The notes beneath the pieces are model-generated. The model was not told the origin of the DNA. It searched no databases and saw only the letters and a list, made by a program, of their open reading frames with translations. 46,332 nt of DNA from an uncultured Bacteroidia bacterium (GTDB lineage: Bacteria > Bacteroidota > Bacteroidia > Bacteroidales > UBA932): the NCBI GenBank assembly GCA_902797035.1, contig CADBRH010000047.1, forward strand, positions 1-46,332. Direction: 5' to 3'. Numbering within the stretch: position 1 is the stretch's first letter; every line of letters starts with the position of its first letter. The position numbers were made by a program, and so were the translations under genes. Shown piece by piece: positions 1 to 46,332 of this stretch.

Positions 1-17
1 AGACACATCGCGTGTCT
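1..17. repeat. Short inverted repeat at left edge
   Basis: AGACAC (1-6) and GTGTCT (12-17) form a perfect 6-bp inverted repeat around a 5-nt centre. It lies in the leader transcribed from the promoter at 106-172. It may be part of a larger leader structure cut by the window edge; no terminator-like T-run follows on either strand. Confidence 0.35.
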
Positions 18-78
18 TTCGTGCTGATTCTAGTTTCGTTTATTGATTTCTCTTTACCTCGTTGTGATCTCTCAGTAT

Positions 79-107
79 TGTCAATGAACAGCGCTTTTCT
101 CAAAGCG
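79..107 (-). promoter_or_regulatory. Leader start with stem-loop and boxA-like element
   Basis: Just after the predicted start, the minus strand can fold CGCTTT/AAAGCG with a 4-nt loop (92-107). It is followed by GTTCATTGACA (79-89), which resembles the boxA-like GTTCTTTGA / GTTCATTGA elements seen in Bacteroidales rRNA leaders. No 16S sequence lies in the window, so the assignment to rRNA rests on this resemblance and on promoter strength. Confidence 0.5.
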
Positions 108-172
108 GACTGCAAAGATACGGACTTTTTTGATTCCACCAAATCTTTTTTCGTTTTTTTACTAGTTTTTAA
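106..172 (-). promoter_or_regulatory. Strong Bacteroides-type promoter with UP-like element, probably of an rRNA operon
   Basis: Read on the minus strand there is TTTG (140-143), a 19-nt spacer and TATCTTTG (113-120), an exact match to the Bacteroides -33/-7 consensus TTTG/TAnnTTTG. Upstream (145-172) lie several A-tracts on the minus strand, like an UP element. Transcription would start near 106 and run left out of the window. That it drives an rRNA operon is inferred from the leader that follows. Confidence 0.75.
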
Positions 173-238
173 CAGGCGGCTCCTCCATCGTGACTTATTT
201 ATTATTATATTAGACGAACAATCTTAAAACAACCAATC

Positions 239-865
239 ATGGACACCAAGAAACTTGACTTTATGGCCACTATCACGGAAGCCGTCGAATACGGCATCAA
301 AAACGTGGCCTCACTCATCCTGATGGCGATTCTTTACATCGTGACTATCTGGATCCCCTACCTCAACGTAGGCACGACGATAGGTCTTTACAAGGGGGTT
401 GTCGAGATCAGCAAAGGGAAGGTACTCAACCCGATGATCCTTTTCGACAAGAGCAATTTCGAGAACATCGGTAATTTCTTTATTTTAGTAGGTATCATGT
501 TCGTGGCGATCCTTCCGGCCTACTGCATGATGCTCATCCCCGGGATCGTGCTCGAGATCGCCTGGGGCTTCGCCATATATTTCCTGATCGACAAGGGGCT
601 CTCTCCTATGGAGTGCATGAGAAAGAGCTACGACGCCACTTATGGCGAGAAATGGACGATCTTCTTCCTGCTGCTGGCCGTGTCAGCGCTAATCTTCGGG
701 GTGACCGGTCTGCTCTCGATGATCCCCAAGATCGGATGGCTGTTCGCTTTCGCCGGATTCGTTTGCGCCTTCGCTATCATGATCTCTCTGCAGGCCGTCC
801 TTTACAAGCACTTCAGCGCCAAGGCGTTCCCCGAGGAGAAACCAGTTGAGGAAGTAACTGAATAA
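239..865 (+). CDS. Small polytopic inner-membrane protein of unknown function
   Basis: This 208-residue protein has about four or five hydrophobic segments (roughly residues 20-45, 75-115, 135-160 and 165-190) and a short acidic C-terminal tail. I see no catalytic motif. The glycine-rich, amphipathic layout recalls DUF975/YciC-like membrane proteins, but that likeness is weak. It begins a plus-strand run and ends 4 nt before the OPT transporter, so it is probably co-transcribed with it. The start at 239 follows an AT-rich leader, and a downstream Met would remove the first helix region. The intergenic space to its left is shared with the divergent rRNA-type promoter; I could not identify a convincing plus-strand promoter there. 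Confidence 0.8.
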   Translation: MDTKKLDFMATITEAVEYGIKNVASLILMAILYIVTIWIPYLNVGTTIGLYKGVVEISKGKVLNPMILFDKSNFENIGNFFILVGIMFVAILPAYCMMLIPGIVLEIAWGFAIYFLIDKGLSPMECMRKSYDATYGEKWTIFFLLLAVSALIFGVTGLLSMIPKIGWLFAFAGFVCAFAIMISLQAVLYKHFSAKAFPEEKPVEEVTE

Positions 866-869
866 CAAT

Positions 870-2840
870 ATGGAAAAACAAGTTAACTCCTTGCCGGAGA
901 ACGCCCAAAGGGAACTTCTTCCAGGCGAGGAATATAAGCCTATCCTCGGCCCCGAGAGAAAATGGGCCGAGGTTACCCCTTACTCGGTGGCGATCGGCCT
1001 GTTTATGGTGGTGATCTTCTCGGCGGCGGCTGCCTACCTCGGACTTAGGGTCGGGCAGGTCTTCGAGGCCGCGATCCCGATAGCCATAATCGCGGTCGGC
1101 CTCACGAGCGCCCTCGGCAAGAAAGAGGGTCTGGGGCAGAACGTCATCATCCAGTCGATCGGAGGCTGCTCGGGGGCTGTCGTGGCGGGCGCGATATTCA
1201 CACTCCCCGCTATATACATTCTCGGAGTCGAGGTCAGTTTCACCCAGATGTTCCTTTCCTCCCTGCTGGGAGGCGTCCTGGGAATATTGTTCCTGATTCC
1301 CTTCAGGAAATATTTCGTGAGCGAGATGCACGGGAAGTACCCCTTCCCGGAGGCGACGGCGACCACTCAGATTCTCGTGAGCGGGGAAGGAGGCAAGGGT
1401 GCCGGCACCCTGCTGGTCAGCGGCCTGGTCGGAGGCCTCTATGACTTCCTGGTCAGTACCTTCGGCACATGGGCCGACACGATCAGCACTACCGTCCTCG
1501 GTGTCGGAAGGGTCGTCGCCGACAAGGCGAAAGTCCTCCTGAAACTCAACACGAGCGCGGCCGTGCTGGGACTCGGGTACATAATCGGCCTGAAATACGC
1601 TCTTGTGATCTGCTGCGGCAGCCTTTTGGTGTGGCTGGTGATAATCCCGCTAATGAACCTTATCTGGGGCGGTCAGGTGATAGACCTGATGAACACCGGA
1701 GTGGCGATGACCATTGGCGAGATGTCCCCGGACCAGATATTCAAGGATTACGCGAGACATATCGGAATCGGCGGCATAGCGACCGCCGGAATCATCGGCA
1801 TCATCAAGTCTTTCGGCGTGATCAAATCGGCCGTGGGCCTGGCAGTCAAGGAGTTCCGTCCCTCGCATGGCCATTCGGCCACCTCAAGCCCTGTCCGGAC
1901 CGAAGAGGACATCCCGATGAAGACCATAGTATTCGGAATAGTTATCGCGCTGCTCGCCATCTTCGCTTTCTTCGCTTTCGGCGGGGTGGTGAACAACATC
2001 TGGCAGGCGATTGTCGGGCTGCTGATTGTGGCCATCATCTCGTTCCTGTTCACCACGGTGGCCGCTAACGCCATAGCCATAGTCGGTACCAACCCGGTCA
2101 GCGGAATGACCTTGATGACACTTATCATAGCCTCCCTGATCCTTGTGGCCGTGGGCCTCAAGGGCAACGCCGGCATGGCCGCGGCCCTCATCATCGGAGG
2201 TGTGGTCTGCACCGCCCTCTCCGTGGCTGGTTCCTTCATCACCGATCTCAAGATCGGTTATTGGATCGGCAGTACCCCAAAGAAACAGGAGGGATGGAAG
2301 TTCGCCGGCGTCGCCGTGGCGGCCGCCACCGTGTGCGGAGTGATGCTCGTGCTGAACAAGACCTACGGCTTTGTCGGTGACCAGGCTCTCGTCGCTCCCC
2401 AGGCCAACGCCATGGCCGCCGTGATCCAGCCCATGATGAACGGCGGGGGCGCCCCCTGGCTGCTGTACGGGATCGGCGCCGCGATCGCCATCCTGCTGAC
2501 CATATTCAAAGTTCCCGCGCTGGCTTTCGCCCTCGGTATGTTCATCCCTATCGACCTGAACCTTCCGCTGCTCATCGGAGGCGCTATCTCTTGGTACGTC
2601 AGCTCACGCTCGAAGGACAAGAAGGTCAACGAGGCCCGCTCCGCCAAGGGCACCCTGATAGCTTCCGGCTTCATCGCAGGCGGGGCCCTGATGGGTGTCG
2701 TCAGCGCGCTGCTGAAGTTTTTCGATGTGGACTGGTTCCTTACCGCCTGGCACTCGGCCTACGGCGAGGCGATAGCCATCATCCCGTTCCTGGCGATCAT
2801 CGCCTACATGATTCGCTCATCTATGAAGGCTAAGGAATAA
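870..2840 (+). CDS. OPT-family oligopeptide transporter
   Basis: At 656 residues and with some fourteen or more hydrophobic segments, this fits the bacterial branch of the OPT (oligopeptide transporter) family of inner-membrane, ion-driven peptide carriers. Visible family traits are the N-terminal block with YLGLRVGQVFEAAIPIAI (about residues 57-74), the FPEATATTQIL stretch after the third or fourth helix, and the C-terminal PALAFALGMFIPIDLNLPLL segment. It overlaps pepT by one base (TAATG), so translation is probably coupled. The pairing with a tripeptidase implies import of short peptides for amino-acid supply. Some OPT members carry metal chelates instead, but nothing in the neighbourhood supports that. 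Confidence 0.93.
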   Translation: MEKQVNSLPENAQRELLPGEEYKPILGPERKWAEVTPYSVAIGLFMVVIFSAAAAYLGLRVGQVFEAAIPIAIIAVGLTSALGKKEGLGQNVIIQSIGGCSGAVVAGAIFTLPAIYILGVEVSFTQMFLSSLLGGVLGILFLIPFRKYFVSEMHGKYPFPEATATTQILVSGEGGKGAGTLLVSGLVGGLYDFLVSTFGTWADTISTTVLGVGRVVADKAKVLLKLNTSAAVLGLGYIIGLKYALVICCGSLLVWLVIIPLMNLIWGGQVIDLMNTGVAMTIGEMSPDQIFKDYARHIGIGGIATAGIIGIIKSFGVIKSAVGLAVKEFRPSHGHSATSSPVRTEEDIPMKTIVFGIVIALLAIFAFFAFGGVVNNIWQAIVGLLIVAIISFLFTTVAANAIAIVGTNPVSGMTLMTLIIASLILVAVGLKGNAGMAAALIIGGVVCTALSVAGSFITDLKIGYWIGSTPKKQEGWKFAGVAVAAATVCGVMLVLNKTYGFVGDQALVAPQANAMAAVIQPMMNGGGAPWLLYGIGAAIAILLTIFKVPALAFALGMFIPIDLNLPLLIGGAISWYVSSRSKDKKVNEARSAKGTLIASGFIAGGALMGVVSALLKFFDVDWFLTAWHSAYGEAIAIIPFLAIIAYMIRSSMKAKE

Positions 2841-4063
2841 TGGAAAAGATACTTGACAGGTTTTTAAGATACGTCGCTGTGGACACACAGAGCGACGAGA
2901 ATTCAGAGAGCCAACCCTCCACCCCCAAGCAGTTGAATCTCCTTAGTATGCTGCGCGACGAACTGGCCGCCATGGGCGTCGAGGCGACCCTTGATGAATA
3001 TGGCTACGTCATGGCATCGATCCCGTCGAACATAGACCGGAAGGTCCCCGCGATCGGGTTCATAGCTCATGTGGACACGGCGCCGGACGCCTCAGGCGCG
3101 GACATCAAGCCCCAGATAATCAATGAATATGACGGCGGGGAGATCAAGCTGAAAGGAGTCCCCGGACTCGCGTTGAAACCCTCCGAATTCCCGGAGATGC
3201 TCCATTATATCGGGCAGACCCTGATCACCACCGACGGCACCACCCTTCTGGGAGCCGACGACAAAGCCGGTGTGGCGGAGATCATGGATGCGGTCCAGTT
3301 CATCGTCGGGCACACGGAGTTCAAGCACGGGGACATCCAGATAGGATTCACCCCCGACGAGGAGATCGGCCGGGGTGTGGTCAAGTTCGACGTGAAAAGG
3401 TTCGGGGCCGACTACGCTTACACCATGGACGGAGGCGAGGCCGGGGAGCTGGAGTTCGAGAACTTCAACGCCGCCTCGGCGAAGGTCCACATCCAGGGCC
3501 GCAACGTCCACCCGGGCTACGCCAAGGGCAAGATGATGAACGCCATATTGATCGGCATAGAGCTTAACTCGCTGCTCCCGACCGGGCAGAAGCCCGAGTA
3601 CACGGAGGGTTATGAGGGGTTCTTCCACCTGATCGGCTTCTCCGGGTCAGTCGAGGAGGCTGACATGACCTACATCATCAGGGATCACGACAGGGCCTTG
3701 TTCGAGAGGAAGAAAGAGGTGATCGCCGAGTGCGCGGACTTCATCAACCGGAAGCACGGTCCCGGCACAGCGACAGTGGTCGTCAAAGACCAGTACTACA
3801 ACATGCGGGAGCAGGTGGAGCCTCACTACCATGTCGTCGAGAAGGCTGTGAAAGCCATGGAGATGGCAGGAGTGAAGCCCCGGATCCAGCCCATCAGGGG
3901 CGGTACCGACGGGGCCAACCTGAGTTTCAAGGGCCTTCCCTGCCCCAACATATTCGCCGGCGGCCTCAACTTCCACGGGAAGATGGAATACGTCCCCCTG
4001 GAGTCGATGGAAAAGGCCTCCGAGGTCATTTTGAATATCATACGCTTGTACAGCGAGGACTGA
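2840..4063 (+). CDS. pepT: Peptidase T (tripeptide aminopeptidase, M20B)
   Basis: This cytoplasmic di-zinc peptidase releases the N-terminal residue from tripeptides. All expected metal and catalytic residues are visible at near-canonical positions in the 407-residue protein: H77 in AHVDT, D141 in GADDKAG, the catalytic E174 and ligand E175 in TPDEEIG, D197 in YTMDGGE, and H379 in GGLNFHGKMEY. The length matches Salmonella PepT. Its start codon overlaps the stop of the OPT transporter, which gives a ready pathway: peptides come in through OPT and are trimmed by PepT. I see no truncation or odd feature. Confidence 0.97.
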   Translation: MEKILDRFLRYVAVDTQSDENSESQPSTPKQLNLLSMLRDELAAMGVEATLDEYGYVMASIPSNIDRKVPAIGFIAHVDTAPDASGADIKPQIINEYDGGEIKLKGVPGLALKPSEFPEMLHYIGQTLITTDGTTLLGADDKAGVAEIMDAVQFIVGHTEFKHGDIQIGFTPDEEIGRGVVKFDVKRFGADYAYTMDGGEAGELEFENFNAASAKVHIQGRNVHPGYAKGKMMNAILIGIELNSLLPTGQKPEYTEGYEGFFHLIGFSGSVEEADMTYIIRDHDRALFERKKEVIAECADFINRKHGPGTATVVVKDQYYNMREQVEPHYHVVEKAVKAMEMAGVKPRIQPIRGGTDGANLSFKGLPCPNIFAGGLNFHGKMEYVPLESMEKASEVILNIIRLYSED

Positions 4064-4079
4064 TTATAATATTGTCAAG

Positions 4080-7000
4080 ATGAGTTTTCTCAAAACGGCG
4101 CGCCGGATGACCCTGGCACTCGCGGTGATTTGCGCCGCGGCGGGCTGCTCAGTCCGATCCACCTCTGAGTCAATAGCTTCCCTTAAGGATGGTTTCGCCG
4201 AACCTCCCCGTGAGGCGAGACCTTACCTTTGGTGGCACTGGATGGACGGCAACGTCACGAAAGACGGCATCCGGAAGGATCTTCTCTGGATGGACAGCAT
4301 CGGTATAGGCGGCTTCCACCATTTCGACGCCGCCATAGCCATCCCCAGAATCGTGGAGAACAAGATGGTGTACATGCGTGACGACTGGAAGGACGCGTTC
4401 AAGTATGCCATAGCCCTCGGCGACTCCCTCGGGATGGAGATGACTGTCGCCAGCTCGCCCGGTTGGAGCTGCACCGGAGGCCCCTGGGTCACTCCCGAAG
4501 ACGCGATGAAAAAACTTGTATGGAGGGAGACCCGACTGAGATTCACCGGGGAAGGTGAAGTAAAGGTGGGTCTGCCGGAACCGTTCCGGACGGCGGGCGG
4601 TTTCCAAGACATGAAAGGCTCCTCCGAGGAATTCTACGAGGACATAGCCGTGTTGGCCGTCAGGATGCCGGACGAGGATTTCCCTCTCAGGGAAATGGAC
4701 GTGAAAGTGACCTCTTCCGGAGGCGAGTTCACTCTTGACCAACTCGCGGGAGAGAGCCTCGCGGACGCGGCCCTCCTCCCTGACGGGAAGGACGGGTTCG
4801 CGTGGATAGCCTATGAGTTCCCTGAGCCTATGACTATCCGTGCCGTCTCCACCGCTGACGGGCGGGTAAGACCCTGGCCATATCTTTCCGGACCTTCCCT
4901 CAGCGTTTCACTGGAGAGGAGCGACGACGGGGAAAACTATTCCGAGGTGATTAAAATCCCCAGCACAAGTTGCGGAAGGTCAACGGTTTCTTTCCCCGCC
5001 GCCACAGGCAGGTTCTTCCGGCTGAAGGTCGATAACACTGGAGGGCGAGGGACGAGAATCAGCGAGTTCAACCTCTACCCCACCGGCAGGATCACCCACT
5101 CCGAGGAGAAGGCGGGATTCTGCTCTCCCCACGATATTCACGACTTCCCCACCGTGACCGACGGACCTTTCGCCAGCGAGGTCATCGACGTGACAAGCAT
5201 GGTGAAAGACAACTCGCTGGTCTGGGAGACCGAGGGCAACTGGAAGTTCCTGAGGGTCGGGTATTCACTCACGGGCCACAAGAACGGGCCGGCCCCCGCC
5301 GAGGCCACGGGCCTGGAGGTCGATAAGCTGGATCCTGGAGCATGGTCAAGATATTTCCACAAATACCTCGACATGTACAAGGACGCCACAGGCGGGCTGA
5401 TCGGCGAAAGGGGCATCCAGTACATCCTGACCGACAGCTACGAGGCCGGATGCCAGAACTGGACGCCCTTGATGATCAAGGAGTTCCGTGAGCGCAGAGG
5501 GTATGACTTGATCCCATGGTTGCCTGTGCTGACCGGCGAGATCGTGGGATCCGTCGGGAGGAGCGAGGCCTTCCTCAGGGACTGGACCGTCACGATAGCG
5601 GAGCTTTACGCCGCCAACTACGACAGGATCAACGACTATGTCAAGGAATATGGGATGAGGGGCCGCTACAGCGAGTCCCACGAGTGCGGCAGGGCGTACA
5701 TCGCCGACGGCATGGACGTGAAACGGACGGCTAGCGTGCCGATGGCGGCTTGCTGGATCGACGCGGGCTCGGCCTCGATGGCCGCCGCCGACATTCGGGA
5801 ATCGGCCTCCGTCGCTCATATTTACGGTCAGAACATCGTCGCCGCGGAGTCGTTGACGGCGCACGGCACCTCACAGAGCGCCTACAAATACTCCCCTCGT
5901 GTCCTGAAGAGGACGGCGGACTGGGAGATGGCCCACGGCGTGAACCGCTTCATCATCCACGAGTCCGCCCACCAGCCGCTCGACAGCGTTTTCCCCGGTC
6001 TCGGCCTCGGGCCTTACGGCCAATGGTTCAACCGCCATGAGACCTGGGCGGGACAGGCCAAGGCATGGACGGACTACCTCGCCCGCAGCTGCCACATGCT
6101 CCAGAGTGGCAAGGCGGTGGCGGACATCCTCGTCTATTACGGGGAGGACAGCAACGTCTGCGCCCAGGCATCGATCTCCGAGCTTCCGGATTTCATCCCC
6201 GCCGGGTACAACTACGACTACGCCGGGCCCACCGTGTTGAAGGACGTCCTGAAAGCCAGGAAGGGACGTCTGGTGGCCGGGAATATGGTGTATTCAGTCC
6301 TCTACCTTGACAAGAACGTGAAAAGGATGTCTGTCCCGGTGCTATCGAAGATAGTGGCCTTGGCCTCCAAGGGGGTTCAGATTTGCGGCCATACTCCAGA
6401 GGGTCCCGCCGGGCTAATGGATGACGCCGACGAATGGAACTCGCTGATGGACAAGCTTAAAGCCTGTCCGAACGTCCATTTTAATGAGCCTGTTTACCAT
6501 GTGCTGACAGGAATCGGTGTCCAGCCAGACATCATGTTCCATCCCAAGGAGAAACTCCTTTTCGTTCATCGTCAGCTGCCCGACACCGACTTCTATTGGG
6601 TCAGCCGGCCCGCCGATGAGGGCCAGGTGATGGATGTCATGTTCAGGCAGTCAGGGAAGAAAGTCAGCGTCTGGCATCCGGAGACTGGAATGGTCGAGGA
6701 GGTGTCTTACAGGGCGGAAGGGGACATGACCGCGGTCAGCCTTGATTTCGCCCCGGACGACGCTTTGTTCGTGGTCTTCTCCGGCAAGGCGGAGAACGGG
6801 GTCGTGGAGATTCCTCCCGTCAAGAAGACAGTCATCGCCGAGCCGTCCTCCACTTGGAACGTGAGCTTCCAGAAAGAGCGGAGCGCGCCGGAGTCGGCGG
6901 TCTTCGAGTCGCTGGCCTCTTTCACCGAGTCCTCAGACCCCGGAATCAAGTATTTCTCCGGATCGGCTGTTTACACTAACACCTTCACGCTCGATACGGT

Positions 7001-7313
7001 ACCGGAGGACGCGTCGATAGTCCTGGATCTCGGGGATGTCAAGGACATCGCAGTTGTCAAGGTGAACGGCAAGGACCGCGGGACAATCTGGAAACTTCCC
7101 TACAGGGCCGACATCACCGATGCTGTTAAGCAAGGCGAGAACCTATTGGAAATCACTGTGATAAACCCTTGGCACAACAGGCTTGTAGGGGACAAGAGAC
7201 AGGAATGCGGCCATCCGGTCACATTCACCTCGTACAATTTCTTCGGTCCGGATTCACCCCTCCTTCCCGCCGGCCTTCTCGGCCCGGTCAAAGTGGAGGC
7301 GGTGAGAAGATAA
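4080..7313 (+). CDS. Lipoprotein GH106-type alpha-L-rhamnosidase
   Basis: This 1077-residue protein begins with a lipoprotein signal (lipobox AAGC, C23), so it is probably attached to a membrane and faces the periplasm or cell surface. The GH106 hallmark YLWWHWMDGN lies at residues 49-58, followed by a TIM-barrel-like region with conserved YILTDSYEAGCQNWT and the HESAHQPLD segment. Between them (about 260-340) is a discoidin-like beta-sandwich insertion (SLERSDDGENYSEVI). The C-terminus (about 950-1077) is a galactose-binding-like fold with VKVNGKDRGTIW and INPWHNRLVGD. It starts 16 nt after pepT, in an otherwise peptide-related group, and is on the opposite strand from the large PUL that holds a shorter paralogue. 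Family membership is clear; rhamnose specificity is assumed from the family. Confidence 0.88.
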   Translation: MSFLKTARRMTLALAVICAAAGCSVRSTSESIASLKDGFAEPPREARPYLWWHWMDGNVTKDGIRKDLLWMDSIGIGGFHHFDAAIAIPRIVENKMVYMRDDWKDAFKYAIALGDSLGMEMTVASSPGWSCTGGPWVTPEDAMKKLVWRETRLRFTGEGEVKVGLPEPFRTAGGFQDMKGSSEEFYEDIAVLAVRMPDEDFPLREMDVKVTSSGGEFTLDQLAGESLADAALLPDGKDGFAWIAYEFPEPMTIRAVSTADGRVRPWPYLSGPSLSVSLERSDDGENYSEVIKIPSTSCGRSTVSFPAATGRFFRLKVDNTGGRGTRISEFNLYPTGRITHSEEKAGFCSPHDIHDFPTVTDGPFASEVIDVTSMVKDNSLVWETEGNWKFLRVGYSLTGHKNGPAPAEATGLEVDKLDPGAWSRYFHKYLDMYKDATGGLIGERGIQYILTDSYEAGCQNWTPLMIKEFRERRGYDLIPWLPVLTGEIVGSVGRSEAFLRDWTVTIAELYAANYDRINDYVKEYGMRGRYSESHECGRAYIADGMDVKRTASVPMAACWIDAGSASMAAADIRESASVAHIYGQNIVAAESLTAHGTSQSAYKYSPRVLKRTADWEMAHGVNRFIIHESAHQPLDSVFPGLGLGPYGQWFNRHETWAGQAKAWTDYLARSCHMLQSGKAVADILVYYGEDSNVCAQASISELPDFIPAGYNYDYAGPTVLKDVLKARKGRLVAGNMVYSVLYLDKNVKRMSVPVLSKIVALASKGVQICGHTPEGPAGLMDDADEWNSLMDKLKACPNVHFNEPVYHVLTGIGVQPDIMFHPKEKLLFVHRQLPDTDFYWVSRPADEGQVMDVMFRQSGKKVSVWHPETGMVEEVSYRAEGDMTAVSLDFAPDDALFVVFSGKAENGVVEIPPVKKTVIAEPSSTWNVSFQKERSAPESAVFESLASFTESSDPGIKYFSGSAVYTNTFTLDTVPEDASIVLDLGDVKDIAVVKVNGKDRGTIWKLPYRADITDAVKQGENLLEITVINPWHNRLVGDKRQECGHPVTFTSYNFFGPDSPLLPAGLLGPVKVEAVRR

Positions 7314-7317
7314 TACT

Positions 7318-8271
7318 CTAAAGAAGTTTCTTCCGCAAGGCGGATATCATGTCCGCGGTCATTCCCTCAAGGTCGTAGGACGGTCTCCAGTCCCACTCCT
7401 CGCGGGCGCAGGTGTCGTCCATCTTGTCAGGCCAAGACTCGGCTATGGCCTGACGGACAGGATCCACCTCGTAACGCATCCTGAACCCGGGGATGTGCTC
7501 GCTGATCTTGGCGCGCAGGATCTCGGGGTCAAAACTCATCGACGCGATATTGAAAGAGTTGCGGTGGACGAGCTTGGACGGGTCGGCGTTCATGATGTCA
7601 ACAGCCGCTTTCAGGGCGTCTGGCATGTACATCATGTCCATGAAGGTACCCGGGGCGATTGGACATACGAACTCCTCTCCCTTGACAGCGGCATAGTAAA
7701 TCTCGACGGCGTAATCCGTGGTCCCGCCTCCGGGGAGGGTGACGTTGGAGATCAGGCCGGGGAAACGGACCGAGCGGGTGTCCACCCCGTACTTGTGGAA
7801 ATAATAATCGCTCAGCAACTCGGTAGCCACCTTGGTGCAGCCATACATCGAACGAGGCCTTTGAATAGTGTCCTGAGGAGTGTTCACACGCGGAGTCTCA
7901 GGGCCGAAAGAGCCGATCGACGAGGGGGTGAACACGGCGCAACCGTTCTCACGGGCTATCTCGAGTATATTCATCAGACCGTCTATCTGGATATGCCAGG
8001 CCAGCTGGGGCCTCTTCTCCGCGACCGCCGAGAGAAGGGCGGCGAGATTGTAGATCGTGTCGATCTTGTACTTCTTGACTATTCCGAGCAGTCGCTCACC
8101 GTCACAGACATCAGCCTCGGCGCTAGGGCCGCTCTCAAGAAGTTCACCTTTGGGCTCGGCGCCCTTGATGTACCCGGCGACGACATTCCCCTCGGGAATC
8201 ATTCTCCTGATCTTCATGGTTAGTTCGGAGCCGATCTGTCCGGTTGACCCGATCACAAGCACATTTTTCAT
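7318..8271 (-). CDS. tdh: L-threonine 3-dehydrogenase, short-chain (SDR) type
   Basis: This 317-residue NAD-dependent SDR enzyme oxidises L-threonine to 2-amino-3-oxobutyrate. It has the Rossmann glycine motif GSTGQIG (8-14), the SSIGSFGPETP segment (117-127) of the SDR-type threonine dehydrogenases, and the catalytic Y143/K147 pair in MYGCTKVATE. It faces glycine C-acetyltransferase across an 87-nt divergent spacer, which supports this over a generic UDP-sugar epimerase, to which the fold is otherwise similar. The spacer holds a good minus-strand promoter and a palindrome at the predicted transcription start, so it may be controlled by a repressor. It converges on the GH106 gene with only 4 nt between the stops. 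Confidence 0.9.
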   Translation of the reverse strand: MKNVLVIGSTGQIGSELTMKIRRMIPEGNVVAGYIKGAEPKGELLESGPSAEADVCDGERLLGIVKKYKIDTIYNLAALLSAVAEKRPQLAWHIQIDGLMNILEIARENGCAVFTPSSIGSFGPETPRVNTPQDTIQRPRSMYGCTKVATELLSDYYFHKYGVDTRSVRFPGLISNVTLPGGGTTDYAVEIYYAAVKGEEFVCPIAPGTFMDMMYMPDALKAAVDIMNADPSKLVHRNSFNIASMSFDPEILRAKISEHIPGFRMRYEVDPVRQAIAESWPDKMDDTCAREEWDWRPSYDLEGMTADMISALRKKLL

Positions 8272-8289
8272 TGCGGATAGAAACTAAAT

Positions 8290-8302
8290 CGCTAAATTAG
8301 CG
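8290..8302. promoter_or_regulatory. Palindrome, possible operator between tdh and kbl
   Basis: CGCTAAATTAGCG is a perfect 13-nt palindrome (six-base arms around one A). It covers the predicted tdh transcription start and lies upstream of kbl, a position suited to a shared operator. No regulator gene is adjacent, so its function is inference. Confidence 0.4.
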
Positions 8303-8306
8303 GTTA

Positions 8307-8338
8307 CAAAATTACATTATTTTTCCGCAAACACGAAA
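8307..8338 (-). promoter_or_regulatory. Candidate tdh promoter
   Basis: On the minus strand TTTC (8335-8338), a 20-nt spacer and TAATTTTG (8307-8314) closely match the Bacteroides promoter consensus TTTG/TAnnTTTG, with one mismatch in the -33 box. The start would fall near 8300, about 28 nt before the tdh start codon. Confidence 0.5.
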
Positions 8339-8358
8339 CTAATTAACGATTTATAATC

Positions 8359-9549
8359 ATGTACGGCAAATTCCAAGACCATCTGAAAGAAGAGCTCGCC
8401 TCCATCAAGGAAGCCGGCTTGTACAAGAACGAAAGGAACATCGCCTCCGCCCAATCCGCCGAGATCACTCTCGAGGACGGTAGCAAGGCCCTGAACTTCT
8501 GCGCCAACAACTATCTCGGCCTGGCCGACTCACCGAGGCTGATCGAGGCCGCGAAGAGGGCCATGGACGGAAGGGGTTTCGGAATGTCCTCTGTCAGATT
8601 CATTTGCGGGACCCAGGATCTTCATAAAGAGCTTGAGGCGGCTGTCTCCAAGTTCTTCCACACTGAGGACACCATCCTCTACGCCTCCTGCTTCGACGCC
8701 AACGGAGGCGTTTTCGAGCCGTTGCTGACAGCCGAGGACGCCATCATCTCCGACTCCCTTAACCACGCCTCCATCATCGATGGGGTGCGCCTCTGTAAGG
8801 CGGTCCGCTACCGCTACGCGAACGCCGACATGGAAGACCTTGAGCGCTGCCTCAAGGAGGCCCAGGCACAGAGGTTCAGGATCATCTGCACCGACGGAGT
8901 GTTCTCTATGGACGGGAATGTCGCCCCGATGGACAAGATCTGCGACCTGGCCGAGAAATATGACGCCCTGGTGATGGTGGACGAGAGCCATTCCGCCGGC
9001 GTGGTAGGAAAGACCGGGCGCGGCGTGGCCGAGCTTTACGACTGCTACGGGAGGATAGATATATTCACGGGAACCCTCGGGAAGGCCTTCGGAGGCACTG
9101 TGGGAGGCTTCACGACCGGACGTAAGGAGATAATAGACATGCTCCGCCAGCGCTCCAGGCCGTATCTCTTCTCCAACTCCCTGCCACCGATGATCGTGGC
9201 CGCTGGTATAGAGATGTTCAAGATGCTGGACGAGAGCGACGATCTCCATGACCGCCAGCAGGAGAACGTGAGGTATTTCCGCGACGCGATGCTGGCCGCC
9301 GGTTTCGACATCAAGCCGACACAGAGCGCCATCTGCGCCGTCATGCTTTACGACGCCCCCCTGTCACAGAAGTTCGCCGCCAAGATGGCTGGGGAAGGGA
9401 TATTCGTGACCGGTTTCTATTATCCTGTGGTCCCGAAGGGACAGGCCAGGATCAGGGTGCAGCTGTCAGCGGCCCATAAGAGAGAGCATCTCGACAAGGC
9501 CATAGCCGCCTTCGTCAAGGTCGGGAAAGAGCTCGGGGTGATCAAATAG
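8359..9549 (+). CDS. kbl: Glycine C-acetyltransferase (2-amino-3-ketobutyrate CoA ligase)
   Basis: This PLP enzyme of the alpha-oxoamine synthase family cleaves 2-amino-3-oxobutyrate with CoA to give glycine and acetyl-CoA. Motifs in place are NFCANNYLGLA near the N-terminus, H136 in LNHASIIDG, D208 in VDESHSAGVVG, and the PLP lysine K242 in GTLGKAFGGTVGG. Its 396 residues nearly equal the E. coli enzyme (398). It is divergent from tdh, its partner in threonine catabolism. The related enzymes serine palmitoyltransferase and 8-amino-7-oxononanoate synthase share the fold; the tdh neighbour decides the call. Its stop lies 2 nt from that of the convergent MgtC-family gene. Confidence 0.93.
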   Translation: MYGKFQDHLKEELASIKEAGLYKNERNIASAQSAEITLEDGSKALNFCANNYLGLADSPRLIEAAKRAMDGRGFGMSSVRFICGTQDLHKELEAAVSKFFHTEDTILYASCFDANGGVFEPLLTAEDAIISDSLNHASIIDGVRLCKAVRYRYANADMEDLERCLKEAQAQRFRIICTDGVFSMDGNVAPMDKICDLAEKYDALVMVDESHSAGVVGKTGRGVAELYDCYGRIDIFTGTLGKAFGGTVGGFTTGRKEIIDMLRQRSRPYLFSNSLPPMIVAAGIEMFKMLDESDDLHDRQQENVRYFRDAMLAAGFDIKPTQSAICAVMLYDAPLSQKFAAKMAGEGIFVTGFYYPVVPKGQARIRVQLSAAHKREHLDKAIAAFVKVGKELGVIK

Positions 9550-9551
9550 GC

Positions 9552-10187
9552 TTACTCGAGGCTTTCCAGCTCGACATCATGCAACGCGGACAGGCTGTGA
9601 AGCAGGTCCGCGTTGTATTCTTTCTTTGGGACAAACAGTTCGACCGTCGCCTTGAAGAGATCGCCTTGCTTGGACATGGAGAAACTCTTCGCCTTCTTGC
9701 CGAATGAGTCGACCGCATCCACCAAAGACTTCTCGTCTTTGGATACTAGAGTCGCGGTCACTTCCTTCGCGCCGAACTTAAAGCTGTACAGGTTCAATCC
9801 CTCCATGCAGAGAAGGACAAGGGCGGCGCAGACAAGGGCGAGGACATACATCCCGCAACCCACGCACAATCCCATGGCGCCGGTTACCCATAGACCGGCG
9901 GCCGTGGTGAGCCCGCTGATGTGAGTCTTCTTGATTATGAGACCTCCTCCCAGAAAACCGATTCCGGTGACGACTCCGGCCGCGACACGGGCCGCGTCAA
10001 AACGCTCGGAGTTCAGGAAGCCGTTCTGGGATATTATCATGAACAGGGCGGCCCCGAGGGCCACAAGGAAGTGCGTGCGGACTCCGGCGCCCTTGGCCCG
10101 GAGCTCTCTCTCGTACCCGATGGCGGCCCCGATCAGGCCCGCCACCACCAGACGAAGGCTTAACTCAAGTGTGATATTCATGGTCAT
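9552..10187 (-). CDS. MgtC/SapB-family inner-membrane protein
   Basis: This is a 211-residue protein with four or five N-terminal transmembrane segments and the family signature GAAIGYERELRAKGAGVRTH (about residues 20-39), followed by GIGFLGGGLI and GLTTAAGLWV. The last 65-70 residues form a soluble ACT-like tail. Family members are linked to magnesium limitation, membrane potential or acid adaptation, but the molecular role is not settled. It begins 6 nt after the phosphodiesterase-like gene on the same strand, so it may be the last gene of the PUL transcript, or simply a neighbour with read-through. A second in-frame Met two codons downstream (10181) is an equally possible start. Confidence 0.88.
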   Translation of the reverse strand: MTMNITLELSLRLVVAGLIGAAIGYERELRAKGAGVRTHFLVALGAALFMIISQNGFLNSERFDAARVAAGVVTGIGFLGGGLIIKKTHISGLTTAAGLWVTGAMGLCVGCGMYVLALVCAALVLLCMEGLNLYSFKFGAKEVTATLVSKDEKSLVDAVDSFGKKAKSFSMSKQGDLFKATVELFVPKKEYNADLLHSLSALHDVELESLE

Positions 10188-10193
10188 CTTTAA

Positions 10194-11753
10194 TTATTCG
10201 TGGTAAAACATCGAGGCCGGGATTTGCTCCACATCGACTCCGGGACCGGTCAGCCCGACCTCCAGGGTCTCGCCACCGTAATTCTCGAAGAACTGTATCT
10301 CAACGCGGTGGTATCCCTCCTGAAGCTCGATCCACGAATCGGAGAAGCCGCCTCCGTCACGGTCGATGTCAAATAGAAGCACACCGTCTAAGAACAGTTT
10401 TGAACCGTCATCCGATGCCAGAGAGATCTGGTAGAGACCGGTCTGGTCAATTTTAATCAAGGTTTTGAAGACGAAACCGAAATGATCCTCTCTCAACTTG
10501 GCGCTCAGGTCGAGGAACGGCACGGTGCCGCGGGCCCTGACAGGGCTCGCCAGCACCTCCGCGACGCTCATGAAGTCTCCCTCATGGTAGGTGTAACTGA
10601 CGCCGTGGCCTTTGGGCGTGGCTTTCACGGCCTCGAAACTATAGGAAGCGACCGGAGGCTCGGGCTCTTTATAATACTCCGGGTCGAAAGGCTCGCTCTT
10701 AACACCGTTGTCAGGGGTGAAGTCAATGCCAAGGATGTCCGCTATCGTGGCGGCCAGCTGCCTTGAGTAGAACTTTCCGTTACCGGAAGTCTCCCCGAGA
10801 ACGGGAACTCCCTTGCCGAAAGCCATCAGCCAGGTCTCGTTCGCCCCGCGGAGGTCGGCGCCGTGGCCATGGAAACGCTCACCGCGGCCGCGGCCATGGT
10901 CGGTCGTGATGAGATACGTTGTCTTGCCCTTGTAGAAGGGATCAGCCTCGCAAGCCTCCACGATGTCCTTTATGCAGGCGTCGGTAGTGTTTATCGAATG
11001 GAGATACTTGCCGTAATCACCGCTGTGCCCGGCCCCGTCAGTCCCGCCGAAGGAGATGAAGAAGACCTTCGGGTGATCGTTCCTGATGGTCTCGAGGGCG
11101 TAAGCGTAAGTATAGGCGTCGGGTCGCTCGTCTCCCTTGGTGTAGCCAAACTCGCTCTCCTGCATCCTGTCTATCATCTTGAGGACAGGACTCGGGTCAG
11201 GCGAAACGTTCGGCTCGAAAGCCGTGCTACCGGGAAACCCTCCCTTGTCGTTGTTCACGGCATAGCGTATGGACTCCCAAGAGCCATAAACCATGACACG
11301 GCCTTTGTACCTCGGGTCACGGTTGGCCACCTCGAGAACGCTCGTGTTGGGGTTCTCGACAGGGTCGTTACTGTCCACCCTCTCGTCATCCGCCCATCCG
11401 CAGAACAGTTCGCTGTAGCCGGGATAGGAATATGACTTGTTGTTGGCGAGTGACATCAGGCTGTTCTTGTTCCGGTTGCCGAGCATATACCCGTGGGAGG
11501 GGGCATATCCCCAGGCGAAAGGCATCAGCGCCTCCCTGCGCTCCTCCGGGGTGGACCTCCAGTATTCGGCCTTCACGGCATCTATGTCGGTGACGAACCT
11601 CGGGTCAGAGACCAGCGACGAGTCGGCCCCGGTGAACACCTCCTGCCAACGTAAACCATCGTAGGTGATCACTATCACTCTAGGGTCATTGTCTCCGCAA
11701 GAGGCCAGCAAGGCCGTCAAGGCGACCATAAGGACTAAAAATGTCTTTTTCAT
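10194..11753 (-). CDS. Lipoprotein alkaline-phosphatase-superfamily hydrolase with C-terminal PA14 domain
   Basis: This 519-residue protein has a lipoprotein signal (LLASC, C19). The catalytic domain (about 25-370) belongs to the alkaline phosphatase/type I phosphodiesterase superfamily: D32 in VITYDGLRW, a PGYSELFCG segment likely to hold the nucleophile, GTDGAGHSGDYGKY with metal-binding Asp and His, and TTDHGRG followed by HGHG. Residues 385-519 are a PA14 module (DHFGFVF, SDDGSKLFLDG, HRVEIQFFE) of the same type as in the DUF4838 and GH92 proteins of this locus. Probable action is cleavage of a phosphate mono- or diester on a glycan; sulfatase activity is less likely, since I see no C/S-x-P-x-R formylglycine motif. 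Its start overlaps the regulator stop by 4 nt (ATGA), which suggests translational coupling. Confidence 0.82.
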   Translation of the reverse strand: MKKTFLVLMVALTALLASCGDNDPRVIVITYDGLRWQEVFTGADSSLVSDPRFVTDIDAVKAEYWRSTPEERREALMPFAWGYAPSHGYMLGNRNKNSLMSLANNKSYSYPGYSELFCGWADDERVDSNDPVENPNTSVLEVANRDPRYKGRVMVYGSWESIRYAVNNDKGGFPGSTAFEPNVSPDPSPVLKMIDRMQESEFGYTKGDERPDAYTYAYALETIRNDHPKVFFISFGGTDGAGHSGDYGKYLHSINTTDACIKDIVEACEADPFYKGKTTYLITTDHGRGRGERFHGHGADLRGANETWLMAFGKGVPVLGETSGNGKFYSRQLAATIADILGIDFTPDNGVKSEPFDPEYYKEPEPPVASYSFEAVKATPKGHGVSYTYHEGDFMSVAEVLASPVRARGTVPFLDLSAKLREDHFGFVFKTLIKIDQTGLYQISLASDDGSKLFLDGVLLFDIDRDGGGFSDSWIELQEGYHRVEIQFFENYGGETLEVGLTGPGVDVEQIPASMFYHE

Positions 11754-12931
11754 ATCTCTTTTTTTGTTATTGTTCCAGCGAACTCTCCCGGAGTCATTCC
11801 TGTCATTTTCTTGAAGCTCCTCGCTATAATCTTGTAATCCATGCCAAGAGAGTCGGCGGCGGCCAGCGGAGTGTACCCGTTGACCATCAAATCCTTCATC
11901 TTCTCCACCCTCATCTTGATGATGTATTGGTAAATGGATATTCCCATCTCACGCCTGAAAACATTCTCGAGCAGACGACGTGACATAGGCACCAGGGCAA
12001 CGACGTCCTCTACGTTCACCCTCTCATTCAGGTTGTTGTTGATGTGATAGAGGACTTTGGAAATGTAAGGGTTAGGGTGCAGGACGGCGTCGGTTGACCG
12101 GCGGGCTGTGACAAACGTGGGCTTTACGATTATATCCTGAGTCTTCCCGAAACGTTTCTCCGGGGGAAGGGACAGTAGCTCGTCTATGACACTGGCTGTC
12201 TCATAACCGGCTTCCTCCACACCCTGGTTGAGGGAAGACAATTGCGGGGAGCATAGCTGGCAAAGAGACTCGTCGTTATCTATCCCCAGCACCATGATCT
12301 CCTCCGGAATTCTGCTTGTCTCTCCACCTTCCTGCTTCGCCGCCTCGATGACATAGTATGCCCTGTTGTCGTCGCAAGCCAGCACAGCCACCGGTTTGGG
12401 AAGTTCCCTGAGCCACGTCCCGAGGGCCTCGAGGTCATACCACCAAGTCTCGCTGAGGTCGTTCTTCTCACGGATCGAGATTGTGGCGTCAGGCAGCCTG
12501 GACCGTATCTCATCGACAAAACTGTCTCTCCTCTCGTCTGACCAAACCATGCCTTTCAGGCCGTAGAATCCGAAATTCCTGACACCTTTCTTTATCAGGT
12601 AGTCGGCGCAGATCCGGCCCGAGGCGGCGTAATCCCCGCTGATGTTGTGAATCGAGGGAAATCTCTTTTGGAAATCCTGCGCGATCGCTATGATCCCGTG
12701 GCGACGGAAAGCGTCCACGTCGTCTGTCGGGAGGAATTGCCCGATGATAGCGTCGGCTTTCCATGACACCGCGAACTTGACAACCTCATCCATACGGCCG
12801 TTGTCCCGTAAGGATAAAGGCATCTTGCACACAACCCATGGCTCGTGCTCATGCGAGAAACGCATGATCCCCTTCAAAAGCTTGTTGGCGTAAGATTCCG
12901 AGAAATCTGTCATCATCAGGAGCCGTGCCAT
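11750..12931 (-). CDS. XylR-type AraC-family transcriptional regulator
   Basis: This 393-residue cytoplasmic regulator has an N-terminal LacI/PurR-like periplasmic-binding-protein fold (about 1-280; VLACDDNRAYYVIEAA and VLGIDNDESLCQL are typical of this sensor) and a C-terminal AraC double helix-turn-helix (about 300-385; VPMSRRLLENVFRREMG, then AADSLGMDYKIIARSFKKMTG). This layout is that of XylR-like sugar-sensing activators, which bind a free monosaccharide. It sits within the minus-strand run, 12 nt after the histidine phosphatase gene and overlapping the next gene, so it may regulate its own operon. The sugar cannot be read from the sequence. No hybrid two-component or ECF sigma/anti-sigma regulator is in the window. 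Confidence 0.9.
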   Translation of the reverse strand: MARLLMMTDFSESYANKLLKGIMRFSHEHEPWVVCKMPLSLRDNGRMDEVVKFAVSWKADAIIGQFLPTDDVDAFRRHGIIAIAQDFQKRFPSIHNISGDYAASGRICADYLIKKGVRNFGFYGLKGMVWSDERRDSFVDEIRSRLPDATISIREKNDLSETWWYDLEALGTWLRELPKPVAVLACDDNRAYYVIEAAKQEGGETSRIPEEIMVLGIDNDESLCQLCSPQLSSLNQGVEEAGYETASVIDELLSLPPEKRFGKTQDIIVKPTFVTARRSTDAVLHPNPYISKVLYHINNNLNERVNVEDVVALVPMSRRLLENVFRREMGISIYQYIIKMRVEKMKDLMVNGYTPLAAADSLGMDYKIIARSFKKMTGMTPGEFAGTITKKEI

Positions 12932-12943
12932 GATAATCAGTTT

Positions 12944-14398
12944 TTAATACTCGTTAATAGCTCTCTCGAACCTGCCTTCCAGGTCCGAGAGTCTATAAAG
13001 TCCGTCAGGATTGGCCTTCAGCCCCTTTAGAGAGACCGGGAAGGCGACCGGAGTCTCACCAGGACCAAGCATCGGCATGGATCTGAGCTGGGAAGGAGTC
13101 TCGTAAACCAGGAAAAGCCCGGCGTATCTCCCGCCGTCTTTCCCGTCCCACAATGTCACCATCAGTTTGGAGCCTATCGGGGTTTTCTTCTCAATGGCGT
13201 CAGGAAGGGAATAATCCTCGGCGTCCAAGGCCGCCAGGACACTGGCGATATTGGAATCGTGACCGCAGAGGAAACTGAACTTCCGGCCCTTCTCCCTCAT
13301 CTCCGAGAGCATGGTCTCCAGAAGAGGGCGCGACACATTGACCGCCACGGCGGGTGCGGTGAACAACACATCGCCGTACCAGTCTTTGATCCCGGCGACG
13401 CTCTCCCACTCGCTGACGGAGAAATCGTGGCCGAAGGCGGCGCTAGTCTCAGTGGGAGCCTCATAATACTGCAGTGTCATCGCGTCTGAGGCAGAGTTGG
13501 CCATCTTGAAACCACCGGTCATGGCCGGTTCCTTCCCCTCTTCCAGCTTTATCTCAAGGTCATCCGTCCTGAAAAACAAGGTGTCGTTGGCCGCCGCGGG
13601 CGAGCGCCTGATGTCCAGGACCTTCTCGAGAACGGCGAAATTGGGAGCCAGCTTGGAAGCGACGCCCTTGAGCCCTTCCTTGCCTCCCATGGCCTTGATC
13701 TGGGTCATGGCCTTCTCACGGAAAGCGTCGTCGATATTCGTCAGCCTCGGGTTGAAGACTGGATCCATCGTCCCGAGAGGATAATGCCGCTCCACCTTGA
13801 CGTTCGCTATCGGGAGCATCCCGCTTGAGAAATACTGGGCGGTGGCGATTGTGCGCTGCATCGAGTTGGCGTAAAATCGTGTGGCTCCTTCCGAAGGGAT
13901 CTCGTTCTCCGTCATCAAGCCCTCGCTGACCAGCCACTGGCGGAAGAACTGCCCCATCATGGTCTCCAGGGCGCCTCCTTTGAGAGAGAGCTCACCGGGA
14001 GCGGATGTCCAGTCGAACCAGTTGTGAGGGGTGATCCTCGACAGCACGGAGCCGCCTCCCGACAGAGGGGAGCGGATGTTGTGGCGACTCAGCGCCACGA
14101 CCCTCTCAAGAGTGTAGCGGTCACGGAAGCCCTCCTGAGGGAATATCCATGTCGTGAGGTCACCGGGGGTCTCGGCGGGCTTATTCCCATTGACCCAGAC
14201 ATAGAACCCGGAACCGGCGCCACCGAAAGGGATGAAGACGATGTACCCTGGTAACTTGTTGACAGCGAATATCTTCTCGTTCTCCCTATCGTTCTTCGAG
14301 GAGGTTCCCCGGGAATTGACATCCAACCCTTGAGCGACGGCCACCGTGGCGGCGGCCATCGCAATCAGAAACACTATCGCCTTCTTTATCATCATCAT
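12944..14398 (-). CDS. Secreted histidine acid phosphatase (branch 2), phytase or sugar-phosphatase type
   Basis: The catalytic motif reads RHNIRSP (residues 105-111 from the start used here), a variant of RHGxRxP with Asn for Gly. The proton-donor motif CGHDSN is near residue 370. Family enzymes remove phosphate monoesters from inositol phosphates, sugar phosphates or other small molecules outside the cytoplasm. I chose the start at 14398 because it yields a normal signal peptide (MMMIKKAIVFLIAMAAATVA, cleavage after VAQ) and begins 1 nt after the upstream stop; the longer frame to 14452 would add 18 residues overlapping the DUF4838 gene. About 80 residues of unclear role lie between the signal and the RHN motif. 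Confidence 0.82.
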   Translation of the reverse strand: MMMIKKAIVFLIAMAAATVAVAQGLDVNSRGTSSKNDRENEKIFAVNKLPGYIVFIPFGGAGSGFYVWVNGNKPAETPGDLTTWIFPQEGFRDRYTLERVVALSRHNIRSPLSGGGSVLSRITPHNWFDWTSAPGELSLKGGALETMMGQFFRQWLVSEGLMTENEIPSEGATRFYANSMQRTIATAQYFSSGMLPIANVKVERHYPLGTMDPVFNPRLTNIDDAFREKAMTQIKAMGGKEGLKGVASKLAPNFAVLEKVLDIRRSPAAANDTLFFRTDDLEIKLEEGKEPAMTGGFKMANSASDAMTLQYYEAPTETSAAFGHDFSVSEWESVAGIKDWYGDVLFTAPAVAVNVSRPLLETMLSEMREKGRKFSFLCGHDSNIASVLAALDAEDYSLPDAIEKKTPIGSKLMVTLWDGKDGGRYAGLFLVYETPSQLRSMPMLGPGETPVAFPVSLKGLKANPDGLYRLSDLEGRFERAINEY

Positions 14399-14399
14399 A

Positions 14400-16655
14400 T
14401 TAATTGTCCGGGACAAAAAGCCTGTCGGCCGGCAGAGGGCCGTGATAGCCATCAGGGGCGATCACGCTAACCTCAAGCCGCTGCTCCTCACAATCCTCAA
14501 AAAAACGCAATGTCAGCCGATGCAAACCTTTCTCAAGGTTGACCAGCGCCCATTCCGTCCGAGCCGAGTGGGAGCCGTCGCTGTCAATCACTTTCTGGCC
14601 GTCTATGAATAGAACCGAACCATCGTCCGACACGATTTTGAATCGGTGGAAACCATCCTCAACGGCCATGAACCAGGTGTCAAACACGTGGCCGAAATGG
14701 TCTTTCTCAGGATCGGGGTCAATAAATATGGTCTCCATCACGCCTTCTTCCACGACCTTTCCCCCGGAGAGCATCTCGTCAGTGGACATGAAATCACCCT
14801 CATACTTGATGTATGAGACTCCCGGCCCGGAAGTCTCGGCCCTGGTTGAAGGCAACATCCGCGAACCGGCCATGTCCCTGGCCATCTTGTCATATTTGTC
14901 GATAACCTCCTTGGCGGTCATATACGTGCCACCCCAGGAGCCTTCGGCCATCCTGTCAATCCCTTCCCTTTCCACCACGCGTCTGAAGATGGTGTCGGCG
15001 CCTTCCTGGAGCGCCTTGACCGGATCTTTTTCCAATTGAAGGAAGCGAAGGGGCATCTCGGCGGTCTCAACCCTGTCGTACAAGACACTATCCGAGGCCA
15101 CAGCCTCCTTCGCGGAGGCGAATATCCTTAAGCCCTCCGTGATGAACTCGTCCGTGTACATCTCGTCCGAGGGCGTGATATAGCAAATCCCGTGAATCCC
15201 CGGTCTTCGCAATATCCTGTCCTCAAGGTCCAGATATTCCCTGACGAAAGGTCCGGCGGCTCCGTAATATCCATCGGTGAAGTCCTTGATCAGGGCATCC
15301 AAGTCCGCGTCGGGGTTCCACATGAGTTTAGAGAGAAGCCACGAGCGCATCTCCCTCAACTCGCATGATGTCGTCTGATAGTCACCTTCCTCGAGGATGC
15401 CGATGGCGTTATTGTCCCGGAAGTCCTGAATATGTGTCCGCATGGTCTTCCAATTGGCCACAGGCAGGCAGTACTCAAGGAAATCGGTCACATAGTCCCA
15501 GATGTAAAGGTGCGGGGCAATGGCCGACCACTCCTGAAGATCCTTCAGGAAATCCACGTTGCGCTCGCAGTCATCATAGTCGTGCAGCATGCAGCACTCG
15601 ATGCCGCAAAGGCGGATGACGACATTATCCCTCGGGACTATGTCTTTCGGAGCGTGGCGGGTATACTGATAGGCGAAGGTTCCGATGAACTTGTCAGGGA
15701 ATTCCTCCTTGACAGCGTCGGCGACCTGATTCACGAACCACAACATTATTCCCGACTGACCGCCATACTTCTCCGCGAGGGCGGCGCACTCGTCGCACTC
15801 GCAGAAAAGGAAATTATCCGCCTGTTCCATAGAGTAGATCAGATAATCTGGCTCGCGGCGCATGACATCCTTGATTCTCTCGACGCAAAGATCAAGCACT
15901 TCCGGATTGGACAGGCACAATTGTGAATACCCGGACTGCCTCTTCCCGTCCCTGAGGCTGAAATACTCAGGATGACTGGAATAGAATTCCGCGGGAGTGA
16001 TCAAGTATCCCATCGAGTGCACCCCCCAGTAACCCTCGGCGGTACCGGGTAGAGTCTCCCCCGGCCTCTCCCCGGGCAGCCTTATGAAATTGTTCCTCAA
16101 CCTGGCCGAGAAAGCGGGATTCGTACGGACATCCAAGACGCAATTGTCCCGGATGAGTATTCCCGGTTCCTCCCTTCTGCTTATATTCCGGAAACTCCAG
16201 GAAGAGAGGGACGGGGCCACGCTTACCTTGCTTGAATACCATCTGCAACCAAGCTCCTCCTCAAGGAAGGAGTACACCGAATAGAGGGTGCCTCGTTTGG
16301 AGCCTCCCCAGAAGAAGATATCCCCTTCCCGGCTTCTGACCTCGAAAGAGTCGTCCCTGTCCTCCGGCTTGACGGTATCAGGGAAATAATTCTCCACAAG
16401 GGAGTTATACCCTACAACCAAGCGTTTCCCCGCTTGCCCGCCGTCCAAGTCGGTGACAGGCAGCTCCACGCCTGAGACAGCCTTTATCCAATCCCTCAAC
16501 TCGGTGGCGGCGTACCGCTCCGAGGCAGGGGCGTCGCGGGCGATGACTATGGTGTATTCCGATCCACCTTCCTTGAAAAGGGAATGGAGACCGCATGATG
16601 TCAGCAAGACGAGAGCGGCGATAGCGGCCAGAACGGTGAAAGGCTTGATCCTCAT
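14400..16655 (-). CDS. Lipoprotein DUF4838 protein with GH67-like N-terminal domain and C-terminal PA14
   Basis: This 751-residue protein has a lipobox LLTSC (C21). The N-terminus (about 30-150) resembles the non-catalytic alpha-glucuronidase GH67 N-domain (ASERYAATELRDWI, then RGTLYSVYSFLEEELGCRWY). The middle (about 190-480) is DUF4838, with QLCLSNPEVLDL, FCECDECAALAEKYG, a cysteine-rich stretch, and DFLEYCLPVANW. Residues 613-751 are a PA14 module with KDHFGHVFD and SDDGSVLFIDG. DUF4838 is common in Bacteroidetes PULs and is thought to be a TIM-barrel glycosidase-like domain, but I know of no firmly assigned activity. It lies between GH2 and the histidine phosphatase with 1-3 nt gaps. An alpha-glucuronidase-like or other exo-glycosidase role is possible, not shown. 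Confidence 0.8.
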   Translation of the reverse strand: MRIKPFTVLAAIAALVLLTSCGLHSLFKEGGSEYTIVIARDAPASERYAATELRDWIKAVSGVELPVTDLDGGQAGKRLVVGYNSLVENYFPDTVKPEDRDDSFEVRSREGDIFFWGGSKRGTLYSVYSFLEEELGCRWYSSKVSVAPSLSSWSFRNISRREEPGILIRDNCVLDVRTNPAFSARLRNNFIRLPGERPGETLPGTAEGYWGVHSMGYLITPAEFYSSHPEYFSLRDGKRQSGYSQLCLSNPEVLDLCVERIKDVMRREPDYLIYSMEQADNFLFCECDECAALAEKYGGQSGIMLWFVNQVADAVKEEFPDKFIGTFAYQYTRHAPKDIVPRDNVVIRLCGIECCMLHDYDDCERNVDFLKDLQEWSAIAPHLYIWDYVTDFLEYCLPVANWKTMRTHIQDFRDNNAIGILEEGDYQTTSCELREMRSWLLSKLMWNPDADLDALIKDFTDGYYGAAGPFVREYLDLEDRILRRPGIHGICYITPSDEMYTDEFITEGLRIFASAKEAVASDSVLYDRVETAEMPLRFLQLEKDPVKALQEGADTIFRRVVEREGIDRMAEGSWGGTYMTAKEVIDKYDKMARDMAGSRMLPSTRAETSGPGVSYIKYEGDFMSTDEMLSGGKVVEEGVMETIFIDPDPEKDHFGHVFDTWFMAVEDGFHRFKIVSDDGSVLFIDGQKVIDSDGSHSARTEWALVNLEKGLHRLTLRFFEDCEEQRLEVSVIAPDGYHGPLPADRLFVPDN

Positions 16656-16658
16656 GAA

Positions 16659-19403
16659 CTAATTGGTTTTCAATATAATTGTGGGATCGAGAGGATAGCG
16701 GCCGAAATCCTTGCCATAGATGGCGAGACCTCCGTCGAGATCCTCGACGGGAGCGGTGAAGCGGATCCGGAAGCTTCTGGTCTTCAGAATCTCCTCGGCG
16801 GGGATACTGTAGATCGGCACCTCGATGCGGACGAGTTCCCCATAGGAACCCGCCTCCCTGATCTCCGGCTTGAACGGCTGGGCTCCCCAGGAGAGGATCC
16901 CCCTGTGGTCGGCGGGATCGTCGGCCAGGTCAATCTTGCCGACGACCTTCCCGTTGACCGAGACCTCGATCTTCGAAGGCCAGAGGGTAGTGTCGGTCAT
17001 GGCGTAGGAGTTCAGAGACTTGCAATGGTCGAAGGTGCCTCCTCCGAGCATGAAGTCCCCGCTCATCTCGTTACCTTCCTTGTCTTTCCCGAACTTCTCC
17101 TTCGCGGAGGCCTCGAACAAGATCTCGGCGCCGGTGACACTCTCAAGGACAATGTCGTCAGGAATGGCCACTGTGTACTCGAAATAGCCGTTGCCGAAGC
17201 CGTCAACCTTGAGCCCGTCATAGATGGAAGTCTGTCCCTGTGACCACTCGCTGGCGCTGAAAGAGGCGGGAGCGAAAGTGATGACCCTCGTGTTCTCCGG
17301 CAAAGTGGTCTTTCCGTCCTTGACGCGGAAAGTAGTGAAATTGTGGTGCAGGGTCTCGCCCTTGTCATTCTTAAGGACAACCCTAAGCCAATACAAGCCG
17401 TTCTCCTCGGGAACCTGGACCTTCCGGGCGGCGACCACCTCGGAACGCCAAGGCTTGAACTCTACAGGGATGGAGACTTTATCATATCCCGTGAAATCAC
17501 CGAGGGTGTTGAAGCCGACCAACTCTGTCTCGAGGGTCAACGCCCCTGGATCCTTGTCCGTCATGAAAGAGCCATAGAACGGAAGGTCAACTGTCTCGCC
17601 GGGCTTGTTCACGGTGTAGAGATACTTCACCGGGGAGATGTAATAAAGGCTCTGGAAGTCGGCCATGGTCATCCCCGGCACCAGGTCGTCGAGACCGTCG
17701 ATCTTGGGAGACCTGTCGTACTGGACATATCCGTTCCACTCGTTGATCACGTCGTGATGCTCGGTGTAGAGCCATCCGGCGCATTTTGGATAACGACGGA
17801 AGGCGTCGATCATGATGTGGTAGTCCCATGTGAAATCACAGTCACCGGCGCTGCCACTGTATCCCCAGACATTCCCGCATTCGCTGTTGATCATCGGCGC
17901 GCCGTTCTGGAAGTTGCCCGCGGTGTAATTGAAAGGGCTTCCGGGATAGGTGTTGTCCACATATTCCTTGATCTCTCTATCCCAATCCCATCCAGGACGG
18001 TAAGAGTGCCATGAGTTGATGTCGGACTCGACATGGTCGCGGTTGCAAGCGGAGTTGTCCTCGGCAAGGCGGGAAGGATCCAGGCTCTTTGTCAAGCGAC
18101 GCATCGAGCGCACCCATTCCTGAATCTCCGTGTCATAGTCGTTGTCCCCCCTCAAGCCCCAGGTCTCGTTGAAATTGACCCAGGCGAAAATGGAAGGGTG
18201 ATTGAAATCGCGCTCTAACTGTCCGCGGAGGCAATTCTCCCAATCCTCCCTGGCCTCGGGAGTCGGTTTGCCCCAGAAATTCGGGGTGTCGGCCATGATC
18301 AGGAGACCGAGTTTGTCCGCCCAGTACAGCTTGCGGGGTACCTCGACCTTGATATGGATCCTGTTCCCGTTCAGCCCGAGGCGCTTGGAGATCATGATCT
18401 CATTCCTCATGAACTCGTCACTAGGGAAAGTGTAATACCCGTCCGGGTGGTAGCTTTGGTCGAGACAGAGCTGCAGATAAATGGGTTTGTTGTTGAGCGC
18501 CACATAGTTATAGTCGGCATCCGGAAATTGGATTACCCCTATCTTCCTTTGTCCGAAATAGGAGTCCACCTTGTCCTCACCGCCGAGAGAGGCGGTGACC
18601 TCATAGAGGAAAGGATCGTCGAGATCCCATAAGCGCTGATCCTTGATGGGGATGTTGAGACTCGCCTTGTCCTTTCCTCCGAGGTCCGCGGTGAACGTGT
18701 CCTGGCCGCCGGTCTTGAACACCAGCTTGAAGGACTCTCCCTCGGCGGCCGGAGCCGCCAAGGCCACATCCACACGCACCGATGAGTCGTCGATGTCCGG
18801 GGTGAAATGAAGAGAGCTGATGTAGTTCTCTCCCCTCGCCTCAAGATAGACAGTCTGCCATATTCCCCGGGCGTTGCCGTAGCCTTGCTTGCCGTAGAGA
18901 TGGGCGTCGCTGTAGGTGTCGTCCGCCTTGATGACCAGTCTCTGGGCCTCTCCGAAACGTATGTCCTTAAGCTCGCACTCGAACGGGACATATCCTCCCT
19001 GGTGAGCGCCTATCTCATTCCCGTCCAGCCAGACCTTTGTGTCCCAGTCCGAGGCTCCTACCACGAGGAAGACCCTCTTGCCTTTCCAGGATTTGGGAAC
19101 AGTTATCTCCCGGCTATACCAGCCGATGTCCCCCTTGTCCTCCACCTCGGAAAGCTTTGAACCCCAAGGGAAAGGGACGACGATTTCCTGATCCATCGCC
19201 GAGAGATCCCCACCTGAGAGAACGGCAGCGGCAGCGGCTTCGTTGAAAGTGAAGGCCCAACGGCCGTTGAGGTTGATCCAATCGGCCCTCTCGAAGTCGG
19301 GTCTGGGATGCTCGGGAAGAGGTATGGACTCGGAGGCATTGTTGTCGCAGGCGCCCAGAACGGCCATCCCGAGGACGCAAATGGCTATGAATATCTTTCT
19401 CAT
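16659..19403 (-). CDS. Lipoprotein glycoside hydrolase family 2 enzyme
   Basis: This 914-residue protein has a lipobox VLGAC (C19). Domain order is the GH2 sugar-binding jelly roll (about 40-190; WKGKRVFLVVGASDWDTKVWLDG), the immunoglobulin-like domain (about 195-290) and the TIM barrel (about 295-600). The acid/base is E413 in WVNFNETWG and the likely nucleophile is E508 in MINSECGNVWGY. The remaining C-terminal 300 residues form extra beta-sandwich domains, one beginning near residue 700. GH2 covers beta-galactosidase, beta-glucuronidase, beta-mannosidase, alpha-L-arabinofuranosidase and others, and I cannot choose between them. It follows the GH78 gene by 6 nt and precedes DUF4838 by 3 nt. 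Confidence 0.88.
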   Translation of the reverse strand: MRKIFIAICVLGMAVLGACDNNASESIPLPEHPRPDFERADWINLNGRWAFTFNEAAAAAVLSGGDLSAMDQEIVVPFPWGSKLSEVEDKGDIGWYSREITVPKSWKGKRVFLVVGASDWDTKVWLDGNEIGAHQGGYVPFECELKDIRFGEAQRLVIKADDTYSDAHLYGKQGYGNARGIWQTVYLEARGENYISSLHFTPDIDDSSVRVDVALAAPAAEGESFKLVFKTGGQDTFTADLGGKDKASLNIPIKDQRLWDLDDPFLYEVTASLGGEDKVDSYFGQRKIGVIQFPDADYNYVALNNKPIYLQLCLDQSYHPDGYYTFPSDEFMRNEIMISKRLGLNGNRIHIKVEVPRKLYWADKLGLLIMADTPNFWGKPTPEAREDWENCLRGQLERDFNHPSIFAWVNFNETWGLRGDNDYDTEIQEWVRSMRRLTKSLDPSRLAEDNSACNRDHVESDINSWHSYRPGWDWDREIKEYVDNTYPGSPFNYTAGNFQNGAPMINSECGNVWGYSGSAGDCDFTWDYHIMIDAFRRYPKCAGWLYTEHHDVINEWNGYVQYDRSPKIDGLDDLVPGMTMADFQSLYYISPVKYLYTVNKPGETVDLPFYGSFMTDKDPGALTLETELVGFNTLGDFTGYDKVSIPVEFKPWRSEVVAARKVQVPEENGLYWLRVVLKNDKGETLHHNFTTFRVKDGKTTLPENTRVITFAPASFSASEWSQGQTSIYDGLKVDGFGNGYFEYTVAIPDDIVLESVTGAEILFEASAKEKFGKDKEGNEMSGDFMLGGGTFDHCKSLNSYAMTDTTLWPSKIEVSVNGKVVGKIDLADDPADHRGILSWGAQPFKPEIREAGSYGELVRIEVPIYSIPAEEILKTRSFRIRFTAPVEDLDGGLAIYGKDFGRYPLDPTIILKTN

Positions 19404-19409
19404 TATCGG

Positions 19410-21137
19410 TTATTTAACAAGTTTGACTCCCTTAGGGAGGGTGATATCGGAAGAGACTTTGCCGTCCGGGCCTTTCCTGTGGCTGACTTTGATGACTCCG
19501 TAAGGCGTGGGGAATGTTCCCTCGGCCCATTCGAGGTCTCCCAGATGAGGCTCGACCCTAACCTGCTTGAAACCGACGCCGACAGGCTCGATCCCGAGGA
19601 CATGACGGCTCAGCCAAGTTGTGGGGCCGGAGGCCCAGCCATGGCAGAAACTGTGACGGAGTCCCACATAGCACCAGGCGCCGCCGTCAGCGTGGATGTC
19701 GAACTTGCCCTCCGGGACCACCTCGTCGATCCGGGCGGCGTTCTGGGCGTCAACATAGTTGAAATCCTCCCAGAAAGTCGTGGCGCCAAGGTCCAGCATC
19801 TTCCCCCAATACTTGGAGATAAGATCCATAGCCTCGGTGTAATGGCCGCCTTTGGCCAAAGCCTCGAGCAGGTAATACCCCATGAAAGAGGTGAACTTCT
19901 CCGGACCATTGGAAAGGATGACCCTCGAGGCCTCCTCAGGGTCGAGCATATCCTCGATAGCGAGCAGGGCCGCCGCCTGACTGTTGCCCACATGGTCAGG
20001 GACATATTTCCTGAGCTCCTCCGCCGCCTTGGCGCACCTTTGGCGCAGGTACTCGTCATTGAGCCACTCGGCCATGTCGGCTCCGGCCTCGAGCGCCCTG
20101 ACGGAAAGGGCCTGAAGGCCGGCGTGGATGACATCCGGCTGGTCGTTGGAGGGCCAGTCGATGAAACGGCCTTCCTTGTAAGCCTCTTTGCTGCCGTCAA
20201 GGTTCGAGATCACGTTCTCGAGAAGCAGCTCCAGGTAACCGCTATTAGCCTTCAGGTAATTAAGATCGCCATACCACTGATAGAGATGATGCTGGATGAT
20301 GATCCACCACAGCGTGTAAGAGCAGATGCCGTTCATCCAAACGGACGCCGGTGTGCCTTCCTTGACATAGTCCAGGCTCTTGCGGACCACCGGCTGGTCA
20401 CCGAAGACGGTCCCGATGGTCATGACCTCGGGATGCATGTCCCCGATCCAGACGAGGCGGTCGCGCTTGATGCCGTCCCAGATGTATTCCTGCATATTGA
20501 GGTGGACGGTGTAGGCCCCGGTCTGCCAGATCTGGTTCAGTCTCTCATCGTCACACTTGAATGATCCGAGATAGGGGATATCCCTGTATTTGGAGATCGC
20601 CCTGACCGCCACTATGGCCGCCGCCGGATCGTCGCCCAGATAATCCAGACGGGCGAAACGGAATCCGCTGTTGCCGTACTCGGCGGCCCCCAGCCAAGGA
20701 ACGGAAATCTCGAAGTCTCTGACAGCGTGGTCGTTGGTGGCTGTGGTCCCGGGCTCACGGACATCGCTGAGCGCCTCGCTCACCGACTCACCCAGACACA
20801 AGCGGAACCTCGCGGGCTCCTTCCCTCCCGCTATAGAGCGGACAATCTGGATGCCTCCCTGGATCTCCTTGCCGAAGTCCAGAAGCACGGAGCCTCCCTT
20901 GGAGAAGACCGTCACATCAGGCTCGGACGTGGAGACCTGGCCGGAAAATGGTTGAAGAAGACACTCTGCCCTGAATACATTCCCTTCGGACAGGACAATC
21001 CTGGTCGGGATCAGATACTCTGTCTTGAACTCCGACCCTCCCGCGGGCACGGCGGGGGCTTCCGTCTCCCCTCCCCGGCAGGATGACAAAACGGACACGG
21101 CCGCGATGGCCGCGATGGTTCCAAAAACTTTTCTCAT
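19410..21137 (-). CDS. Lipoprotein GH78-type alpha-L-rhamnosidase, short form
   Basis: From the start used here the protein has 575 residues and a lipobox LSSC (C20). The frame is open to 21290, and an alternative Met at 21161 adds eight residues; I prefer 21137 because it gives a clean lipoprotein signal and follows an AGGAAA ribosome-binding site. The (alpha/alpha)6 catalytic region shows WDGIKRDRLVWIGDMHPE (220-237), equivalent to the GH78 DCPxRxERxxWxGD block, with Asp226 where Glu is usual, and FCHGWASGP near the C-terminus. An N-terminal beta-sandwich (about 40-185) precedes it. It is shorter than classic GH78 enzymes (about 900 residues) and lacks the extra N-domains. It is preceded closely by the DUF2490 gene. 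Confidence 0.84.
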   Translation of the reverse strand: MRKVFGTIAAIAAVSVLSSCRGGETEAPAVPAGGSEFKTEYLIPTRIVLSEGNVFRAECLLQPFSGQVSTSEPDVTVFSKGGSVLLDFGKEIQGGIQIVRSIAGGKEPARFRLCLGESVSEALSDVREPGTTATNDHAVRDFEISVPWLGAAEYGNSGFRFARLDYLGDDPAAAIVAVRAISKYRDIPYLGSFKCDDERLNQIWQTGAYTVHLNMQEYIWDGIKRDRLVWIGDMHPEVMTIGTVFGDQPVVRKSLDYVKEGTPASVWMNGICSYTLWWIIIQHHLYQWYGDLNYLKANSGYLELLLENVISNLDGSKEAYKEGRFIDWPSNDQPDVIHAGLQALSVRALEAGADMAEWLNDEYLRQRCAKAAEELRKYVPDHVGNSQAAALLAIEDMLDPEEASRVILSNGPEKFTSFMGYYLLEALAKGGHYTEAMDLISKYWGKMLDLGATTFWEDFNYVDAQNAARIDEVVPEGKFDIHADGGAWCYVGLRHSFCHGWASGPTTWLSRHVLGIEPVGVGFKQVRVEPHLGDLEWAEGTFPTPYGVIKVSHRKGPDGKVSSDITLPKGVKLVK

Positions 21138-21168
21138 GGCGTTTCCTGAATATTCTTTCATGTGATTA

Positions 21169-21807
21169 TCAAATATAGAAATTAATTCCGATTCCAAGGA
21201 CGTGTTCCGCCGGAATACCATTGAAAGCGTAGTAAAGATAATAAGCCTCCAGCTGGACCACCTTGGAAATGTCGTAGTCGCAGGCGACATAGTGCCTTGT
21301 CTTCTTCCACACGTCCCCCCACGTGAACACCTCGGCGGCTAGGTAAGGGCTGAAACGAGTCCCTGGAATTGAATATTGTACCTTCAGCCTTGAGCGTAGG
21401 ACATTCCCGCTCCCTCCGGTCGCGGGGGTCCAGTCCCGCATGTACCTTTCCCTGACAGAGACCTTAAAGCCGCCTTCCTTAAGCGTGGCGGTGAGGTCGA
21501 GGACCGCCCTGTGGGTAATCCAGGAAGGCTCCCTCATGAAGTCATAGGCGACATCAGCCTTAAGCCAAGGGAATATCTTGACACCCAATGTGGTACGGGT
21601 GTACCAGCACTCCAGGCGCCGGTACTGGAAATTGTCATGCTCAAAGTAGAAACCGGCGAAGAAAGGGCTGTTCCCGAAATCGTGGAAAACCTCGAGGAAC
21701 TCCCATCCGCCGAAGGTGTTGTCCTCTTTCTCCTGCGCCCGGGCGGAGAGGACGGGCAGGAGAAGGAGTGACGCGGCTATCAAGATTGACCTTAAAAACC
21801 TCATCAA
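21169..21807 (-). CDS. DUF2490 outer-membrane beta-barrel protein
   Basis: This 212-residue protein has a Sec signal peptide (cleavage after ARAQ, about residue 25). The mature part alternates hydrophobic and polar residues and is rich in Tyr and Trp (WLKADVAYDFMREPSW, RFSPYLAAEVFTW), and it ends in aromatic INFYI, as outer-membrane barrels do. The pattern fits DUF2490, a family of predicted small outer-membrane barrels of unknown function. It sits inside the enzyme run, 9 nt after GH106, so it probably belongs to the same transcript. A role as a narrow pore or surface anchor for the PUL is inference. Confidence 0.78.
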   Translation of the reverse strand: MMRFLRSILIAASLLLLPVLSARAQEKEDNTFGGWEFLEVFHDFGNSPFFAGFYFEHDNFQYRRLECWYTRTTLGVKIFPWLKADVAYDFMREPSWITHRAVLDLTATLKEGGFKVSVRERYMRDWTPATGGSGNVLRSRLKVQYSIPGTRFSPYLAAEVFTWGDVWKKTRHYVACDYDISKVVQLEAYYLYYAFNGIPAEHVLGIGINFYI

Positions 21808-21816
21808 AAATCAGGG

Positions 21817-24228
21817 TCAAGGAATATACAAATCGTAAACCAGCAGGTTCACTGGACCGACGAGACCAGCCGGCTGGAGGGCGGAATCGCTTCTGTAATA
21901 GGACCAGATCACGAAAGCCTTACGGCCGGAGGGGCGGGACCCGTCTTTCAGGAACCAATCGGGGAATTCCTTCATGGCCCTTCCCCTTTCCGCTCCACGG
22001 TCAGTTCCCCACTCGAAATCAGCCTCCAGGCGCTCGTCACCGATGAGCCTGTTGGCCCAGTTATTCGTTACCGCCACCTTGATGTCATTCTCCCCTTCCC
22101 GCAAAAGATCGGTGATATCCGACTTGAAAGGAGGGTACCACAATACCGCGGCCTTCTTCCCGTTCACCTCCAACTCGGCGATATCGTTCATCTCGCCGAG
22201 GTCAATCACGACACGCCTGGTCTCCGAAAGATCCTCCTTGCCTATGACCACTTTAGTCGTGTACGTGGCCGTGCCGGCGAAATACTTGAGCCTTTCGTCT
22301 TCGCACTGGCTGAAGTCCTTCAAGGTGAACGATTTGAGGGAGAAAGGCTCGTCCACTTTCGGGACCATATCGACATCCCACACATCCCCGGCCGGCTTTA
22401 CTGTCTTGCCCTTCCCGATGTATTGCGGAGACTTGACGTACTTCTTTCTGCCGTGGTCAAGGACCACGAAAACGGAGGAGCCGGGATCCAGAGTGACATT
22501 CACGGAATCGGACTTCCACATCTCAGGAGCGAGCGAGATCGCCCCGGAATAGGGGTTCCATAGCTCGGGACAGGCGCCTTCCTCCCATGGGCAGAGGGAT
22601 ATCTTCCTCTCCGAGTCTCCTTGATTGACAACGAAATAAACATCAGCCTCCATCGTCTTCCTATGGATCCAGTCAGCTGTCCTGTCCTCAAGGACACCTT
22701 GCTGAAGCATCATCTGGCATCTCGCGAGATACCTTATGAACGCCTTGCCCGGCTCGAACCATGTCTGGTTGCGGCCGAAGTGGGTACCCCACCATCCCAT
22801 ACCCATCCCGGGCTGGTATCTGTCGTCGAACGGCTGGTGCACCCAATGGTGAAGGAATAGCAGGTTCGCTCCTGACACGAAAGCGCCGTCGGCCGAGCGT
22901 TTGAGATACTCGGGATCCTCGGTGAAACGGCTGTGGTCCGGCCATCCGGTGAACGCCTCGGCGCCGACAATATTCTTGCCGTATTCCTTCGCCTTGTCCA
23001 CGACCGTGGCGCTGATCCTCCCGTCTCCATGTGTCCAGAACTCACCCATCGGGAGGTCGGGTACAGAGACAGACTCCGCGGGGTCGAACGGTCCCCAGTA
23101 TGGCTCCCAATACATCTGTAGTCCCTCGGCGTGGATCTTGTCCCTCGCCACCTTGAAGCCATTGTCGATGAACATCCTGCTGACGGTCTCTTTCATGTCC
23201 TTGTCGAAATCCTTGACCGCCTCATCCTCGGGGGAAACGTCCTTGAGGGCGAACATGGGAACGGGATCGTAGCCATGGTCATTCATAAACTCCTCCCTGA
23301 AACCCTCGGTCCAGTTCTGCTCACCGGCCTCATAACTATCTATCAATATGTGAGTGAATGACTTCCCGAAATATTCCCCGACATGTTCCCTTAACGGCCC
23401 GAGGACATTGTCCCAATGGAAAGCCGAGATCTCAGCGCTCATCTTGTCAGCCTCGAGAACCTTCCCGACCAACTCCTCGGGAACAGGATGAGGGAAAGCC
23501 ATGGTGCAGGCATGGCCTATACGATAGACCACCCATTTCCCTGCCGGGGCGTCCCATTCCAAGATTCCTTCCTCGTCCATCCTTCCGGTCAAATCCACGA
23601 CATCCTCTCTGGTCACGCCTGGTCTCGAGGGCACGGCGATGACGGCTATATCCTTGAATTTGGTGGCCTTGGCCACATAATCTGAGTAAAATGAGAATGA
23701 CGGTAGCTCGGGGACGGGAAGCCCGACTCTAAGGGCCTCGCCACCATAGCTGGCCAGATCCGTCTTGCTTACCACGACCGTTCGCATCCCCTTGTCCTCA
23801 TCGATCCAGGGGCCTCCTGTAGTGCTGTAGCCAGGAGAGTTGTGAAGACCGATCTTCAGGCCCAGCCCGGCCGCCACCTCGGCGGCATGTTCTATCGCCT
23901 CCCAATACTTCTCGCTCCTGTAAGTCTGGTCAGGCCACGGGTTGTTCCCCACCGGGGCCTCAGACTCCTGCACAGCCGATGTCAGGTTGAATATTGTGGC
24001 CCCGGCTATCCCTGACTCCCTCATGGCCTCCAGATCCTTACTGATTCCTTCCTTGGAGAAGTTGGAGCCCATCCAATGCCACCAGACATAGGGCCCGTAC
24101 TTAAGCGGGGGCGCCCCGAACATCTCCGCCAGATCAGAGGTCTTGAGATCCTTGGAGCCGTCCCCGGAGCAGGATACCGCGCAGATGGTCAGTGTGACCG
24201 ATAATAGAATGACAGACAGTCGTTTCAT
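21817..24228 (-). CDS. Lipoprotein GH106-type alpha-L-rhamnosidase, compact form
   Basis: This 803-residue protein has a lipobox AVSC (C20). The GH106 signature YVWWHWMGSNFSKEGI is at residues 47-62, the ILIDSYEAGEQNWT segment lies in the barrel, and HHWVHQPFDDRYQPGMGMGW matches the active-site region of its plus-strand paralogue at 4080-7313. The C-terminus (about 690-803) is the same galactose-binding-like sandwich (LEVNGKKAAVLWYPPFKSDI, then VTNNWANRLIGDERLE). It lacks the discoidin-like insertion of the paralogue, hence the 270-residue difference. It probably acts in the periplasm on terminal alpha-L-rhamnose. It follows the GH3 gene by 31 nt. Confidence 0.87.
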   Translation of the reverse strand: MKRLSVILLSVTLTICAVSCSGDGSKDLKTSDLAEMFGAPPLKYGPYVWWHWMGSNFSKEGISKDLEAMRESGIAGATIFNLTSAVQESEAPVGNNPWPDQTYRSEKYWEAIEHAAEVAAGLGLKIGLHNSPGYSTTGGPWIDEDKGMRTVVVSKTDLASYGGEALRVGLPVPELPSFSFYSDYVAKATKFKDIAVIAVPSRPGVTREDVVDLTGRMDEEGILEWDAPAGKWVVYRIGHACTMAFPHPVPEELVGKVLEADKMSAEISAFHWDNVLGPLREHVGEYFGKSFTHILIDSYEAGEQNWTEGFREEFMNDHGYDPVPMFALKDVSPEDEAVKDFDKDMKETVSRMFIDNGFKVARDKIHAEGLQMYWEPYWGPFDPAESVSVPDLPMGEFWTHGDGRISATVVDKAKEYGKNIVGAEAFTGWPDHSRFTEDPEYLKRSADGAFVSGANLLFLHHWVHQPFDDRYQPGMGMGWWGTHFGRNQTWFEPGKAFIRYLARCQMMLQQGVLEDRTADWIHRKTMEADVYFVVNQGDSERKISLCPWEEGACPELWNPYSGAISLAPEMWKSDSVNVTLDPGSSVFVVLDHGRKKYVKSPQYIGKGKTVKPAGDVWDVDMVPKVDEPFSLKSFTLKDFSQCEDERLKYFAGTATYTTKVVIGKEDLSETRRVVIDLGEMNDIAELEVNGKKAAVLWYPPFKSDITDLLREGENDIKVAVTNNWANRLIGDERLEADFEWGTDRGAERGRAMKEFPDWFLKDGSRPSGRKAFVIWSYYRSDSALQPAGLVGPVNLLVYDLYIP

Positions 24229-24259
24229 TGTCTTAATATTCCTGGAATAATCCCATTTC

Positions 24260-26365
24260 TCAATTCTTCAGCCGTATGTCGGACGACGAGGCTCCGACCA
24301 TTATCTCCGGTATTCCCTCCGGATACACGAAACAGCCCTTGGACTCGCTCCAATAGCGAAGGTCCTCCCGACGCACCGGGATAGTGACGACCTTGCTCTC
24401 CCCTCTCTTGAGATGGACGCGTTTGAAGGCCCTCAATTCCTTTATTGGAGCGACCCCCTCATACTCCGGGAGACGGACATACACCTGGGCCACCTCGTCG
24501 CCGTCGTGTTTCCCGGCGTTCTTGAGGGTGAAAGAGACCTCAACGACGTCACCGTTGTCGGCGACCTCGAGGTTCGAGTAACGGAACTCGCTGTAACTCA
24601 GACCATGACCAAAAGGATAAAGGACATCTCCCTCGAAATACTTGTACGTCCGCTTGGTGATGTCATAGTCGTCGAAAGCGGGGAGATCCTCAAGGCTGTT
24701 ATAATAAGTGACAGGGAGCCTGCCGGCGGGGTTGTATTTCCCGAACAGAACCTCCGCCACCGCTGTGCCGCCCTTCTCGCCGGGATACCAAGCGTTAACT
24801 ATCGCCGGGATATTCTTATCCTCCCACAGGATTGACAGGGGGCTTCCGGCGACCAGCACCAGAACCACGTTCCTGTTGACACGGTAAAGCTGTTGGAGGA
24901 ACTTGACCTGATCCTCGGGAAGTGTTATGAAATCACGATCCTTGCCTTCCCTCTCGATGCTCTTGTTAATACCCATTACGGCGATCACGGCGTCACACTC
25001 TTTGGCGAGCCCCACGCTCTCTTTCCCGTCCGTGTCAGAATCCCAAGGGACGTGTCTTACGATGAAGTTCTTACCCGCCACGGCTTTAATCCCGTCCAGA
25101 ATCGAAACGGGAGTGTTGACCGGCTCCCCGCTGTAGTCCCCGAACTCACAAGCGTCCGCGTTGATCCCGACGACGGCCACGGAACGTACCTTGCCTTTCC
25201 TTAACGGCAGCATCCCCTTGTCGTTCTTCAATAGGACTATTGACTCCCTGGCCATTTGAAGGGCTAGGGCCTGGTGCTCCTCAGAGCCGATGATGTCGGG
25301 GGACAACTTGGTGTAGGGGTTGTCTTTCCCGGAATCGAAAATGCCAAGGCGCATCCTCGCGGTCAGTATCCTGCGGGCCGCCCTGTCGATGTCGGCCTCG
25401 CTGACCATACCCAGCCGATAGGCTTCCCTCAATGGCTCGATAAAGTAGCTGTCGCCACACTCGAGGTCAAGGCCGGAGAGGAGGCTCAGCGCGGCGGCGG
25501 TCTCTTTTCTCGAGACATAATGATGATCCTCGACCAGGGTCGACACGCCTCCGCAGTCGGAGACCACATAACCCTCGAAGCCCCAGTCACCTCTCAGGAC
25601 CTTAGTCAAAAGCCAGGGGTTGGCGCAAGAGGGAATGCCATTTATGGCGTTGTAGGAAGCCATGATGGAAGCCGCGTGCCCTCTGCGGACAAGAGCCTCG
25701 TAGGCCGGCAGGTAATATTCCCTCAGCTGCTTCTCGGAGATAATGGCGTCGCACTCGAAACGGTTGTGTTCCTCGTTGTTGGCCGCGAAATGCTTCGGGG
25801 TCGAGACGACTTTCAGGTAACGGGGGTCGTCTCCCTGAAGGCCCTTCACGAAAGCCGTTCCCATCTCGCCTGTAAGGAAGGGATCCTCCCCGTAGGTCTC
25901 GGGAGTTCTTCCCCAGCGGGGATCACGGGCCATGTTGATGGTCGGGGACCAGAAGGTCAGCAGGTCGCTGAACTGGGCGGTCTGTAACTTACCCTCACCC
26001 AACTCGTTCCATCTGGCTCTCGCCTCATCCGAGATCGCCGAGGCGGTCTTGAGCAGCATCTCCGGATCCCAGGTGGCCGCCAGGGCGATGGCCTGGGGGA
26101 ACACGGTGAACTTCCCGGGGCGCACGATCCCGTGCAGGGCCTCGTTGCCGTGGTAATATTTGTCTATCCCCAACCGTTCGTTGGCGGGAGACGTGGCCCG
26201 CATCAGATCGATTTTCTCATCGACGGTCATCCTGCCGAGCAGGTCCTCGACCCTCTCCGCTATCGGAAGACTCTCATCCCGGAAGGCCGGCTTCTGGGCC
26301 GCGGCCTCAGGCTTGAAAACAAGCGTGACGGCCAGGAACGAGACGTACAGGAATATCTTTCTCAT
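24260..26365 (-). CDS. Secreted GH3 glycosidase, beta-xylosidase-like clade
   Basis: This 701-residue protein has a Sec signal ending about AAAQ (residue 24) and no lipobox, so it is probably soluble in the periplasm. The nucleophile is D270 in YVVSDCGG. The acid/base lies in IEREGKDRDF (470-479), as in the IEAEGLDR pattern of plant-type beta-xylosidase/alpha-L-arabinofuranosidase GH3 enzymes. STPKHFAANNEEHNRFECDA and GLDLECGDSYF also suit that clade. A fibronectin-III-like domain closes the protein. The likely substrate is a terminal beta-xylosyl or arabinosyl unit, though beta-glucosidase activity cannot be excluded. It is less similar to the GH3 half of the fusion protein at 27335-31786 than a recent duplicate would be. 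Confidence 0.9.
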   Translation of the reverse strand: MRKIFLYVSFLAVTLVFKPEAAAQKPAFRDESLPIAERVEDLLGRMTVDEKIDLMRATSPANERLGIDKYYHGNEALHGIVRPGKFTVFPQAIALAATWDPEMLLKTASAISDEARARWNELGEGKLQTAQFSDLLTFWSPTINMARDPRWGRTPETYGEDPFLTGEMGTAFVKGLQGDDPRYLKVVSTPKHFAANNEEHNRFECDAIISEKQLREYYLPAYEALVRRGHAASIMASYNAINGIPSCANPWLLTKVLRGDWGFEGYVVSDCGGVSTLVEDHHYVSRKETAAALSLLSGLDLECGDSYFIEPLREAYRLGMVSEADIDRAARRILTARMRLGIFDSGKDNPYTKLSPDIIGSEEHQALALQMARESIVLLKNDKGMLPLRKGKVRSVAVVGINADACEFGDYSGEPVNTPVSILDGIKAVAGKNFIVRHVPWDSDTDGKESVGLAKECDAVIAVMGINKSIEREGKDRDFITLPEDQVKFLQQLYRVNRNVVLVLVAGSPLSILWEDKNIPAIVNAWYPGEKGGTAVAEVLFGKYNPAGRLPVTYYNSLEDLPAFDDYDITKRTYKYFEGDVLYPFGHGLSYSEFRYSNLEVADNGDVVEVSFTLKNAGKHDGDEVAQVYVRLPEYEGVAPIKELRAFKRVHLKRGESKVVTIPVRREDLRYWSESKGCFVYPEGIPEIMVGASSSDIRLKN

Positions 26366-26380
26366 CAGCGTATGGATATG

Positions 26381-27304
26381 TTACAATAGCGTCCAGTCTT
26401 TCTCCACGCAGCTGGCGTGGTGCTCGGTGATACCCTTCTCGTCCATCCAACGACGTGTGTCGCGGGTCTTCAGCCAGGTGTGCTCAGGAGCGGGTTCCCA
26501 CACCCAAGAGGGTGTAGGCCAGAGGCAGGCGCGGAAGTTTATCGCCTTGTAGAACTCCTCCGAACAACCATTCTGGCCATGATGAGCCATCTGCATATAG
26601 TCGCAGTCGAGATATTCCTTATAGGCGGCGAGAACCTTGTCACCGCACTCTATCCCGGCGTCCCCGAGCATCACGACGCTTTTGGTATCGTCCCAGAAAC
26701 GGATGATCATCGACTGGTTGTTGTAGGGGTTGGTCCTGAACTCGGGGTTTGCCACTCCGAGGACCATTATCCCGATGCCGTCTATGTCGAAGCGTTGCCC
26801 GGGATTGTGGATATTCAGATAATCCACCTTGCCGATCACGTTGTCGAGGGCGTGATAATAACCTCTCGCGTTGGCGGCGCTTCCCGGCTCAAGGTCGAGA
26901 AACTCGTCCGCGACACGGGAATAAATCAACTTGTCCACCGTGACTCCTTGAGGGTCATTAAGAATGGTGATAAAGGCCTCCATGTGGTCCTCGTGCGGGT
27001 GAGTGATGAACCAAAGGTCAACATGCCCGCCGGTCTCCTTAATCTTCCCTCGGAGGTTGTCGGCGTCTGTGGCGAAACCTCCGTCAACCATTATCACCTT
27101 GCCTCCGGTGGTTTTGAACAGGTAGGAGTTACCGATCGTGTCAGTGGCGGACGAGATCTGCGTCATCGTGAAATGGCCCTTCTTCCTATCTCCGAACAGT
27201 TCCTTTTCCTTTTCGCTCCAGGAACCGGCCTTTGGAGCGCATCCGTTCAGGGCGAGGCCTGCCGCGGCCAATCCCGAAACCTTCATAAAAAATCTTCTGT
27301 CCAT
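26381..27304 (-). CDS. Tat-lipoprotein metallo-beta-lactamase-fold hydrolase
   Basis: This 307-residue protein has an N-terminal twin-arginine leader (DRRFFMKVSG) followed by a lipobox (LNGC, C22), suggesting Tat export and lipidation. The MBL metal motif THPHEDH is at 101-107, with further ligands expected in VMLGDAGIE and MAHHGQNG. The fold most resembles the ComEC/Rec2-type MBL group, whose members include phosphodiesterases. In this setting a phosphodiester or other ester on the glycan is a plausible target, but no activity can be read directly. Its leader nearly matches that of the unrelated metallophosphoesterase at 38890-39930. Confidence 0.82.
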   Translation of the reverse strand: MDRRFFMKVSGLAAAGLALNGCAPKAGSWSEKEKELFGDRKKGHFTMTQISSATDTIGNSYLFKTTGGKVIMVDGGFATDADNLRGKIKETGGHVDLWFITHPHEDHMEAFITILNDPQGVTVDKLIYSRVADEFLDLEPGSAANARGYYHALDNVIGKVDYLNIHNPGQRFDIDGIGIMVLGVANPEFRTNPYNNQSMIIRFWDDTKSVVMLGDAGIECGDKVLAAYKEYLDCDYMQMAHHGQNGCSEEFYKAINFRACLWPTPSWVWEPAPEHTWLKTRDTRRWMDEKGITEHHASCVEKDWTLL

Positions 27305-27334
27305 AATCAGTGTCTTTTATATGTTACTCTTTAA

Positions 27335-30300
27335 TCATTTCACCTCACCTCCGTTGACATAAACCCTTCCACCGTCAATCCTCTCCTCGGAGTTCTTCCC
27401 GAGCCAGACCTCGAACCAACCTTCCTCTACGCCGAACTTCAAATCCTTGTCCCACATGGCGAAACGACGGTACGGGACCTCAATCTCGACAACCTTGGAC
27501 TCCCCGGGAGCCAGGGTCACCCGTTTGAACGCGGCAAGTTCCTTCATGGGCCTCACCACCGACGCGAGCTCGTCATGAATATAAACCTGCACGACCTCGT
27601 CGCCCTCAACGGATCCCGTGTTCGTGACGGTCACCCCGACCTTCAACGGCTCACCTTCCGCTAAGGACTCTGCGGCATGGAAGTCACTGTATTCGAATGT
27701 GGTATAATTAAGACCGTAGCCAAACGGGAAAAGCGGCTTGCCGTCATTCTCGACATAGCCGTACCCGCGGCCGCTCGGCTTGATCGAATAGTACATGGGG
27801 TTCTGTCCAATACTTTTGGCCCAGCTCATAGGGAGCCGGCCTCCCGGAGAGCGCTTACCGGTCAGGACGTCGGCTATCGCCGCTCCGCCCTGCTCACCTG
27901 AGTACCAAGCCTCAAGAACGGCCGCCGCCCCGTCAACCCAATCGGTAATGTCGATGACAGCCCCGTTGTGAAGCACAACGACGACCGGCTTGCCAGTGGC
28001 GATAAGGTCCCTTACCATTCTCTCCTGATCAATCTCTATCTTGACATCGCTCTGGTCCGCGATAATGACGGCGTCCGTTTTCTCCCGGTTCCGGCTCTCA
28101 TGGGCGGATGGCATCTTGAAGCTGCTCCTGTCACTACCTTCCTCCTCTGTTATGGTAGGGAAGAAAAGCAGTACGTCGCAAGACCTGGCCAAAGGCCCCA
28201 CATTCTGGCCGTTTCTGTTCAATATTACCTCGGCTGATCCTTCGAACGCCTTCCTCAGGCCATCATAAGGGGTCACCCCGTCACCTCTCCAGCCGCCACG
28301 GCCGCCGCTGTAATCACCAACGTTCAGGATATCAGCGGCAGGGCCGAAGACACCTATCCTCTTGACACAGCCCGGTTTAAGGGGTAATATCCCGTCATTC
28401 TTCAGGAGGGTCATCGCCTTCACGGCGGCCTCGCGGGCGAGCGCCCTATGCTCAGGGCTACGGACCACTTTGGCGGCGTTCTCCGGATCGGCGAAAGGAT
28501 CGTCGAACAGTCCCAGTTGGAACTTGATCTTCAAAACCCTGCGGACACTCTCATCTAAGACCTTCTCGCTTATCTTCCCTTCTTTCACCATATTCAGAAG
28601 ATTCGAGCTCGTGTTGGCGAGTTGGATGTCCAGTCCGTTATTCAGGCACATGGCCAGCGCGTCATCTGGCGTGGGGGCCATCTTGTGACCCGAACTGACT
28701 ATTTCCACGCCGCCGTAATCGGAGACCACAATACCCTCGAAACCCCACTCGTCTTTAAGAATATCTTTCAACAATCTGGAGTCGCGGCTGGCGGGGATCC
28801 CGTCGACCGAGTTGTAGGCGGCCATGACTCCTCTGGCCCCTCCTTCCTGGACACAGGCCCTGAAAGGCTCTAGATATACCTCGCGCAGGACTCTCCAAGA
28901 CATCGGGGACGCGAAAGAGTCGTGACCTCCCTCCCCGTAATTGTCAACGAAATGCTTGGGGGTGGCGACTACCCCTCCTTCCTCCAAGGCTTTAACATAG
29001 GCGACGCCCATCAATGAGTTGAGCAGGACATCCTCGCCGTAGCTCTCCTGTCCCCTCCCCCAACGCTGGTCCCGGGTGATGTTGACGACCGGGGCGTAAA
29101 CCTGGCGCACACCGACCGCCCTCAGCTCCTCCGCCACAACCTGGCCTACCTTATAGTAGAAATCATCATCGAAGGTGGCCGCCATGCCTATGCTCTGCGG
29201 AAAACAGGTGGCGTTACCCCACTGGGCGCCGTGCAGGGCCTCTCCATGCTGGAGAACAGGAATACCCCAACGGTTCGACTCGATGGATCGGCGTGTGTCC
29301 TCGTTGATACGCTCGGCGACAGACTTGGGGTCATTGGGCAGACCTCCCTCCCAAAGGAAATGCCCGATGTTGCGGACATGACCCTTGGTGTAGTCCCTTT
29401 TCTGGAAATACTCGTCCATGAAAAGGAGCTGGGCGCTTATCTGACTCACTTTCTCCTCGACGGACATGTGGCTCATAAGGTCCTTAACCCTCTTGTCCAC
29501 AGGGAGATTCTTGTCGCGATACTTGAAATCGCCCGCCAACACAGGGGCTACCGCGCCGAGGTCAAGTTTATGTTCCCCGGGGCCGAGAGTGACGTTGGTA
29601 TGGGCCCAAGGCACATTGACATCGGCGACTGAACCTTGAGGGACCGTGACATCAAGCCTCGCCTTGTCTCCCGAACGCTTGAAAGCCACCTTCACGATAC
29701 CGGTCACTGTCGGGAACGAGAGGGAGCAGTCATCGAAGATGAACTTGTCAGGACTGACGGAGAATCTCTTCCAACCAGCCTCGAGCGGATAGACCCCGAA
29801 CATCTTGGTGGGGAACACGGCCAGCGGGCCGCCGCTCCACGCGTGGTTGACAGAGCCGCAATCCCAGTCGCCATCCACGCCGACATTCCAGTTCTCGAAC
29901 AAGGTGTCGTGGTCCGGATGCTCCACCATGAAGGCGTAGCGTCTCTTGGTCCTATCAAGGGCGTAGTCCCCGTGCCCTATGGCGAACAGGGCCTCCATCA
30001 CGTATTTCTCCATGTAAGGACTGGCGTGTTCCTCGTTCTTGAACACCTCGAAGAGGGCGTCGTGTTTGTCCTCCCCGGCTATCCCGGCGAGAACCGCCAA
30101 GGCGTTGACCCTGTCGTCGGTCTCACCTTTGTAATCAGGATGGCGGTAACAGGTCCCCGTCCAGGCGACCTTGTTGATGGCGTCGCGCAGGGCTACCATC
30201 TGGTTCCAGAACTCACCTCCCTCATCCGGCTTCCCTATAAGGTCAGCCATGTCGGAAATAGATTGAAGGGCAAGGCAATACCACATAGCCTGCAGGAGAC

Positions 30301-31786
30301 GCATGTCGCGGTTGTCGCCCCAGTCGCCCCAGTTCCAATCGCCCTCATGCCACTCGGTCAAGCCGTCAGTCCCCATCTTGTAGGTGGCGAGGTATCTCTT
30401 CACCGCGGGATAGACATGCTCGATAGTCTCCTTGTCGCCGGTGTTCATGTAATATGTCCAGAAGCCGTAGCGCCCGACGGCGGCGAGCATCTGGCAGGGA
30501 AGCTCTACACCGTAGTTCCCGGGAATCGGGGAGAAAATGATGTCATCCGGCCTCTGCCAGTCGCAAAGCTCACGGATACCCTTCCTCACCAGCGCGTGTA
30601 GGGAGGGGGAATAGGTGTAGAAGCACTCCCCGAGGATGGTGACTATGTCTCCCCACCACTGTCCTCTCTCACGGTCAGGGCAGTCGAAGAAATTATCCCT
30701 CGCATTGACGTAAATTGTCCGTAAACCCTTATCCCAGAATTTATTGAAGAAAGGATCATCGCAAATGAACACTCCGTCGGGAGCGGTGTCATAACCGGTC
30801 TCCCTATAGCTGACGGCCTTAACCACGGCCCCGTGGTCGACGGTCAGGATGATCCTCTGGCCGTTCATCCAGCCGTAGGACTCATATTCCTGAGCCCCGG
30901 CCTTGGTGATGTACTCGGCCCTGACACACTCCTCCCCGACCTTGGCGTGGTCAGTCTCGATGAGGATCCGGCGGCCGCCCTTGTCTGCCTCCACGGAAAT
31001 GACCGGTGTCATCTGCATATTATGGGGAAGAAGGGCTATGACGGTGTCGCGCTCGGCCCCCGGGTGTGTCTCGAACTCAGCTGCTTTGATCCCGAAGTCC
31101 GTCCACATGGGGACAGGACGTCTGTGCAGGTCTCCCAAAGTACTCTCCACAACCACGGCGGGAGAGAATCCCTCATGCTCGCCGTTCCGCCAGTCACCGA
31201 TGTCCTCACGGGCGTCGAACAGGACGCTGGACTCGGAAAGCCTGTAATTCGGGGTAGGACAATGGGCGGTGCCGTAGGCCGGAAGAACCCGGCCGAGCCA
31301 ACCCTCATCGACACTAAGACCCAGAGCCGGGCAGTCGAGCCAAATCTGGGGCTTATCGCTGGTCTTATGCGAGAAGCCGTCTTTCCCGAAATAACACAGG
31401 AGTATGGCTATCCGGTTCTCACCCTCCTTGAGATAAGGGGCGAGGTCCACCTCGTCGAAGTAGCTGTCCCTCGGATTGGGGCCTCTTTTGAGACCTCCCT
31501 CGAAGACGGCCAACTCCCCGTTGACCCACAGCCAGTATTTACTGTCCACCGCTATCCTGGCCGGAGCGGACCCGGGGACATCCTCTATGGTGATATCCTT
31601 CCGGAAAGCCAGCCACTGGTTAGGGACACCAGGCTCGGCGTCCATGGCGGTAATGGTACGGCTCTGGGTGATGACCTCGGAGACAGGCACAAAGAACGGC
31701 TCTATCTCATTCACCTTTTCCGTCCTCCCGCAAGAGACAGCGGTGAGGGCAAGGGAGAGCGACAACAACAGGACGATTCTTCTCAT
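27335..31786 (-). CDS. GH78-GH3 fusion lipoprotein: alpha-L-rhamnosidase-like plus beta-glycosidase
   Basis: A single uninterrupted 1483-residue frame has a lipobox AVSC (C19). Residues about 40-745 form a GH78-type enzyme: beta-sandwich (WLWVNGELAVFEGG near 85-98), then the (alpha/alpha)6 block with DCPDRERGQWWGD at 368-380 and NHAWSGGPLAVFPTKMFG at 647-664. Residues about 750-1483 are a full GH3: RYRDKN-like start, TPKHFVDNYGEGG (942-954), nucleophile D1023 in VVSDYGG, acid/base region EEEGSDRSSF (1214-1223), and a fibronectin-III-like end. Both halves keep their key residues, so this is probably bifunctional rather than decayed. The joint lies near position 29540. It could remove rhamnose and then the beta-linked sugar beneath it. 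Confidence 0.9.
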   Translation of the reverse strand: MRRIVLLLSLSLALTAVSCGRTEKVNEIEPFFVPVSEVITQSRTITAMDAEPGVPNQWLAFRKDITIEDVPGSAPARIAVDSKYWLWVNGELAVFEGGLKRGPNPRDSYFDEVDLAPYLKEGENRIAILLCYFGKDGFSHKTSDKPQIWLDCPALGLSVDEGWLGRVLPAYGTAHCPTPNYRLSESSVLFDAREDIGDWRNGEHEGFSPAVVVESTLGDLHRRPVPMWTDFGIKAAEFETHPGAERDTVIALLPHNMQMTPVISVEADKGGRRILIETDHAKVGEECVRAEYITKAGAQEYESYGWMNGQRIILTVDHGAVVKAVSYRETGYDTAPDGVFICDDPFFNKFWDKGLRTIYVNARDNFFDCPDRERGQWWGDIVTILGECFYTYSPSLHALVRKGIRELCDWQRPDDIIFSPIPGNYGVELPCQMLAAVGRYGFWTYYMNTGDKETIEHVYPAVKRYLATYKMGTDGLTEWHEGDWNWGDWGDNRDMRLLQAMWYCLALQSISDMADLIGKPDEGGEFWNQMVALRDAINKVAWTGTCYRHPDYKGETDDRVNALAVLAGIAGEDKHDALFEVFKNEEHASPYMEKYVMEALFAIGHGDYALDRTKRRYAFMVEHPDHDTLFENWNVGVDGDWDCGSVNHAWSGGPLAVFPTKMFGVYPLEAGWKRFSVSPDKFIFDDCSLSFPTVTGIVKVAFKRSGDKARLDVTVPQGSVADVNVPWAHTNVTLGPGEHKLDLGAVAPVLAGDFKYRDKNLPVDKRVKDLMSHMSVEEKVSQISAQLLFMDEYFQKRDYTKGHVRNIGHFLWEGGLPNDPKSVAERINEDTRRSIESNRWGIPVLQHGEALHGAQWGNATCFPQSIGMAATFDDDFYYKVGQVVAEELRAVGVRQVYAPVVNITRDQRWGRGQESYGEDVLLNSLMGVAYVKALEEGGVVATPKHFVDNYGEGGHDSFASPMSWRVLREVYLEPFRACVQEGGARGVMAAYNSVDGIPASRDSRLLKDILKDEWGFEGIVVSDYGGVEIVSSGHKMAPTPDDALAMCLNNGLDIQLANTSSNLLNMVKEGKISEKVLDESVRRVLKIKFQLGLFDDPFADPENAAKVVRSPEHRALAREAAVKAMTLLKNDGILPLKPGCVKRIGVFGPAADILNVGDYSGGRGGWRGDGVTPYDGLRKAFEGSAEVILNRNGQNVGPLARSCDVLLFFPTITEEEGSDRSSFKMPSAHESRNREKTDAVIIADQSDVKIEIDQERMVRDLIATGKPVVVVLHNGAVIDITDWVDGAAAVLEAWYSGEQGGAAIADVLTGKRSPGGRLPMSWAKSIGQNPMYYSIKPSGRGYGYVENDGKPLFPFGYGLNYTTFEYSDFHAAESLAEGEPLKVGVTVTNTGSVEGDEVVQVYIHDELASVVRPMKELAAFKRVTLAPGESKVVEIEVPYRRFAMWDKDLKFGVEEGWFEVWLGKNSEERIDGGRVYVNGGEVK

Positions 31787-31796
31787 GATTAGCTGA

Positions 31797-34175
31797 TTAT
31801 TTGAATATAAACGGCTTCCCGGCCTTGAAGGAGACTTTCTTACGCTTGTCTCCGTATCGGACGATGTGTTTCCCGGAGAAATCGGGGACTATGGTGGCGG
31901 ACTCGATGACCCCGTCTTTCCATGTGATGTCCACGGTGTAACCTCCCCTTGCCCTAAGCCCTTTCACGGTGCCGTCGCTCCACCAGGAAGGCAGGGCGGG
32001 AAGCAGGTGGATCTCTCCGGCGTGGGACTGGAGAAGCATCTCGGCTATTCCCGCCGTCCCTCCGAAATTACCGTCGATCTGGAACGGCGGATGGGTGTCG
32101 AAAAGGTTGTTCTGGGTCGATTTCCCAAGCAAAGCCTTGACATTGGCCCCTGCCTCCTCTCCATCCCTCAGGCGGGCGTAGAAATTTATCAGCCACGCCC
32201 TGCTCCAGCCGGTGTACGATCCCTGACGGGTGACGGGATCCTCATTGTACTTGCGCCTGCGCTCGATCGTGCGCTTGGCGGCGGCGAAAAGCTCCGGATT
32301 CTTGTCCGTGATGACAGTGCCAGGGTGCAGACCGAAGAGGTGGGACATGTGACGATGTCCCGGCTCCACCTCCTCGTAATCCTCGATCCACTCCTGGATG
32401 GTGTCGTAGCGCTTACCGATCTTGATCGGCGGCAGCTTGCCTATCGCCTCCTTGACCTTTGCCTTGAACCCTGGGTCGTCCCCGAGGATGTCGCAGGCCT
32501 CGACGCAAGCCCCGAACAGCTCGGCGGCTATCTCGATGTCCATCGTGGCGGAATATGTCAGGTTGAAGGTCTTGCCGTCAGGCATCCTATAGGCGTTCTC
32601 CGGCGAGTTCGAGGGAGCGGTCGCGAGATAACCGTTCTTGTCGGTCACCATGAACGAGAGCAAGAACTCGGCGGCCTCTTTCATCGCCGGATAGGCGTGG
32701 GTCCTGAGATATTCCTTGTCACCGGTAAAACGGTAATGCTCCCAAAGATGCAGAGTAAGCCAGGGTCCGGCGATCGGGAAGGTTCCCCAGCCTACACCGT
32801 CGCTGATGGAGGTGTGGCCGAAAAGGTCCGCCACATGGTTGACGGTCCAGCCCTCCGCTCCGAAAGTCTTCCTGGCCGTGACTCTTCCGGGCACCCGTAT
32901 CGCGTTGATCCAGTTGGAGAATGGGATCACTGTCTCGGAAAGGTTGCATACCTCGGCGGGCCAGTAATTCATCTGGATATTGATGTTCGTGTGATAGTCG
33001 GCGTTCCAGGGGGCGTTGATGTCCTGGTTCCATATTCCCTGAAGATTTGCGGGAAGTCTTCCCGGAGCCCTGGAGGAACCCGCCAGCAGGTAGCGGCCGT
33101 ACTGGAAATAGAGGGCCGCCAAAGCCGGATCGGAACCTCCCTCCTTCATCTTGACGAGCCTCTCGTCGGTCGGGATATCCCCCATCGAAGGGTCCCCGAG
33201 CGTCAGGGACACCCGGCCTATCACAGCCTGATGATCCTCTACATGACGGTTTTTGAGAATATCATAACCAACACCTTCCACAGCGCTCACCTGCTTCCGG
33301 CAGAGAGCGTCGGGATCGATTGAGCGGTCGAAGTTCAGTTTTGAGAAGTTGTAGTCGGTGTTCATGGCGATGTACACCACAACCTTGTCGGCCTCGCTGA
33401 CATAGATCGAGTTGCCGGCGACGGTGACATTCCCGCCCTCGCTGACAGCCTTGATCCTGCCCGCGAATCTCATGTGAGGCCCCGGCTCCCCCTGTCCATG
33501 GTCAGGCAGGTCGATGATCTGGCCAGAGACGGCCAACGTGCCGGGCCCCTCGGGATAGACGGCGGCGTTCTCCTCCCTCTTGTAGCTCATTTTGAACGAC
33601 AAGGATCCCGGATGGTCGGCGGAGAGGCTGATCACGAGGACATTGTCCGGGGCGGATGAGAACACCTCCCGGGAGAACTTGACTCCCCCCGCGGCGAAAG
33701 AGGTGGAGGCGACGCCACTCATCAGGTCCAGGGAACGCTCATAAGCGGTAATCCCGTCCGGATAGAAGCCTTTGGCGTCGTCGGAGCCCCTTTCGAAGAA
33801 ATCGATGTCCACCTCCCCGAAAGTCTGGTAGGAGCGGATCCTCATAGGGTCGCCCGCCAGGTTTTTCTGGGCCATATCGTTGGCCTCGGCGATCTTCCCG
33901 TCCAGCAGAAGCGCCTGGATCTTGGGCATCACCGCCGCGGCGTCAGCGTTACCGTCCTGGGGGCAACCGGCCCAAAGGCTTTCCTCATTCAACTGGATGG
34001 TCTCGTTCCACGGGTCCCCGAAAATCATCGCCCCTATTCTTCCGTTACCCACCGGAAGAGCCTCGTTCCAATCCTTGGCCGGCTGGCGATACCACAGCAT
34101 GGTCGTCTTGTCCTGTCCGAAAAGCGACCCTCCAGCCAGAATCAGGCAAACTATCACTATTCTCCTTATTATCAT
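31797..34175 (-). CDS. GH95 alpha-L-fucosidase or alpha-L-galactosidase
   Basis: This 792-residue protein has a Sec signal (cleavage about residue 20, LFGQ) and no lipobox. The N-terminal beta domain opens with the GH95 signature EALPVGNGRIGAMIFGD (38-54) and NEESLWAG. The (alpha/alpha)6 domain carries N397 and N399 in YHTNINIQMNYWPAE, a likely acid E526 in SNSPENAY, and a conserved Asp in QIDGNFGGTAGI, matching the catalytic set of bifidobacterial AfcA. Most family members act on alpha-1,2-L-fucose; some PUL members prefer alpha-L-galactose, and the sequence alone does not let me decide. It lies 10 nt before the GH78-GH3 fusion. Confidence 0.93.
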   Translation of the reverse strand: MIIRRIVIVCLILAGGSLFGQDKTTMLWYRQPAKDWNEALPVGNGRIGAMIFGDPWNETIQLNEESLWAGCPQDGNADAAAVMPKIQALLLDGKIAEANDMAQKNLAGDPMRIRSYQTFGEVDIDFFERGSDDAKGFYPDGITAYERSLDLMSGVASTSFAAGGVKFSREVFSSAPDNVLVISLSADHPGSLSFKMSYKREENAAVYPEGPGTLAVSGQIIDLPDHGQGEPGPHMRFAGRIKAVSEGGNVTVAGNSIYVSEADKVVVYIAMNTDYNFSKLNFDRSIDPDALCRKQVSAVEGVGYDILKNRHVEDHQAVIGRVSLTLGDPSMGDIPTDERLVKMKEGGSDPALAALYFQYGRYLLAGSSRAPGRLPANLQGIWNQDINAPWNADYHTNINIQMNYWPAEVCNLSETVIPFSNWINAIRVPGRVTARKTFGAEGWTVNHVADLFGHTSISDGVGWGTFPIAGPWLTLHLWEHYRFTGDKEYLRTHAYPAMKEAAEFLLSFMVTDKNGYLATAPSNSPENAYRMPDGKTFNLTYSATMDIEIAAELFGACVEACDILGDDPGFKAKVKEAIGKLPPIKIGKRYDTIQEWIEDYEEVEPGHRHMSHLFGLHPGTVITDKNPELFAAAKRTIERRRKYNEDPVTRQGSYTGWSRAWLINFYARLRDGEEAGANVKALLGKSTQNNLFDTHPPFQIDGNFGGTAGIAEMLLQSHAGEIHLLPALPSWWSDGTVKGLRARGGYTVDITWKDGVIESATIVPDFSGKHIVRYGDKRKKVSFKAGKPFIFK

Positions 34176-34198
34176 GTGGTTAATTATCCTTCAATCAG

Positions 34199-36130
34199 TT
34201 ATTTCCTGAATATAAAACGGTAGTTGAACCTTCGGTTCGGCGCCGAGTCCCCGCTGATGCAAAGCGAGATCGGGTCCACAAGCACACCGGGATTGTCCGC
34301 CCACTTGAAGTCGAACTCGACATTCCTTCCACTTATCCCGAGGACCGTGGAGGGGATGGCCAATTCCAGCTGGTCGCCAGAAACCGAATAAGGCACCTCG
34401 GCGACAGGGGTCCATTCCCCATCGGAATATTTCATGACAGTGGTCTTGGACCCGTCAACGACCTTCCTGTTGACAAGGAAATCATAGCCGAACCATCCGG
34501 TCGAGGGATCCTTGTCGGCGTCGATGAGCAGGAGCATCCAGTCAGGGTCCGAGCTGGGGGTGATGTCCGAGCCGCATTTGACGTGGAAACAGACATCCCC
34601 GTCCCTCGTCATAGCGACTTTGGCGTCCTGGATGTCGTTCCTTCCGGTGGAATCGGTATAATGCAGTCCCCCGTAGCCGTCGGCGTCCCGGAACGTGACA
34701 TCCCCTCGGGTGTCCCGGTAAACCACCTTGACCTTATCCCAATCGGCGAAAGATCCGTCGATGGTGATCCTCTTGAAACCCTTGTTCACCGGAATCGGCC
34801 TCACGCCCTTGTAACGGCGGATGTTCTCGGCCATCTGCATGTAGTAGTTGTCCGTGTAGCCGCCCTTCATGGGCTGGATCGTGCGGTTGAACTCGGCGTT
34901 ATACTGGTCTATGAAGACGAAGGGGTTCTCCGGACGACGCAGGAACTCTGTCTTGCCGCCCCTGCCCCACATTCCGGCTGTCCACTCGTTCCAGTCGTTA
35001 AGGTACAAGAACTCGGGGTCGCCGGCTATCGCGTCGTCCCACCTGTCCTGGAAATAAATCCCATAACCCTCGGGACGCTCCACTGTCTTCCCGAGCCAGG
35101 GGACATATGTCGGGACAGGCATGTCACGCTCGTCGAGCTCAGGCTCCCCGGCCTCTTTCGTCCAAGACTTGCCCACACCTATCGGGGCAGGGCTGTCCTG
35201 CAGGCGCACAGGGTGCTGCGCGGGAGTCACAGCCGCCTCCTCCAATTTGCCGTTGTGCTTGGAAAGCAACTCCTTAGGACTCATGTTGATGATGTTGGTG
35301 TCGGCCATCGAATAGCCGAAACTCCAATAGTCCTCGGTCCCGATGTACCGTACCCCTCTCTCCTGGTAGAAGCCCCACCACATGTTGCGTAGGGTGAAGA
35401 AGTCGAATATCTCGGGAGGATAGTCAGCCGCGGTGGTCTCGTAGGTGCCGTTGGCGTCTTTGGAGGGGTTGGCGTTGTAGAGGAGCAGGGGCTTCCCGTC
35501 CCAATAGAACCAGAGCTCTGGGTACTTGTTAACCTTGTAATAGCGCTCGTACAGGGACTTAACGACATCCACGGGCTTGTTGTTGTAGGACCAGAACACG
35601 AACTGGGGAGTCTTGTTCCCCTCGGCCCGCATCTTCATCATCGTGGAGAACAGGATCTCCCACTCGTCCCAATAGCAGACACCGTTCGTCACATCCATCA
35701 CCAGCACGTCGATACCGGCATCCTGAAGCATCGAGATGTCTTTCCTGATCACCCACTCGTCCTGGCTGAGGAAATAGCCCATCTCGGGCTCTCCCCAATG
35801 GTACATCCCGTACTTCCAGAGAGGGTTCTTGTCGTCGAACCTCGCGGAGGGGTCCTCCTGGAGGATCTTGGTAACATCGGTGTAGGGTCCCGGAAGGTCA
35901 TGGTTGCCCTTGCCGTGCCATGTGATGTAGAAAATGCCGGTGACCCGCCGATGGTCTATCTTGACCTTACCCACCGAGTCAATCAGGGGCATCTGCCTCC
36001 CAAGAGCGTCGACACCCACCCAGGTGTCGCTCATGAGGTCGGTCGGATCCGAGGCGGGAGTCACCCCGCAAGCGGCCAGAAGCGGGACCAGGGCCAACAG
36101 GAACAGTTTGGACAACTTCTTCATATTCAT
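34199..36130 (-). CDS. Lipoprotein GH71/99-like TIM-barrel protein with C-terminal CBM9-like domain
   Basis: This 643-residue protein has a lipobox LAAC (C21). The catalytic-like domain (about 60-440) has ITWHGKGNHDLPGPYTDV, HWGEPEMGYF (111-120), DVLVMDVTNG (141-150) and LNDWNEWTAG (377-386); the last corresponds to the region of the active-site glutamates in GH99-like proteins. The C-terminal domain (about 455-643) begins ITIDGSFADWDKV, typical of CBM9/DOMON-like sandwiches. It starts with no gap after GH43. An exo- or endo-acting glycosidase role fits, but this branch has no activity I can name. Confidence 0.78.
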   Translation of the reverse strand: MNMKKLSKLFLLALVPLLAACGVTPASDPTDLMSDTWVGVDALGRQMPLIDSVGKVKIDHRRVTGIFYITWHGKGNHDLPGPYTDVTKILQEDPSARFDDKNPLWKYGMYHWGEPEMGYFLSQDEWVIRKDISMLQDAGIDVLVMDVTNGVCYWDEWEILFSTMMKMRAEGNKTPQFVFWSYNNKPVDVVKSLYERYYKVNKYPELWFYWDGKPLLLYNANPSKDANGTYETTAADYPPEIFDFFTLRNMWWGFYQERGVRYIGTEDYWSFGYSMADTNIINMSPKELLSKHNGKLEEAAVTPAQHPVRLQDSPAPIGVGKSWTKEAGEPELDERDMPVPTYVPWLGKTVERPEGYGIYFQDRWDDAIAGDPEFLYLNDWNEWTAGMWGRGGKTEFLRRPENPFVFIDQYNAEFNRTIQPMKGGYTDNYYMQMAENIRRYKGVRPIPVNKGFKRITIDGSFADWDKVKVVYRDTRGDVTFRDADGYGGLHYTDSTGRNDIQDAKVAMTRDGDVCFHVKCGSDITPSSDPDWMLLLIDADKDPSTGWFGYDFLVNRKVVDGSKTTVMKYSDGEWTPVAEVPYSVSGDQLELAIPSTVLGISGRNVEFDFKWADNPGVLVDPISLCISGDSAPNRRFNYRFIFRK

Positions 36131-37696
36131 TTATTTCTCAAGCTCGTAATCAAAACTATCAAAGAATGCGGTGCCGCCGTCCCCTATGGTGTTGTAGCTG
36201 AACAGGGCAGGGCGGACACCCTTCCAGTGGCCGAAACGGGCCCAGAGAAGAGAGCCGGAACCAAGGTATTCCTCCCCGTCGAGGCTGTAAACGAAAGTGA
36301 ATATGTTGGCGTTGGAATCGAACTTCAGGCGTATCCAGACTTTATCGGCCTCAAGCGGCGCGACAATCTTCTCGCCTTCCCCGTCGTCGAGGTAAAGTGA
36401 CTTCCCTTCCCCTGTCACCATCACTCCGAAACAGAAATTCTCCGCACCCATACAGGCCATGCCCGCTCGTTGTCCCTCGGCGAGCGAAGAGCAGTCCAAG
36501 ATCGTGGTATAGGTGCCGATATATCCCATCAACTTCTGGGTGATGGTGTTGCGGGCCGTCTTGAACGAGTCGGCCTTGAGGGCGTCTATGGCCAGGAAAC
36601 CGGGACGTCTCGTCAGAGACCATGCCTCGTCCACGGGATTGTGGTTGAACTGCCACTGGAGCCCGGGTATGGAACCGCTGAAGTCATCGGAAGACACTGG
36701 CAATGAGGGCGTGACCTTCTTTCTGGTCTTGGGCTTGACCCAGCCGTCCACCGGCTCTCCAACCCCGTTGCCGTCATAGTCCTCACCCATCACGGGCCAG
36801 CCGTCCTTCCAGCGCATGGGCTGGAGATGAACCACCCTGCCGAGGGGATCCCTGTACTGGAAATGCAGGAACCACCACTCCCCGTACGGGGTGTCAACGA
36901 TGGCGCCCTGATGGGGACCGTTGATAAAAGTCGATCCTGTCTCTAGAACCTTCCTGCTCTCATATGGGCCATAGATATCCTTGGAGCGGAGAATGGTCTG
37001 CCAACCATACTGTACCCCGCCCTCAGGGATACTCAGGTAATAATAATCCCCGACCTTGTGAAACTTCGTGCCCTCGGCGACCGGGCCCTCATAGACCGTC
37101 ACGCCGTCGTCCAGCAGTTCCTTGCCGTCAGGGGACATCTTATGCACGATGATCGGACCCGCGCCAACCTTGCTGTGACCGAGATAGGCCGACCCGTCAT
37201 CGTCCCAGAAGGGGCAGGGGTCCTCCCAACCGGCGGTCGCTTTCAGGCACCGCAGGGGCTCCCAAGGACCGGCCGGGTCCTCGGCCGAGCTCATGAACAG
37301 ACCCTCGTCCGGAGTGCAGAAATAGACATAATACCGTCCTTCATGGTAGCGAATGCTGGGGGCCCACGAGCCTCCCGCATAATGGTTCATCGTGTCCCAA
37401 CCGGGCTGGTCGAACCTGGAGTATATCTGGCTGATCAGTTTCCAGTTGACCAAGTCCTTGGACTCCAGGACCTGCATCCCCATGAAATGGAAGTCCGACG
37501 CGACCATGTAGTAAGTGTCCTTGACCCGGATGGCGTCAGGATCCGAATAATCGGCCACCAGTATGGGGTTGATGTAACGCCCGTCGCCGGTGTCTCCCCA
37601 AGCGTGGCCGTTCGGTTCCGGCTTCTCCCCGCAAGAGACAGCGGACAAGACAGCGGCACAAAAGAGGACGGTCTTAAGTAATATCCTGATATTCAT
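36131..37696 (-). CDS. Lipoprotein GH43 enzyme with C-terminal beta-sandwich
   Basis: This 521-residue protein has a lipobox AVSC (C22). The five-bladed propeller (about 40-325) has the GH43 triad: base D52 in ADYSDPDAIRV, D159 in GWEDPCPFWDDDG, and acid E208 in PVAEGTKFHKVGDYYYL. Residues about 335-521 are a concanavalin-like sandwich (DDFSGSIPGLQWQFNHNP) of the kind found in the GH43_12-type subgroup. Likely activities are alpha-L-arabinofuranosidase or beta-xylosidase. It begins 2 nt after the WbsX-like gene and abuts the next one, indicating a tightly coupled operon. Confidence 0.9.
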   Translation of the reverse strand: MNIRILLKTVLFCAAVLSAVSCGEKPEPNGHAWGDTGDGRYINPILVADYSDPDAIRVKDTYYMVASDFHFMGMQVLESKDLVNWKLISQIYSRFDQPGWDTMNHYAGGSWAPSIRYHEGRYYVYFCTPDEGLFMSSAEDPAGPWEPLRCLKATAGWEDPCPFWDDDGSAYLGHSKVGAGPIIVHKMSPDGKELLDDGVTVYEGPVAEGTKFHKVGDYYYLSIPEGGVQYGWQTILRSKDIYGPYESRKVLETGSTFINGPHQGAIVDTPYGEWWFLHFQYRDPLGRVVHLQPMRWKDGWPVMGEDYDGNGVGEPVDGWVKPKTRKKVTPSLPVSSDDFSGSIPGLQWQFNHNPVDEAWSLTRRPGFLAIDALKADSFKTARNTITQKLMGYIGTYTTILDCSSLAEGQRAGMACMGAENFCFGVMVTGEGKSLYLDDGEGEKIVAPLEADKVWIRLKFDSNANIFTFVYSLDGEEYLGSGSLLWARFGHWKGVRPALFSYNTIGDGGTAFFDSFDYELEK

Positions 37697-37698
37697 GA

Positions 37699-38877
37699 TT
37701 ATTCGTCCACAAAGACTTTCTTTACAGCGTCGAGATAGCCGTAGCCGAAGACATCGTCAGGCTGAAGGTAACTGGTCTCGGTCCACTCGTTCCAGGAATT
37801 GATTGTGATCAGTTTGTGCGTCTTGGGACGGGCGTCCAACCAGGCTTTGGCCTTCCTGAGGGCCGCCTCGAAACGCTCGGGGGTGTTGTCTTTCACAACC
37901 GCGCTGTCACCTGTGCGAGGACTGTTGTCCCATCCTATGCTGACATGGGGGTAGTAAGGGATCGTGAACTCCTTGTCCAACTTGTCCCACTCCTCATAGG
38001 CCCTGTCGAGGATATTCTGGTAGTCATCGTCCATCCAGATGAAATGGCAGAACTGGTAATGCGACATGCTGTTGAAGCCCAATTTGCGGGCGAAGGCGTC
38101 GCGCGGGCGCTCGGAGCCGGCTTTGGCGGCGTCAACACCGCTGTAGTTGAACTGGGTATCCCACATCGTGAACTGGAGCTCCAGATCCGGGAAGCCCGCC
38201 TTCTTGACCTCAGCGCGGAACCACTTCAGGGCGTCCACGGCGGCATCCACACCGCCTATCCCCTCGATGAAGGTGGTGACCTCGTAGATCATGAACACCG
38301 GCTTGCCGTCAATCTTGTAGTAGTTCGGCTGCTTGAAGAACATCTCGATGTTCCTCTTGCAGACTTTCTCGAACTCCTCGCGGTCCACTCCTCCCCTCCA
38401 GATGATGTTCTCACTGCCATATTTGGAAATACGTGTGTCCCAATAGTTCTCCACATTGTGGTTGGCCCACATAAGGTAGAATTTCATCTTGTCCCTGTTA
38501 CGGGCTTTCAGGAAACCGTTCGTGAGGGTCGTCTCCATGAAGGGCCTGCCGTCAAACCAGTACCAGTCGAATATGAACACGTTCACCCCGTGACCGACGG
38601 CCTGGTCGATTTCCATCTCCATCACCGCCGGGTCGGCCTCGTTGACATATCCCCAGAGAGGATGCCGGTCCCAATAATGGCCGGGATTGCGCTGCTGCAT
38701 GTTGTAAACGGTCTCCCACTCGCCCATTCCCTGGGGCCAGAAAGGCCTCAGGCGGGGGTCGTCGGCGGCGTAGGCGGGATAGAGGTAGGCAGCCACGTCA
38801 TACTTCTGCTGGGCCTTGAGCCCGAGGCTCAAGGTGGCCAGCGCTGTCAGGATAATGTATAATCTCTTCATGTTCAA
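37699..38877 (-). CDS. WbsX/GH99-like secreted protein
   Basis: This 392-residue protein has a Sec signal (cleavage about LKAQ, residue 23). Family traits of the WbsX/GH99-like group are AAYLYPAYAADD near the mature N-terminus, GVNVFIFDWYWFDGRP (97-112), GKPVFMIYE (191-199) and TINSWNEWTETSYLQPD (358-374). The last aligns with the NEWHEG-type motif of GH99. WbsX was named as a glycosyltransferase in O-antigen clusters, but a secreted copy within a PUL is better read as a glycosidase. Activity is unassigned. Confidence 0.82.
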   Translation of the reverse strand: MNMKRLYIILTALATLSLGLKAQQKYDVAAYLYPAYAADDPRLRPFWPQGMGEWETVYNMQQRNPGHYWDRHPLWGYVNEADPAVMEMEIDQAVGHGVNVFIFDWYWFDGRPFMETTLTNGFLKARNRDKMKFYLMWANHNVENYWDTRISKYGSENIIWRGGVDREEFEKVCKRNIEMFFKQPNYYKIDGKPVFMIYEVTTFIEGIGGVDAAVDALKWFRAEVKKAGFPDLELQFTMWDTQFNYSGVDAAKAGSERPRDAFARKLGFNSMSHYQFCHFIWMDDDYQNILDRAYEEWDKLDKEFTIPYYPHVSIGWDNSPRTGDSAVVKDNTPERFEAALRKAKAWLDARPKTHKLITINSWNEWTETSYLQPDDVFGYGYLDAVKKVFVDE

Positions 38878-38889
38878 GTGTTTTAATTA

Positions 38890-39930
38890 TTATCTGAAAT
38901 GAACTACATGGACATCCCCATTGTAGGTGGCCCCGACCGTGTACTGGATGGCTGTCGGGGAGAAACGCTCCTCGAAGAAACGGTGCATGTGCCCTGCCAG
39001 GATGGCCTTGAGAAGCGTCTGCCCCTTGAGCCAGGCGAGGAAATCCAAGGTGGGCTTGTCGGCCCTCTGCTGAACCTTACGGTAACGCCACTCCTGGCCT
39101 TCCGGGTAGGTCTTGCCCGGGTCGTATGTCTCGGTTATCTCGAGAGGGACTCCGGTGAGGTAGGCGCAGTTACCGTTCATGGCCTCAAGCTCTGACTTGC
39201 AGAACTCGGGGGTATAGACAGGGACATGGCAGAGCATCACCACAGGGAGACCCTTCTCCATCTCCTTCTCCATCCTCAGGCGCTGATCCTCCGTGAAATT
39301 GTAATACACGTCGTCCACAGCCACGAAATTCACCCCGTTGATTACCCGGCTGGCGAAAGTCAAGTCGTTGGGGAAAGCGCTCTGGACAGACTCCCGGCTG
39401 GACGCCTTGTAGGCCTCGTCCTCCTTGGCCTCGCCGACGTATTTGGAATACTCGTGATTCCCGGCGCACACGAACCAGTCCGCCATCAGCATGTATCTGG
39501 CCGTCATGTCCAGATTGGCCTCCGAAACGAAATCATACATGTCGCCGGTGTGCATCATGTACATTCCGTGGTCGTTGGCGTGACGGATGGCCTCCTCCAA
39601 ATAATGCTCGCCGAAACCCATGTACCTTTCCCGGCGGGCGGCAAGCCACGCCTTCCTCTCGTCGTCGCGATCGTCGGAGAGCGTGATGTGGGTGTCGGAG
39701 ATATGCATCACGTCAAAGGGCTTCGTCGCTCCGATGTCGATTGTTATCTCTTTGATATTAAGAGGTTTGAATCCCTCAACATCCCTGGATATCCTATCCT
39801 TGAAGTCTAGCGGAGGGATGACGCCATCACCTTTCCCCGCCTTTATCGAGCCGCCTTTAGGGACGCATCCCGACAACGCCAGCCCGGCGGCCGCGGCGCC
39901 TGAAACCTTTATGAAATCTCTCCTGTCCAT
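38890..39930 (-). CDS. Tat-lipoprotein calcineurin-like metallophosphoesterase
   Basis: This 346-residue protein has a twin-arginine leader (DRRDFIKVSG) with lipobox LSGC (C22). All metallophosphoesterase motifs are visible in order: DTH (79-81), GDMYD (129-133), GNHEY (157-161), CHVPVY and, near the C-terminus, GHMHRF. The expected role is hydrolysis of a phosphate mono- or diester outside the cytoplasm. With the histidine phosphatase, the PA14 phosphodiesterase-like protein and the MBL protein, it makes four such hydrolases in one unit. The leader is close to that of the MBL protein at 26381-27304. Confidence 0.88.
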   Translation of the reverse strand: MDRRDFIKVSGAAAAGLALSGCVPKGGSIKAGKGDGVIPPLDFKDRISRDVEGFKPLNIKEITIDIGATKPFDVMHISDTHITLSDDRDDERKAWLAARRERYMGFGEHYLEEAIRHANDHGMYMMHTGDMYDFVSEANLDMTARYMLMADWFVCAGNHEYSKYVGEAKEDEAYKASSRESVQSAFPNDLTFASRVINGVNFVAVDDVYYNFTEDQRLRMEKEMEKGLPVVMLCHVPVYTPEFCKSELEAMNGNCAYLTGVPLEITETYDPGKTYPEGQEWRYRKVQQRADKPTLDFLAWLKGQTLLKAILAGHMHRFFEERFSPTAIQYTVGATYNGDVHVVHFR

Positions 39931-39940
39931 ATTCTTGGTT

Positions 39941-40945
39941 TTATTTTAACTCCAATCCCTCGTGAACGGCGTAGCCGATGTATTCCATACTCTCGTCACG
40001 GCCGTTGTACCATAGTTGCCAACGGTTGTTCTCCTCGTCCCTGAAAACACTGGGCTTATAACACGACGAGGCGTCGAAATAGCCCGGTGTCGGAGCCACC
40101 AAAGGATTGGTTTCCAGCCGTTTCCACTGCCTTATGCCATCCGGTGAGACCGCCGCGCCGATGTTCGCCGTGTCGATGTCCGAGTAGCCGATGTAGAACA
40201 TGATGAAAGAGCCGTCGGGAAGCGGATGCACCTCGCAGCCGCCTATGCGGTCCCTCTCCCAGCCCTCGCCGTGGACGAATATGGGATTGAGCGGGGAACG
40301 CTCCCAGTTAATACCGTCCCTCGACTCGGCGTAGGCGATCATGTTAGGCTCGTAGGTCTCGCCGCAGGCGTACCACATCCGGAAGACTCCCCTGTCCTCG
40401 TCGAAAAGGACATACGGATTCATGACGGAGTAGCCCTCGTAATTGTATGTCGGGATCAAAACCGGGTCCGTCGTGACGCGCTCGAAAGTCTCGCCGTCTT
40501 CCGAGACAGCGTAACCTATCTTGCTGTAACCTCTGGCTTGTCCGGTGTACCACATGTGGTAAACCCCGTTCAGATACAAAGTGCAGGACCTGTTGATATT
40601 GTCCTCCCAACCGCTGGACTCGTCATATTCAAGAACGATCTTCGGATCGGTCCAGATGACGCCGTCCTCGCTCCGGCACAAGGCTATGGCCTTTTTGGGG
40701 CGCCACGAGAAATACATGTTGTATTTGGCGGAACCTTCGGGGATCACGTTCACATCAAAGCAAGTTCCCAGCTCAGGGCTTCCGAGGACTGGTCCGCCCC
40801 CGAGTTTCACCCATCCGTTATCGTGTCCGGCGGCGGGGATGAACTCCGGGATAAGGTCATCCTGACCGGCTCCGGCAAGCGTCCGGTTGTCCTTGCAGGA
40901 GCAGCAGATGGCCAACAGTATCGGGAAGAGAATCAGTTTTTTCAT
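39941..40945 (-). CDS. Lipoprotein five-bladed beta-propeller, glycosidase-like (GH43/GH32/GH130 type)
   Basis: This 334-residue protein starts with a short signal and a cysteine cluster (ICCSC, 13-17), so lipidation is likely though the exact Cys is unclear. The mature part has repeated propeller blades with the pattern Y-x-M-W-Y and S-x-D-G: YNMYFSWRPKKAIALCRSEDG, then YHMWYTGQARGYSKIGYAVSEDG, FRMWYACGE, FIMFYIGYSD and WQLWYNGRDE. This fits glycosidase or phosphorylase propellers of the GH43, GH32/68 and GH130 groups. A clear catalytic triad is not obvious, so an assigned family would be a guess. It follows GH92 by 43 nt, a gap with a possible promoter. Confidence 0.75.
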   Translation of the reverse strand: MKKLILFPILLAICCSCKDNRTLAGAGQDDLIPEFIPAAGHDNGWVKLGGGPVLGSPELGTCFDVNVIPEGSAKYNMYFSWRPKKAIALCRSEDGVIWTDPKIVLEYDESSGWEDNINRSCTLYLNGVYHMWYTGQARGYSKIGYAVSEDGETFERVTTDPVLIPTYNYEGYSVMNPYVLFDEDRGVFRMWYACGETYEPNMIAYAESRDGINWERSPLNPIFVHGEGWERDRIGGCEVHPLPDGSFIMFYIGYSDIDTANIGAAVSPDGIRQWKRLETNPLVAPTPGYFDASSCYKPSVFRDEENNRWQLWYNGRDESMEYIGYAVHEGLELK

Positions 40946-40962
40946 TTCTATGTCATTAAATA

Positions 40963-40995
40963 CAAAAGATAATGATTATCCTTCAAAATCACAAA
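40963..40995 (-). promoter_or_regulatory. Possible internal promoter before the propeller gene
   Basis: On the minus strand TTTG (40992-40995, overlapping the GH92 stop), a 20-nt spacer and TATCTTTTG (40963-40971) resemble the Bacteroides promoter, with one extra base in the -7 element. It would start transcription about 10 nt before the gene at 40945. The match may be chance. Confidence 0.28.
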
Positions 40996-43880
40996 TGATG
41001 AGACAGGGCGCCGGCTGGAATCGGCTCGAAGTCTCCGGACGACGGGCTTTTCCAACTCCAGGAAAGCGTCTGTCCCTCATAATCCTCAAGGTAAACGAGG
41101 CGGAAGGCATGAAGCCCCTCCCTTAGGGCTATGCGACCGGTGGCGGTGTAGTCGGAGTGGGAGCCGTCATTGTTCACAGCGAGGCGGCCGTCAATCTCCA
41201 GCACGCTTCCGTCGTCACTCCTGAGGGCGAACTCCCAAAGACCGTCCTCAGGAATGTCAAGATAACCAGTGAACACATATCCGAAATGGTCCTCGTCAGG
41301 AGCGTCGGAGATGGAGGGTGTCGGCATGGTCCCGTTGGAAACCACCGGGGAAGACAGCACATCGGCGGCTTTCTTAAACTCGCCAAGATGGTATGTGTAG
41401 AGGCATCCGGGACTGGTGGAAGAGACATTATCAGCCGGGAGATACTCAATCGGGAAAGCATGTACAGTCATCTCAGGACTAGGCTCGAAGCCATCCTTGA
41501 AAGCTCTTGCCACCAGGTAGACATCCTGGTCTATAATGAATGGCTTATCATACAGGGTAAGGTCCACCGAGATGTCCTCTCCGTCAATGAAATAACGTAT
41601 CTCGGCACCTTCTGTGCGGGAACGGAGTTCAGCCATGAATTCTTTGTCAAAAAAGCGGGGATCCCCTACCAAATACGGAGTGGAGACGACCTTACCATCC
41701 GACAATGAGTATGGGGCCTTCATCGCGTCCATGTCGTGAACAGGTTCCTTCGACAACTTAAAAGAAAGCTCGCCACCACCCGTTAACTGGTCATAGGTTA
41801 TGTACCGAGCCTCGATCGGCACGCCGTTTAGCGACACTTCTTTGATGTATGAGTATTCCGGATGGTCAGCGCTTATTATCAACTTGTTCCCATTTCCAAA
41901 AGTAACCGTCGCTTTCGGGAAGACGGGAGCTGAGAACACAAATTCTCCCGTACCCGGGCAGAGAGGATAGAAGCCAAGGGCGGCGAATACATACCAGGCG
42001 CTCATCTGGCCGCAGTCCTCGTTGCCGCATAGGCCGTCGGGTCCAGTAGCATACAGATTATCAATTATTTCCCTGACATAGCGCTGGGTGGAAGACGGAT
42101 CGCCAAGAGCCGTGTACAGCCATGCGGTGGCGTGGTCAGGCTCGTTTCCGTGGGCATATTTGCCGATACGACCTGTCACGAACCACTCGGCGTGGTCATC
42201 AAGACTCTCGTAACCCTCGGAGAACAACGAATCCAAAGAGGCCTTGGCCGCTTGTGTACCGCCTGATAGGGCGGCGAAACCAGCCACATCGTGTATCACG
42301 AAATGACGGTACTGCCAAGCGGTGGCCTCCGTGTAGTCACGCGAGGACTCCCTGCCGGTCCCGTCGGGAGTGAACGGGGCCCTCCAGTTTCCGTCGGAGT
42401 CCTTTCCCCGGAAGAATCCCGTGGAAGTATCCAGGATATTCCTGTAGCGGAGCGCTCTGGCGTCATATTCAGCGGCTATCTCAGCATGGCCGAGCGACTC
42501 CGCCATACGGGCTATGCACCAATCATCGTAGGCATATTCAAGAGTCATCGAAACTGACTGAGGGGTCAAGTCGCAAGGAATGTAACCATATTGGTTGTAC
42601 CAATCAGTGGCGGGATAGGAATTAGAGGAAGCGATCATCGCCTCTAACGCCTTCTCACCGTCGAAACCCCTTATTCCCCGCAGCCAGGCGTCCGCTATCA
42701 CCGAGACGGAATGATAGCCGATCATGCAGTCCACCTCATCTCCCCATAGTGGCCACAGAGGAAGCTGGCCGTTAAGGTCGTACATATCCAACATGCTGAA
42801 AACCATTCCTCTCACAAGATCCGGTTCCAGCAGGGTCATGAGGGGGTTCCATGTACGGAACGTGTCCCAGAGGGACAATGGGAAATAGTATCCCATTCCG
42901 GAAGGGACTGTCCTGACCTCCCCGAGATGGTTCTTGTAACGGCCGTCAAGGTCTGCCATCTGGTTGGGAACGACAAGACAGTGGTAAAGGGCGGTGTAGA
43001 AAACCTTCCGGCGCTCTTTGTCTCCTCCTTCCACGGCGATTCTGCCCAGACTGGAGTTCCATGCGACTTCAGAGGCTCTTGAAGCGACATCGAAATCGGT
43101 CCCTGGAATCTCCGCGAGACGGTTATTCTCAGCTCCTTCCTCATCAACGGAGGATAATCCAACGCTGATGGTGAGACGCTTTGTGGTTTCAGGGAAAGTG
43201 AGGAGATAGCGGTCATGCCCGTCTGAGACACATTCTTCGATTGGTTCAGAGAATAAGGCGGAGAAATACACCCACCGGTCAGGAGCCCAGCCTTTCACAT
43301 GCCTGCCACCCACAATCCGGTCGTCAGAAACAACATTAAAGAATATCCCGTCGGCCTTGGCGAAAGCTAAAGTATGGCCCATATCCACCAGAATCCTCCT
43401 TTTCCCTTTCCCTGAGAAAGAATAGCGATGGCAACCTGTATGCGACAAAGCTGTCATCTCGGCCGTGATGCCCAGAGTAGGGAATTTGACACGGTAATAT
43501 CCGGCGCTCGCTTTCTCGTTTTTATGTGAGAAAGGAAGCGGAGGAACCACATAGCCCTCCTCACCCTGAGGAACTTCCCCGATAACCGGCACAAAAAGGA
43601 AATCACCGAGATCCCCTTGACCGGTACCGCTGAGATGGGTGTGGGAGAAGCCAAGAATCAGGCTGTCTGTATCGTGGTAGCCAGCCACTCCCCCATTAAC
43701 AGTATCAGGCCCCAATTGAACAAGGCCGAACGGGGCCGACGCGGCTGGGGTGGTGTGGCCGTCCAAGGCGGTTCCTATGAAAGGGTCAGCTTCCTTTTCC
43801 TGACTCGCTTCGGAAGAGCAGGCGACAACCGCGGCGAGCGCCACCAAAATAAGAAAGCGCGACAGTTTATCCATATTCAT
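40989..43880 (-). CDS. Lipoprotein GH92 alpha-mannosidase-type enzyme with C-terminal PA14
   Basis: This 963-residue protein has a lipobox VVAC (C21). The GH92 N-domain has DPFIGTALDGHTTPAASAPFG (32-52) and GFSHTHLSGTGQGDLGD (77-93). The (alpha/alpha)6 domain has the likely acid E518 in YTEATAWQY, HGNEPDHATAWLY (577-589) and the base-bearing motif GNEDCGQMSAWYVF (619-632). A chitobiase-C-like domain (about 740-815) precedes a PA14 module (827-963; DHFGYVF, SDDGSVLEIDG). GH92 enzymes are calcium-dependent exo-alpha-mannosidases; linkage cannot be read here. It is the first enzyme gene after susD, separated by 113 nt with a hairpin. Met codons at 43880 and 43874 are both possible starts. Confidence 0.92.
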   Translation of the reverse strand: MNMDKLSRFLILVALAAVVACSSEASQEKEADPFIGTALDGHTTPAASAPFGLVQLGPDTVNGGVAGYHDTDSLILGFSHTHLSGTGQGDLGDFLFVPVIGEVPQGEEGYVVPPLPFSHKNEKASAGYYRVKFPTLGITAEMTALSHTGCHRYSFSGKGKRRILVDMGHTLAFAKADGIFFNVVSDDRIVGGRHVKGWAPDRWVYFSALFSEPIEECVSDGHDRYLLTFPETTKRLTISVGLSSVDEEGAENNRLAEIPGTDFDVASRASEVAWNSSLGRIAVEGGDKERRKVFYTALYHCLVVPNQMADLDGRYKNHLGEVRTVPSGMGYYFPLSLWDTFRTWNPLMTLLEPDLVRGMVFSMLDMYDLNGQLPLWPLWGDEVDCMIGYHSVSVIADAWLRGIRGFDGEKALEAMIASSNSYPATDWYNQYGYIPCDLTPQSVSMTLEYAYDDWCIARMAESLGHAEIAAEYDARALRYRNILDTSTGFFRGKDSDGNWRAPFTPDGTGRESSRDYTEATAWQYRHFVIHDVAGFAALSGGTQAAKASLDSLFSEGYESLDDHAEWFVTGRIGKYAHGNEPDHATAWLYTALGDPSSTQRYVREIIDNLYATGPDGLCGNEDCGQMSAWYVFAALGFYPLCPGTGEFVFSAPVFPKATVTFGNGNKLIISADHPEYSYIKEVSLNGVPIEARYITYDQLTGGGELSFKLSKEPVHDMDAMKAPYSLSDGKVVSTPYLVGDPRFFDKEFMAELRSRTEGAEIRYFIDGEDISVDLTLYDKPFIIDQDVYLVARAFKDGFEPSPEMTVHAFPIEYLPADNVSSTSPGCLYTYHLGEFKKAADVLSSPVVSNGTMPTPSISDAPDEDHFGYVFTGYLDIPEDGLWEFALRSDDGSVLEIDGRLAVNNDGSHSDYTATGRIALREGLHAFRLVYLEDYEGQTLSWSWKSPSSGDFEPIPAGALSHHL

Positions 43881-43903
43881 TCTTGTTTATTACCTTCTTC
43901 CCT

Positions 43904-43911
43904 CAAATTTA
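43904..43911 (-). promoter_or_regulatory. Possible -7 promoter element upstream of GH92
   Basis: TAAATTTG on the minus strand matches the Bacteroides TAnnTTTG element, 24 nt before the first GH92 start codon and just beyond the hairpin at 43935-43971. No good TTTG is found about 20 nt upstream, so support is weak. Confidence 0.25.
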
Positions 43912-43934
43912 AGGATTAATTCTGACTAATAAGA

Positions 43935-43971
43935 GAGGCCGGGCGAGAATCTGAAGTTCTCGTCCGGCCTC
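43935..43971 (-). terminator. Hairpin between susD and GH92, probable attenuator or processing stem
   Basis: Arms 43935-43949 and 43957-43971 pair over 15 positions (14 Watson-Crick and one G-T on the DNA as written) around a 7-nt loop. The stem begins 22 nt after the susD stop on the minus strand. What follows is AT-rich but lacks a strong T-run, so partial termination or 3'-end protection of the susCD message is more likely than complete stop. Confidence 0.6.
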
Positions 43972-43993
43972 CCTTCAAGCTATAGAGGAAGGG

Positions 43994-45619
43994 CTACAGA
44001 CTCTTGGGAGCGCTGCTCTTGCTCTGGGTGTTGCCTTCTCCGCCAAGGGCCCAGTAGAGGTTGCTCTGCTGGTCGCGGGTGCCACCCTGATACTTGGAAG
44101 GCATCATCGCGGAGTTGGTGTTGTACTCGTTGTCCGGGTAAGGGATACGCTGCACGATATTGCCCTCGCCCACAAGGGAGCTGGGGTGGATGGTCGGATA
44201 AGTCAACACACCGCTGAAATAATCCGGATAACCGGTCCTGCGCTGGTCGCACCATGCCTCGGCCGAGTTCGGGAACATCGCGATCCACTTCTGGATCATC
44301 ACGCTCCTGAGGGCGTTCTCACCGCTTCCGAAGGACGGCAGGGCGGCGATGTAGGCGTTCTTGTCCGCCTCGCTGACCGTAGCGGTGCCGCCGGAGGTCT
44401 GGATAATGAATCCAACCTCATCCATGGAGGCCTTGATACCCTCCTTCCAGAACGCCTCGGCGTCGCCGGACATCCATCCGCGGAGAACAGCCTCAGCCTT
44501 AAGGAAGCAAGTCTCGGAATAGGTGGCCAGACACCAGGAGAGGTTCTCCTTGCGGGTGTTGTGGAAGTTGAAATAGAAGAAACCGTTCTTGTCGTAGCAG
44601 TTCAGCAGGGCGAACGAGCGGTCTCCACCGTGGGCCTTCTTGACGTCGGCGCGGGTGTCGATGGCGTAGTTACCGTTCGGGAAACCGTCCCAGCCGCTGC
44701 CGCTGATAGCGCCGGTTCCTTCAGCGAACCAGAATCCGCGGCGAGGATCCACGATGCCGGTGGCGTAACCCTTGTTGACGCCGTTCATCATATCCATGAA
44801 GTCGGCGCTGGTGAAGGTGTTGGCCCAATCGTAGAAGGTCCTGTCATAGTAGTCACCCCAGACATAGGTGTCGCAGTTGACGCGGGCGTAGTCGCTGGGG
44901 GCGCTCATTGCTCCGGCAACGGCTCCAGAGAACGCAGCCTTAAGGGAAGCGGCCTCGCTGGTGTTGCTCATACGCATGGCGAGACGCATAATCAGGGTGT
45001 TGGCCAGTTTCTTCCACTTGCTCCAGTCGTTGGCGTACACGAGATCGTAGTCGCCGAAAGTCTTGGTCCCGGGAGATGAGAGAAGAGCCACGTCGGCCTG
45101 AAGCCTGCTCACCAGGTCGGGATAGATATCCTTGATGGAGTTGTAAGGCATCGTGACGCCCTGGCCGGCGTAATTGCCCTCGGCGTCCTTGTAAGGGGCG
45201 TCGCCGTAGCGGTCGATAACGCGGAGCCAGAGAATTACGTTCCAGATGTCGTTGGCGGCCTTCATCCCGTTGTAGTCGGTGTCGTCACCGATGATGGTGT
45301 TGATCAGGTGATACTCCGGAAGACGCTCTGTGTAGAAATCACGCCAGTAGATATTGCCCCAACCCTCGTTGTAACGCCAGTAGTCCGTCCAGCCGAGACC
45401 CTCGGCGAAGTAGTGGGCGTACATGTCGTCATTGAGGTTGAAGTTACGCTGGTGGTCGTTTGACATGCCGTGATAAACGCAGCGGGCGAACACCATGTGA
45501 GCCTGCACGGAGCTGGCTGTCAGCGCTGTGGAGCTGGTGTTCATCTCATCGAACTTCTCGGTGCAGGAAACCGCGAGAAGGGCGATGGAAGCCATTACTA
45601 GAATAATATACTTTTTCAT
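43994..45619 (-). CDS. SusD/RagB-family glycan-binding outer-membrane lipoprotein
   Basis: This is the surface lipoprotein that captures glycan over the SusC pore. From the start used here it has 541 residues with lipobox AVSC (C19) after MKKYIILVMASIALL. The helical TPR-like N-terminal half (IWNVILWLRVIDRYGDAPY, WKKLANTLIMRLAMRMSN) and the C-terminal LRSVMIQKWIAMFPNSAEAW, RRTGYP and IVQRIPYPDNEYNTN are typical of SusD-like proteins. I chose 45619 over the longer frame to 45688 because it gives the lipoprotein signal at the N-terminus and avoids overlapping SusC. It begins 14 nt after the susC stop. Confidence 0.94.
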   Translation of the reverse strand: MKKYIILVMASIALLAVSCTEKFDEMNTSSTALTASSVQAHMVFARCVYHGMSNDHQRNFNLNDDMYAHYFAEGLGWTDYWRYNEGWGNIYWRDFYTERLPEYHLINTIIGDDTDYNGMKAANDIWNVILWLRVIDRYGDAPYKDAEGNYAGQGVTMPYNSIKDIYPDLVSRLQADVALLSSPGTKTFGDYDLVYANDWSKWKKLANTLIMRLAMRMSNTSEAASLKAAFSGAVAGAMSAPSDYARVNCDTYVWGDYYDRTFYDWANTFTSADFMDMMNGVNKGYATGIVDPRRGFWFAEGTGAISGSGWDGFPNGNYAIDTRADVKKAHGGDRSFALLNCYDKNGFFYFNFHNTRKENLSWCLATYSETCFLKAEAVLRGWMSGDAEAFWKEGIKASMDEVGFIIQTSGGTATVSEADKNAYIAALPSFGSGENALRSVMIQKWIAMFPNSAEAWCDQRRTGYPDYFSGVLTYPTIHPSSLVGEGNIVQRIPYPDNEYNTNSAMMPSKYQGGTRDQQSNLYWALGGEGNTQSKSSAPKSL

Positions 45620-45633
45620 AAGGCGGTGTCTGT

Positions 45634-46332
45634 TTAGAAGCCGATAGTGATGGAAGCGCCGAAATTGCGCGTGGTCGGATACGGGCACATGTCAAACGCT
45701 GAGGCGAAGATGGACGTATCTGTGGAAGAGCCATCCGGAGTGGTTCCGGGGGTGTGGGAGATCAGGTAGACAAGGTTGCTACCATAGACAGAGAACCTGG
45801 CTGTCCTGATGAATCCGCCCGCGAAGCGGTCAAGGCATTTGCGGGAGATGTTGTAGCCGATGGAGGCCTCGCCGAGTTTCAGGAACGAGGCGTCATACAT
45901 GAACTCCTCGGCCGGGGAGTTGGTCCAGAACTTCTGGGCGTCCACGGTGGTGCCGTTGAAGGAGTAGCTCGAACGCTCCTCGGTACGGGCGGCGGTACCT
46001 GCGTGGGCGGCGCTATATTCAGTCACGGAGAAGAGCTTGCCACCCTTCTTGAAGTTGAACAGGGCATTGGCGCTGAACTGCTTCCAGTCGATATTCAGAC
46101 CGAAGGAGCCGGTGAAGTCAGGCTGGACGGAGCCAAGGAACACCTCGGACTGGGAGACGGGGAGACCGTCCTTCATCTCGATCTTGCCGGAGGCGTCACG
46201 GACGTAACCGGTGCCGTAGATGGAGCCGATGGGCTCGCCCTCGATGGCGCGGACATAGACTCCGGCGCTGCCGGTCATGTGACCCAGCTCATACTGGTCA
46301 ACCTTGATGCCAGCCTCGGCGTCCTCGTAGAG
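45634..46332 (-). CDS. SusC/RagA TonB-dependent outer-membrane transporter, C-terminal part (cut by window edge)
   Basis: The frame is open from the stop at 45634 to the right edge, giving the last 232 residues; the rest lies outside the window. The segment VRAIEGEPIGSIYGTGYVRD, then FLGSVQPDFTGSFGLNIDWK, FLKLGEASIGYNIS, ARFSVYGSNLVYL and the final ASITIGF are classic for the C-terminal barrel of SusC-like proteins, ending in an aromatic residue. With SusD it forms the import complex of the PUL. The true start, and any TonB box or N-terminal signalling domain, cannot be seen. Confidence 0.95.
   Translation of the reverse strand, partial: LYEDAEAGIKVDQYELGHMTGSAGVYVRAIEGEPIGSIYGTGYVRDASGKIEMKDGLPVSQSEVFLGSVQPDFTGSFGLNIDWKQFSANALFNFKKGGKLFSVTEYSAAHAGTAARTEERSSYSFNGTTVDAQKFWTNSPAEEFMYDASFLKLGEASIGYNISRKCLDRFAGGFIRTARFSVYGSNLVYLISHTPGTTPDGSSTDTSIFASAFDMCPYPTTRNFGASITIGF

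Follow-up and report, generated by a model that had tools for sequence, protein, structure and literature searches.

A carbohydrate-utilisation locus encoding a fused GH78-GH3 protein in an uncultured Bacteroidia bacterium

We describe a locus from an uncultured Bacteroidia bacterium of the order Bacteroidales in which a GH78 domain and a GH3 domain are joined in one polypeptide within a dense, single-strand series of genes. The window, meaning the whole stretch of DNA analysed, is 46,332 nt long. We explain the whole as a carbohydrate-utilisation locus working as in the model set out below, and to this explanation in its entirety we assign a probability of about 0.5. We are highly confident of the modular architecture and of the fusion as described here, and the substrate is probably a rhamnose-rich branched glycan. 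That this glycan is also phosphorylated and non-pectic is a tentative proposal, which we rate somewhat below even odds. What we read from sequence is the gene content, the fusion and its tree-based history, the linkage seen among relatives, and the junction with contig C4 of the same genome.

The ORF map, translations and Pfam matches place 21 minus-strand genes in positions 9552-46332 (Table 1), in agreement with a sequence-only reading that had counted about 21 genes, all on this strand. With starts set at signal peptides, which was our choice, the 20 intergenic gaps measure 6, -4, 12, 1, 3, 6, 31, 12, 31, 15, 30, 10, 23, 0, 2, 18, 10, 43, 113 and 14 nt. The gap pattern given in that reading was exact: one 4-nt overlap, one abutment and a single gap above 45 nt (43881-43993). 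As a control, we applied a crude greedy ORF caller to another 319,683 bases from this genome, in stretches of 15 contigs whose ends may cut runs. The longest same-strand run there, itself cut at a contig start, held 10 genes over 20.2 kb. A run of 21 genes over 36.8 kb therefore stands out here. Close gene spacing is ordinary in this genome, with 77% of 159 control same-strand gaps at 45 nt or less. A second GH106 gene, outside the run, is possibly part of the same system.

Table 1. Features of the locus, in order from the right end of the window.
Feature	Coordinates	Strand	Evidence
SusC2, C-terminal 232 aa (TonB-dependent transporter), cut by contig end	45634..46332	-	match to G190 ortholog
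SusD2, SusD-like lipoprotein	43994..45619	-	PF12741 E 1.4e-63
Hairpin after SusD2, terminator-like, weak T-run	43920..43990	-	-33.3 kcal/mol, z -4.33
TAAATTTG box, 23 nt before GH92 start codon	43904..43911	-	pattern TAnnTTTG
GH92 (alpha-mannosidase family) + PA14; first gene of block	40989..43880	-	PF07971 E 4.6e-159
Five-bladed-propeller hydrolase, GH32N/GH130-like	39941..40945	-	PF00251 E 4.6e-9, PF04041 E 4e-8
Metallophosphoesterase, Tat signal	38890..39930	-	PF00149 E 2.5e-8, PF10518
WbsX/GH99-like enzyme	about 37699..38877	-	PF14307 WbsX E 8.5e-47
GH43 + C-terminal ConA-like domain	36131..37696	-	PF04616 E 2.5e-59
Conserved lipoprotein, weakly GH99-like	34199..36130	-	PF16317 E 0.0029, below cut-off
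GH95 (alpha-L-fucosidase / alpha-L-galactosidase family)	31797..34175	-	PF22124 E 3.4e-165
GH78-GH3 fusion lipoprotein, 1,483 aa	27335..31786	-	Pfam
Metallo-beta-lactamase-fold hydrolase, Tat-like N-terminus (our reading)	26381..27304	-	PF00753 E 1.5e-9
GH3, beta-xylosidase-like	24260..26365	-	Pfam; NCBIfam Xyl3A 677 bits vs cut-off 1250
GH106, alpha-L-rhamnosidase family	21817..24228	-	PF17132 E 5.6e-110
DUF2490 protein	21169..21804	-	PF10677 E 2e-14
GH78 (6-hairpin) lipoprotein	19410..21137	-	PF17389 E 1.5e-21
GH2 lipoprotein	16659..19403	-	PF02837 E 1.2e-12, PF02836
DUF4838 + C-terminal PA14	14400..16655	-	PF16126 E 2.5e-95
Agp-like histidine acid phosphatase, eroded LacZ-type GH2 piece N-terminal	12944..14398	-	PF00328 E 8.1e-16, alignment
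XylR-type regulator (name ours): periplasmic-binding-like sensor + AraC HTH	11750..12931	-	PF13377 E 8.9e-25, PF12833
Alkaline-phosphatase-superfamily metalloenzyme + PA14; last conserved gene of block	10194..11753	-	PF01676 E 4.9e-9, PF07691
MgtC-family membrane protein, co-directional with run	9552..10187	-	PF02308 E 9.8e-36
Second GH106, outside the 21-gene run	4080..7313	+	PF17132 E 6.8e-266

Relatives carry differing selections of the 18 proteins between GH92 and the PA14 metalloenzyme inclusive, at about 58-90% identity, as a linked but shuffled set. Neither the MgtC gene nor SusC/SusD of the window type was found in any of the 19 relatives' locus sets fetched, 7 of which reach upstream of the GH92 ortholog, and we therefore take the conserved block to run from the GH92 gene to the PA14 gene (43880-10194). 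Linked carbohydrate-active enzymes, as in SusCD-type polysaccharide utilisation loci (PULs), are present here, with the linkage kept in relatives. The genomes that carry the block are mostly ruminant forestomach MAGs, the nearest coming from cattle, goat and deer stomachs. The 34199 lipoprotein is 70-86% identical in 9 relatives, and the GH3 at 24260-26365 lacks a PA14-type insert that alignment finds in five of six compared relatives.

Pfam confirmed most of the enzymes named from sequence alone: GH92, GH43, GH95, GH106, GH2, DUF4838 and a GH32/GH130-type propeller. The counts of two GH78 and two GH3 were also right, except that one of each forms a single protein. Of two supposed GH99-like genes, the one at 37699 stands through its WbsX match, with 18.9 bits against the GH99 model (cut-off 33), and the one at 34199 matches only below threshold, with 17.2 bits against the same model, PF16317; a structure model of the latter protein from 10 close homologs had a mean pLDDT of 35. 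Three features escaped the earlier reading: the fusion, the SusCD pair that lies upstream on C4, and the presence of phosphoesterases. Its assignment of the genes to a PUL-type locus, and of their enzymes to a branched heteroglycan that contains rhamnose, is supported, and, as it had said, no PUL with this combination could be named, at least from the open-licence part of the literature. GH3, GH43 and GH2 are polyspecific families, and no GH3, GH2, GH43 or phosphatase protein here reached an equivalog cut-off. The GH43 has as its best PDB match 6mly, a bifunctional GH43-CE.

Three phosphoesterase-type genes lie in the block by Pfam (His_Phos_2, Metallophos and Metalloenzyme-PA14). The Agp-like phosphatase scored 318 bits against the glucose-1-phosphatase model (cut-off 425) and carries RHN.R.P and HDSN, which we take to be Agp-type phosphatase motifs. 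The PA14 metalloenzyme is treated as a putative phosphoesterase; its superfamily, as we understand it, also includes sulfatases and mutases. In the relative G090, an alkaline phosphatase and, as a separate gene, an EEP-GDPD fusion lie near the block, and look-alikes of these genes, judged by the N-terminus, occur in other relatives. Because just 2 of the 19 locus sets from relatives contain His_Phos, phosphate may not be a general feature. The phosphoesterases could serve phosphate scavenging instead. The same genome encodes an L-fucose isomerase and, as two fragments lying at contig ends, an L-rhamnose isomerase.

From these data we infer a set of enzyme activities, an order of cleavage, transcription units and a substrate. 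The genes would form three same-strand units, namely SusC1-SusD1-putative surface binding protein on C4, SusC2-SusD2, and GH92 through the PA14 gene, and a terminator-like hairpin closes each of the first two. The SusCD pairs would bind and import oligosaccharides, and lipid-anchored exo-enzymes would then remove branches, with GH78 and GH106 taking alpha-L-rhamnose, GH95 a fucose or L-galactose cap, GH3 and GH43 xylose, arabinose or glucose, GH92 mannose, and the phosphoesterases phosphate groups. The GH78-GH3 chain would put an alpha-L-rhamnosidase immediately next to a beta-xylosidase-type exo-enzyme, and a sugar bared by one could then be cut by the other. The XylR-type regulator may sense a released sugar. 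The likely substrate would be a branched, rhamnose-rich, phosphate-bearing heteroglycan.

We also considered a plant cell-wall PUL that would act on RG-I, RG-II or arabinogalactan protein (AGP) side chains, with backbone lyases and polygalacturonases coming from other loci or species. GH78, GH106, GH95, GH2, GH43 and GH3 all serve in pectin or AGP breakdown, the nearest relatives are of ruminant forestomach origin, and some relatives add apiosidase-like and GH127 genes or domains, which would fit a plant side-chain glycan equally. However, Pfam found no polysaccharide lyase, GH28, GH105, GH88 or carbohydrate esterase among the 21 genes, and neither GH92 nor the phosphoesterases have an obvious role in such a system. 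We regard this reading as possible but rather unlikely. Pectin lyase, polygalacturonase and Pfam sulfatase are likewise absent from the 21 genes, which thus hold neither the backbone lyase, GH28 or GH105 of a rhamnogalacturonan (pectin) PUL nor the sulfatases and ulvan lyase of an ulvan or sulfated rhamnan PUL. The DUF4838, DUF2490 and 34199 proteins are without known activity, which qualifies the absence of backbone enzymes among these genes.

In the fusion protein, GH78 spans approximately residues 1-745 and GH3 approximately residues 753-1483. Both GH78 copies match PF17389 and PF17390. In the fused copy, D368, E373, D380 and E631 are invariant among 11 homologs and align with D567, E572, D579 and E841 of RhaB (2okx), presumably its four acidic active-site residues. 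The GH3 proteins match PF00933 and PF01915, and their translations contain VVSDYGG and VVSDCGG, which we take to be the GH3 SD motif with the nucleophile Asp. In the PDB the GH3 half matches two xylosidases best (7zb3, E 1e-141; 8c7f), with glucosidases and others ranking after them, and its best NCBIfam model is a beta-xylosidase/alpha-L-arabinosidase (511 bits, under the cut-off of 1050). The fused form was found in 18 of 80 related loci, two of them cut by contig ends. One gain explains it on the GH78 tree; fused and free copies are intermixed on the GH3 tree, and the GH3 half has therefore been replaced or copied at times. In locus L080, GH78 and GH3 are unfused neighbours, each with its own signal peptide, and in G033 the GH3 half has been lost, leaving a deletion scar. 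No plasmid record covered 80% of the fusion DNA, and no joined GH78-GH3 enzyme appeared in the open-licence literature searched.

An undescribed type of PUL, acting on a phosphate-bearing rhamnose/mannose glycan of microbial cell envelopes and with channelling selection repeatedly fusing neighbouring enzymes, seems improbable to us. Such selection would account for the GH78-GH3, LacZ-phosphatase, GH43-GH106, GH43-GH95 and apiosidase-like-GH92 fusions. If it operates, GH78-GH3 would be a single protein that debranches in two steps, and the fused pairs would reveal which sugars of the glycan are neighbours. Very doubtful is a cluster that detoxifies or scavenges small plant glycosides (saponins, flavonoid rutinosides), with GH78-GH3 acting as a one-chain naringinase. 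Naringinase logic is GH78 plus a beta-glycosidase, and the fusion unites exactly these two activities. For potato glycoalkaloids, a trisaccharide locus has been described (PMC9597252). However, GH92, two GH99-like proteins, DUF4838, SusCD pairs and phosphoesterases far exceed the needs of a glycoside, and the GH3 resembles a xylosidase more than a glucosidase.

The cut SusC2 is completed by the last ORF of C4, which contains TonB plug and barrel domains. This ORF corresponds to residues 1-799 of the G190 SusC ortholog and the window piece to residues 798-1029; the contig ends overlap in frame by 8 nt, and the next-best match in the genome is 37%. The completed susC is adjacent to susD (PF12741), as in SusCD-type PULs. 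C4 also carries the SusC1-SusD1-putative surface binding protein set, which adjoins the enzyme block in relatives. Because this set precedes SusC2, the locus has two SusCD pairs here.

The 113-nt gap between SusD2 and GH92 contains both the hairpin and the TAAATTTG box, which we take to fit the Bacteroidota -7 box TAnnTTTG. This box is weak alone because such sites are no commoner in the window than by chance (9 observed, 8.5 expected). Simple promoter and terminator scans gave counts near the shuffled level, and the terminator scan did not flag the hairpin, which was found by reading and folding; hairpins with a T-run also lie 3' of five SusD orthologs (folds, z -2.9 to -5.0). These hairpins suggest that SusC2-SusD2 and the GH92 block may be separate transcription units. 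The proposal of one continuous unit from susC is not supported, given the SusD2-GH92 hairpin and the fact that, in those relatives that were compared, the SusC/SusD pair does not adjoin the block. GH92-family genes, 33-37% identical to that of the window, lie directly or closely downstream of SusC2-SusD2 in three of ten loci seen (G206, G220, G216); SusC2-SusD2 is therefore maybe functionally tied to GH92 even as a separate unit. In G090 a 48-nt inverted repeat flanks an integrase next to SusC1, but an invertible switch was rejected there: the repeat is a scar in which the start of SusC runs in frame into the end of the gene for the binding protein, and the feature is absent in G219. We give hardly any credence to an assembly artefact wrongly joining SusC2/SusD2 to the enzyme block: this pair type adjoins the block in none of the 7 relatives (among 19 locus sets) that cover sequence upstream of the GH92 ortholog and in none of ten SusD2 loci seen, but C4 encodes the N-terminal 799 residues of this SusC, preceded by the block-neighbouring SusC1 set, two separate contigs therefore agree on gene order, and a chimeric contig is mostly rejected.

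The fusions suggest a testable rule, that enzymes sharing one chain should act on adjoining linkages. If true, the structure of the glycan eaten by forestomach bacteria could be deduced from a set of orthologous loci that differ in their fusions. The locus also shows transporter cassettes swapped upstream of an enzyme block that varies less, a pattern relevant to how PULs switch substrates, and the predicted one-chain rhamnosidase/xylosidase could serve glycan analysis or processing.

PULs of this general kind are familiar; neither the joined enzyme nor the combination of enzymes was found in the open-licence literature searched. Like SusCD-type PULs, the locus has SusC/SusD pairs, lipoprotein glycoside hydrolases, dense co-directional genes and a regulator with a sugar-binding-type sensor. 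It differs from them in having two SusCD pairs, a two-enzyme fusion and three phosphoesterase-type genes, and the window lacks a hybrid two-component or ECF regulator. The rhamnogalacturonan PULs of B. thetaiotaomicron comprise GH78, GH106, GH95, GH2 and GH43, all shared with this locus, which in contrast has no lyase, GH28, GH105 or esterase and adds GH92 and phosphoesterases. Alpha-mannan and phosphomannan PULs contain GH92, GH99 and phosphatases; the locus resembles them in its GH92, GH99-like proteins and phosphoesterases, and in the G090 alkaline phosphatase and EEP-GDPD protein near the block, but its rhamnosidases, GH95, GH43, GH3 and GH2 outnumber the mannosidase. Naringinase combines rhamnosidase and beta-glucosidase activities, and GH78-GH3 would likewise take rhamnose first and then the sugar underneath, yet it is one polypeptide, its GH3 half is xylosidase-like and it sits in a PUL. 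Finally, the fused GH78 shares the four aligned acidic residues with Rhamnosidase B (PDB 2okx), but is distant from it (E 7.9e-25) and joined to a GH3.

The sequence-only reading had proposed a one-strand PUL of about 21 genes spanning 9552-46332, and the ORF map and translations bear this out, with 21 minus-strand genes filling the region. Its description of the gaps was also right: there is one 4-nt overlap, one abutment, one 113-nt gap and 17 others of 1-43 nt, figures that depend on start codons set at signal peptides. Elsewhere in the genome, 319,683 bases contained same-strand runs of 10 genes at most, as counted by a crude ORF caller on sampled stretches that may cut runs. Short gaps are usual in this genome (77% of 159 control gaps are ≤45 nt). 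Many of the enzymes carry lipobox-like signal peptides, judging from translations read by eye.

Genes of the run in transcription order, with additional features (L, locus of a relative; G, genome of a relative)
Gene	Product	Position	Strand	Assignment
1	SusC end (SusC2)		-	no Pfam match; homology
2	SusD (SusD2)		-	Pfam
3	GH92-PA14		-	Pfam
4	GH32/130-like propeller		-	Pfam
5	Tat metallophosphoesterase		-	Pfam
6	WbsX/GH99-like		-	Pfam
7	GH43		-	Pfam
8	weakly GH99-like protein	at 34199	-	weak Pfam match
9	GH95		-	Pfam
10	GH78-GH3, 1,483 aa	27335-31786	-	Pfam
11	MBL-fold		-	Pfam
12	GH3	24260-26365	-	Pfam
13	GH106		-	Pfam
14	DUF2490		-	Pfam
15	GH78		-	Pfam
16	GH2		-	Pfam
17	DUF4838-PA14		-	Pfam
18	histidine phosphatase	12944-14398	-	Pfam
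19	PBP-AraC regulator		-	Pfam
20	metalloenzyme-PA14		-	Pfam
21	MgtC	9552-10187	-	Pfam
	second GH106, outside run	4080-7313	+	
	G072 fusions	L051:12922-16587; ORF crossing L051/L052, G072:C16:16730-20638		

The window is one entire contig (C47) of a 2.27-Mb genome bin that is 84% complete, and a second contig, C4, appears to continue the run. The last C4 ORF is the N-terminal part missing from SusC2: against the G190 ortholog it spans residues 1-799 and the window piece 798-1029, and the contig ends have 8 nt in common, in frame. The next-best SusC2 match within the genome is 37%. Because the SusC2 halves meet in this way, C4 most likely lies immediately upstream of the window, and the same-strand run would then comprise at least 24 genes. 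The predicted order is SusC1-SusD1-binding protein, hairpin, SusC2-SusD2, hairpin and enzyme block (genes 3 to 20). In the window SusD2 is followed by a hairpin that is strong but has a weak T-run, and a hairpin and T-run follow each of the five SusD2 orthologs folded.

Seven relatives have sequence upstream of the GH92 ortholog, and SusC1 is found there in six. It is co-directional in three of these (G210, G211, G217) and divergent in the other three (G090, G033, G219); the contig of the seventh relative, G042, runs out without a SusC1. SusD1 and the binding-protein gene accompany SusC1 wherever the stretch extends far enough (identity to those of G090: SusC1 80-94%, SusD1 76-97%, binding protein 39-100%). 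The window's own genome carries this set on C4 (SusC1, cut, 78%; SusD1 77%; binding protein 42-43%). Upstream of GH92, G090 has at L023:2380-2617 what appears to be the scar left by loss of a SusC1-SusD1-binding-protein cassette, so transporters seem to be exchanged at this site. A tyrosine integrase (L023:2672-3688) adjoins the scar. An AAA-ATPase-like gene stands immediately before GH92 in G090 (L023:1308-2390; Pfam) and in G033, G210, G217 and G219 (by N-terminus).

SusD2 orthologs are present in 6 of the 12 genomes with the fused enzyme, and the block's GH92 was beside none of them in the surroundings retrieved, which covered five of those six and further loci from the genus. In 3 of the 10 loci seen (L044 of G206, L143 of G216 and L145 of G220), SusC2-SusD2 is closely followed on the same strand by another GH92-family gene that shares 33-37% identity with that of the window, which suggests that the SusC2-SusD2 pair may itself serve mannosides. 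Among 151 genomes of the genus, the block's GH2 was matched in 14 and SusD2 in 10, coinciding only in G000 and G181.

We tabulated the window proteins against 19 loci or locus sets, many of them partial, so that absence may reflect a contig end. The fusion or one of its halves, the separate GH3, GH106 and GH78, MBL, GH95, GH43, WbsX and DUF2490 recur at about 60-90% identity; with extra genes, their order matches that of the window in G042, G017 and G090 and differs in G033. The left flank of OPT, M20, epimerase and KBL genes is common to G017 and G042; all four also occur at that place in G072. The block ends with the PA14 gene in G017 and G042 and with the regulator in G072; neither MgtC nor the second GH106 was found in relatives having this flank. 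Given these MgtC-free flanks, both genes look like later insertions in the window, and its left edge like an insertion site.

Gene 10 is a single ORF holding GH78 and GH3 catalytic domains. Its GH78 half has four acidic residues that line up with acidic residues of RhaB (2okx); for the GH3 half, the top two PDB matches are xylosidases. When an 11-sequence GH78 alignment was used to search a single genome from each species, 545 loci were confirmed, of which the best 80 were retained. The GH78 frame continues into GH3 in 18 of these 80, each sharing 67% identity or more with the GH78 half in the window (L063 and L070 are cut by a contig end; L069 and L077 are in one genome). Five full-length fusions occurred among 90 other genomes of the genus; four were apparently already within the 80 loci, and G090 is additional.

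A quick GH78 tree was built from the window plus 34 loci out of the 80, namely those with ≥58% identity and six more; once scar-bearing L066 and contig-cut L079 are set aside, a single change accounts for the fusion. L066, taken to be the G033 locus, falls inside the fused clade and runs from GH78 into the first GH3 residues and jumps in frame to the last, with a free GH3 retained elsewhere in the locus. In L080 the GH78 and GH3 genes adjoin but have separate starts and signal peptides, an arrangement that likely represents the earlier, unfused state. The GH3 tree, whose root lies on a very long branch, speaks against a simple fusion history: fused and free copies are intermingled in it (four changes, three forced by well-supported branches), and gene conversion or replacement between paralogs is the simplest reading.

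At its N-terminus the window's histidine phosphatase carries the eroded remnant of a LacZ-type GH2, in two short pieces; G090 has a full lectin-LacZ-phosphatase protein of 1,619 aa (L021:2506-7365), and G017 and G042 have LacZ without phosphatase. An insert, PA14 according to Pfam in G090, is present in five of the six relatives compared and missing from gene 12 and from L080; gene 12 shows a clean in-frame gap at that place. G072 has GH43-CBM6-GH106 and GH43-GH95 fusions, and G003 an apiosidase-like-GH92-PA14 protein (L027:19221 to L028:3663; G003:C56:49220-53662). In G090, L023:11897-18116 is a cluster of alkaline phosphatase, MGH1-like glycosidase, ROK-like kinase (by N-terminus) and EEP-GDPD double phosphoesterase genes, with look-alikes in other relatives.

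The block's enzyme families are mostly exo-acting and strip alpha-L-rhamnose, fucose/L-galactose, xylose/arabinose/glucose and mannose. The same genome encodes L-fucose isomerase and, in two pieces at contig ends, L-rhamnose isomerase. By Pfam, none of the 21 genes belongs to polysaccharide lyase, GH28, GH105, GH88, esterase or sulfatase families (DUF4838, DUF2490 and the 34199 protein are without assigned activity). The block has three phosphoesterase-type genes, and G090 has alkaline phosphatase and an EEP-GDPD fusion nearby. With no backbone-cutting pectin enzymes in the run, and with GH92 and the phosphoesterase-type genes, we tentatively favor a phosphate-bearing microbial-type glycan over pectin as the substrate. 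We infer this rather than assign it, because family-level models score below equivalog cut-offs and the histidine phosphatase occurs in only 2 of the 19 locus sets, many of them partial.

At the level of titles and abstract openings in the open-licence literature, string and combination searches returned no GH78-GH3 chain, and this enzyme set did not appear there as a PUL. In its general kind, the locus is an already known system, a SusCD PUL.
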